Assembly (NCBI GenBank): GCA_017654935.2
Contig: CM065682.1
Coordinates: 38,818,660-38,882,659, forward strand
Direction of reading: 5' to 3'
From: Phymorhynchus buccinoides
Lineage: Eukaryota > Mollusca > Gastropoda > Neogastropoda > Raphitomidae
DNA length: 64,000 bases
A program made the position numbers and the translations under genes. This document shows positions 1 through 64,000 of this stretch, piece by piece; position 1 is the stretch's first letter, and each line of letters opens with the position of its first letter. The notes beneath the pieces are model-generated. The model saw only the letters and a program-made list of their open reading frames with translations, was not told the DNA's origin and ran no database searches.

Positions 1-319
1 GCTTTTTACCCCGTCTTCCCCTATTGATTTATTCTTTTTCTTTTCTTTTTTCCCCAACAAAACATGGGCAATCATGGAGTGGCATAAAAGACTGCCACTT
101 ATCTCAAAGTATCGCACCAAACATTGGTTCCGTATGGGAATACCGCTGAGTCACCTAATTCTAGAGTTGTGCTACATCAGTGTGTTGGCATTATCGACAG
201 TCAAGGCTGTTTGTTTATTATCGGATGAACAAACCCCTTTTCTCTTGTGTTAGAGAGTGGTGGTTGACGTCTTGACGGCTAATTGCTAGTGGAAGACAGA
301 ATGGCAGAATTGTTCATTT

Positions 320-740
320 TAAGCAACAAGCATGAAATTTGGTATGATGGTATCTGATGGTGTGTTTATCAATTCCTGACGTAGGGACATTTGGAATTCA
401 GCCTTTAACCCTTTCAGTACCAAGTGTATTTTTTGGGGGGACAAACATACATTTTAAAAACATTCTAGTGGTATGCATTTTCATGAAACAAGCATGAAAT
501 TTGGCATGATAGGTTCTTATGGCATGTTTATTGATTTCTGACGGAGGGACATTTTTAATTCAGCCTTTAACCCCTTCAGTGCCAAGGACCTTTTGATCGC
601 GGGCAGTTATAATTATAAAAAATTCTAGTGCGGTTGGGTATTTTCATGTAATAAGCATGAAATTTGGTACGATAGTTTCTTATGGTGTGTTTATCAATTT
701 CCGACGTAAGGACATTTGCAATGCAGGCTTTGATAATTAC
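320..740 (+). repeat. Three tandem units of about 161 bp
   Basis: Units begin AAGCATGAAATTTGGTA at 328, 489 and 653, and carry CCTTTAACCCTTTCAGTACC (398, 559) and GGGACATTT. The TTAACCCTTTCA block resembles the ends of the TTAA MITE family found later in the window, so the array may have grown from such an element. Confidence 0.85.
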
Positions 741-1505
741 AAAGACATTTATTAAATTGATTTTACCAATAATTATGATCATTCTTTTACACATTCTTCC
801 ATTAAAAATCTGTCATGTACAAAATTAACGGTTTTAACGGCCACAAACGAATTTTCCATATTCTGAATATTTCAAGTAGGCCTACTATTTCACAGTAGTT
901 CAGTTTTATATTTTTGTTCAGATCTGATCCTCCTTATTTATTTGAAGGAGATGGCAATTTCAGTTAAAAGTGAAAGTTAAATAACGGTCAAAAACGGTCA
1001 ATAGATCTCCTTCACTCATATCTCATTGAAATCTCTTTCATTCAAATCTAGTAAATTACATGACTTTTTTATGCAGTCTTCATGCCGACGTATTGAAGTC
1101 GAATATAATATTATTTCACATCTACGCTCTTCCAATGATTCGGTTAATGGGCTTTTTAGGTGGAGTTATTGTCCTTAGCGCTTACACCAGTGGTACTTAA
1201 TTTGAAGGCTGTTTCTAAGCAACGTCAAACTCACTCTCTTTTGCACAGCAAACAAAGATTATTGCCTTCTATTGATAAAGTAAGCCTGTAAGCCAGTAGA
1301 GTGATCACCAGTGGGGCGACCAGAAACGCTCATTCAGTATTTAAAGATGATAAACATATTTAAAAATCAAAATGGATTATTTAATTATTATCAGATTTGT
1401 CAGAATTTATGGCACCTATTTTAAAGCAATTTGGTTAGACACATTTTAAATGCAGCCTTAAATTTTAAATATTCAGAAGAGTAGACCTCAATGGGTACCT
1501 GAGGT
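741..1505. other. No gene seen
   Basis: AT-rich unique-looking sequence. No exon with supported splice sites, no clear repeat. Confidence 0.6.
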
Positions 1506-1509
1506 CACT

Positions 1510-1620
1510 TGAGGAAAAAGTCCTTCGGATGAGACTTCAAAAACCGAGGTCCTGTGCGCGAACGCATGCACAAGATCTTGCGCACACGTTTAAGCCCAAA
1601 CCACTATTCGGTACGAGTAG
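1510..1620 (+). mobile_element. SINE fragment of the same type
   Basis: TTCGGATGAGACTTCAAAAA followed by CCGAGGTCCTGTGCGCG and a GCGCACACGTTTAAG stretch matches the middle of the SINE at 15785-16180. Head and tail are not evident. Confidence 0.7.
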
Positions 1621-1734
1621 GCCGTGGGGTGGTTGACACGAATTCACACAGCACGCATCCTGTGCGCTATTAATGGTCTGAATGAAGACCGGTGAGCGCG
1701 GGGCAGGATAAACATCCCAGTTCTGGAAGAAGAG

Positions 1735-2160
1735 GAAGAAGACGGGGACACAGACACGGGGACATGTAGAGTGGGGACACACAGAGACAGGGACATAATA
1801 GGGGGGACACACAGGCTAAAATAGATATGGAAACACATAAAGACGGGGAGACATAAACATACGGAGATAGTGTGAGTGTGTTCTTTGGGTTTACGTCCTA
1901 GAAGTGATTCACAGTGTGAGTGTGTGTATGTGCATGACGTTTTGTGTCTGTTTGTGCAAGCGTGCGTGTGTCTGCGTGCGTGCGCCTGTGCGTGTGTATG
2001 TGTCTGTGTTTGTGCATGTCCCAGTGCGAGTGTGTGTATGTGCATGACGTTTTGTGCTGTTTGTGCGCGCGTGCTGCGCGCGCGTGCGCGTGTGTGTGTA
2101 TATGCGTACTACATGCCTGCGTGCCCGCGAGCGCGCGCGTGTGTAGTAAAATGACAGTGC
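1735..2160 (+). repeat. GGGGACACA-type repeat followed by TG-rich microsatellite
   Basis: 1735-1865 has degenerate GGGGACACAGAGACAGG units, the same words that form the palindrome at 15520-15775. 1890-2160 is TG/GC-rich, with a duplicated GTGTGTATGTGCATGACGTT (1920 and 2032). Frames here are of low complexity and not genes. Confidence 0.85.
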
Positions 2161-2164
2161 AAAG

Positions 2165-2850
2165 CAAACGAAAACCAGTGTAACAGATATTGAACTCACT
2201 AGCACGTAAAAACCGCTGTGAGCTAAAAAAAAATAAAAAAAAAATCGCCGGTCACCTAAATCGTGCGTGCGCAAAATTAGCCCCATGTGATACTAACTAG
2301 TGAGTTGAGTTCTGATAGCTCCGCAAAGAGAACGACTTCACTTTCCCGATGGTCCCTGGCGAGCGAAGGTTGGCAGACTGGGGGGGCCTCCGCCATTCTT
2401 TGTCTTTTACGAAGGTGAGCGATTCATCTCTTTCCACTGAATTCGTCCCTTTTAGCATTTTGGCCTCTTGATTAAAATGCATTGTTTAATGGGAATTAAA
2501 GACGAAACTGGTGATATTCTCTTTCTCATATTCGTTCCCGTTAAAAAATACTGTTTCTCCCTAGCATGTAAGACTTTTCGAACTTTTATTTGAAATCAGT
2601 TTTGGCGCGAAATGTCTTCGAATGTCTAACGAAGCATACCCTGACTTTTTCTCAGCAGGAAATTCCTCCACGTTTACCTCCTTATGAGTCGCATTCTAAA
2701 CAGGATGGTTTGATTACTATTAGGTGAAGAGGATAACTTTGAATAATGTTAACAGAATGTCGCCCCTTCTCTGTGAATTTGACTTTTGACATATTTTTAA
2801 GTGGTTTGCGTCTCCTTAAACTAAAACTAATCAAAAAGTGGTGGTTTTTT
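2165..2850. other. No gene seen; two dispersed repeat pieces
   Basis: AACGAAGCATACCCTGACTT at 2630 recurs at 4294, and GAATTTGACTTTT..CTAATCAAAAAGT (2775-2840) recurs at 63335-63410, so both are dispersed repeats. Nothing coding is supported. Confidence 0.6.
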
Positions 2851-2919
2851 TAGGTAGGTAGGTAGGTATATAGGGACAGGCTTTGATAGCCGTAGGCCTC
2901 GCGGCCTATATAACGTCCC

Positions 2920-3335
2920 CTGTGGCAGCGCAAAATGCTACAACGCGGCAAAATGTTACATTTGTAACAATTTGACGTCTTGTAACAATTTGCGCGGGAA
3001 GTCCTGCGGCTGTTACAAATGTAACATTTTGCGGGAGCGGTTTGTTGCAATTGCAACAGTTTTGCGTGAGGCGCCCACCTTTGATTGAAAGTGTTCAACG
3101 TTGTTGAAAATATTACAATTTAAACAAATTGCGCGAGGCGCCCGGGGCGCCTCATGCAAAATGCTACAATTCTAACAAAATTGTAACTATTTTGCCGCAG
3201 GCTTCCCGTGCAAAATGTTACAACGCGTCAAAATGTTACAATTCTAACATTTTGCGCGAGGAGCCCGGGGCACCTCGCGCAATTTGTTACAATTGTAGCA
3301 TTTTGACACGTTTTAACATTTTGCGCTGCCACATC
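2920..3335. mobile_element. GC-rich foldback element
   Basis: Ends TGTGGCAGCGCAAAAT and ATTTTGCGCTGCCACA are a perfect 16-bp inverted repeat. The interior is a chain of shorter inverted motifs (AAAATGTTACAA, GCGCGAGGCGCCCGGGGCGC). The sequence can fold into a long branched hairpin. No coding capacity; probably a MITE. Confidence 0.8.
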
Positions 3336-3339
3336 CCCT

Positions 3340-4065
3340 CTTTGAATGAGTATTTTTGTTATTAATTATTTGTTTGTTTGTTGGTCTGGTTGCACGCCTA
3401 TAAATAATAATGTTCAATGCCATCCATTAATCAAAACCACAGAAACGATCTTTGAATCTTGGACTTGTATCCAAAAGGTTCTTTGTTTTGGAATGGCTTC
3501 GTTTATTCATCAAAACGTTTACATTTTGTTTTTAATTTTGTGTTTTCGCCCAAAATATTTTTCAATTCATTAATTTCCCCCGTGGGGATACCGGGGGGTC
3601 TTCCGTACAAATAGTCCCCCCACCTTCTGGAAGTTCTATGCTTGTAACTTCCTCTAATCCGTCTTTGACTGCCTTTTTCCTTGCTTTTGTGTCATCTATC
3701 TTTCTGAGTTTTGTTTGCCCATTCTCCTGCCTTTAAAAAAACAACCTACCATTAGTTTTCTCCTTTGAGCTCCTCCGAAATCGGAATGTGTCGGCTGAAT
3801 GCAGTGAGGACACCAGTGAAAACTGGAAAACGGACACATACGTATCCATTGTGGCCTCTTGACCCGGGAACGCAGAAGAAGAATTCGTTGTCTGTGTGCA
3901 TTGCATGCCTTTAAATGTTTGGTTAATTTTAATCAGGGAAACGGGAAAACGCATTTTGGGTTGAAAGAGCTATTTTTGAAAAGGATTGCTTGTCTGTGTA
4001 AATGGGCAATATCTATGTAGCATCCCACAAACGGGTCCAAGAAAATCCACTTGGACAAACTTGAA
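3340..4065. other. No gene; fragment of the foldback/SINE-like repeat
   Basis: 3590-3760 (CCACCTTCTGGAAGTTCTAT and following, to CATTCTCCTGCC) belongs to the family at 57719-58100. GGAATGGCTTCGTTTATTCA at 3490 recurs at 63436. The remainder looks unique. Confidence 0.65.
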
Positions 4066-4195
4066 TCACCTTCACGCACCCACGCACGCACTCATGCATG
4101 CACGCACGCACATACACGCATGCGTGCGCGCGCACACACGCGCACACGCACACGCACACGCACGCACACACACACACACACACACCACATTCTAA
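4066..4195 (+). repeat. CA/GC-rich microsatellite
   Basis: CACGCACGCA and CACACACA runs of varying phase, about 120 bp. Confidence 0.95.
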
Positions 4196-4910
4196 CAGTT
4201 CCTTACATCATACACACCTTCTGACAGTTCGGTACATGAAGATGAAATTGCATTGACGTTTGTTGACAAAAATCCGCTCAAACTAACGAAGCATACCCTG
4301 ACTTTCTCAGCAGGAAATTCCCCCACTTTAGCAACTTTTTTTCATATAATCAAATCATCAGTTATCAAAATATCAAGTTCATCGTTTGTCGTTTTTATCT
4401 TTAAACTGAAATAAACGTTGATTCTAATTTGTACTAGATTCCATTTTCTACTGGTTGTCAGTACAAATTGTACAAAATCGGAATTCTAATTTGTACTAGG
4501 ATTCTGAATCCTCCTGGATTCCAGTTTCTACTGTGACGTATACACTTTTTGTATTTAAGGCTTATTGATCCAGATCCAGTCTTAGCTTTCACGTTGTGAA
4601 AAACGGGTTGGTACGCCGATGGGGACATTTCCCAGGGACTCCTCTGCATTGTATCTGATGGTCACCAAGCCGGGAGTTCGAGCTATGTGCCTCTGTATAC
4701 TTACAGTGTGTGCCTGCCCCCCAGTAATACAACACGGACTTACAGGGCTGGAGCAGGGCTGCTCTTGTTTTGTCCCATCAGCACCTTCGGCCGTTTATTA
4801 TTTTATTTTTTTGGACTCTCCCAATATGAGCTCGATGTACATTTTAACTTCTAATAGTATTTTGCAGATGTCCAGCTGTCGCGGAGTCGTGGTCCTCAAC
4901 ACTACCTCAG

Positions 4911-5990
4911 CCGTGTTCCCTGCCACAGTCATTCCGGGCTTCCATCTGACAACATAGGGTGGACGTCTGCTACAAAAGCTGTTCCCCTGCCACAGTCATT
5001 CTGGGCTTCCATCTGACAACATAGGGTGGACGTCTGCTGCAAAAGATGTTCCCCTGCCACAGTCATTCCGGGCTTCCATCTGACAACATAGGGTGGACGT
5101 CTGCTGCAAAAGCTGTTCCCCTGCCACAGTCATTCTGGGCTTCCATCTGACAACATAGGGTGGACGCCTGCTGCAAAAGCTGTTCCCCTGCCACAGTCAT
5201 TATGGGCTTCCATCTGACAACATAGGGTGGACGTCTGCTGCAAAAGATGTTCCCCTGCCACAGTCATTATGGGCTTCCATCTGACAACATAGGGTGGACG
5301 TCTGCTGCAAAAGCTGTTCCCCTGCCACAGTCATTCTGGGCTTCCATCTGACAACATAGGGTGGACGCCTGCTGCAAAAGCTGTTCCCCTGCCACAGTCA
5401 TTATGGGCTTCCATCTGACAACATAGGGTGGACGTCTGCTGCAAAAGCTGTTCCCCTGCCACAGTCATTCCGGGCTTCCATCTGACAACATAGGGTGGAC
5501 GCCTGCTGCAAAAGCTGTTCCCCTGCCACAGTCATTCTGGGCTTCCATCTGACAACATAGGGTGGACGTCTGCTGCAAAAGCTGTTACCCTGCCACAGTC
5601 ATTATGGGCTTCCATCTGACAACATAGGGTGGACGTCTGCTGCAAAAGCTGTTCCCCTGCCACAGTCATTATGGGCTTCCATCTGACAACATAGGGTGGA
5701 CGCCTGCTGCAAAAGCTGTTCCCCTGCCACAGTCATTATGGGCTTCCATCTGACAACATAGGGTGGACGTCTGCTGCAAAAGATGTTCCCCTGCCACAGT
5801 CATTCTGGGCTTCCATCTGGCAACATAGGGTGGACGTCTGCTGCAAAAGATGTTCCCCTGCCACAGTCATTCCGGGCTTCCATCTGACAATATAGGGTGG
5901 ACGTCTGCTGCAAAAGCTGTTACCCTGCCACAGTCATTCCGGGCTTCCATCTGACAACACAGGTTGGACGCCTGCTGCAAAAGCTGTCCA
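4911..5990 (+). repeat. 67-bp minisatellite, about 16 units
   Basis: The unit contains CCTGCCACAGTCATT, GGGCTTCCATCTGACAAC, ATAGGGTGGACG and CTGCTGCAAAAGCTGTT. Units differ at a few fixed positions (CATTCC/CATTCT/CATTAT; GACGTC/GACGCC; GCTG/GATG) that occur in mixed order, suggesting higher-order shuffling. The first and last units are more diverged, as expected of array edges. Confidence 0.97.
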
Positions 5991-5999
5991 CACGACTAG

Positions 6000-6820
6000 G
6001 TTGGTGTTTTATTTTCTATTAACTCGCTCATCAGATATAATAGTTTACAAATGATCTGCATGCTTGGCAATGATATACACTGGCTGAATGTTTAGGTTAA
6101 CATGCATTTTGTGTGGCGTTGGGTAATAATGGGCACAACTTGTAGCGACGTGATGACTCTTGGCAGCAGGAAATAGAAACTTGGAATTGTAATAGACTTG
6201 TAATCAACAGGGCATATAATTGTAAAACCTAAGATGCATTTCTTGTATAAGATGAAAAATATAGTTAATTTGTCAAAAGTGATAGTTTCATGTTGTAGAG
6301 AAACGTATGAATAGACTATTTAAAGACTACTTGACGATCTTAACCTGCCAATGTCAATCGTTGTGTGGCCAATGTCAAAATTCTGTTTTTATTTTCAGTG
6401 ATGCTTCATTTGGATCGATTGAATACAATCAGTGTAGATTCCTCTTCGGTTGAAGTAGCCGACTTAGGACACGCACACACACATATCAATGCAATCGGTA
6501 AGTTCCGTGCGGAAACCTCATACACTTACGTAAGAAATAAGCGGATATGATTGTGCATGGGCTTCCGCGTGTAATGTGCACACTCTTTCATATTTCTTAC
6601 TTCCAGATTTGTTTTGCAGATTGCGCATGGATTGCCACGCCGAACTTTGCACGGATATGTGGGTGTGCACTTATTCCATTAAAAAGCGATTCAGTAGTTA
6701 GTTACCTGTAGCGAACTGAAATCTAATAGACAGACTCAATCGAGTCAATGACAACTTATTGACCTCTGTAGCTAACTCATTTGTTGCTCCCTGGTATTGT
6801 GCAGATTCCAGGGGTAGAAG
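6000..6820. other. No gene seen
   Basis: AT-rich sequence with no supported exon or repeat. Confidence 0.6.
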
Positions 6821-6824
6821 AGGA

Positions 6825-7195
6825 TCATCCATCGTGATTACCATCACCCACAGTCATGGGAAGTCCATTCTCCCTGATGACCATCATCCAGTGTCACGGG
6901 AAGAGGACCATCCATCCTGATGACCATCACCCACAGTCATGGGAAGACCATCCTTCCTGATGACCATCATCCAGTGTCATGGGAAGAGGACCATCCATCC
7001 TGATGACCATCACCCACAGTCATGGGAAGTCCATCCTTCCTGATGACCACCATCCAGTGTCATGGGAAGAGGACCACCCCTCCTGAAGACCATCACCCAC
7101 AGTCATGAGAAGACCATCCTTCCCGACGACCATCCCCCACAGAGGCATGAGAAGAGGACCATCCCTCCTGAAGACCATCATCCACAGTCATGGGC
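6825..7195 (+). repeat. Degenerate minisatellite of CATCCTGATGACCATCA units
   Basis: Units of about 40-45 bp pairing CCTGATGACCATCA, CAGTCATGGGAAG and AGGACCATCCAT, roughly eight to nine copies. A 93-codon frame here is repeat-derived. Confidence 0.88.
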
Positions 7196-7199
7196 ACAC

Positions 7200-8695
7200 C
7201 AACTATCGGCGCCAGCTCATCTCCAGGCTTTGGTGTTGCAGGTCCTGCCTGTCCCGCCTTCATCGGTAGGCCTTTGTCTCTTATCAGCTAAAACGAATAG
7301 AATAATACTTACCTTTGTGATTGCCGGTGTTGCTATCACTTAGGTTTTAATAGTAAATTATTATTAATTCCCTCTTTTGTAAAGTTTGGTGGTGCAGTGT
7401 AATGTGATGCGACAATGAGTGGTGGTATAGAATTGAGGTTGAAAATATTTTTAATGGGCTGAACACGCCATGCCTTTAACTAGTTTAAGCGTTTTGTAGA
7501 TATGTTTTCAGTTAACAGTAGCAAGCATATTACTGTCTATACAATGTAATGAAACTGCTTTATGCATTAATGCAGCATCGACTTCATAAGATGGAGTATG
7601 CTAGCAATAAGCCTTGGCAAGAAGCGATGGAGTTGATTTATGCAGTGTTATCACCCAAAGCTCTTTCGGTGATGTATGTATGCACTAAAGCATTCCATAC
7701 CCACTTAAATCCTCAAGGATAGCGTCTGGAGTAGTCTGCAAGTCTAATTCACTAGGCTACTATTCAAGCAAAACCAATACAAAGGCGTCAGAGCTGTTCC
7801 GTCGCACACAGTCAAGCTATTTATTTAAGACAATCTATAAATCTTATATTAAAAAAAAGCAGGAGAAAGTTAGATTAGCGTCCAATCGGTCAGACCCTTA
7901 CGGACGGGAACAAAAGAAGAAACAAAGCACCCAGCACGTCCTTTAAGTATTTTGGCTGTATGTTCTACATAGTATTTCAATTATATTTTTCATCAGATTC
8001 ATTGTAAAAACTTTTTGTTGAGCAGTATCATGAAACCTATTTAGTAAAACAATGTTCTTATAATATAATTCACTTAGTATTGCAAACAAATAAAATTGCC
8101 CATGAGTGAAAATGTACCAGTTTGAAATGAATACAACTAATTTACGCACATACAACATATTCGTGACTTTTATTTATGAAAAGTTACTTATGGTAAACTA
8201 ATTGGGCTTGAAAAAACTTCTGAAAATATAGATGAACTAAATGTTCCTCCCGAAACAGCTGTGGTTTCATTTCGATGTATACATGTTTGCCTACCATTCC
8301 TATTTATTCATGTGTGATGTTTCCCTTTAGTTTGCAGGTATCGGGGAACGAGGCATTCCGCCATGATGACCACTGTCCACAGGTCGCTGACCTGCCAAAC
8401 ATTGACGTCTGCTCATCTAGTCAACGGTGTTTCATCTCTACTCGATACATATCGATACTCATCGGTACTGGCGGATAGTCATCTGCTCACCGATGTTGCA
8501 GATATGGGCTGATTCACCTTCATAGGTATGCATGTTTTATACAGTTGATATAGAACGATTATGATACATTTTGTCAAAACGATCACTTGATCTTCTGTTA
8601 AATAAAATCAAGCCAATGTTTTCCTTCCTGCATTAATCTTTATTTTGCTTATTTGGAGTTCAGTTATAAAAAATGTCTGATTCTTACTGTTAATT
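7200..8695. other. No gene seen
   Basis: Mostly AT-rich. Short frames have no motif and no supported splice sites. Confidence 0.55.
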
Positions 8696-8699
8696 CTTT

Positions 8700-8829
8700 C
8701 AAAGACCCCCCACGTCACGTGTCATATTCCCTCTTATGCATGGAAAATTTCTTAAGATTTCTTACCAGATATAAGAGGGAAAACACGTGAAAACCATGAT
8801 TTGGATACGTGACGTGGTGGGTCTTTAAG
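8700..8829. mobile_element. Short MITE with 20-bp inverted ends
   Basis: AAAGACCCCCCACGTCACGT at the left is the near complement of ACGTGACGTGGTGGGTCTTT at the right. Nested CCCTCTTAT / ATAAGAGGG makes an inner stem. About 130 bp, non-coding. Confidence 0.85.
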
Positions 8830-9159
8830 ACGGTAAGGCAGATAATTTAAAGACATTTAAAAGCAAGACAAGTTGCCTTTCCATCGTATACATTATATTC
8901 TCTAGCAGACGAAAATGTGTACTTTGTCATATTTAATGTGTATCCAGATTTCTCATAATGCTTTTTTTGTTTGTTTTGCAGACAATGGGCTTTTTGGTGT
9001 TTACGCATGGCCTTTCCAAAATTGAAGAGGGTGTTCATCTCCTTAACGTATCGTCTACCCCCTCCTACCCCCCGACACATTGCTCCAGGCATGTCGCCTT
9101 CATGGGTGTGAATCGAAGCCGCAGATTTGTCATCATAGCATCAAAAACAAAAACCAGAA

Positions 9160-9710
9160 GTCGGGCGTCATCGTCTTTACAATCAACTTCATCTTGTCAC
9201 CGTCAACGTTATTTCTTCCTCCACATCATACATCTCGTCTTTGTGTCATCGTCAGCATCATCTTCATCGTCGACGTCTTCGTTTTGTCTTTGTCTTTACG
9301 GTCGACGTCGTCGTCGTCATCGTCTAGGTCAACTACAATGAAATCAACAATGTCGTTGTCATCGTAGTTATCTTCATGGAAATCAACGAAGTGACAATAT
9401 TCATCATCGCATCTTCGCCGCCGTCATCGTCGTCATCATGGGAATCATCATTCTCATCAACGAAGTGACAATATTCATCACCGTCTCTTCGTCATCGTCG
9501 TCGTCATCATCATCATGGAAATCATCATTCTCAACGAAGTGACAATATTCATCGTCTCTTCGCCGCCGTCGTCGTCGTCATCATCATCATGGAAATCAAC
9601 GAAGTGACAATAATCATCATCGTCTCTTCGCCGCCGTCATCGTCTTCATCATCATGGAAATCATCATTCTGCATCAACGAAGTGACACTATTCATCGTGA
9701 CTAAGCTTGA
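9160..9710 (+). repeat. CATCGTC-rich imperfect repeat
   Basis: 9240-9380 is low-complexity CATCGTCGTC. 9380-9700 has about four or five units of roughly 70-85 bp with ATCAACGAAGTGACAATA and TCGTCTCTTCGCCGCCGTC. Apparent Ser/Arg-rich frames are by-products. Confidence 0.88.
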
Positions 9711-9711
9711 C

Positions 9712-10660
9712 TAATGTGGGAAACCGCAGTGTGGGGTTCATTTAGTACAAATGTTTTCATTCATTTTTGTGTATGATTTTGTTGCTAACCTAGATAATTC
9801 GTTTTTATATCGATACTTTTTGTGTGTGTGTGTATTTGCTCTTGAAGCCATGTAGCATGTAAATATGGGTAACCACAGAGTGCTTTTCTTTTACTGATGT
9901 TCTTTTTGTGCCTTTGATACGTGTCGTAAAATTGATTATTCGTTTTTTATTTCAATACCGACTTTATGTCGTCTTCCTATCTTGTCATTGTAAAGCGCGT
10001 AAAGCATATTATGTTTCCAGATTGGTCATTAAAAGGGGATGCCGGAGAACCCTTTCTATTGCCTCCTGCTTATTTTAATGTTCAGTTGATATTCAAAATT
10101 GTTGAATAATGTCAAAGTATACGGATATAGCAGTTCTGTGCCATATAGAAATGTAACATTTTGCAGTGTTTTAAAAGCTGTTTGTCTTGTGAAATGTGTC
10201 AAAAATACTTGGAAACAATGGTGTGCTGGTTTAGGCTGTATCGGACCATTCAGCGTGGTTCACAGACGGTGGTTGTGGGTTTCATTCTAAGTTTCCCTAA
10301 CAAAATTAACGTTCAGTGAAAACTCGGTCGAACGAAATTAGCAACCACTTTCTTTCGCCAAAGTCGAACAGTCCTGCACGGCCTTTAACTTTACGCACGA
10401 TATGTAAATATTTTCTTTAAGGAATGTTTTTGCACACTTCTCCCCCGCGGGTTTCCACCTTGTCGTGGTGGGGGAGCTTTAAACTAAGAGTAGCCCCTCA
10501 TCCCCATTTTTCATTTTCACCATCCTCTTTTACAATTTATGACATGCTAGGTGTTTTTTTTTTTTTATTGTTCACTGGCTTTCACGCGTGAGACCTTACG
10601 CACTTGAGTGGGCACATGTTGCCCATTCTGCAGTGCATATTTGCCAATATGGCCTTTTTA
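9712..10660. other. No gene seen
   Basis: Unique-looking sequence. A short hairpin TTTCCACCTTGTCGTGGTGG at 10450 is the only structure noticed. Confidence 0.55.
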
Positions 10661-10664
10661 TATA

Positions 10665-12297
10665 CACTACTCACAAAAAGTTAAGGATCACTATGAGAAA
10701 ACAGGTGCGCAATAAACTCCGTTCGCTCCTGTTATTTTTTTCTCAGTCAAGCCAAATTGTTATGAATTCTTGTTCAGCTGTAAGTGGGCGATGTTGTGTT
10801 AGTGGAAACATTGCACGTGATTCTCTATTACTGAGCTTGGCAGCAAAAGAAAAAGCGGAAACTTGCGAAAAAGGACCTTGTTTTGGATCGTTCTGCATGA
10901 ACACATTGCACAAGCCAGATGGAAAAACCATTATGCACGTGCAAGCACTGCTGTTTATGTGTGAGATGCTGTCTCTTGCTTGGCTTTATAAGAAGACATA
11001 CCACCAGTATTAGGCCTGATTTGACAATGCCTCCACGACGAAAATTGAGCGAGTTGGATAGGGGACGAGCTGTTGCATGGTTCCAAGATGGTGTTCCCAA
11101 GCGAGAAGTGGCCAGGCGACTTCAGGTGTCCATCTCGGTCATTGTCAGACTGATTCAACGCTTCACAGCCACTGGGAGGGTCCATGAAAGACGCAGATCT
11201 GGTCGACCGAAGAAGACAACTCCACGTGAAGATCGTCTCATTGAACGACAAGCCCTGCAGACAAGAACAGCCTCTTCCAGCATCATTCGAAGGCAGCTGA
11301 GGGTGGCTACTAACATCAACATCAGCCAGCAGACCATACGGAACCGCCTTCATGGGTTTAACCTCCGTTCTCGTCGCCCAGCTGTACGGCCACGCTTAAC
11401 TCCAGCCCATAGGGCAGCACGCCGCGCCTTCTGCAGACGTCACGTGAGGTGGACACGTCAGCAATGGTCCCAGGTCCTGTTCAGTGATGAATCACGCTTC
11501 ACCCTGAACCACAACGACGGCCGACTGAGGGTCTGGAGGCGCCCAGGGGAACGCTTTATTGACGCCACTGTCCAAGAAAAGGTGGCCTTTGGTGGAGGTT
11601 CTGTAATGGTCTGGGGGGCCTTCAGCCTTCACCACAGAACACCCTTGTATCATGTACAGGGTAACCTGACTGGCCTCCGATACCGGGATGAGATCCTTCG
11701 ACCGCTGGCTGTGCCTACACTGCAGCAGATGGGACCGCCGGCTGTCTACCAGGATGACAACGCTCGCCCCCACAGGGCAAGGGTGATCAACGACTTCCTG
11801 CAGCAGTCTGGAGTCAACAGAATGGAGTGGCCAGCATGCAGTCCCGATCTCAACCCGATTGAGAACCTCTGGGATGAGCTGGATCGCAAAGTGAGGAGCA
11901 ACCACCCCCCTCCCAGGGATGCCCAGCACCTCTACCAGATGCTGCAGGCTGAGTGGCAGGCGCTTCCACAGAGGATCTTCACCACCCTGGTCAACTCCAT
12001 GAGGACTCGCTGCGTCGAGTGCCAGAACAGCCATGGCGGATACACGCATTACTGAACTTTTGGGAGCATCAGAATGCCCTGTCTTGTGATTTCAATGACT
12101 TTGGGAAATCAAATTTCGATACGTACCCACTTTGATCAAATGTACAGACCAAACGATTGCTCGAAATTGAAGGCAATTGTGTATCGTTATCACTAAAGCA
12201 TTGAATTAAATGTTGGCCAAAATTCAACGCATTGGCTTTCTTATTTGGAAAGTTATGAATTAGTTTGCAAGTGATCCTTAACTTTTTGTGGATAGCT
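10665..12297 (+). mobile_element. Tc1-like transposon, structurally intact
   Basis: 1633 bp. Terminal inverted repeats share CACAAAAAGTTAAGGATCAC (10672-10691 and the complement at 12271-12290) plus weaker outer matches, and the element is flanked by the TA target duplication (10663-10664, 12298-12299). It carries one uninterrupted transposase frame. Internal parts of the repeats are short, so this is the short-TIR Tc1 type. Confidence 0.95.
11027..12055 (+). CDS. Tc1-family transposase, DD34E, uninterrupted
   Basis: 342 residues from ATG at 11027, the usual length for Tc1 transposases. The open frame extends upstream to 10919, but MPPRRKLSELDRGRAV at 11027 fits the family start. Two helix-turn-helix units (REVARRLQVSISVI; TNINISQQTIRN) are linked by the GRPKKT hook, so it should bind its own terminal repeats. 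The catalytic triad is Asp in FSDESRF, Asp in YQDDNARPH and Glu in NPIENLWDE, with 34 residues between the last two. A Gly-rich loop (FGGGSVMVWG) is present. There is no stop or frameshift. Confidence 0.95.
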   Translation: MPPRRKLSELDRGRAVAWFQDGVPKREVARRLQVSISVIVRLIQRFTATGRVHERRRSGRPKKTTPREDRLIERQALQTRTASSSIIRRQLRVATNINISQQTIRNRLHGFNLRSRRPAVRPRLTPAHRAARRAFCRRHVRWTRQQWSQVLFSDESRFTLNHNDGRLRVWRRPGERFIDATVQEKVAFGGGSVMVWGAFSLHHRTPLYHVQGNLTGLRYRDEILRPLAVPTLQQMGPPAVYQDDNARPHRARVINDFLQQSGVNRMEWPACSPDLNPIENLWDELDRKVRSNHPPPRDAQHLYQMLQAEWQALPQRIFTTLVNSMRTRCVECQNSHGGYTHY

Positions 12298-12690
12298 TAT
12301 TTTTGTTACTAGGATGTGTTTATCCTTCCTCTTTTTTATTGTATTTTTTTAAAAACCGGGATCCAATAAGTAGAGTAGAGTGGCTCAACGTTTCCAGCAC
12401 TGTGTGAAATTATGAGCTATAGGGTACAATGATGAAGATATGTTGTGAATTCTGTATTTTTTGTTATGAGGTTTTGGGACGTTAAGAATCATTGATGTTT
12501 GTTTTGCTATACGTGGTCGAATGTTATGCGGTGACAGTCCTCAGATAAACCATAGCTGCTGACGGGACTATAATAGACTAACTTTTGCACATTGTTTTTG
12601 TTGCGAAGTGTGTTCCTTAGTTACCCCCTCCCTCATGTTTACGACCCTCGATATCTTCTTCTTCTTCAGCGGTCGATGTAGCTGGCAGCG

Positions 12691-12924
12691 TCAGACTTTC
12701 AAATTGGTCACCATGACGAAGTCCACTGTCTTCTCCAGGTCGGTGCGGCTGCCCCAAAGCTGCACCTGCAGCTCCAGCTCCCCCCCCACCCCCCACCCCC
12801 CTGGCCAGGTTTGGCGTCGTAGAGCATCATGTGTTGGGCAGTGTTGTAGTATGTGTTCAGGGGTCTGGGATCCTGAACCACATGGACATTCCTCGATATC
12901 AAAGTCGTGTACTTTCAATTTCAT
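12691..12924 (-). pseudogene. Fragment of a non-LTR retrotransposon, C-terminal Cys domain
   Basis: The frame reads CPCGSGSQTPEHILQHCP then LRRQTWPGG and LWGSRTDLEKTVDFV. This is the zinc-knuckle tail found after the RT/RNase H of many Jockey/I-type elements (C-x-CG-x-x-x-Q-T-x-EHIL-x-x-CP). Upstream coding is in or beyond the N gap. Sequence ends matching its 3' flank (TTTCATGACAATAACC, CATGTTTATGACTCTCAAT) recur at 19215-19320 and, inverted, at 49285-49350, suggesting decayed tails of the same family. Confidence 0.75.
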
Positions 12925-12940
12925 GACAATAACCTTAATT

Positions 12941-13440
12941 NNNNNNNNNNNNNNNNNNNNNNNNNNNNNNNNNNNNNNNNNNNNNNNNNNNNNNNNNNNN
13001 NNNNNNNNNNNNNNNNNNNNNNNNNNNNNNNNNNNNNNNNNNNNNNNNNNNNNNNNNNNNNNNNNNNNNNNNNNNNNNNNNNNNNNNNNNNNNNNNNNNN
13101 NNNNNNNNNNNNNNNNNNNNNNNNNNNNNNNNNNNNNNNNNNNNNNNNNNNNNNNNNNNNNNNNNNNNNNNNNNNNNNNNNNNNNNNNNNNNNNNNNNNN
13201 NNNNNNNNNNNNNNNNNNNNNNNNNNNNNNNNNNNNNNNNNNNNNNNNNNNNNNNNNNNNNNNNNNNNNNNNNNNNNNNNNNNNNNNNNNNNNNNNNNNN
13301 NNNNNNNNNNNNNNNNNNNNNNNNNNNNNNNNNNNNNNNNNNNNNNNNNNNNNNNNNNNNNNNNNNNNNNNNNNNNNNNNNNNNNNNNNNNNNNNNNNNN
13401 NNNNNNNNNNNNNNNNNNNNNNNNNNNNNNNNNNNNNNNN
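12941..13440. other. Assembly gap of 500 N
   Basis: Exactly 500 unknown bases, a conventional scaffold gap whose real size is unknown. Open frames crossing it are meaningless. It could hold the rest of the non-LTR element or a missing exon of the HELZ2-like gene. Confidence 1.
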
Positions 13441-13481
13441 TGAATAAGTGCATATAACCTATACTTTTCTGAAAGGGAATT

Positions 13482-13889
13482 GGGTAAAGGTACTGAGGTG
13501 CCACCACCCCTGCATTTCTCGGTTAATTGTATTATTTTTCCGTTTTGCCTTTTCTTACCATACATAAAGCTGTATTTTAGGAACATTTTCAGCTAATTCT
13601 CTTTTTGGAATACTAACCCTACCCCTACCCTAGCCCTAAACCTAACCCTACCCCCCACTATGTACTGCAGTACACCGCGATTTGTCACAGTTGTGGTTCA
13701 TTGCGTTTTTTCGTCTTATAGGGTGGGGGGTAGGGTTAGGGTTAGGGATAGGGTTAGTATTCCAAAAAGGTTATTAGGTAAAAAGGTTCCTAAAATACAG
13801 CTTTATGTATGATAAGAAAGGCAAAAACGGAAAAATACAATTACAAACCGAGAAATGTAGGGAGGGTTGGCACATCTTGACCTTACCGG
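13482..13889. mobile_element. Foldback element with telomere-like arms, copy A
   Basis: About 408 bp. Arms pair GGTAAAGGTACTGAGGTGCC with the complement of GGCACATCTTGACCTTACC and continue through TTTCTTACCATACATAAAGC. The inner arms are degenerate CCCTAA / TTAGGG runs (13614-13650, 13725-13760). The unpaired centre has GTACTGCAGTACACCGCGAT. Non-coding. Confidence 0.88.
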
Positions 13890-14329
13890 GAATTGAATAT
13901 ACTAACTTTTGAGAACACTTCCACATGCATTCGAACATACTGCAAAAAGCATATGAATAGAAAAAGGGAAACTCTTAGAATAACCCTATGAAGGATTTTT
14001 TCGTGACAGGGCAGTTTATAGGTCACCGGAACCTGACGGAAATATCCATGACGGGGTAGTGAAAAGGTTAAGAAAATGTAAACATGACAGATGAAGTTGT
14101 GCTGATGTTGATCAATTCAGGCATAAAAGCAAAGCTTTCAGTGGCTTCAGTGCAAAATAAAACGATGACCACAAATAAATGTGAATCACAATAGATTTGG
14201 GCTTTGTGCCTACTGCATTTTGTAAAACTTCTCATTTTTCTTTCTTGTGTTCCTTTGTGGGTATGCCTTCATTTCTTAAGGTTAGACTAAATGTTTAGGC
14301 TCATTTTCTTCAATATTTTCACATGTGGC

Positions 14330-14445
14330 CTAACATAGATTCACTCCCCTTGGATACTGCTGATTTCAGATTCTGTGACCTGACAAACCAGGATGTGGCT
14401 GTGAGTTGGGACTCGGAATGAGCGGCGTGGGAGCAAAATCGTTGT
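14330..14445 (+). repeat. Dispersed repeat R2 (GCGGCGTGGGAGCAA family), copy 1
   Basis: CCTAACATAGATTC, GTGAGTTGGGACTCGGAATG and GCGGCGTGGGAGCAA. Other copies at 19505-19665 and 33420-33530; those end in GATGGGACAGCAA plus an A-rich tail, so R2 looks like a retroposed SINE fragment. Confidence 0.75.
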
Positions 14446-14934
14446 TGAGCTTTTTGGTTTGCCTGACAGACATCTATATTTTGTCAATCACCACATCGGA
14501 TAGACACAACATATTTTCACTCATGTTTTGACAACGGTATAAGCAAAATCTTTTCATTATAAACTTTCTCACCAAATTCATTCTTTTCTTTAAAACAAAT
14601 TTACAACAATTAAGTGCACAATGTTCATTTGCAATCTTTTTGATTCATTGTAAAAAAAATGAGCAAGAACAAATTATCTAAAGGGATTAATGATCAGTTA
14701 TTTCATACTGTGACTTCCCTAGTACAGTCAGCCATTCTTTTTCATCCTCTAAGGAACACGACTGAACCAACAGAAATGAACATAAAGCATGGTGGAAAAC
14801 GGCCATTATATCAAAGCAGATGCAGATATCACACAAACAAGTACACAAGTGTAAAGTGATGTTATTCTATTCACACAGGACACAACAAAACTGAAATTTT
14901 CAGCAAATTTGCCTTTATCAACCATACAACATAC

Positions 14935-15200
14935 AAAAGCAACAACAAAATACTTCCCCTCTTCACATCCACCCTCCTCATATCCAAACACCCCAAAACG
15001 GTACTTCCCCTACTCACATCCAAACACCCCAAAACAACAAAACAGTACTTCCCCTCTTCACATCTACCCTCCTCATATCCAAACACCACATCCACCCTCC
15101 TCACATCCAAACACCCCATCCACTCTCCTCACATCCAAACACCCCATCCACTCTCCTCACATCCAAACACCCCAAAAGAACAAAACAGTACTTCCCCTCT
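14935..15200 (-). repeat. C-rich minisatellite downstream of exon 22
   Basis: Tandem units built on plus-strand CTTCCCCTCTTCACATCCA and CATCCAAACACCCC, with units of about 24 and 60-70 bp. It starts about 40 bp inside the intron. No exon sequence is copied, but it sits directly behind a 5' splice site like other arrays in the gene. Confidence 0.85.
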
Positions 15201-15242
15201 TCACATCCAATCTGAAGTCTCAGAACAAAAGCCAACACTAAC

Positions 15243-15489
15243 CGACAGAGCATGGTCTTGGGAATCCACTGCAGCGTGCAAGGCACCTGGGAGGCAACAG
15301 TTGAGTCCAGCAGCACGGTGGGCATCTCCACAGTGGAAGACTGCAGGCGCACTGACACCCCCACCATGCCCTTGTCCCGCTGCACCCCCTGCACGGTGCA
15401 GTGCCCCACCCAGGTCACCACCGGCGACCCCATCCTCAACAGCGCTGTCAGGCGATCGTCCAGCCCCTGCGGCTCTGGCATCTCCAAAC
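15243..15489 (-). CDS. HELZ2-like: HELZ2-like exon 22 (last recognised)
   Basis: 247 bp, phase 1 to 2. The acceptor is ccctctgccgcag and the donor is TGTCG followed by gttagt. It encodes DDRLTALLRMGSPVVTWVG and VGVSVRLQSSTVEMP, a beta-rich piece. Phase fits exon 21. Read through the donor, the frame enters a tandem repeat, so this is not the natural end of the protein. The following exon should start by supplying one base, and I could not find it in 1-15242; it may be in the N gap or beyond the window. Confidence 0.85.
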
Positions 15490-18400
15490 CTGCGGCAGAG
15501 GGATACATTGCATTGTGCCCCCGTCTCTATGTGTCCCCAATTTATGTGTCCCTTTCTCTATGTGTTCCTGTCTCTATGTGTCCCCGTATCGATGTGTCCT
15601 GTCTCTTTGTTTATCCTAACCCTATCCCTAACCCAAACACCGTAAACCTTGAACCTATCCCTATCCTTAACCAGAGGGGACACATAGAGACGAAGACATA
15701 CAGAGACAGGGTCACACAGGGACAGGTACACATAGAGATGGGGACACAATGATGGAGACACACAGAGACAAGAGCATATCGCACTAATCCAGTAGCGTGG
15801 TTAGAGCAACGTATTCACCTTGTGAAACAAGAAACCCAGATTCATTCCTGGCCCATTTGACAGTTTTTCTGCTCACTCTCCACTAGGCCTTATAGTCTGA
15901 GCGCTTGTCTTTCAGATGAGACCACAAAAACGAGGTCATGTGTGCTCACACACTTAGCGCAAGTTAAAGAATCCCATGGCAACAAAGGAGCTATCATTTG
16001 CTGATTTGGTCAAAATCTACACCCCTCCTACCCCTTGTCACTAGCACACACCATAAACACACAAAAACATTATTTAAAAAATAAAAAGGGGGAGGTGCTG
16101 CACTAACATCGATGCGCTCTCCAGGAGGGAGCAGCCCAAATTTCACAGAGACGAGTCTCTTTAACAAGAAAAGTACCATAGCCTACCTTTGTATCGAAGG
16201 CACAGCAGGTCATGAGACACCGGGAACGAGCCCTTCTCGTCCACACCAAACACTCCCAGATCATCAGGGGACTGACGGTCTCCGGAAAAGAAGATCTGAC
16301 GCTCCTCGCAGAACGACTGGCTCAGAGAGAACTCCCCGACTACGCTGACCTCTTGGTCTCCTGCCGGTGTCTGCTGCTGCTGCTGCTTCCAGTCGACGAA
16401 GACTGTGTGGATGACGGCTGAGGTGTGGCTGTGGACGGCCCGGTCAGCAGCCTCCAGGGCCAGGATGGGCATCCAGGACTGCTGGTAGCCGGCCTCGTCC
16501 ACGTGGCTGGCGGGGGAGGCAGGCGGAGAGGTCAGGGCGGCGAAGCAGCGGGCAGGGCTGTGGAAGTGCTCCAGACACACATCCAGTGTGGGGGTCAGGC
16601 TGACCAGCTGGAGGCGGGGACATAGCAGGCCTCGGAGGAGCTCTGCGGTGACCTGCACCTGCAGCACCATGCACGTGTGCAGGGACAGGGAGAACTCGCA
16701 GAAATGCTGGATGGCGCCGCCCTGTCGACGCTGCACTTCGGAGCTGACGTCTGCGGCGTACTGCTCTTCTGATGCGGAATGAGTGATGTGCTCCTGTGAA
16801 ACACAGAAAGAGAAGGTTAATAAGTATTATGTCATATTATTTAAAGGCTTTCTGTGATGTACTCCTGTAAAAGTACAGACGGTTAATAGGTGTTATGCCA
16901 AATCATAGTGCTTAAAGGCTTACTGTGATGCACTCTTGCAAAAAACTAGAATTAGATATTATGGCGAATCGGTGCCATAAATAACTTTGGTAACAAAAAA
17001 AGAAAAAGAAAAAAGGGAGTTAATTATGAGAAGTTCCTTCCCCTTATTCATTAGACATTTAGTGGTTATTGTACCAAATGATATTGCTTATAAATGCCAT
17101 AGCAATGCAGTGACCAAGTCAGACCATGTAGATAAAACTTAATAATTTAAAAAACAAAACAAAAAACCCACATAAACATACTGTAACAACTATGACTTGA
17201 ATCCTTTACCTATAAAATAAACTATGAAAAATTTTACTCTATCAAAGGAACTTAAAAAAAAAAGCTTATCAAGTTGAACATTCCCAAACAAGTTGGAATC
17301 TGACTTATATTATTTGCATTTGTGATGATGGTAAAGTACAGTAAACATGATTGTACATGTGCTCTTGGTCATACACTCTTTATTAACAGTTTGTTTCTCA
17401 CACAGACTACACGCAGACTGACCTGGGTGCTGGGCACGGCCTGCTGTAGTTTCCCTTCATCCTCCTCCCTGACGGCAGCCAGCAGTTTCTGCCAGTGGAA
17501 AGGGGGAACGCGGCTGACAAAGGCGTCGGCACACAGCTCCACTGGCCCTTGTCGGCTCACGGCTGAAGTGTCGCTGACTGTAGGGGATGCGTCATAGATC
17601 CTCTCCTGCCAGATCAGCTTCACCTGCGAAGCATGCGATATACAAAAGGTAAGTATATCATTAACTATGTTTAAGATTGATTAAAATTATAGCCCCATCG
17701 ACAACTAAGGCCATGTCAGGGCTGTCACCACGTTAAATCTTACCATGTATTATCAACTATGTTAATGCTTTAATTAACATTAAACAATGTATACACACAT
17801 ACACAGACAGACAGACACACACACATTTTCCAACACATTTACCCACAAACACCTGGAGCCAAAGAACTTTTCCTGAGAAAATAGTTTTGACAATGAAGCT
17901 CCTTAAAAGGAAAATCTTTCTGTCCGAAAGGAATAAGAACAAACAGCTGCATGCACAGAGGCACACACACACACACACACACTTATTTACAGGGTTTCTG
18001 CGCGGAACTTCCATGTATATGTGCATGAGCGCTTATAGTCTGTGGAACATGGTAAACTGCAACATCCCAAGCTTTCCCCCCACCTCCCCACAACCATCCC
18101 CTTACCTGATCCCCATCCGACAAAACCTGCGGCAGCATTGAAGGCTGCAGGGCGACCACGCTGACGCCGCGCTCCTCTTCAGGAATGCTGGGGAAACTGG
18201 CAACATGCAGCTGCACCTTCCTGCCGTCCAGTTTCTCCACCACGGGAAACAGGGTCAGGGGCCTGTACTGCAGACAGGCCGCCACATGCACAGAGACGTT
18301 GGCCGCGCCGTAGTTGTCCGCCCGCTGCTGGCTGCGGCTGCAGAGGGCGGCCAGTCGAGCGATGTCGGCGTGGGTGTAGGGAGGGTGGGGCTGGTCGGTG

Positions 18401-21400
18401 ATGACGGACGTCATCAAGCGCTGCACTACGATGCTCATGTAGCTGCGCAGGGGGCTGGTCGCGTCGATGAAGCGGGGCACATTCAACCTGTAGTGGCCTG
18501 GGTCACAGAAAAATCCATAAGGACACCAATAGAGAAGTTAATCAATCAGGAGATTGAAATTGTAATGAAACACGGTGTGAGATACAGTGAAGAACTAATA
18601 CCTCAAAATGGGATAACTCAAAAACACTGGATAACTCACAATAATTTTTGGGTCCCAGTATAATAATCTCTATGTTGAAAAGTCTTTATAACTCAAAATA
18701 TTGGCTATCTCAAACAAAAATTTCAGACTCTTCAATTTTGACTTATGCGATTTTTACTGTAGCTATAAAAATGTATAATCAGATGCTGCACCACATTGCC
18801 TTAGCAGTACTATACAGTAAAAAAAAAAGGTACAGGTAGTTAGTTAGGCATTTACAGTCCTGGACAGTTATGGTCATTTCAGGACTGTGACCATGTAAAG
18901 TTCAACCACATATTACAAAACACACATCAATGTATCTTACCAATGTTCAACAACCTGAAAACATGGCACAAAATACAGAACAACCTTTACTTGTCGGATC
19001 CAGTTTAAAAAATCCAGGCAACTTAAGACTACCGTATTTTACGGACTATAAAGTGCACCTGATTATAAGGCGCACCCCCCAAATTGGATTCAAAATTCAG
19101 ATTTTCTCTATTTCTTTACTATAGCATCAGTCACATCATAAGGCACAGGGATCTCAGTCTAGGAAAAAACGGATGGCCGTATAGTCTGTAAAATAAAGTA
19201 TTTGGGATGGCTCATGTTTATGACTCTCAATCCAAAGTCTGGCACCCCCAAACACCCCCTCATGTTTATGACTCTCAATCTCAAAGATTAGCTCTTTCAG
19301 TTTCACGACAATAACCCTAGGCTGATCCTAACACTATTTCTTTCCCAAGCACAACAGTGTTACTTCTCAGTGAACATTTTTAATGTGAAAATTTTATTGT
19401 GTGTGTGTGTTTGGAGTCTAAACCACAAGTTAGCCTAATTAATTCACAGCCCCCACATAAAAAAAACTGGCTGCTGGTGCAGTGTCTCCTCTGGTGGTTG
19501 CCTCATAACAGCCTAACATAGATTCGCTCCACTTCAACTAATAATCTTGGGTTCTGCGACCTAACAAGCCAAGGTGAAGCTGCGAGTTGGGACTCGGAGT
19601 AAGCGGCGTGGGAGCAATGCCACTGCACCGCCCAGAAGATGGGACAGCAAAATAAAAATAAATAAAAATCCCTGGCCGCTGGATACCATTATCCCTGAAT
19701 TAACCCTTTCACCGCCGATGTCGCATTTTTGCACCATAATAATTTAACACCCATGTCATTAAATGCCTTGAAATCAGGGTTTGTTATCCAATTATCTACT
19801 TTTCTTAATTTTGTGAGGAAAGGATAGGCCCTATTTGAAACATGTCAGAGAAGAATCCCCAATGTTGGAGAAACTTTTTTTTTCTTTATCCATGTAAGTT
19901 TAATGGGAAATTTTGGTTATAAAATGGCTGGCGGCAAAAGGGTTAATGACAAGCAGGGCTTCCAATCGTCCAGCATAACAAGGGGTCCCAGGGACTCCTT
20001 CACTTACAGCATAGAGGGTCCTAGAGGCGGGATAGAGGGTCCCAGTGGCATTGCAATTATGCTAAAAAGAACTTTTCTAGTGCATCCCTGGGACCCTCTG
20101 CACATTCTTTTAGAGGGTCCTTTAGAATTTTAGTGCTTCATAGACCCCCAAATGGGGGTCCCTGGGAGCCCTGGACAAGATTAACAGAAGCATTCTGAAC
20201 TTTGACTCTTCACTGACCTTGGTGCAAAGGGTCCACATCACCGGAGCACACGAAGCACTGCTGGGGAATGACGTCCTGCAGCTCCTTCAGAGCCACGCAG
20301 GTCTGCGGGTGGTTGTTGGGGGCGGCCACCACCTGCTGAATGGTGCCGCTGTAGCCGAAGGGGGCCGCCGCCAGCGCCTGGTTCCACAGCTCCGTGACCA
20401 CGTCAAAGTGATCCAGGGCCTTCACCTTCTGATCACGCATGTAGCTGAACACGCACATGCACATCATGCGGCACGTGCACACCTGCAAAAAGAAGGTGGG
20501 TTTTGTGGTTGCTTTTCTGTGAACCAGGACAGATTTTTAAACTTTTACATTTTGAACACGTTTTCAAACTGTGATGCAAAAAAGTAGCATTGTGTAAATA
20601 CTTCGCTCGCTACTATGAGTTAGCATTTGTGACATTAAGGATGAACGCAATTTCACTTTTTCTGTATTTGAAACACTTTTCCGTACTCAAATCGTTAATA
20701 TTTCATGACATTACGGAAAAAAATGAAATTTAAAAAAATTCGCTCAATGTCGAAAATGCTAAGTCTCATAGTAGCGAGCGAAGTATTTACACGTTGCTAC
20801 TTTTTTGCATACGACAAGGCGTTCTGAAATGTTGAGGTGATAGCATAGTATGTTTATGCACACCACGCTGCAGGTACACACCTGGAAAAAGAATGTTGTT
20901 TTTTCTCGTTTTTTCTGTGAACCTCACATGTAGCCGAATATGCACAATGACACCATGCAGCACACCTGCTAAAAGAAGATTCTTTTGTTTAACCCTTTCG
21001 CCGCCACCCATTTTTCAGCCCAAAAATACCATTAAACTTAACTGGGTAGAGAAAATAAAATATCTGCAATATTGCGAATTCCTCTGTGACATATATAACA
21101 TTAGGCGTATTCTTACCTTTCAAAATTAAGAAAATAGGGTCTATTGGACAACAGTCCCTGATTTGATGCCTTTTAATGACATGGGTGTTAAACCATTGTG
21201 GTGCTTAAATGCGACATTGGCGGTGAAAGGGTTAATCTTCTGTGAACCTTGTATGTAGTTGAACAAGCACATGCACACCAAGCTGAATGCAACACCTGCA
21301 AAAAGAAGGGGGGGGGGGGTTGGCTTCTTATTCTGTGAACCTCACATGTAGTTGAACACACTCATGCACACCATGCGGCATGTGCACACCTTTAAAAAAA

Positions 21401-24400
21401 AAGGTGTTTTTTTTCTGTCAACCTCACGCGTAGTTGAACACTCATGCACACCAGTCTCCATGGTGTATGTTGTACACACCTACAAAATGAAGAAGTTTTG
21501 TTGTTTGTGAGCATGCACCTGGAAATATGTTCAAACTATGAAATTTTGAACATGCTTTTAACTCTGTCAAGGCTGCAGAACCGAAATCCGCCCGATTTTT
21601 TTTTCCTTCCCTGGTGGCCGATGACGCCGATTGCGCCCGCTGAACGCCAGGTCTAGTACGTTCACTTTCACTTTCTCCCTACCCACAATGCAATATACTA
21701 AGTTAGTTCTTCCTGTTTCTGACACTCCCGGGTCAGTTTTTGGTCATTACAGCAAGGGAAAGCACCCAATAGTCTTTTTGAATGGATTTTTCAAAGTGAC
21801 GCCAATTTTTTTAATTTTTTTCACGTGACGCGGGCAGTAATGACCCGGTGGGATGTTTGGAGTGCCATTACGGATTTTTTCTTCTAATTCATGGTTTATT
21901 GTGTGACATTGTGTTAGCTTTCGAATGAAAATATCATCATTGCTATTCAATATGCATCTTTCAGAAATGAAATGTGAGTTAGACTTTATTCTGGGTGATT
22001 TTGTTTAAATAAAAGATTTGGTGTGAGGTTCGGAGTTAATCCTCTTCTCTTATGCAATAGGATTGATTCTCGGTTCGATTGATTGGGAGGCATAGGGTTA
22101 AACTGAAGTGTGTTGAAAAAGTTTGGACAGTGGTATAATGCTGCATAGTGACTTTGGGGTTGTAAATGTACATTTTTATTTTAATAGGATTATGTATCAT
22201 TGTATGACTGAAGATTCAGAACATGAGATAAATCATAAATTATTATATGTTTGTGCAGAGAACAAGGGTAATGGATGACAGAACATGATAAATGATTATA
22301 CATTTGTGTTTTGTGCTAAGTACAAGGGTAATAAATGGATGACAGAACATGAGATAAATTTGTGCGCTGTGCTACGTAGTGCAAGGGTACATGATGACAA
22401 AACATGAGCAAAACGCATTAATGTACAAACATATTTTGTGTTAAGTACCTTAGTTATACAGTGGAACCTCCTTATAAGACCTCCCATTATAAGACTCCCT
22501 CCCACATAAGACCTACTTCTCTGAGATATTGCCCTTCTTTGTAAGTATTCAAATTATCTCCCTTATAAGACCTCATTTTGGATTATTTTTGAAGGTCGTA
22601 TAAGGGAGGTTCCATTGTAATAATAAAAAACAAACTGCACAAAACAAAAGACTCCTCAATCCATGTACCTTGTTGCCTTCCAAGAAGGGCTTGGTCAGAG
22701 CCACAGAGTTGATGGCATGGGCCGCGTGCCTGGCCCTCCACTGCTCCAGCCTGGACCTGTTGGGGGCCGGCTCCTGCAGGAGGGGGGTGCACTGGGGCAG
22801 CACCCTGACCAGCAGGTCCGCCACCTGGCAGTTGGCCATCAGCACCAGCTCCTGCACCAGGAGGTGGGCCTGGGGAGACACCATCTCCAGAGGACCCAGC
22901 TCGGGGTCCAGGCGAGCGTTACCCTTGCGCTGCTTGCGCTGCATGAGGGCGATCTGGTGGAGCACCAGGATGCAGCTCTTGAAGTATTCATTCTCGGCAT
23001 CCTGCATGTTGTCCAGGATGGCCTCCACCTCCTGGTAGGAGAACTGCTGCATGGGGTGGATAACGGTGCGGTCCATGGAGGTCTCCACCACGTGCCACTC
23101 CTCCCCGCTGCCCGTCACTGTCATGAACACGGAGAGTGTGCAGCAGTCGCGCCCAGGTGTCAGGCAGCATAGCTGGGAACTCAGCTCTTCAGGCACCAGC
23201 GAAACAGGCTCTCTTCCCATTGGAGAGATAGCAGTGCCCCGATGTAGGGCTTCTCTGTCCAGGGCCGAGTCCATGCTGACAAAGCACGCCACGTCGGTGA
23301 CATGAACAGACACCCTGTAGGATATGTCTGACAGCTGATCGATGCTGAAGGCAACCTGAATGTCTGCGGTGTGGGGAGAGTCGATCGTGAAGCACCAAGA
23401 GGATTCAACGATGTTTGTGCGCGAGGTGTACACCTCGGGAGGCAGGCTGTAGTTCCCCTGGTACTCAGACTGCATCTGTTCCATCACACTGTGGCTGAAC
23501 TGGGCAGAGGGCAGGTGGTGCTCGAGGTCCAGGATGTTCAAAGCCGAGGTCAGGTCATAACCGGCAGGTATCACTGCCACCACAACACCGATGGGGTTGA
23601 AAAACCCTGGCAGCCACTTGAGATACCTGACCACAAACAGCTTCCCCTGTGTGGCGTTGGCCTCCACCTTCTCATAGTGGCTGAAAGTGACGGTGCTGTT
23701 GTCCGTCAGCTGGTACACACACACAAAACCCTTCCTGACCCGCTGAGCATGCTTCTGCAGCAGTACATTGTACACGGCTGGAATGCCCACACTGACGGGC
23801 TTCATCAGGCCCTTGTTTACCTCACTGGCAGAACACACGAAGGAGCGACGGCCAACATCGATGGCCCTCTGCCAGATTCCTACCACTCTACCACGCACTG
23901 TGACGTTCTCCACCTCTTCCGGCTCCTTCAAGATCTCCACCAGAACTGTGTCCCTATTAAAGGCTCTGCCCCTGTGCAGTGCCCCCTCCACCACCACCTC
24001 CTGAACAGGGTCCAGGGGGTCGAGGACACGAGCCAGGCAGCGGTCCTCCTCAACATGGATGGTGCACACCTTGTATCGTTCTGGACAGCTGAGCACTGCG
24101 TCCCGCTGGGTGCCTTCGGTGAAGTGGAAGAACTGGATCACATCCCCTTTGTCTCTGTCAACATCCTCATAGATGAGTTCATCCTCCACAAACTCCTTGC
24201 CAGACGCTGAGACCTGCATCATCTTCCTTCGCCTCTCCTCGTCCTCCAAGCCTGCGTCGTAGGACACCACAGCCAGGCCTTGGTGCTCCTCCACCTTCAC
24301 GCACTCTATCCTTGAAGCTCCCGCGCTCTCCCCTCCATCATCAGCAGCCAGCTGCAGCAGGATCTCATCGGCTGTCAAGGAGAGCTCTGTGGCCCTGTCT

Positions 24401-27400
24401 TTGTTTACAACGGCCTTGGTGAACTTGACAGGTTTCACCAATTTGACAGGAGAAGGTGGGCTTGGCTTCGTGCTCTCAGGAAGATTCACAGCTTCAGAGG
24501 CATCGCCTACAGGATGTTCTGGCTTCACAGTTCCCTCATTCTGGCTTTTTTTCTTCACAGCGTTGTGGTCTCTTGAAGGACCTGGGTCTAGGGATGCACT
24601 GGAAGTTTGCTCGGTGGGATTGCAGAGCTCAGCCACCTCCTTCAGCCTAATGTTCATGGACAGCTGAAGCTGTATCACCTGCAAACACAATTTACAATAA
24701 AATGGTGGTAAGAATGGGAGATGTAACAATTCATTGATCTTAACAATATTAACTAATTTTTGACAAAAAGGTTCCAGGAACTTGCATATCCAGAAAAAGA
24801 AAGTGGATGAGGACTTGTTGCTATACTCAGTCAAACCCATTGATCATAGTTAGACCACAGGATCAGCTTCAATAATATACCACTGTACACAATTTGAAGT
24901 GATTCTGTGCAGTGGTTATGAAACATTGTGTGGACAGACAAAAAAACAAAAACAAGAATAGATGCAAATAAAAACACGATCCTCTTCCCTCTCTAGGGCA
25001 CATGAAAATGACCTAACACTACACTAAACTGGCCAAACACAAAATCAAAGTGATCAATCACAAAATCATACCAAAGCTGGCTTCCACACATTTCTTAACA
25101 AAAAAAAGAAGTTAAAGGCTTAAAAACAAGTCACAAGTCACACAACTGCTCCTTAGGATCAGTCGAGTGACTGCTCTCGCCTAAAAGGGAAAAAGCAGCA
25201 CTCGCGGTGTGCCGACAAGTGGCCTAAAACTGCAATCGTTTTGTTTATATATGTTACGCCCAATTCGTGAAATTGCCTATTTCATGAAATGGGCAAAATA
25301 CTTTGCCCAAATCATGAAATGGACAATGTATGTCAAATTTGTCAATTCCCATTCACACAGGTATTAATTAGGGATGATTCAACAATGGCATATTTTTCTA
25401 CATTGTATTTGCACCCCCATGTTACCCCACGACTCTAGCCAATGATACCTTGGGGCATGCCTGAGCACGTTGTATCAAATTAAATCTGAATAAAAGAATG
25501 TTAAAATTATCTACAGGTGTCATTTCTCATACATTTGAACCAATTCTTTGCGTGTTAATAAACAAAAGCTATTTGTTTTCAATTCATATTGCTTTTCTAA
25601 ATACCAATTTTAAATTGGCTATATCACGAACTGGGCAACTCATTTTGCCTATTTTATTAAATGGGCTATTTCACGGATTGGGCGTAACATGTATGCCTGG
25701 TGTGGCATTAAAGAGAAAAATCTAGCACTTTGTTAGCAGTTTTCCAGCATTTTCTAAGCAAAAGTAAAACATCTTTCCAGTTTTCTGTAACCTTTTAAAA
25801 AAACACCAAAAGATTTCCAGGCTTTGTGTGAACCCCGCGGAAGGAGGCACTGACCTGGTCCCTGACGCTGTCGTAAGTGATGGTGGGCGGGTGGATGCTG
25901 CGCATGTTGTGGCAGTGCTTGATGTAGGTCTGCCAGATCTTGGTGCACTCCCCGATGGCGCACAGGGCCACAGGGTCCCCCACCACCGCCACCAGGCACT
26001 TGGTGCGCGTCATGGCCGTGTTCAGCAGCTTGCTGTCCGACAGGAAGGCAAAGTCCGCCACTCCTCCGGCCGCGTCGGCCTCATGGAGAGCCCGGGCCAC
26101 CTGGTCACTGTTCAGCAGGTTCCTGGTTCGCACCGTGGAGATGAACAGGGCGCGGTACTCCTTGCCTGGGACAACGAAAACAGCACAGGAATTTTCAACA
26201 TTCTGGCTGCTTGGTTTTGCCCAGAGAACTGTTTATAGATAGGACCAAGCTGTTGTCCAAAGTTCTTTCCTGTAACACTGGCAAGTTCTTTTCCCATTGG
26301 TTGCGGTTAACCCTTTCATCGCCACTGTCGGCTCTTGGCACCACAATGATTTAACACCCATCTCACTAAAAGGCATCAAATGAGGGTCTGCTGACCGATT
26401 ACCTTATGTTCTTAATTTTGGGAGGTAAGGACAGGCCCTATTTTTATGCATGTCATAGAGGAATCCCCAATATTGCAGACAAAATCTTTTCTCTACCCGG
26501 GTAAGTTTAATGGTAAATTTTGGCTGAGGAATGGCTAGCGTTGAAAGGGATAAAGGGAAAGACCTAACAAGTGCTATGCAACATTAAAAAAATATAGAAC
26601 ATAATAACTTTGGAGGGGAGGGAAGGGGGCAGGCTTATTTGAGATGGAGTAACTATAGTTTATGGTGCAACTATACTTTGAAGTGAATTTGTTAACTACA
26701 GTATGTTTACATATTACAGACATGTAGACAAAAATTAAAAAAAGGATGATATTAAACAACACATTAAACATTATTACCTTGCATGGCCTGCACCGTCTCC
26801 ACATTAACCCTGCGTAAGTCAGGACGCCGTTTCTGTCTCAGTAGGAAACGGATCTGCTTCACCTGTCGCACCACAAAATACCACCTGATACGAGCTTCAC
26901 ATAACATGCCACTCATGTTAGCTTTTATCATGTTCTTTTCTCTTTTTTGGCTGTTTATCAAATTAAATCATGTTGCTTAGGGCCCTGACGACAAATCAAA
27001 GCAAGTTGTCAAAACTATAAAAAAAAAAGCTTTAACAACTCTTAAACCATCCTGAACAACTTTTCTTTTTAAGAAAACAATGTTAAAAACGTCTTCAAAC
27101 TCTGGCTTGTAGACTGATAAAAGAACGCTCCATATAGAGACAGAGAACGCTCCATCCCTAAATGACACACAACTACTACATCAGTATGCTGCTCACCTAG
27201 CTAAGTGCAAGAGAAAGATACTCAGGAGCAGACCCAGGAACTTCCCTGGACCAGTTAGAATTTTCTCAAAATGACCGACCTGGTCAAAATAGGGAGTGAC
27301 CACGCTGATCTCATTGGGAGCTATGTCCCCCCACTCCTGAGGCCAGTTGTCCAGCAGCTCGATGACCCTCTCCACCACTTCGCTGCTCTCGGACATGTTG

Positions 27401-30400
27401 TAGAGAGAGGTGCTGTCGTGCTCCTGCACCTCTTTCCCTTGAACGGCGTAGAACTGCAGGGCGGTCAGCTCCACCACAGACGGCATGTTGCTGCAAGCTG
27501 TCAGTTTTTTTGGGCCTCCATAGAACACGGCGGATATGAAACGCAGGATCTCCATCTGCGTAAGAACAAGACAACGAAAACCAGGGTTTGTACAAATCTG
27601 TGTCCCAAAAATTCCAGGACTTTTCCAGGACCAATTCACTAAATTTCAAGGACTCAATCTGGCATACCGGTCAATGTCGGTTTCGTTCCCGCCTGAGTTG
27701 CTTGTGCTTCTGGCCTTGACAATGGCTTTTTACAGCACTCTAGTCCATGCTGGTGATGTCAAAGTTCTGTTTGCACACTGTGCAGCTAGCTTTCAGTTTT
27801 GAACTATCTGTTGACGGAGCTAACCAGCTCTGATATTCTTTTTTTTTGCAGACAAACATCGTTGAAAATGCAGTCTCCATTTTGTTGAAAAATGCAAGTA
27901 CAATAAAGGGAAGTAACTTCAGCGGCAGACAACTCGCGCAAATGTCGTCATGCTATGATCGCGATATCGGTATGACCTTAACAGTTTTTTTAGTTTTTTA
28001 AAAATTTGAATTTAGTTTTAACCTTCAATTACTTTTTGTGGAGGAGAGATTTTGAATTTGATGTATTGAGATTAAGGACGTGAACAGACGATTTTGAAAA
28101 TTCCAGCACTTTTCCAGGAGTTTTGGGGCCTTTGCTGTTTTTCAAGCCCTGGAAAAGGCTGTGTTAATTTTCCAGGACTTTTCAAGGTTTCAAGGACCCT
28201 GTACAAACCCTGTAAAACAACAAAATCACATTTAATAACAGAACATAATTTGCCTCCCTAACTCTCCATGCCTTCTTTCTCTCAAAACAATACGACGAGA
28301 AACGCCTATGGTAAAGTTTATGTTAAAAGATATAATACTAACATAAGAACAAATTGTTTTGGTAACAGAATTACTAACATGTGGAAAGAATTGCCTGCTG
28401 ACATAAAATGTACACGTGTGAGTGTGTAAAAATGTTTTACGTCCTCTCGGTCATAGACACACATGGGACATTTGTAAATACAAAGATGGTGGGAACAATA
28501 CTGGATGCAATGCCCGGAGGCAGTGCAACACCAGTAAAGTCCCGAGTTTTTAACAATATAGATAGGTGTAGTGGTAACCACGCCTCGGTTAAACCTCATC
28601 GGCTATGGTACCGCCACATTACGTGTAATTTGCGATGAGAATGGTAAAATGTACACCTTATACTAACATGGTGATGAAAGTGGTGTTTTAGGTCCTCCCG
28701 GTCATAGACACATATGGGACATTTGTAAATACAAAGATGGTGGGAACAATACTGGCTGCAATGCCCGGAGGTAGTGCAACACCAATAAAGTCCCGAGTTT
28801 GTAATAATATAGATAGGTGTAGCGGTAACCATGCCTCGGTTAAACCTCATCGGCTATGGCACCGCCACAAGTTTCTGTGGCCTTATACTAACATGTTTAA
28901 AAATCGTCTGGATGCATTACCACATTTTTTAGACGCTATGACTAATAATGCTTTATTAGGAAAAAATATGCCGCATCAACCTTGACCGAAAGGAAAAAAT
29001 TACCAGAAAATACATAAAAGATGGGACTGTTTTAAAAAGCTTCACTGCTTGTTTGGTCCCTATCTACCTACCATCCAAATATGAAATAGTGAGGCTAAGA
29101 GAGATGATATAATGAAATAAACAAGGGGTAGGAACTTCTCGTAAATTAACTCCCTTGTTTTACCAAAGTTATTTATGGCACCGATTCGCCTGCAAAGCGA
29201 AAGTAGTTGCCACAACAATACAGACCCATGTTAGGCGAATCGGTGCCATAAATAACTTTGGTAAAACAAGGGAGTTAATTTACGAGAAGTTCCTACCCCT
29301 TATTTATTTTACCTACCATCCATAAGTGCCACAACACAGGAATGTAGGGTGAGGGAGGATGGAGGGGTGAATCCTCCCACGTTTGCTCCGAAAAGCAAAC
29401 ATAAGCCCTCTAGTTCTAACCATTGTTATTATACAGACATATGTGTAGTGACCTTGGTGCGGTAGTTGATGCTGAGGAAGATGGTGAGTGCAGTGGATTG
29501 GGGCACTCTCTGCAGCCGGTGGTAGAACTGGAAGTAGTGATGGTGCAAACGCTCCAACATCGACATGCCAAAGTCCTGACGCCGCGCCTCCGCAGAATAT
29601 ACCTGTGAAACACACAGAGTATCTCACTGCGCTTCAAAGCAACCAATATTCTTTGAAAAATGCTCAACAACAACAAAGAACAATAACCGTAACAAAGCAA
29701 TACACTCAATGATTCATTCTACAATGTTGATGACAATTGAAGGTGACCATCTTCAAACACTTATAATTAATAACTGGACTGAAAACAGAAGTGTACATTT
29801 CTGAAAATGGAAGATAAACAACCATTTCTGAAGTGAAAGATAAATGAACATGGAAGTAAGACAATTATGACTAGTATGATAACAGATTAGCATGCTGAAA
29901 AATCCAGAAAACTGCTAAAAATAGCTATAAAATGACGTCAATAAAAGAGGATTGGCTTTGATATTTATTAATTCAAAAGCCGGTGTTTCTAAATTTGAAG
30001 TACCGGTAATGTTTGTTTTATTATTTCTAAATGAGATAACAAATACTTCTGAAAATAAATGCAATAAAGAAAGTAAGTTTGAGTTGTCAAACGTTTCAGC
30101 TATCAACTGCCAAAAATGTTACCTGCACTGTATGCGGTGTAACACCTTGATGACAGTTTCCAAAGTAAATAAATATTGGTAAAGGTCAAGATGTGCCACC
30201 CCCCCTACATATCTCGGTTAATTGTATTTTTCCGTTATTGCCTTTCTTACCATACATAAAACTGTATTTTAGGAACATTTTTAGCTAATAACCTTTTTGG
30301 AATACTAACCCTATCCCTAACCCTAGCCCTAACCCTAACCCTACCCCCCACCCTATAAGACGGAAAAACGCAACGAACCACAACTGTGACAAATCGCGGT

Positions 30401-33400
30401 GTACTGCAGTACATAGTGGTGGGTAGGGTTAGGTTTAGGGCTACCTTTACCTAAATATTTAAATCTAGAAAAAAAAAAAAATCCAAAGAAAAAATCCAGG
30501 TGAATTATTTCTGTAATGGAGATGTTGAAAACATTTTTTGATGATTACATTCCAAGTACAGTCGACCCCCTCACGAACGGCCCTCTGATTTACGACCTCC
30601 CCTCTTTTAAGACCGAAATATGAATGACGGATCGTTTTTCTTCTAAACTTGCCTCCTCATTTACGACTCCCCCTCTAACGCGTTCTACGACCGTAAATCT
30701 TGTTGATTTTACGACCGATGCAACACATTCTGACCTTCTCGCACTCAATTCGAGCCGACGCACAGCTGGGGTACTACTGTTGTTAGGTCAATCTCGGTAA
30801 AAACGAACCGTTCTCATGCCGAAATTGAAGAATTTAATCAGCGATATCACGATCTGACCACTAAATGTCACCACTTTTATGCACATGTGTCATCACTGAG
30901 CAGTTTATGATCAAAGTTTGAACTGAAACCGTCGCGATCGTGTCGATCTTTACGAACTCTGTGCACACGTAGGCCTAAATGCGAAGTCAACTCCCAAGTT
31001 GAAACTAGGTGATCGGTCACACTCCATAAGTTGGAACTCAGTGAATGGTCTCACTTTGTAAAAAATAAGTTGAAAAGCAGCTCCTTTCCGTTATCAAATT
31101 GATAAATCGGCGTTAGTGCGTGCACTGAAACACTCACTGAATGCAAACAACTCACAAAATCCGATAATTGAAAGCAGCTGGCGCATTAGCGTTTGCCGTG
31201 ATTTCGTATTTGCGGTGTGTGCGGCGCCATTTTGTCAGCCGAGTTGTATGCGCGGTAAAAGTTCCGTGTGTGCGAACTGTGACTGAAAATGAACTGCCAG
31301 AGCCTAAAATGGCGAAAATTAGGTCTGCACTGCTGTTATGTGTAGTTTGTGTGTGAGTGCAACACGGGCCGTCGAGCACACTTTCTGTTTTCGCTCGTTT
31401 TCGTATATTAGCTAGACCGCGGATGTTTCATTCAAGAATGATGGAGAAAGCATGTTTTTGTTTTAGTGTATGCATGTGCTGTGCGTCATATACGGTGTAG
31501 TGAGTCACTGAGTGCATTGTTTTGGTCACCCCCGATTTAAGACCCCCCTCTTTTACGACCGATTTTTCGCGATTTTTTGAAAGTCTTAAAAGAGGGGGTC
31601 GACTGTACTGTTAAATTTCTGCTGTTCAATTTTGTTCGCATTGTAACTTGAGATATGGTATATTTTTTTTCTTGAAAAAAAAGTATTGCAAACTGTAAAT
31701 CAATGATACTCTGAACTTTAAGTTTGGGGCATTTAGAATCTGTTCATGATCTGTTTTATGACATGATATTATTCAGAAGCATGAAAACAAAGGAAAATTA
31801 TGACATAATGATTAGAATCTTCACAAAGTTGAAGGAGGATACTATATGAAAGAAGACGACGTACCATGCGTAATACAGGCATGTAACTTGAGTGACCAAG
31901 CTCTAATGCAGTGCTAAAGCCATACATTTAAAAAAAAAGAATATCTCTTGCTTTGCAAGTATCAAAATCATGTTCAGAAAGGTACACACACGCACACGCA
32001 CACACGCACACACACACACACTGTCTAATATCACAAGCAGTGGATAGACGTTAAAGGTGGACTCGGACGGATGAGGTTTTTTTTTGCAAGAAACACGTTG
32101 AGATCACCAGAAAGACAGCCTTTTCAAGGATCGGAACACTCACTTTGCTCTGGTTTCTTAGAAATTAAACCGTCAAAACGGCGATTTTTCCTTGGCGGAG
32201 ATGCCGGAGAGAGTAGCCATTTTGGATGGGGTGGGTGGAGGTCACTCATTGTGGTTGAAGCGTGTTTTTTTTTTGTAGTGCAGTAAAAAAAAAAAGGAGC
32301 TATTTCCTTTGTTGTGAGCTAAACTCCTTTAGATAAACTATATAAAATTTTAAAAAAAGAAAAAAAAAAGGCTTGTATTGCGAAAAGTTTGTGCAAACGA
32401 TTTGGTCTAAACACAGGCGGCCATTCAAAAAGAGACGGCAAACGCCTTCTCTTTGGGTGAAATAATTTGACTTCCAGCACCTCCGCCAAGGAGGAATCGC
32501 CTTTTTGACGGTTTGATTTCTGGGAAACCAGAGCAAAGTGAGTGTTCCGATCTCTGTAAAGGGTGTTTTCCTGGTGATCTCGACGTGTTTCTTGCAAAAA
32601 CTAATCCGTCAGGGTGCCCCATTTAAATGAAACACACACACACACACTTTTAACTTTGTTTTTCATTTTTTGGGTGCCAGTGCCCCTTTCTGTCACCAGT
32701 AGCAAACAATGACTCACAAGCATTTCTTGTTCATTTTCATTCCACATTTACCCTTCCTTGCCTGGGTTTCTACAGATTCATTACCAGTACATGCAAATGC
32801 TGACATTTTATGTGCAGATTACACCGAGCTGGAAAAGATCCCTGAATTATTTTAACCACAAAATTGCAACAACCACAAAATACTCTGACTCTAGGCAGAT
32901 CAGGTCTTAAAAATGATTACAGTTAGCATTTTTCTAGCTGTCAACAATGTATATGTAATTTTTACTGTGAATTCTCTCCTGCCTGTCTTTGAACAGGAAA
33001 ACACAACCTCCCCTCCCCTCCCCCCAAAAACCCCAAACACACACACAAAAACAACAGCAGCAACAACAACACACACACAAATAAGGGAGCGGATTAACCT
33101 CTTCCCTGCTAGCCCCATTTCTACTATTGATGATGTCATAACTTTTGAAGTCACAGCTCTGGAATGCTATTGGTTGTTCTAGAACAGCCAGGAGGGACAT
33201 ATCTCCAAACAAACTTATCAAATCGAGTCTAACAACTCTCTTTTACATTTTATAATTGGAAAAAAATAATCGCTCAGTTTTTCTATGGCAGTGAAACGGC
33301 TAAGATCAGACAAAAAACGGGGTCCAGCACAGCTCTACAAAGCAAGCTAATGTTTATTTATCATCCTCCAACCTACAACAGGCACATAAAGATGTGTAAG

Positions 33401-35579
33401 TATAGAGACGAGATAGCTCTACAAAGACTTGAGCTCAGCAAACCAGAGTGTAGCTGCGAATTGGGATTCGGAACGAGTGGCGTGGGAGCAATGAAGATGG
33501 GACAGCAACAAAAAAAAAAAACCAAAAAAAAAAAAGGTGAGCTCAGCGGACCCACCTTGGGGCTGATCTGCAGGTGATCTCCAGTCAGCACCACGCAGGT
33601 CTTGTCCGTGGCCAGCGTCAGGGGCATGAGGGTCTCGCACTCCAGAGCCTGGGCGGCCTCGTCCACAAAGATGTGGGTGAAGAACCCCAACAGGTCCATC
33701 ACGGTCAGGATCAGGGCCATCTCCATGGTGATCACCACCACCCTGTGCTGGCGAACAGTTTCCGTGCTGGGTATTCGAAAGGATCTCCCGTCTTCAGACA
33801 AGCAGCAGTATTTGTGGGCAGCATCAGGGATGCTCCTGACATTCTTCTCCTCAGCAACCAAGCGCAGAAGCAATCGATTACTGCCAGACTTGGTCAGGAA
33901 AGGGTCCAGGTACTTTACCACGTACAAGTTGGCAGCACTAGAAGAAAAAAAAGGAAAGAAACATAAAGTTTGTAAAGAGTAAGCCTTTTTAGGCTCCTTC
34001 GACGTAACCAGAACCAGTAATTTCTTATAAAAACAAAATCAAAGATGATTGAATTTAAAATAAACATTTTAAAATTCTAATTTGTGTATTGCTCAGTCAA
34101 CCACATAGGGGGGGGGGGGGGTCTCCTCAAGGTGCAACCATACAGAACGAGCATCACATTTAGAAACTAAAGTCTACATGTAAATAAATGAAGATAAATC
34201 AAGTTGACACTAACATAGCCTACCATGACCCCAATGAGGCGTTTTACTACTCCTTGCCGAGACGAAAGGGCGATAATTTTAGGGCCGAACTGCCGATGCC
34301 CCCTGGTGACAAGTCAGGAGCAGATCATCTTCTGTGGCTACATACCACTAGTTCCCGACAGGCAAGGGCGATAATCTTAAGTAGGTGGCGTTCGCATTTC
34401 AGGTCACGAGACAGGGGCAAATAATTTTCGGTATAAAGCCTCATTGGGAGATGCAAAAGCAGTTGAACACAATATCATTCAAATTCTCGAAAGCATTCAT
34501 TCTTTTTTATACCTGTTGTACTGAGCACAGATGAGGATTTTGGAAGCCGGTTTCTCCCTGAGCAGCACCATGGTGGCCTGAGCCAGGGTCTCTGTTTTCC
34601 CCGTGCCGAAAGGACCAAACATGATGAAGGGCGGAGTGTAGCCCGTCCTGTCAGTGACAATGTAGCGCACTGCCGCCATCTGGTCAACGTTCAGGTTTCG
34701 TGACCTGTGGTTAACAAACAGAACTGTTTCAGTTTTAGTCAGTACAACTGAAATATACTGCTGACCATGTAGAATGCTTTGCTCATGTATGTGAACCATT
34801 GTTTGTCATGTGCAGCAGGAGGACAGTGCTGATCAAAATGAACTTCGCTTCATCTAGCATCACAATTTTAAAGTGAATTTCTACATGACAATATTCGTCC
34901 TCTCTCCTGTTAAGTTAAAAATCTACAAATTCCTGCCTACTTTCTTCTACACCAAAGCTAAACCTGGCCATTTATATTTGAAAGAAAATCAACACAAAAG
35001 CCGAAAACGTTACTTGCATCAAAAAAATAATGTTATTTCGAAAAAAAAGTCTACACACAATAAGTATTTTGCAACCAATGCAGACACTCCAAATCATCAT
35101 ATAATAAAAAGGCAAGTGTCTGTCTGTCTGAAACACAAAACGGGCCTTATAACTCCGCCGTTTTTCGATCGAATCGCTTCAAATTTGCTATGAGCCCTAA
35201 CGGGGCGATGGCAACGGCAACCGAGGCGGCCGTGTCATTTGCGCGGTTCAGCAAATGCGCGAAATCCACCGGCCTCTCGGCGCCCATATCTCCGGTATTT
35301 CTGGACGGATTGCCTTCGAATTTGGAAGGTAGATGACCGGGGACGGTGACTATCCGTGTGCCAAACCGGAAGCGAATCGATTAACCCATTAATAGCCAAG
35401 AATTTGTTTGTGTTAAATCCTACAAACTTTTTGTGAATTTATGTTGCCAAAGCATCCTAACAAACTAATATTCTAGAGAAATAGACAAATTCAATTTTGT
35501 TCTGTGTTTTTTTATGCGCGCGCTTGAAGCGTGCATGGCTACGAGAGGGGACGGGTTTTTCTCATAGTGATGCAATAAA

Positions 35580-35623
<44 letters not shown>

Positions 35624-38600
35624 TGGGTCGCTAAATGATGAAGTAAAACATGCTGTGAATTGCTGGTGACACATGATTGTTTGAGTTAACAGGCAACCCA
35701 AACCAGCCAGTATGTGTATAACCCATAGCAGCTGGTATTTTTCTTTACTTCTCGCATGTTTTCCTTCCCCACCGCAACAGTCATACAGTAAAATCACTGG
35801 GGCCATTCATAGCCATGCACGCTGACAGCGCGCAGTTTCGCAAAGAAAAGTTACCTAGGATTTTTAGAATTCGCAAAAACGGTGAAACACGTATAATTGT
35901 AAACTCTGTGCAGTTTGTTTTCTGATAAATGCGTTAGAGAAAATATTGCACTCACCTTGATCTGGGAGCGGTTCCTGAAGCCATTTTTTTTCACTTCACA
36001 CAACAAAACTTGTTAGCATGCGCTCGAATCAAACACCGGATGTAAAAATCATGATGGATAAGGTAGAAAACTCATTTTTTAAGAGATTCAGACCAATATA
36101 ATTTATTGTTTCCCTTCCTCTGCTTCTGTAGCTTTGGGAGTGCACGCGTGGAGCGTGCATGGCTATTAATGGGTGAATAAACGTGCGCGTAATGCGCCGC
36201 TTCACCTCTTCACACACCGCAGCGCAACCAGACCCGACATAGGGACTATCTTGGTGCAAAATGTCAACAGCATTTGTTCATAAATGCGCGCGCTATGACC
36301 CAATTTACATTTTGCGGGGACCAAAAACAGAGGGGTGGGGGATGGTTGGGGTGGGGTGGGGGGCAGTGGGGAGTACAACTGGGTAAGAAAAGAAGCGTGG
36401 TTACTGCTACACGTATCTGTATCTGTATTATTAAAAAATCGGGACTTTACTGGTTAAGCACTGCCTCCGGGCACTGCCTCCAGTATTGTTCCCACCATCT
36501 TTGTATTTACAAATGCCCCACAAGGCCGAAAGGCCGAAGAGGGCGTAAAACCCTATTATTATTGTGTGTATAGGGTGGGGGTGGGGAGCAGGAGCGGGGG
36601 TGGGGATGGGTGGGGGGGGGGGGGGGGGGGGGGGATGGTTGGGGTTGGTGGGGGGTTCGGGTGGGGGGGCTTAATGGGATGAGAAAAGAAAAGAAGATGG
36701 AAGGAGGGACACAGACAAAAGTACTAATTTAATATTTTGTGGACCCGGCCAAACCGGTACTCAGCATTACCGGTTCTTGGCGGTACCGGTACTAGGTGTG
36801 AACGGTACTAGGCGTTACCAGGGGGGGGGGGGGGGGGGGGAGGTAACTGAATGAGAGAAGAAGATGGAAGGAGGGACACAGACAAAACTAATGATATAAT
36901 ATTTCATGGACCCGGCAAAATCGGTACTCAGCATTACCGGTACCGGTACTAGGCGTTGCAGGTACTAGGCGTTACCGGTACTCGGTGTTGCGCTAGTAAT
37001 ATTCATTTAGCAAAACCATATCAATCTTCCTTACTGTGACAGCTAATGCAAGGGAAGGGTGGGAAAGTATGAACGACTATTTAACAGAGCAGTAAGCTGT
37101 ACACCTGTTTCCTACAAAGAAGAATCTTCGAAGCGATACTCACGAAACTTTGAGCGTGTGCTGCTCGTTTAACAGAGGGTTGATTTTTGTGATGTCGGGA
37201 AACACGAGGTCTGTGCTGCTCAGACAATCCAGGGCATAGTGCATCTTCATGAAATGCATGCGGTTCAACTGAAACTGCACCTCCACCTGCACACAGCAAT
37301 GACGATGTGTGAGTGAGAGCACATGCAAGTGTGTCAACAAGATTCACTTCTGTATAATCATCTCTGTACAGCTTTAAAAAGCCTAACAAATACAAACACA
37401 AGAAATAACATTAAAACATATGTCAAGGAAACTGTGTATCTAAACTTAACTTAAAAGAACCAATTATGTTCTATTATCGTATTTTTCGGAATATTCATCA
37501 TATTATAAGGCACAGGGGTTCGAGTTTGGGAAAAAAGGATCGCCTTACAGTCCGAAAAATGAAGTAGTCAATTTTTGTTTCACTGAATAACAAATGAAAG
37601 GTCAATTGTTCTGACACCAAATAAATGGATGCAAGGCCAAGTTGCACATGGTTCAGGAAAATGGCAAAAGCTGAACATGAAAACTGCACAGCTACGCAAG
37701 ACTTACGTCAACTTTCATTCCAGCTTGCAGGTTCAGTTCTTGCACGCAAACTTGGGACAGGCAAAGGATGATGGTATCTTTCCCCCGACACTCAGTGAGC
37801 ACATCAGCCTCGTACACGCGGCGCTTGTCGGCCATGTCAGCACGGATCAGGAGAACAGTGACCACACTGGTCACTATCAGTTTGCCAGCCCCTGTGTCCT
37901 CGGTCAGGTTCTCTGTCAGAGGCAGCCTCAGGAACAGCTCTCCACTGCTGCTCGGGAAGCTGGTGCCATGATGGTCTGTGGAAACTTGGTTGGTCACCTC
38001 CGCTGTGTTGATCAAATTATACCTGCAATACCAAAAAATGGTGGATTTTGATTAATCCTACTATCTATTTAATTTAATACTTACCAACACTCAAAACAAC
38101 TGCATTAGCCTAAAACAACCTGGAACCTTACCCTAGCACATAGCTAAAACGAAAGTGGCCCCAAGGGACTGCACCCATACCGCAGGGAGTAGCGGGAGTG
38201 ACTCCCCTTACTTCCGGGTATGACGCGCACCCTTGGGGCACCGGATATGTCATTCGTGTAATTTTACAGCCCCGCATCAGGAGGGAGGCTGGGAGGGAAC
38301 ATTTTTTGTTTTGAGTGTTGGTAAGTATTAAATTAAATAGATAGTAGGATTAATCAAAATCCACCAATCTAATTTAATCATACTATACCAACACTCAAAA
38401 CAACTGCAGATTACCACCGTGGTGGAGGGTGATGCGTGCCAACTGACACACCAACAACCCCAAAAGCATACCAGTAAAAGAGGGAAACACTCCTAAGAGA
38501 ATCCCCCGAAAGATGTACAACATCCCTGAAAATATGCAAATAAATACCCCCAAACAGTCATGTCAATGATATACCAAAGAACACAGAGAAAAAACAGAGG

Positions 38601-41600
38601 CACAAAAAACACCGGAACTCACACTACAAGGAGACCGGGACCTGCGAAACGACCACCTTCTAGATGGAAAAGGAGTCGTCTTCGCCCTGAGCAGAGATAT
38701 CCCTCAGGTAAAAACTGAAGAAAGGTGTTCTGCGACTACCAGAACGCTGAGGCCATAACCTTCACAAGAGGGACACCCTTGACTACCGCCAGGGAAGAGC
38801 TGATGGCCCGCAACTCGTGGGCGCGAATGGGGTTATCAGGTAACCTAACCAGCGAGCGGGCATAGGCCAACTTAATGAGGTCGAGGAACCAACGGGACAC
38901 AGTACCCTTAGCCACATCGCTGCAGTACTTGGGATTAAAGGAGACGAACAGGCGACGTTTAGCCCTTCTGAAGGACTTGGTACGAGCCAGATAAGAACGA
39001 AGAGCCCTAACGGGGCAGAGGAAGAAATCACGATCATCAGGACCCAGAACGGAGCGAAGACTCGAAAAAGAGGCCAAGGGAGAGGAAACATAACCAGACT
39101 GGTTCTTGCACGGAACTCCGGGAGAAAAGAAAGGGAGACAGACGAGAAGTCCTCCTCGAACTGACATCCTTGGTGAGACCTCTCAGAGCATGCAAACCAC
39201 TGAGGCGACGGGAGTGGCGAAAGAAATGAGAAAAAACTGTCTTGAGAGTCAGAAGCTTAAGAGACAACGACTCCAGGGGTTCAAATTTGACCCAGAGAAA
39301 AACCAGAACCAAAAAGATGTCCCACTGAGGACACTGGACCGTTCTGGACGGGGCTTGGAGGCGCACAGCGTCCAGGAAGTGAGAAACTGGCAAAGCCGAG
39401 AGATTCCCCGTAAACTTGGAACCTAAAGACAACGAGATCGTGCTAATCAAGACCGCCCTATAACCTGACAAGGTTTGAGAGGAAGAGTTCCTAGTTCTAA
39501 GCAAGTGAGAGAGGAACTCCACGAACTGAACCGTTGAGGGACGAAGCGGGTCAAACTTTCTCTCCTGACAAAACGCAAACCAGGTGGCCCGGCGAAGATC
39601 ATACAGATCGTTTGTAGACTTACGCCGAGAGGCGGCCAACAGATCCACGGTGCGCGTGGAAAACCCCTGAGAGCGAAGGCCTAGTCGGACAGCCGCAATG
39701 CGACCAGGTTTAGCCTTGAAGGGCAAGGGTGTCCGACCCCGCTTCTTGACTGAAGAAGAGTGGCGGGAGTGAGATTGAGCGGAAGAGGACCGTCTTGCGC
39801 CATGTCGAGGAGCTCTGGGAACCAATGGCTCCTGGGCCACATTGGTGTGACGAGAATCAAGTCCGGGTGCTCCCGAAGGACTTCTTCAACACCCGGGGGA
39901 TTAGTGCCATCAGAGGGGAGGAATACAACGGCATGCACTTCAGGAAGAAGTGCGAGAAGTGGTGGCGTACAGCTTAGCGGTACGGTAGCACCTAAGGCCA
40001 TGGAACTCATACTGAAGAAGACAAACTCCGCATCGAGTCACCTAGAGCAGCCAAGGCCTGATACATTACGGACTATGAGTGGCCGGACCGGGCCACTACA
40101 CACTGCTACGCCCTTTCGAACTGGAAAATATCGATCGAAGGGGCGAGTCTGGGTCAGAAAACAAACTGGACAAGACTAGTTCAGAATGTCGGGCAAGCAA
40201 AGGACCGATGGCGGGATAGAGACAGCTAGTACTAGGATGAAAATCCGCAAGAGCAGCAGATTCAGCCTCTGACCTAGCAAACTGAGAAACCACGGTACGA
40301 ATGTGCGACTGCACTTCGTAACCAACTCTACATGCTAAGACCGACGAAAGGGACCCCCGTTGACTGGGTGAAAAACCAGCGGAGACAATTCGATCGGTAG
40401 GGAGGTAAAATAAAAATAAAAAACTGCCTATGAAGTAGGAACAGACAGCAACAGCAACATAGTTGCTATCGCATGACGTCAAATCGAACCAGATGACGCG
40501 GAAAAGTCCCCACCGAAAAGGAAAACATGTAGACAAAAAGCGAAACAGTGTGCAAACGTGACGATGACACACCTCGACCTAAACCATAAAAAACGGTCGG
40601 AACGAGACGCCGAAGACCAAAAAGGGGGGGGGCCTGAAGGAAGGCAAAAATCACCCCGTCGAACAACTTTAGGTTGAAAGCTGTGCCGTTCGGTGATCTG
40701 ACGGCTGAGAAGGGAAGATCATGCTAGCCGGACAGTTAAAGCCAGATCGGGACGGAACCAGTCCGAAACAGGATGACTGGAACGGCCGAACGAGTCAACA
40801 GGTTGAACAACTCATGGTTGAAACCGTGAAAGAAGGAGTGCGCACTCTGACTTCTCTCTGCAAGGGCCTATGTATACCCAGGCCAGAGGAAGGAGCTCCG
40901 AAGAAGAACAAAAAACCCTTTAAACGGCCTAAGAGATCGCCGGCCAATTAGAGTCAGAATGGGCCGAAAACGGTCGGGAATTTTGATAAAACCGGTTGAC
41001 AGGACCGGTTGAAAAAGTCGGGAATAGAAACCCGGACTGGGATCGTTCACTCGCGCCCGCGCCCTTCAAGAGAAGGTCCTCCACTTCCTCTGGAGGATCT
41101 CCAACGGACAGGATCGCCGTTTCTTGGAAGGCTCGGCCTCCTGTTGCCACGAGAAGACTGGGAAGGGGGGCCTCAAGGCCTTGAACTGGGGAGGAGGCCT
41201 AGAGGAGTATCCCACACTCCTAGAGCGGGACGCGAAGTACCCCGGACGAAATGGTTGGGACGGGGCTGGTTCAACAGGGCCCGATAGATAGCCTTCTGGC
41301 TATCAGCTGACTTCCTCTTTGAAGAGGACTCGAGAACTGGGGGAACCGATTCTTCCCCTAACAAGCCCGACTCCGGAAGGGGAAGAGAGCGCAAAACGCT
41401 CCTTTTCCCTGGACGAAAGAGACCTGTTCTGCGCCAGAAAGAATCCCGGGCCAAGGCACAGGTTTGAACCTTCAAACCAGCCGTGACATCAGAGAGGCTC
41501 TGTAGCACATTGCCCAAAAGGGCTAGAGAGACTCCAACGGAAGCTTCATCCACCTGATCAAAGAACTGAAAAACCGCCGGTGAATCAGAGGCTGAATTGC

Positions 41601-44600
41601 CTAGAGACTCCGCCAAGGTTTGCACGAGAGAGGTGGCCATGCCACAAGCCCTGAGAGAACCAGACAGAGATTCCTCGAGAGACTTGAACGTGACGGGAGG
41701 AACAGCAGCAGGACCCCAAGGACTCCACCTCCTCAGAAGGTTTGGAGACGGAGGGGAAGGGCAGGTATTCCGTCGGTAGGGGGACGAAAGGTCTGAATCC
41801 AGGTACCAAAAAGGAACCGAACTGAGACGAGGCCGGCTGAGAACGCCCCAGATTAGCCTCAGCAATCTGTTTCAACGAAAGGACCTTGCCGGTCCTCAAC
41901 GTGAACTCCGCTTTAACCACCAAATCCTCCGGGAAGGAGGGGGCTTGGAGAGTCAAGGAGCTCTTGGCCTGCAGAAGAGAGCCAACCGCGTGATCAGTGG
42001 CGGACTCCTGATGGGAGGAACGCACAGGTACCACGTAAGGGCACGATCGAGACAAAATCTTGAGAAGATTCTGAACCGAGGACTCAGTGAGAGAGTGAGG
42101 GACCTCCGACTGAGGGTCCAGTTCCATGTCTGACTCAAAGTCGGACTGAAACTCAGAGAATTCCCTGGAGGGGTCTGGCCGTTGAAGCTTCTGATAAGGG
42201 CGGCCCAAGAGTCAAACACCACCGGAGGCCATGCCTGGCAGAGGGCTCTGCCGGTAGGGAGTGAGAGGATCACTGAACACCGGCCGGAACCGGGAGAACG
42301 TGGCGTCCTCCGTGCGAGCGGGACATTCCCGGTTGACCCAAACCGGAGGAACGAACCGGAAATTCATCATCGGAATTTTCCGGTTCTAGGCGAACCCTTT
42401 CCCGGTATGTCCGCGTTGGCCAAGCAACCGGGAGACAACCGGATGATTACCGGGTAAACACCGGGAGAACCGGAGGAAACGGTCTCGCAACCGGGAAAGG
42501 CAAATAACCGGTTGCGGTGGGAAAGCCAAGAGGCTCCAACCGTGCCATCCCCCGGTATGTCCGCGTTGGCCAAGCAACCGGGAGACAACCGGGAGAAACC
42601 GGATGAATACCGGGTGAAACCGGGTAAGCACCGGGAGAACCGGAGGAAACCGTCTCACAACCGTGAGAAGCGAATTTCCGGTTGCGGTGGGACTGCCAAG
42701 AGGCCCCAACCGCGCCAGTGCCAGGATCACTGGAGAGCCATCCCCCGGGAGGGGGGTATGGACTCTTATCGGTATTGAAGGTGCCCCGCACCGACCGATT
42801 TGACTGTCCTGGTAACCTCTCCCTCGAACTGAGTGGAGGATTTGAGCCCGGACTCAGGAAAGGGAACAGGCCGTTCCCGATCCTGGAGGTACCTCCCAGG
42901 TACCACCGTTTGTCCGCGTTGGCCAAGCAACCGGGAGACAACCGGATGAAACCGGGTAAGCACCGGGAGAACCGGAGGAAACCGTCTCACAACCGTGAGA
43001 AGCGAATTTCCGGTTGCGGTGGGACTGCCAAGAGGCCCCAACCGCGCCAGTGCCAGGATCACTGGAGAGCCATCCCCCGGGAGGGGGGTATGGACTCTTA
43101 TCGGTATTGAAGGTGCCCCGCACCGACCGATTTGACTGTCCTGGTAACCTCTCCCTCGAACTGAGTGGAGGATTTGAGCCCGGACTCAGGAAAGGGAACA
43201 GGCCGTTCCCGATCCTGGAGGTACCTCCCAGGTACCACCGGATGATTGCCTGACAGACTGGCCAGTCTGGTGACAGAGGAGTCACCTCTGTCACTAGGCA
43301 AGCTCCCCGGAGGGGAGCCTCTCTGTTCCGTAAACATCAAGCCCACAGGACGGAAACCAGAGGTGGAAAGGGATTGCCTATCCCTGTTGAGGTCGACGCT
43401 GGTCTTAGCGGACAAGGGCCTCCTGGAGGCAAGCCTGTGAACAGAAGAAGGAGAGAGGGCTGCGCCAGTGACAGTCTCACGTTAGAAGAGACAACTGGCG
43501 GCACCCTCTCTGGCCTAATCATAGAACCGAAATAGGAGGAAGATTCTGTCGATGCGAAAGGGAGAACCCTGAAACCCGAAGAGTCCAAGTGACGTAGTAC
43601 AAAGCCTGCGAGTCCAACGGAAAAGGAGGAGCAGAAACCTCCGAAGGGAGAGAAACTGGAATGGGCTCCGAAACCGGTTAGGCCGGTGTAACCGAAACGG
43701 ACTGTGACTGGACGTTAGACGTAGGATTTGTGAGAGGATTTAGACGAAAACTTCTTGTAGAAGATTAAGAGAACCTGCCCAAAGGGTCCCTAGTGAGAGA
43801 AGAAGAGTCAACTGACTTGGAAACAGAAAAACAACCGAAGCAGAAACTGCTTTGCCCGAGTGTTTTGAAACCGAGGGGTGCAAGAAGCCATAATGGCTGA
43901 CGCCACCCCGAAAACGAACAACAGAGTGAACGAAATAATTTTTCAACTAAAACGAACACCAAGAAATGACAATGAAATAATATCGATAGGATGACTAACA
44001 GCCTTCCCAAGAAACTGAATAGAACAAAGCTATGCACGGAACGAACCCACCAGATAGACAAGAGTCAGAAAAGGCGGAGCAGGGTAGGCCCAGGTGTGGT
44101 AGAAAGGCTGGAAAATTTAAGAATGACATATCCGGTGCCCCAAGGGTGCGCGTCATACCCGGAAGTAAGGGGAGTCACTCCCGCTACTCCCTGCGGTATG
44201 GGTGCAGTCCCTTGGGGCCACTTTCGTTTTAGCTATGTGCTAGGGTAAGGTTCCAGGTTGTTTTAGGCTAATGCAGTTGTTTTGAGTGTTGGTATAGTAT
44301 GATTAAATTAGATAGTGAAATGTTCCACAACATGAGATAGCAGTATAATCATGAATACAATGATCTTTTTTTATGATATTAAAGAATGAATCTTACATAC
44401 ATGTGCATACTTTTATAACATTGAAGAATCAGTCTTTCCATCTACCAAAGTTTGAAATTGGTGCATATGTGAAGCCACAAGATTTTTATTAGACTTCTGT
44501 CCAACAGGCATGGTAGTGGGGGCAAAGTGAGTTTCGTGGAAGAATATCCAACCGATTCAGCATTTCATTTGAAAGATGTCGACTCAAACTAAAATTATGA

Positions 44601-47600
44601 AGTTGGGCATCAAAATGAAGAAGAAGAAGAAAAAGAAGCACTAGGATCACAAATCTGGAAACGTGTGGTATGAGCTAGGCCGCGCACGACTGCTAACTTC
44701 GGCGGGAAGTTGCTTGTTCATTCATTCACATCCGGTTCCGCAAAGCAATTGCATAGGTTTTAACGCACATAATTTTTAGGCACCCGAGCAAATTTTTACC
44801 CCGGCTTTTTTTTGTTTTTGTGTGTGTGTCAAATTTTCACTTTTGCGGGTTTTCCGCGATTCGCGGAGGTCTACCATGCCTGGTCCAGTGGACTTTTAGG
44901 CCTAAGCATATGAGTGAGGCTAAATATGGGGAAAATGGCTGGGGGGAAAAAAAAGAGACAAACAAAACATAAGAAAAGATGAAGCAGATCCAAGAATAGG
45001 ATGCCTGTCAAAACCATCAGCTTAAAAAAAATAGAATAAAGAAGGCTGGTGACAGTGGTGGCAAACAATGCCACTTTGGCAGGCAATTCTTGCTATCAAC
45101 CCTTTAACAGAAGCAACAGACATGCGCACGTACGTGCTGATGAGCTTGTGCCGCGTCATCTCCTCCAGGTGCAGCATCTTGTGCATCTTGTGCACGTAGT
45201 TGTGGCGGTTGAGGGGCTTCACGCTGTCCTGGGTGATCACGGCCTCGGACGCGGGGGCCTTGTACTGCTGCAGCAGACTGGTGGTCACGTCGTAACTGGT
45301 GCTGGTGGGCCGCGGGTAGGGCACCACCTCCCGGTTCTCCTTGGTCCACCGATCGAAGGCAAGCTTCTGCCGCAGGTCTCTGACCTGTGGAGAACATTGT
45401 GACCTTCAGTGACCAAACAGGAGTAGTAGGGGGGGGGGGGGGGCAGTAGAAGTAGTAGTAGTTGTTGTAGTAGTAGTAGTAGCAGCAACAACAGCAGCAG
45501 TATCAGTAGCAGCAGTAGTAGCATTAGCACAACCTTACACCCAAGCTTCACATGGTCTTTTCTAAGCATCATAGGCTTGACAAAACATGAAAACACCCAA
45601 CAAGCTCATCCTTATACACTTACCACATCTATCACAACCCATCTGTTTTTGCAAAGGCTCATTTTCCAGCTCCATTTTCAGTTTCCTTAGCAGCACAGGC
45701 AACAATAAATCCACTTACACATTCACCACACACACCTGTTCTTGAACTGTCTTACGTGCATGATCCATTGTTGATTAGGCCTGACAAGAAATAAACAAGA
45801 GATCCCATGGTTCACACTCTAACACACACGCCTATGCTCAAACGCCTATACACAGCATACACCACAAACACTGCTATTTCCTCATGTTGAACATTAGTTT
45901 CTATCAGTAAAACAGACCTGGCATAAACAACACCCACACCGACACACGCACCCGTTCCTGGACAACCTTATGCCCAAACTCCATGCTGAGTTACCTCAAC
46001 AGCATCAAAGGGCATCAACAGAACCACATACTGTCATAGCAACATTCTAAGTTTACATGCACCTGTCCCTGGACAGCCTTATGCCCAAACTCCACGCTGA
46101 GTTACCGCAACAGCATCAAAGGGCATCAAAAGAACCACATACTGTCATAGCAACATTCTAAGTTCACACACACCCGTTCCTGGACAACCTTATGCCCAAA
46201 CTCCATGCTGAGTTACCTCAACAGCATCAAAAGAACCACATACTGTCTAAGTTCACACACATGACACCCCACCTGTTCCTGCACTGCCTTGTGCCCAAGC
46301 TCCACGCTGAGTTTGCTGAGGATCAAAGGGCATCAAAAGAACCACATACTGTCATAGCAGCATTCTAAGTTCACACACACGACACCCAACCTGTTCCTGC
46401 ACTGCCTTGTGCCCAAGCTCCACGTTGAGTTTCCTCAGCAGCATCAAAGTTTCCTCAGCAGCATCAAAGGGCATCAAAAGAACCACATACTGTCATAGCA
46501 GCATTCTAAGTTCACACACACGACACCCAACCTGTTCCTGCACTGCCTTGTGCCCAAGCTCCACGTTGAGTTTCCTCAGCAGCATCAAAGGGCATCAAAA
46601 GAACCACATACTGTCATAGCTGCATTCTAAGTTCACACACACGACACCCCACCTGTTCCTGCACTGCCTTGTGCCCAAGCTCCACGTTGAGTTTCCTCAG
46701 CAGCATCAAAGGACATCAAAAGAACCACATACAGTCATAGCAGCATTCTAAGTTACACACACGACACCCCACCACACACCACACCCCACCTGTTCTTGCA
46801 CTGCCTTGTGCCCAAGCTCCACGTTGAGTTTCCTCAGCAGCACAGGCTTGGTGCCAAAGTCCAAGGCCAGCCACTGGGTGAAGGAGCCGAACATGCCCCC
46901 CGTGAAGTGCACGCTGACCCTGTAGCAGGGGTCGCCCTGGTCGTCCACGTCCTCCAGCTGCTCCCCGGGCACGATCTGGTGCCTGGTGCCGTCTGAGGGG
47001 GACTGCAAGGAGAAGTGCAGGCGGGCGCTGTGCTGGAGCAGGGCCGCTTTTTGCAAGGTCAGCTGGTGGAAGACAGAATTTAGAAAATCAGCACATTGGC
47101 GCTGGATCAATTCTTCGTGTGAATAGTGACCCATCATCATAAATGTTAAAAGGGTAGTTATAGAGTGAAATGTGTAGTCCTCTTCATTAAAACCATCGAA
47201 CACTCTTCACTGAAACTGCGAAGCAGTAAAGAATTAAAAAGCATAACTGTCAATTTTGAAAGAGTAGCACAGATCCGATTTGTGTAGCATGCTACTCGAA
47301 ATGAGTGTAGAGTAACCACGTCTGCAATCAACATGTGAACTCACAAATGTATGTTAACATCCAAACTTGCCATGTTTTCTAACGAATTTAGAAAATCAAA
47401 ACAGTTCCGCTGGACCCGTCATATGAATATTAAGGTGGCACACTGCGCAGTTTTAGGACATTTGTTGTTCATTTTTGTTTCTCAGGAACTAATAAAGATA
47501 TCTTAATGAAATTTTGCACACTTATTCAGTACATAGTCCTGCCTATTTCCACCAAATTTGAAGTCTCTATTTACTCGTGTTCTTCATCATATTTATTACC

Positions 47601-50600
47601 CTGATGGGATTCTGTAATTTTTCACCATTGTTTTGACAAGATGAAGAACACGAGTAAATGACTCAAGCATCCTAATGTTGTGTTAGTTGCACCCTTTGAT
47701 GTCTTGGCAAAGTGGAGAAATGATCAGCATCACCATGCAGCACTTCAATCCAGCGCTGGTAAGGGGCCAAGATTTCATGTGAAATGTTTGTGGCTGGTTA
47801 CCATATTTTCATAACCCCTTCACATAGAGACTTCAAATTTAGTGGCAATAGGCAGGACTATGTACTGAATAAGTGTGCAACATTTCATTAAGATATCTTA
47901 ATTAGTTCCTGAGAAACAAAAATGAACAACAAATGTCCTAAACTGCGCAGTGTGCCACCTTAACAGGGAAGATGATTAAGGAACAGTAATCAACACACGA
48001 AACCACAAATGTATGTTCATACCCAAACTTAGTTTCGACTCGCACTCCCTCCGGAACATAGGCCGTCAATGAGAGACCTCTACAGCCCCCTGTCCTGTGC
48101 CTTTGCCCCATGCTGATTCCAGGTAAAGCTCATCTTTTTGGTGTCTGCCTGGAGTTTTCTTCGCCAGGTGTTTCTTGGACGGCCTCTTTTTCTTACATTG
48201 AAACTTGCCATATCTTTTTACAGTGCATATTTTAATGCTTTCTTGTCGAACTAAATCGCATCGCATAAATAATGTGATATGTGACGTCATCGTTGGGACA
48301 AATGGCATAATTGTATGCAAAGGAAACACAAAGCTGTTAGCCTGACAATATCACTTCAAGGGAAGTAAATCTGTGCACACACAATAATTTGGTCATTTCT
48401 AAACATACTTCGCTCCACTAGACCACATTTTTACATCTTTGCATTTGTAGTGTTTGTTGGGGAAACACTGATTTATAAAAATAGCCTTTTAGTAGGATCG
48501 AGAATACTGAAAGAATGGAAGTGAGAAGGAGAAACTTGCTGGTTCTGGAAGTAATGGTGGACTGAAAACGTTTTAGCAGATCCGGCTTGCATACCATTTT
48601 GAGTGAGCTGTCATTTCCTTATACCTGAAGTGAAGACAATGAGAATGCTCGTAATTCTCTTTCATTTTTTTTCATTTTCTTTATGCCTATTTTGTACATG
48701 GTTGGAGTGGTTTGTTGAGATGTTTTAAAAAACCCATCCAAAATCATGCAATTTATAGGTTTGCAGCATAGCTGTAATGCGATTAAGTTAATCATTCAAG
48801 TCATATTCAAATCCAAACTTTCTATTTAAATTTACAGTGCATTTTTCTTCTTCTTTTTTAAAGCAAACAAATCATGAGAAAATCCCAACTTGCCATGCTT
48901 TTTTTTTAGCCTTTATGCTCTTTACAGGTATGATCTATTTAAACACAATGGCAAATGAAAAGATAATGAAATACCTGAGTCTTGATCAGGAAAGTCCAGA
49001 CAATCACAGCGTTTTTCTCCTGGCGGAATTCTTCCATGGGTTCATCACATTTCACATCTACACCTGGCAGCGTCTCTGACATCTGAAACAGACATACATG
49101 TGTAAATCATAAATTACAGAAATCTTTATGCTCTTTACAATCAAATAATTAAGCAGAGAAAACATGTTTTCCATCATTTGAATTTCTTAAATGCCAGCGA
49201 CAGAGACATATAGGCACTATCAATGTTTGGCAACAGCAGAAGCAACATATTCTGCAGTTCTCAGGAAAGAAATAGGGGTTCAGATCACCTAGGGTTGTTG
49301 TTATGAAACTGAAATGACCAGACTTTAAGATTGAGGGTCATAAACACGAGGGGGCTGTCTAAGCTACCGTATTTTTCGGATCATTAGGCATTGGCCTAAT
49401 AAGGCGAATAAGGGATCATAAGGCGAATAGGGCAATGTTCAAGAAAAATCTGAAAAAAATAAAGTAAAAGGCGCCCTCGTTTATAAGGTGATACACACCT
49501 CACAAAAGAAAGTCAAAGTTTGAAGCCCGTACACGTCCTGAAAACGCTTACCGACCGCCATTACTGCCATCATAAACAAGAGTTGGCTCCCTTCTTAAAT
49601 AATTGAACTTTCGTTTTTGCGACTTCCGGTTGTTGTGTTTGGACTTTTCTTCGCGAAAACTGGTAGAATTATGGCATTTAAGCTATACAACGATGCTTTT
49701 TACATCCAATGAAGGGTTATGGCATCTGTTGGACAGTATCTCGGATGATAATAGGGATTTTGAAGCATTTTAATGTGAGTATTTGTCGTATCGGCGACTC
49801 GTTACCACTTTCGATGTTGTGACTCAAAGTAGACTGTACTGAGTACGGCAATCGTTGCCTCTCTTCTCACGATTTTGTTCACTAATAGGGCGCCCTCGTT
49901 TATTAGGCGCATAGGTCGAAATTGGAGAAAAAAATATCGCCTTATAGTCCGAAAATGATGGTACATCTTCGCCCAATGCTTAACGTGTCAGCATTTACCT
50001 CAGTGACCTGCGAATCAGCAGCGTCGTAGAGCTCCAGCAGGTTGTCCATGTAGGAGAACATGTTCTGCTCTTTGGCCAGGGCGCGCTTCATCTGACGCCA
50101 CTCGAAGCGCTCGCGCCATTCGTCCAGCTCCTCCTGACTGTGCGCGTACTGGCAGAAGTTGAAATCGTCTGGGGCAGGGGAGTACTGACAGCCACCATCG
50201 TTCATGTGCCTGTAACCAACCCAAGGCAAAGTCCATTTCTCAAGGGAAACGAATCACTGTGAGCTTTAAACAGGCATGGTAGTGGGGGCAAAGTGGTTTT
50301 CAAGGAAAATGGCCGGGGGTCCAGGGGGCCGAAGAAAATTCAATAAAATTCAATAAATGAGAGTGAAATGACAAATGTTCACTATTTTCATGCCATTTCA
50401 ATGCACTTTTTTAATAATTTTGTTTCAAACTGTTTCGCGGATTTTCCGCGATTCGCGGAGGTCTACCATGCTCGTTTAAAGTATCCTTCAGAATGCTTTA
50501 GGGAAACGTCTAAGCTTAAGGCCGTGTACACACATAAGCGGATATTCCATGCGGAAACCCGTGCGCAATCCATAAATATAAGTGAAACAAAGAAGGGAAA

Positions 50601-53600
50601 AGATTTGCGCATGTGTCCGAATTTCCCCTATATGCGTAAACTTTTATCATTCTTTAGTGATTTCCGTACAGAACTTATGCGTCTAATGTGAACCAGGCCT
50701 TAAAGTATTGCTTACATTTCTTTTTGAAAACAATCTAAATTTCCAACTATCTTTTAGATTTCTGAAGGAAAACAATCTAAATTTCCAACTATCTTTTAGA
50801 TTTCTGAAGGAAAACAATCTAAATTTCCAACTATCTTTTAGATTTCTGAAGGAAAACAATCTAAATTTCCAACTATCTTTTAGATTTCTGAAGGGAAAAC
50901 AATCTAAATTTCCAACTATCTTTTAGATTTCTGAAGGAAAACAATCTAAATTTCCAACTATCTTTTAGATTTCTGAAGGAAAACAATCTAAGCTTTAAAC
51001 TATTGTTTTGGTTGTTCATCTTAAACTATTGTTTACATACATTTCCTTTCAAATAAGAAACACTCTAAACTTCCAAGAATATTTGTAAAGTTTTAAGGAA
51101 ACAATCAAAGCTTTCAACTATTTCCTCACATTTCTTATGAAAGAAAAAACAAAGCACTACAATAATTTATAAATTCAAGTTTTTATAGATACCAAGTGTG
51201 TAATTACAACCAAAATTAAAGCATATTTGATCCATTAACGCGTCTTCTTTTCATAAGTGATAAAACAAACTCAATAAACAGCAAACTTTGTTTTCTTTTC
51301 ACAAGCAAAAAACAAACCCACTTGACAGGAAAACATTACCACAAATTTAGCAAGCACTCCTTCTTCTTCTTCTTCGATCGCTCAGACAGTTTCTTGTCAA
51401 TTATGAGTGCAGATGCGTCATGCTGCCGTTATGCGCCTAAGTAAGAAATAATTAAGCCCAGCAAGTCCGACTTCGGCTGGAGGAAATCTTTTTGAAAGTG
51501 TTTCTTGAAAAAAAGGCAGGAGAATGGACCGGAAAGGCAGAAAAATAGTAGATGACAGCAAGCAAAGGGAAAAGGCAGAGTCAAAGAGAGTGGTGGATTT
51601 TGATTAATCCTACTATCTATTTAATTTAATACTTACCAACACTCAAAACAACTGCATTAGCCTAAAACAACCTGGAACCTTACCCTAGCACATAGCTAAA
51701 ACGAAAGTGGCCCCAAGGGACTGCACCCATACCGCAGGGAGTAGCGGGAGTGACTCCCCTTACTTCCGGGTATGACGCGCACCCTTGGGGCACCGGATAT
51801 GTCATTCGTGTAATTTTACAGCCCCGCATCAGGAGGGAGGCTGGGAGGGAACATTTTTTGTTTTGAGTGTTGGTAAGTATTAAATTAAATAGATAGTAGG
51901 ATTAATCAAAATCCACCAATCTAATTTAATCATACTATACCAACACTCAAAACAACTGCAGATTACCACCGTGGTGGAGGGTGATGCGTGCCAACTGACA
52001 CACCAACAACCCCAAAAGCATACCAGTAAAAGAGGGGAAACACTCCTAAGAGAATCCCCCGAAAGATGTACAACATCCCTGAAAATATGCAAATAAATAC
52101 CCCCAAACAGTCATGTCAATGATATACCAAAGAACACAGAGAAAAAACAGAGGCACAAAAAACACCGGAACTCACACTACAAGGAGACCGGGACCTGCGA
52201 AACGACCACCTTCTAGATGGAAAAGGAGTCGTCTTCGCCCTGAGCAGAGATATCCCTCAGGTAAAACTGAAGAAAGGTGTTCTGCGACTACCAGAACGCT
52301 GAGGCCATAACCTTCACAAGAGGGACACCCTTGACTACCGCCAGGGAAGAGCTGATGGCCCGCAACTCGTGGGCGCGAATGGGGTTATCAGGTAACCTAA
52401 CCAGCGAGCGGGCATAGGCCAACTTAATGAGGTCGAGGAACCAACGGGACACAGTACCCTTAGCCACATCGCTGCAGTACTTGGGATTAAAGGAGACGAA
52501 CAGGCGACGTTTAGCCCTTCTGAAGGACTTGGTACGAGCCAGAAGAACAAAGAGCCCTAACGGGGCAGAGGAAGAAATCACGATCATCAGGACCCAGAAC
52601 GGAGCGAAGACTCGAAAAAGAGGCCAAGGGAGAGGAAACATAACCAGACTGGTTCTTGCACGGAACTCCGGGAGAAAAGAAAGGGAGACAGACGAGAAGT
52701 CCTCCTCGAACTGACATCCTTGGTGAGACCTCTCAGAGCATGCAAACCACTGAGGCGACGGGAGTGGCGAAAGAAATGAGAAAAAACTGTCTTGAGAGTC
52801 AGAAGCTTAAGAGACAACGACTCCAGGGGTTCAAATTTGACCCAGAGAAAAACCAGAACCAAAAAGATGTCCCACTGAGGACACTGGACCGTTCTGGACG
52901 GGGCTTGGAGGCGCACAGCGTCCAGGAAGTGAGAAACTGGCAAAGCCGAGAGATTCCCCGTAAACTTGGAACCTAAAGACAACGAGATCGTGCTAATCAA
53001 GACCGCCCTATAACCTGACAAGGTTTGAGAGGAAGAGTTCCTAGTTCTAAGCAAGTGAGAGAGGAACTCCACGAACTGAACCGTTGAGGGACGAAGCGGG
53101 TCAAACTTTCTCTCCTGACAAAACGCAAACCAGGTGGCCCGGCGAAGATCATACAGATCGTTTGTAGACTTACGCCGAGAGGCGGCCAACAGATCCACGG
53201 TGCGCGTGGAAAACCCCTGAGAGCGAAGGCCTAGTCGGACAGCCGCAATGCGACCAGGTTTAGCCTTGAAGGGCAAGGGTGTCCGACCCCGCTTCTTGAC
53301 TGAAGAAGAGTGGCGGGAGTGAGATTGAGCGGAAGAGGACCGTCTTGCGCCATGTCGAGGAGCTCTGGGAACCAATGGCTCCTGGGCCACATTGGTGTGA
53401 CGAGAATCAAGTCCGGGTGCTCCCGAAGGACTTCTTCAACACCCGGGGGATTAGTGCCATCAGAGGGGAGGAATACAACGGCATGCACTTCAGGAAGAAG
53501 TGCGAGAAGTGGTGGCGTACAGCTTAGCGGTACGGTAGCACCTAAGGCCATGGAACTCATACTGAAGAAGACAAACTCCGCATCGAGTCACCTAGAGCAG

Positions 53601-56600
53601 CCAAGGCCTGATACATTACGGACTATGAGTGGCCGGACCGGGCCACTACACACTGCTACGCCCTTTCGAACTGGAAAATATCGATCGAAGGGGCGAGTCT
53701 GGGTCAGAAAACAAACTGGACAAGACTAGTTCAGAATGTCGGGCAAGCAAAGGACCGATGGCGGGATAGAGACAGCTAGTACTAGGATGAAAATCCGCAA
53801 GAGCAGCAGATTCAGCCTCTGACCTAGCAAACTGAGAAACCACGGTACGAATGTGCGACTGCACTTCGTAACCAACTCTACATGCTAAGACCGACGAAAG
53901 GGACCCCCGTTGACTGGGTGAAAAACCAGCGGAGACAATTCGATCGGTAGGGAGGTAAAATAAAAATAAAAAACTGCCTATGAAGTAGGAACAGACAGCA
54001 ACAGCAACATAGTTGCTATCGCATGACGTCAAATCGAACCAGATGACGCGGAAAAGTCCCCACCGAAAAGGAAAACATGTAGACAAAAAGCGAAACAGTG
54101 TGCAAACGTGACGATGACACACCTCGACCTAAACCATAAAAAACGGTCGGAACGAGACGCCGAAGACCAAAAAAAGGGGGGGGGGGCCTGAAGGAAGGCA
54201 AAAATCACCCCGTCGAACAACTTTAGGTTGAAAGCTGTGCCGTTCGGTGATCTGACGGCTGAGAAGGGAAGATCATGCTAGCCGGACAGTTAAAGCCAGA
54301 TCGGGACGGAACCAGTCCGAAACAGGATGACTGGAACGGCCGAACGAGTCAACAGGTTGAACAACTCATGGTTGAAACCGTGAAAGAAGGAGTGCGCACT
54401 CTGACTTCTCTCTGCAAGGGCCTATGTATACCCAGGCCAGAGGAAGGAGCTCCGAAGAAGAACAAAAAACCCTTTAAACGGCCTAAGAGATCGCCGGCCA
54501 ATTAGAGTCAGAATGTCTTTGTTGTGGCTCGGCCTCCTGTTGCCACGAGAAGACTGGGAAGGGGGGCCTCAAGGCCTTGAACTGGGGAGGAGGCCTAGAG
54601 GAGTATCCCACACTCCTAGAGCGGGACGCGAAGTACCCCGGACGAAATGGTTGGGACGGGGCTGGTTCAACAGGGCCCGATAGATAGCCTTCTGGCTATC
54701 AGCTGACTTCCTCTTTGAAGAGGACTCGAGAACTGGGGGAACCGATTCTTCCCCTAACAAGCCCGACTCCGGAAGGGGAAGAGAGCGCAAAACGCTCCTT
54801 TTCCCTGGACGAAAGAGACCTGTTCTGCGCCAGAAAGAATCCCGGGCCAAGGCACAGGTTTGAACCTTCAAACCAGCCGTGACATCAGAGAGGCTCTGTA
54901 GCGCATTGCCCAAAAGGGCTAGAGAGACTCCAACGGAAGCTTCATCCACCTGATCAAAGAACTGAAAAACCGCCGGTGAATCAGAGGCTGAATTGCCTAG
55001 AGACTCCGCCAAGGTTTGCACGAGAGAGGTGGCCATGCCACAAGCCCTGAGAGAACCAGACAGAGATTCCTCGAGAGACTTGAACGTGACGGGAGGAACA
55101 GCAGCAGGACCCCAAGGACTCCACCTCCTCAGAAGGTTTGGAGACGGAGGGGAAGGGCAGGTATTCCGTTGGTAGGGGGACGAAAGGTCTGAATCCAGGT
55201 ACCAAAAAGGAACCGAACTGAGACGAGGCCGGCTGAGAACGCCCCAGATTAGCCTCAGCAATCTGTTTCAACGAAAGGACCTTGCCGGTCCTCAACGTGA
55301 ACTCCGCTTTAACCACCAAATCCTCCGGGAAGGAGGGGGCTTGGAGAGTCAAGGAGCTCTTGGCCTGCAGAAGAGAGCCAACCGCGTGATCAGTGGCGGA
55401 CTCCTGATGGGAGGAACGCACAGGTACCACGTAAGGGCACGATCGAGACAAAATCTTGAGAAGATTCTGAACCGAGGACTCAGTGAGAGAGTGAGGGACC
55501 TCCGACTGAGGGTCCAGTTCCATGTCTGACTCAAAGTCGGACTGAAACTCAGAGAATTCCCTGGAGGGGTCTGGCCGTTGAAGCTTCTGATAAGGGCGGC
55601 CCAAGAGTCAAACACCACCGGAGGCCATGCCTGGCAGAGGGCTCTGCCGGTAGGGAGTGAGAGGATCACTGAACACCGGCCGGAACCGGGAGAACGTGGC
55701 GTCCTCCGTGCGAGCGGGACATTCCCGGTTGACCCAAACCGGAGGAACGAACCGGAAATTCATCATCGGAATTTTCCGGTTCTAGGCGAACCCTTTCCCG
55801 GTATGTCCGCGTTGGCCAAGCAACCGGGAGACAACCGGATGATTACCGGGTAAACACCGGGAGAACCGGAGGAAACGGTCTCGCAACCGGGAAAGGCAAA
55901 TAACCGGTTGCGGTGGGAAAGCCAAGAGGCTCCAACCGTGCCATCCCCCGGTATGTCCGCGTTGGCCAAGCAACCGGGAGACAACCGGGAGAAACCGGAT
56001 GAATACCGGGTGAAACCGGGTAAGCACCGGGAGAACCGGAGGAAACCGTCTCACAACCGTGAGAAGCGAATTTCCGGTTGCGGTGGGACTGCCAAGAGGC
56101 CCCAACCGCGCCAGTGCCAGGATCACTGGAGAGCCATCCCCCGGGAGGGGGGTATGGACTCTTATCGGTATTGAAGGTGCCCCGCACCGACCGATTTGAC
56201 TGTCCTGGTAACCTCTCCCTCGAACTGAGTGGAGGATTTGAGCCCGGACTCAGGAAAGGGAACAGGCCGTTCCCGATCCTGGAGGTACCTCCCAGGTACC
56301 ACCGTTTGTCCGCGTTGGCCAAGCAACCGGGAGACAACCGGGAGAAACCGGATGAAACCGGGTAAGCACCGGGAGAACCGGAGGAAACCGTCTCACAACC
56401 GTGAGAAGCGAATTTCCGGTTGCGGTGGGACTGCCAAGAGGCCCCAACCGCGCCAGTGCCAGGATCACTGGAGAGCCATCCCCCGGGAGGGGGGTATGGA
56501 CTCTTATCGGTATTGAAGGTGCCCCGCACCGACCGATTTGACTGTCCTGGTAACCTCTCCCTCGAACTGAGTGGAGGATTTGAGCCCGGACTCAGGAAAG

Positions 56601-59600
56601 GGAACAGGCCGTTCCCGATCCTGGAGGTACCTCCCAGGTACCACCGGATGATTGCCTGACAGACTGGCCAGTCTGGTGACAGAGGAGTCACCTCTGTCAC
56701 TAGGCAAGCTCCCCGGAGGGGAGCCTCTCTGTTCCGTAAACATCAAGCCCACAGGACGGAAACCAGAGGTGGAAAGGGATTGCCTATCCCTGTTGAGGTC
56801 GACGCTGGTCTTAGCGGACAAGGGCCTCCTGGAGGCAAGCCTGTGAACAGAAGAAGGAGAGAGGGCTGCGCCAGTGACAGTCTCACGTTAGAAGAGACAA
56901 CTGGCGGCACCCTCTCTGGCCTAATCATAAACCGAAATAGGAGGAAGATTCTGTCGATGCGAAAGGGAGAACCCTGAAACCCGAAGAGTCCAAGTGACGT
57001 AGTACAAAGCCTGCGAGTCCAACGGAAAAGGAGGAGCAGAAACCTCCGAAGGGAGAGAAACTGGAATGGGCTCCGAAACCGGTTAGGCCGGTGTAACCGA
57101 AACGGACTGTGACTGGACGTTAGACGTAGGATTTGTGAGAGGATTTAGACGAAAACTTCTTGTAGAAGATTAAGAGAACCTGCCCAAAGGGTCCCTAGTG
57201 AGAGAAGAAGAGTCAACTGACTTGGAAACAGAAAAACAACCGAAGCAGAAACTGCTTTGCCCGAGTGTTTTGAAACCGAGGGGTGCAAGAAGCCATAATG
57301 GCTGACGCCACCCCGAAAACGAACAACAGAGTGAACGAAATAATTTTTCAACTAAAACGAACACCAAGAAATGACAATGAAATAATATCGATAGGATGAC
57401 TAACAGCCTTCCCAAGAAACTGAATAGAACAAAGCTATGCACGGAACGAACCCACCAGATAGACAAGAGTCAGAAAAGGCGGAGCAGGGTAGGCCCAGGT
57501 GTGGTAGAAAGGCTGGAAAATTTAAGAATGACATATCCGGTGCCCCAAGGGTGCGCGTCATACCCGGAAGTAAGGGGAGTCACTCCCGCTACTCCCTGCG
57601 GTATGGGTGCAGTCCCTTGGGGCCACTTTCGTTTTAGCTATGTGCTAGGGTAAGGTTCCAGGTTGTTTTAGGCTAATGCAGTTGTTTTGAGTGTTGGTAT
57701 AGTATGATTAAATTAGATTGACAGATTAGAGAAAGTTTGTTCAAGCACAGAACTTTCAGAAGGTGGGGTCCCCCTGTGGGAAAAACGGGGGGGGGGGGGG
57801 GGGGGGGCTGGGGGGGCTTTCATACAAATAGTTCCCCCACCTTCTGGAAGTTCTGTGCTTGTAGCTTCCTCTCATCTGTCACTCTCTTTGACTCTGCCTT
57901 TTCCCTTAGCTTACTGTCATCTACTATCTTTCTATCTCACTGGTCCATTCTCCTGCCTTTTTTTCTAGAAATTCTTACCAAGATTTCTTCAGCCAAAGTC
58001 GGACATGCTGGGCCTAACTATTTCTTAGTAAGGCGCATAACGGCAGCATGATGCAACTACGCTCATGTGACAGGAAACTGTCTCAGCGAACAAAGAAGAA
58101 GTGAAAATAGGATTTTACGCCCTCTGCGGTCTTTCGACCATGTGGGGCATTCTTAAATACAAAGATGGTGGGAACAATACTGGAGGCAATGCCCAGAGGC
58201 AGTGCAACACCAGTAAAGTCCCGATTGTTTAACAATACAGATATGTGTAGCAGTAACCACGCCTCGGTTAGACCTCATCGGCTATGGTACTGCCACAAGT
58301 AATATACAGAACTTTCAGAAGGTGGGGGGAACTATTTATACAAAAGATCCCCCGGTCTCCCCACTGGGTGCAAGCACTCCTCACTTGTTACAAATGGCCA
58401 GGTTGTTGCCAAGCCCCCAGGGAGGCTGTCGGAAATTCCACTGGTGGTCCTTGTCCGAGTTGACGTTGAAGGTGTGTTTGTCTGAGGCGCAGTGCTGCTC
58501 CCACTGCCTCTCACTGTTGCACTGAATGGAGCAGTAGCGGCAGTAGTGGGAGCTGTTTTGCATGCCAAAGGGTAGCCGTACAGCAGCAGAGTTTCGCCGG
58601 GCTGTAGGTGCCGCTGTGGCCATCACCACAGAGTCCCCTTGGCTGATTTTAGCTTTATTGACGTCCTCTTTGCACGCTGTCACCACGTCCTCCAATTTGC
58701 GCACTGTCCAATACAGAATTACATCGATTTTTTGTTCCCAAGTTACAGTCAAACTCTGCCAAACAGTGACCCAAAAGTGAAGGAATTATTAGCCTCAACA
58801 ACAAAAAGAGCACACACACACACACACGCACACACATGGGTGCAACTACACAAAATGAAAAACCCCTGAAAGGCCGGGGTCCATGGGTAATGTCCCCCTG
58901 CAGCTGAAGCAAAAATTGATTTATGAACATATTTTAGTTTGCTTTTTCCACAATTTATACAAAGAGCTTATTTTAAAAAGTTTGAAAAATACAGTAGACA
59001 CACAAAGAGCTTGTTCGACAAACTGAAAAAAAGGAACTTCCTATTCTGGTAAAATTCAAAAACAGGAAATCCTTGCATACCAGGAAAAGTTGCACCCATG
59101 TAAACACACACTAACAAACACACACTAACAAACACACACTGCGCAAACCAAGTTTGCGAGCCATCCATATCCAGGGCAGCCTCTCCACACAAACACACAC
59201 AGCTACACCCAGACAGTCCCACACACAGCTACACCCAGACAGTCCCAACAACCACAGACCACGGTGGCGAGCCATCCATATCCACAGCACCACACACAGA
59301 AACGCACACACAAGCACACACAGCTACACCCAGACAGACCCAACGACCACAGACCACGGTGGTGAGCCATCCATATCCACAGCACCACACACAGAAACAC
59401 ACACACAAGCACACACAGCTACACCCAGACAGTCCCAACGACCACAGACCATGGTGGCGAGCCATCCATATCCACAGCACCACACACACAAGCACACACA
59501 GCTACACCCAGACAGTCCCAACGACCACAGACCACGGTGGCGAGCCATCCATATCCACAGCACCACACACACAAGCATACACAGCTACACCCAGACAGTC

Positions 59601-62600
59601 CCAACAGCCACAGACCATGGTGGCGAGCCATCCATATCCACAGCACCACACACACAAGCATACACAGCTACACCCAGACAGTCCCAACAACCACAGACCA
59701 CGGTGGCGAGCCATCCATATCCACAGCACCACACACACAAGCATGCACAGCTACAAACACAGTCCCAACAACCACAGACCACGGTGGTGAGCCATCCATA
59801 TCCACAGCACCACACACACAAGCATACACAGCTACACCCAGACAGTCCCAACGACCACAGACCACGGTGGCGAGCCATCCATATCCACAGCACCACACAC
59901 ACAAGCATACACAGCTACACCCAGACAGTCCCAACGACCACAGACCATGGTGGCGAGCCATCCATATCCACAGCACCCTCTCCTCGTTGTTGTGGGCAAA
60001 CTGGCAGGGGCCTGGCCCTGTGAACTGACACTTCCTCTTGTTCTGGATGTAGTTGCACAGCACAAAGTTCAGGTTGCGTGGAATCATGTTGGGCAATGAG
60101 CGCAGTTCCTTCATGATGCTCGTGATGACAAACACCTGTAAGGCCATTAAACGATCTTCTATTATCAGTGCAGTGGTATCGATAGTGCTTAGACATTTAT
60201 AGGAATTTGAACCGTTTTTCGCAGACCTGACAACCATAAAATTCTACTTTGTATGATTGGTTTTCAGGCTTTGAAAACCTTCCACTCAGTGGTGGTAGAG
60301 CCCCACCATTGACTTAATAAAAGCAAAACCATATTAGGAAGTGGTGAAAGGCTGTATTTTGTACTTTTCATCATAAGGAAATCGTGATGAACAAAATCCC
60401 CAATGCCTAAGTAGTAGCTGAACTATTTCGGAGTCTATTACAACTTTCCTTTATCAACCACAATCATGGACTAAAAGTAAAATTGGCTGTGTATGCCACA
60501 AACCAAGTTAAATGTTATGAAAACAGTTCACTGTAAAATAAAAAAATAAATAAAAAGCCACAAGTCAAGCTAAATGTTATCATAAGGAAATCGTCAGTAT
60601 TGTAGAAGTCATCTTTTCTCCACATACACAAATTACACAATAATTTAACTCTGAAACTATGAAAAATTGTCTCAGTAACATGATTAAAAACACACAATGC
60701 ATCATAAAGACATACATCTCCACCCCTCTAACCTTCACTACCAAAACCCTTCACTTTATACGATTCCCTAACTATACACTATACAGACATGTTTACCTCA
60801 TAAACGCACCCTGTATTTTTTACAAACAGATAGTCTATCAAACATAGACTTGTAGTGCTAGGCTTTTCAAACATTAAGAACTCTGGCATAACGATTAATT
60901 ACCGAATACAACAACAATAAGTGGTGGCAGAAGAAAAAAATAATGTGTAGGCGTATCAACAAGTAGAGCAAAGACTGGTTCAAGAATTCAGAAGTCAGTT
61001 TACTTAGATTTCCTTCTTTTAAATACAGACAGAATGCTGGAGGGCTTCCCCAGCTTCTGGTGTTTTGCAGCTTTCATATAGTTTTTTTATTTTTTTAAAC
61101 CTGGAATAATAGCATATTGTTAGGTTTACTTTAACAAAATAATAGAGGAAACAGATCACAACAGTTCTTCCACACACTAAGACACACTTGACTACCCCCC
61201 CCCCCCCCCCCCCGACATACATACACACACACACACCAAAGCCCTTGTGCTGACTGATCCTTTTGGTGACAAAGTTGGAGTGTCCCTTGACACACTTGAC
61301 TACTCCCCCCCCCTGACATACACACACAGCCCTTGTGCTGACTGATCCTTTTGGTGACAAAGTTGGAGTGTCCCTTGACACACTTGACTACTCCCCCCCC
61401 CTGACGCACATACACACACCAAAGTCATTGTGCTGACTGACCCTTTTGGTGACAAAGTTGGAGTGTCCCTTGACACACTTGACTACTCCCCCCCCCCCCC
61501 CTGACACACACACACACAGTCCTTGTGCTGACTGATCCTTTTGGTGACAAAGTTGGAGTGTCCCTTAACACACTTGACTACCCCCCCCCCCCCCCTGACA
61601 TACACACACACACCAAAGCCCTTGTGCTGACTGACCCTTTTGGTGACAAAGTTGGAGTGTCCCTTGACACACTTGATTACTCCCCCCCCCTGACATACAC
61701 ACACACACACACACACCAAAGCCCTTGTGCTGACTGACCCTTTTGGTGACAAAGTTGGAGTGTCCCTTGACACACTTGATTACACCCCCCCTCCCCTGAC
61801 ATACACACACACACACACACCAAGCCCTTGTGCTGACTGACCCTTTTGGTGACAAAGTTGGAGTGTCCCTTGACACACTTGACTACTCCCCCCCCCTGAC
61901 ATACACACACACACACACACACCAAAGCCCTTGTGCTGACTGACCCTTTTGGTGACAAAGTTGGAGTGTCCCTTGACACACTTGTTGGAGGTGCCGTCCT
62001 GCAGACTCCTGGTGCCGGTAGCCCAGCACAGGCCGCAGAACTCGTGCACGGTGTGAGGCACCTTCTCTCTGCCTGAAATCCCACTCCCTGCATGCCCACC
62101 AGCGGGAGTTTTCGGCATTGACGAGCTTGTTGAAGGGGTGGGTTTGGGCGGTGGTGGGGCACCCCAAGCTCCCCTGGCCCTCTGCCGCATCACATGCAAT
62201 AAATTGTAAAGTGCTTTGAGGTTTGTCTGAGACCAGAGAAAGAAGCCATGCAAAATGAGATGTCTATTATATCGGTCAGTTAAGTCTTTTATAGTCCTGT
62301 CAACAAGCTGTCGCCATCTCAGGACCGTCACCATGTAAAGTTCACACCGCGTAAAACAAAGCACACATCCATGTTTCCTAACAACGTTCATATAACTATG
62401 TCGCACAACCTCAAAACATGACAGATACACAGATGTCCATAACATAATGGGGCTTTATACTACTCCTTGCTGACACGAAAGGGCGATAATTTTAGGCCCG
62501 AACTGCTGATGCCCCCTGGTGACGAGTCAGGAGCAGATACTTTTCTGTGGCTATATACTACTAGTCCCTGACAGGCAAGGGTGATAATCTCAAGTAGGTG

Positions 62601-63705: not shown

Positions 63706-64000
63706 CTGAATAAAAAAGAAACACCCCCAGGGTGCTGATGGGACCCAGAGACGCACTGGCCCCACCTGCCCTACCAACACAAGAGCAACCCTACACCAAC
63801 CCTGGAAGCCCGTGTTGTGTTACAAAGGCAACATACACAAACGAAAACGACATCATCAGCCTATCTTCACATTTTATAATGAAAAAAAAAAATGGTGCAT
63901 AATAGTTCACTAGTGCACGTCAAAAATATCAAACAAACAGTCGCCTTTTCTTGAAGCACTGCACAAATCATAATAATCTTCAATTTCCTTTTGTCATACC
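63706..64000. other. HELZ2-like: Upstream intron of HELZ2-like exon 1, right edge of window
   Basis: Follows the acceptor of the first visible exon. No further exon with supported splice sites is seen before the edge. Confidence 0.6.

What the first reader, a model, noticed from the sequence alone, without database searches (positions are those of the whole stretch)
15243..62226. Splice sites and exon edges repeatedly copied into tandem arrays within one gene
Four different exon edges of the HELZ2-like gene (exons 2, 7, 18, 21) are each repeated, with the adjoining splice site, as a tandem array in the next intron; two are donors and two are acceptors. A fifth array starts exactly at the exon 3 donor. 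Intronic minisatellites are common, but arrays whose unit spans the exon-intron border at several places of one gene are not something I know as a described pattern. It suggests a local mechanism that duplicates DNA at splice junctions (slippage or R-loop-linked repair), or tolerance for extra splice sites. The pattern is seen directly; the mechanism is inference.
Basis: partly seen in the sequence, partly recalled or inferred. Interest (0 to 1): 0.78.

Follow-up and report, generated by a model that had tools for sequence, protein, structure and literature searches.

The report
Copied splice sites in snail gene
In one snail gene, five exon ends and their splice sites have each been copied into the neighbouring intron; lancelets show the same oddity, so this looks like a rich new example of a known, little-studied pattern rather than a new one.

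Summary
The gene (minus strand) is HELZ2-like, most likely from a caenogastropod snail: 70% identical to a Babylonia protein over the searched part. A 22-exon model joins in phase. Of 42 exon edges tested against their adjoining introns, five stand far above control with repeats that cross the border: donors of exons 2, 3 and 7, acceptors of exons 18 and 21.

Of 32 copied borders examined, 27 keep GT or AG and none would give an in-frame, stop-free longer exon. Exon 2 and 3 copies are nearly identical; exon 18 copies are diverged and interrupted by two palindrome-ended stretches.

The pattern is already described, as "mirages", in amphioxus. Enrichment at borders is modest: 4 of 12 blind-detected repeat groups against 1.2 expected, P about 0.03. 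The genome-wide test could not be run. Most likely: ordinary minisatellite birth across a border, tolerated because splicing uses the exon-proximal site.

The parts
15243..63705 (-). HELZ2-like gene, internal part, 22 exons in the window
   Evidence: All exons join in phase without stops; RNB, OB_HELZ2 and AAA_11 Pfam domains; 70% identity to a Babylonia areolata HELZ2-like protein over the searched part
61945..62226 (-). exon 2 (its acceptor is uncertain: first residues not shared by relatives)
   Evidence: donor supported by relatives: TKR|VFVI
61181..61984 (-). exon 2 donor array: true edge plus 7 copies, spacing 88-103 bp, 40 nt of exon in each; 4 of 7 keep GT, 3 of 7 have AT
59946..60135 (-). 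exon 3 (donor ATG|GTCTGT, revised from relatives)
   Evidence: VLWIWM stretch shared with relatives; exon 4 then starts at 58703
59104..59983 (-). exon 3 donor array: true edge plus 9 copies, unit 83 bp (spacing 81-111), 23-38 nt of exon in each; 9 of 9 keep GT
46790..47062 (-). exon 7
   Evidence: both edges match relatives
45527..46847 (-). exon 7 donor array: true edge plus 9 copies with a border (and fragments), 41-60 nt of exon; units mostly 99-141 bp; identity falls away from the exon; 8 of 9 keep GT
20218..20482 (-). exon 18
   Evidence: start VCTCRM or similar in the relatives shown
20420..21561 (-). exon 18 acceptor array: true edge plus 5 diverged copies, unit about 84-94 bp; 5 of 5 keep AG
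   Evidence: tblastn of two relatives hits one intronic copy at 21392-21321
20989..21235 (-). palindrome-ended stretch, probably an insert, inside the exon 18 array
   Evidence: inverted repeat I3, 18-nt arms
20574..20810 (-). second palindrome-ended stretch, probably an insert, inside the exon 18 array
   Evidence: inverted repeat I1, 46-nt arms
16187..16793 (-). exon 21
   Evidence: edge STQ|EHI lines up with relatives
16783..16956 (-). exon 21 acceptor array: true edge plus 2 diverged copies, spacing 71 bp, 11 nt of exon; 1 of 2 keeps AG
   Evidence: below threshold

Best explanation
These are 'mirages': intronic minisatellites whose founding tandem duplication happened to span an exon-intron border. 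Duplicating a segment [exon end + intron start] head to tail leaves one complete border next to the exon and puts the second into the intron, so the coding sequence stays intact (follows from the geometry). Later slippage and unequal exchange expand and homogenise the units (inferred from copy identity). Splicing goes on because the site next to the exon, which defines the shortest exon, is used and the intronic copies are ignored (inferred; no RNA data). Several events of different age in one gene reflect minisatellite-rich introns, perhaps with extra slippage where the intron start is G- or GT-rich (weakly supported).
For: Border-spanning copies at 5 of 42 edges. Edges supported by relatives. 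No relative shows a second strong copy of an edge motif; weaker second hits occur, mostly for the exon 3 CCCH motif and a few for the others, positions not checked (31 of 120 listed proteins scanned). 0 of 32 copies would give an in-frame, stop-free longer exon. Non-border repeats are also common: 8 of 12 gene repeat groups span no border, and 5 more lie in the left flank. Different ages: exon 2 copies 39-40 of 40 exon bases identical; exon 7 copies decay with distance (rho -0.85); exon 18 copies 67-86% identical in the exon part and broken by two palindrome-ended stretches. Same anatomy published for amphioxus.
Against: Border arrays exceed random placement somewhat (4 of 12, expected 1.2, P 0.03), so something may favour borders. 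Exon 18 copied acceptors, and less so exon 7 copied donors, look better kept than their divergence predicts (P 0.002 and 0.012, simple model), which neutral debris would not show. No transcript data, so use of the exon-proximal site is unproven.
Confidence: 0.75

Rival explanations
1. A mechanism directed at splice junctions (for example R-loop or G-quadruplex linked slippage where the G-rich coding strand is displaced just after the donor) duplicates borders preferentially.
For: 4 of 12 blind repeat groups and 4 of 7 multi-copy arrays span a border against 1.2 and 0.7 expected; with exon 21 added, 5 of 11 tandem groups against 1.2 (P 0.003) and 5 of 8 multi-copy arrays against 0.8 (P 0.0007), but exon 21 was found only by looking at edges. 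The exon 2, 3 and 7 donors are in the top 4 of 21 introns for G over C skew in the first 60 bases and the top 3 over 150 bases.
Against: Acceptor arrays show no G excess, and the G-richest array (intron 22) spans no border; exon 19 has the strongest 60-base skew and no border array. The skew may partly result from array growth. Small numbers, and a window picked because it looked striking. The single-rate estimate gives P 0.02-0.10 for 4 of 12.
Confidence: 0.13
2. The copied sites are used or kept for a purpose: decoys or step-wise (recursive) splice points. Exon 18 begins with GTGTG, so every copied acceptor reads AG|GTGTG or AG|GTGTT and could be spliced to and then out again.
For: 5 of 5 exon 18 copies keep AG and good acceptor scores (P 0.002) and exon 7 copies keep donors (P 0.012).
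Against: Exon 2 shows the reverse: the donor is lost in 3 of 7 copies whose exon part is nearly unchanged (probably one mutation spread by homogenisation); exon 3 is neutral (P 0.44) and exon 21 worse than expected (0.91). Alignment favours copies with a kept border. 0 of 32 copies give a usable exon extension.
Confidence: 0.07
3. Assembly or annotation artefact: arrays mis-assembled, or the exon edges misplaced so that the repeats are purely intronic.
For: Long near-identical arrays (exons 2 and 3) are hard to assemble; a 500-N gap lies elsewhere in the window. The exon model rests on frames, splice sites and relatives' proteins, not on transcripts.
Against: Edges of exons 7, 18 and 21 and the donors of 2 and 3 line up with relatives. 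Diverged copies, with probable inserts, are hard to explain as assembly errors.
Confidence: 0.05

Closest known systems
Amphioxus 'mirages' (Adh3, globins BflGb6 and BflGb9, troponin C, PGBD5)
   Same: Minisatellite-like tandem copies spanning an exon-intron border, at 5' or 3' borders, many copies keeping AG or GT, coding exon intact; units of 10-72 bp (Adh3) and 150-160 bp (globins) there, roughly 70-140 bp here (passages of PMC3087553 and PMC3902484 read)
   Different: Mollusc, not cephalochordate; five edges in one gene, of clearly different ages; splicing and length polymorphism not tested here
Variable internal tandem repeats at exon-intron boundaries in human segmental duplications
   Same: Minisatellite repeats that can lie at an exon-intron boundary (passages of PMC2812944 read)
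   Different: There tied to recent primate paralogues and putative new introns; here one gene whose protein is not visibly changed
[quoted passage not shown] potato RdRp, PMC4974935)
   Same: Tandem duplication carrying splice signals, in the potato case with part of an existing intron-exon structure (passages read)
   Different: No new intron is apparent here; copies sit inside introns and the encoded protein stays aligned with relatives
Ordinary intronic minisatellites
   Same: Unit length, head-to-tail copies, growth and decay; eight other repeat groups in the same gene span no border
   Different: The unit includes 11-60 bases of coding exon and the splice site

Membership tests
Mirage (border-spanning minisatellite) | Repeat unit spans an exon-intron border | tested here: met
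   5 edges with copies crossing the border; edges supported by relatives
Mirage (border-spanning minisatellite) | Several head-to-tail units in the adjoining intron, true exon intact | tested here: met
   7, 9, 9, 5 and 2 copies; exon model open and in phase. Exon 21, with two weak copies, is the least certain
Mirage (border-spanning minisatellite) | Many but not all copies keep AG or GT | tested here: met
   27 of 32
Mirage (border-spanning minisatellite) | Regular mRNA splicing is undisturbed | not testable with these tools
   no transcripts; only that use of 0 of 32 copies would give an intact longer exon
Mirage (border-spanning minisatellite) | Length instability between haplotypes or cells | not testable with these tools
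   one assembly only
Intron gain by tandem duplication | The duplication creates a new intron | tested here: inconclusive
   copies lie inside introns; intron positions of relatives were not examined
Dispersed intron-borne mobile element (introner) | Same unit found in several unrelated introns | tested here: not met
   the five border queries score 27-90 in their own intron; for each, the best of 40 draws from other introns is lower (15-23). Only this gene was searched

The most novel reading that the evidence does not exclude
In this snail lineage, as in amphioxus, tandem duplication is actively directed to transcribed splice junctions (for example by R-loops at G-rich donors), so border arrays arise recurrently across the genome and keep supplying spare splice sites for new introns and exon ends.
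Probability: 0.13. Interest if true: 0.8.

Novelty: new member of a known kind. Interest (0 to 1): 0.45.

Why it matters
The named pattern, mirages, comes from lancelets, and my ten paper searches listed no mollusc case. A gene with five border arrays, recent and old, suggests the pattern is not a lancelet peculiarity, gives a time series from fresh to nearly erased, and offers natural test cases for how splicing chooses among identical sites (does the exon-proximal one win?) and for intron gain by duplication. If border arrays prove enriched genome-wide, it would point to a duplication mechanism tied to transcription or splicing.

Tried and rejected
Rejected as border copies: exon 7 acceptor, exon 12 donor, exon 22 acceptor. 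Considered and dropped: a uniform age gradient (clear only in exon 7; exon 3 rho -0.22, exon 18 rho -0.40, neither significant); coding constraint on copies (differences by codon position: exon 18 copies 18, 8, 11 with 16 indel columns; six of nine exon 7 copies 21, 11, 27); Rfam families (no match at gathering threshold). I did not look for relatives' genomic DNA: by their descriptions the collections on hand hold prokaryotes, viruses and plasmids, and metagenome scans were capped at 0.

Prior-art search: ten paper searches listed no mollusc mirage. Most listings were complete; two searches showed 20 of 1,028 and 10 of 354 papers. Passages read: PMC3087553, PMC3902484, PMC4974935, PMC2812944, and two that proved not to be cases in the passages seen (earthworm metallothionein PMC12783039 with first-intron minisatellites; Conus introns PMC3862624). 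The original Adh3 paper is not held. The library lacks most subscription journals.

Dropped before counts: of 21 rows, 5 in the left flank and 4 judged by eye to lie in the two copies of a mobile element; of the 12 left, two are spaced pairs rather than tandem arrays and one (15210-14882) lies just past exon 22. Unit lengths and element bounds were entered by hand. Weaker hits (scores 22-41, fragments without a border, and the queries' own sequence) are not among the 32 copies, except the second exon 21 copy (score 26), which is. The copy motifs were written, and for exon 18 they require AG, so 5 of 5 there rests as well. The 'multi-copy' class was defined after seeing the data.
Full report
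What the gene is. The minus strand carries a HELZ2-like gene: RNB and OB_HELZ2 domains in the longest exon, an AAA_11 helicase domain upstream. The best protein relatives are Babylonia areolata (70%), Nucella lapillus (68%), Littorina saxatilis (62%) and other gastropods, so the unnamed source is most likely a caenogastropod snail, probably a neogastropod (inference). I built a 22-exon model from reading frames and splice sites; all exons join in phase with no stop (revised model open at 2463 residues). Aligned with relatives (12 aligned, 10 shown; 10 aligned), 19 of 21 junctions line up. Two do not: exon 1|2, in a low-complexity linker, where the exon 2 acceptor stays uncertain; and exon 3|4, where 10 of 10 relatives shown continue with a stretch like VLWIWM (exact in 6 of 10), the very words that begin the repeat unit in the window. 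The revised exon 3 ends ATG|GTCTGT at 59946 and exon 4 starts at 58703; tblastn with relatives agrees to within a few bases for exon 3. No transcript was available.

Is the observation there? Yes. At each of 42 edges I compared 100 bases centred on the border with the adjoining intron (up to 4000 bases), against 40 length-matched draws from the other introns. Eight edges were flagged. Five have copies clearly crossing the border: donors of exons 2, 3 and 7 (z 23, 27, 19) and acceptors of exons 18 and 21 (both z 12). The remaining three flagged edges show no convincing border copy.

Anatomy. Exon 2 donor: 7 copies, spacing 88-103 bp, each with the last 40 exon bases (39 or 40 of 40 identical); 4 of 7 keep the donor, 3 of 7 have the first G changed to A. 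The array ends in a partial repeat of ten bases (CAAGTGTGTC), as expected if the founding duplication used a short shared word (inference). Exon 3 donor: 9 copies, unit 83 bp, 23-38 exon bases aligned; the outermost is the most diverged. Exon 7 donor: 9 copies with a border plus fragments, reaching to within about 145 bp of exon 8; exon-part identity falls from 52 of 53 next to the exon to 76-81% far away (rho -0.85, P 0.004). Exon 18 acceptor: 5 diverged copies (exon part 67-86% identical) interrupted by two palindrome-ended stretches, probably inserted elements; tblastn with the Babylonia and Littorina proteins recognises one copy inside the intron (21392-21321, E 5e-4 and 4e-4). Exon 21 acceptor: 2 diverged copies with 11 exon bases; weak, but the edge scores 27 against a control maximum of 15. 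In total 32 copied borders, 27 with GT or AG kept, and 0 of 32 giving a longer exon that is both in frame and free of stops. Copy divergence differs between arrays, so they most likely arose separately.

Is it more than chance? A self-comparison blind to exons found 21 repeat groups in the window. Leaving out 5 in the flank and 4 in mobile-element copies, 12 lie in the gene, and 4 span a border (exon 21 is below this threshold). Random placement of units on a map with elements and arrays collapsed expects 1.2 of 12 (P 0.03); for the 10 tandem groups 1.1 (P 0.02); for 7 multi-copy arrays 0.7 (P 0.002), the last class being defined after the fact; adding exon 21 lowers P to 0.003 (5 of 11) or 0.0007 (5 of 8), but exon 21 was found only by looking at edges. 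A simpler single-rate estimate gives P 0.02-0.10 for 4 of 12 and 0.002-0.013 for 4 of 7. Since the window was picked because it looked striking, I read this as suggestive of about 3-fold enrichment, not as proof. The decisive genome-wide count could not be made: the genome search did not answer in ten tries.

How it most likely works. A tandem duplication of a stretch that crosses a border leaves a complete border beside the exon and moves the second into the intron, whichever side it is on; the protein is unharmed provided splicing uses the exon-proximal site. Exon definition, in which the splice sites bounding the short exon are paired, would do that when introns are long, as here (about 2 kb on average; the principle is recalled, not tested). 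Slippage and unequal exchange then expand and homogenise units. For the three donors the intron start is unusually G-rich (top 4 of 21 by skew in the first 60 bases; top 3 over 150 bases), which would favour slippage or R-loops. Against that, the acceptor arrays lack it, the exon 19 donor has it without an array, and the G-richest array, in intron 22, starts some 33 bases past its donor and spans no border.

Do the copies do anything? I asked whether copied sites are better kept than the divergence of their own exon part predicts. Exon 18 acceptors are (P 0.002), exon 7 donors are (P 0.012), exon 3 is neutral (0.44), exon 21 is worse (0.91), exon 2 is clearly worse (three of seven donors lost while the exon part is nearly unchanged, possibly one mutation spread by homogenisation). 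The signs conflict and alignment favours kept borders, so no general selection is shown. Exon 18 copies all read AG|GT, the form of a recursive splice point, a bold but untested possibility.

Comparison with what is known. The pattern has a name. [quoted passage not shown] a later paper adds PGBD5 and cites troponin C (passage of PMC3902484). In human segmental duplications, variable repeats at the exon-intron boundary are linked to putative new introns (passages of PMC2812944). The anatomy here meets the sequence criteria of a mirage; splicing and length instability could not be tested. My ten paper searches listed no mollusc case; two of them showed only the top of a long list, and the library lacks most subscription journals.

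Verdict. A true and well-preserved case of a known, little-studied pattern, apparently new for molluscs and unusually rich for one gene; not a new kind of system on present evidence.

Noticed in passing
38060-44450 and 51590-58300: Two near-identical copies of a mobile element in introns 8 and 4 (bounds by eye), with long shared ORFs and internal 332-342 bp tandem repeats; the ORFs look like a tyrosine-recombinase retroelement (by eye, not tested).
   Followed up: no
10901-12055: A 384-residue open frame that looks like a Tc1/mariner transposase (by eye, not tested).
   Followed up: no
20574-20810 and 20989-21235: Two palindrome-ended stretches inside the exon 18 array; elements with ends like the second seem to recur near 19740-19990 and 26310-26560 (by eye).
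   Followed up: partly
4914-5987: A 67-bp minisatellite of 16 copies, 96% matching, outside the 22 exons: minisatellites are common in this stretch of genome.
   Followed up: no
15489-15770: Minisatellite of 16/31 bp ending 25 bases before the exon 22 acceptor, without exon sequence; an array resembling its reverse complement lies at 15677-15770.
   Followed up: partly
12941-13440: Run of exactly 500 N, presumably an assembly gap.
   Followed up: no
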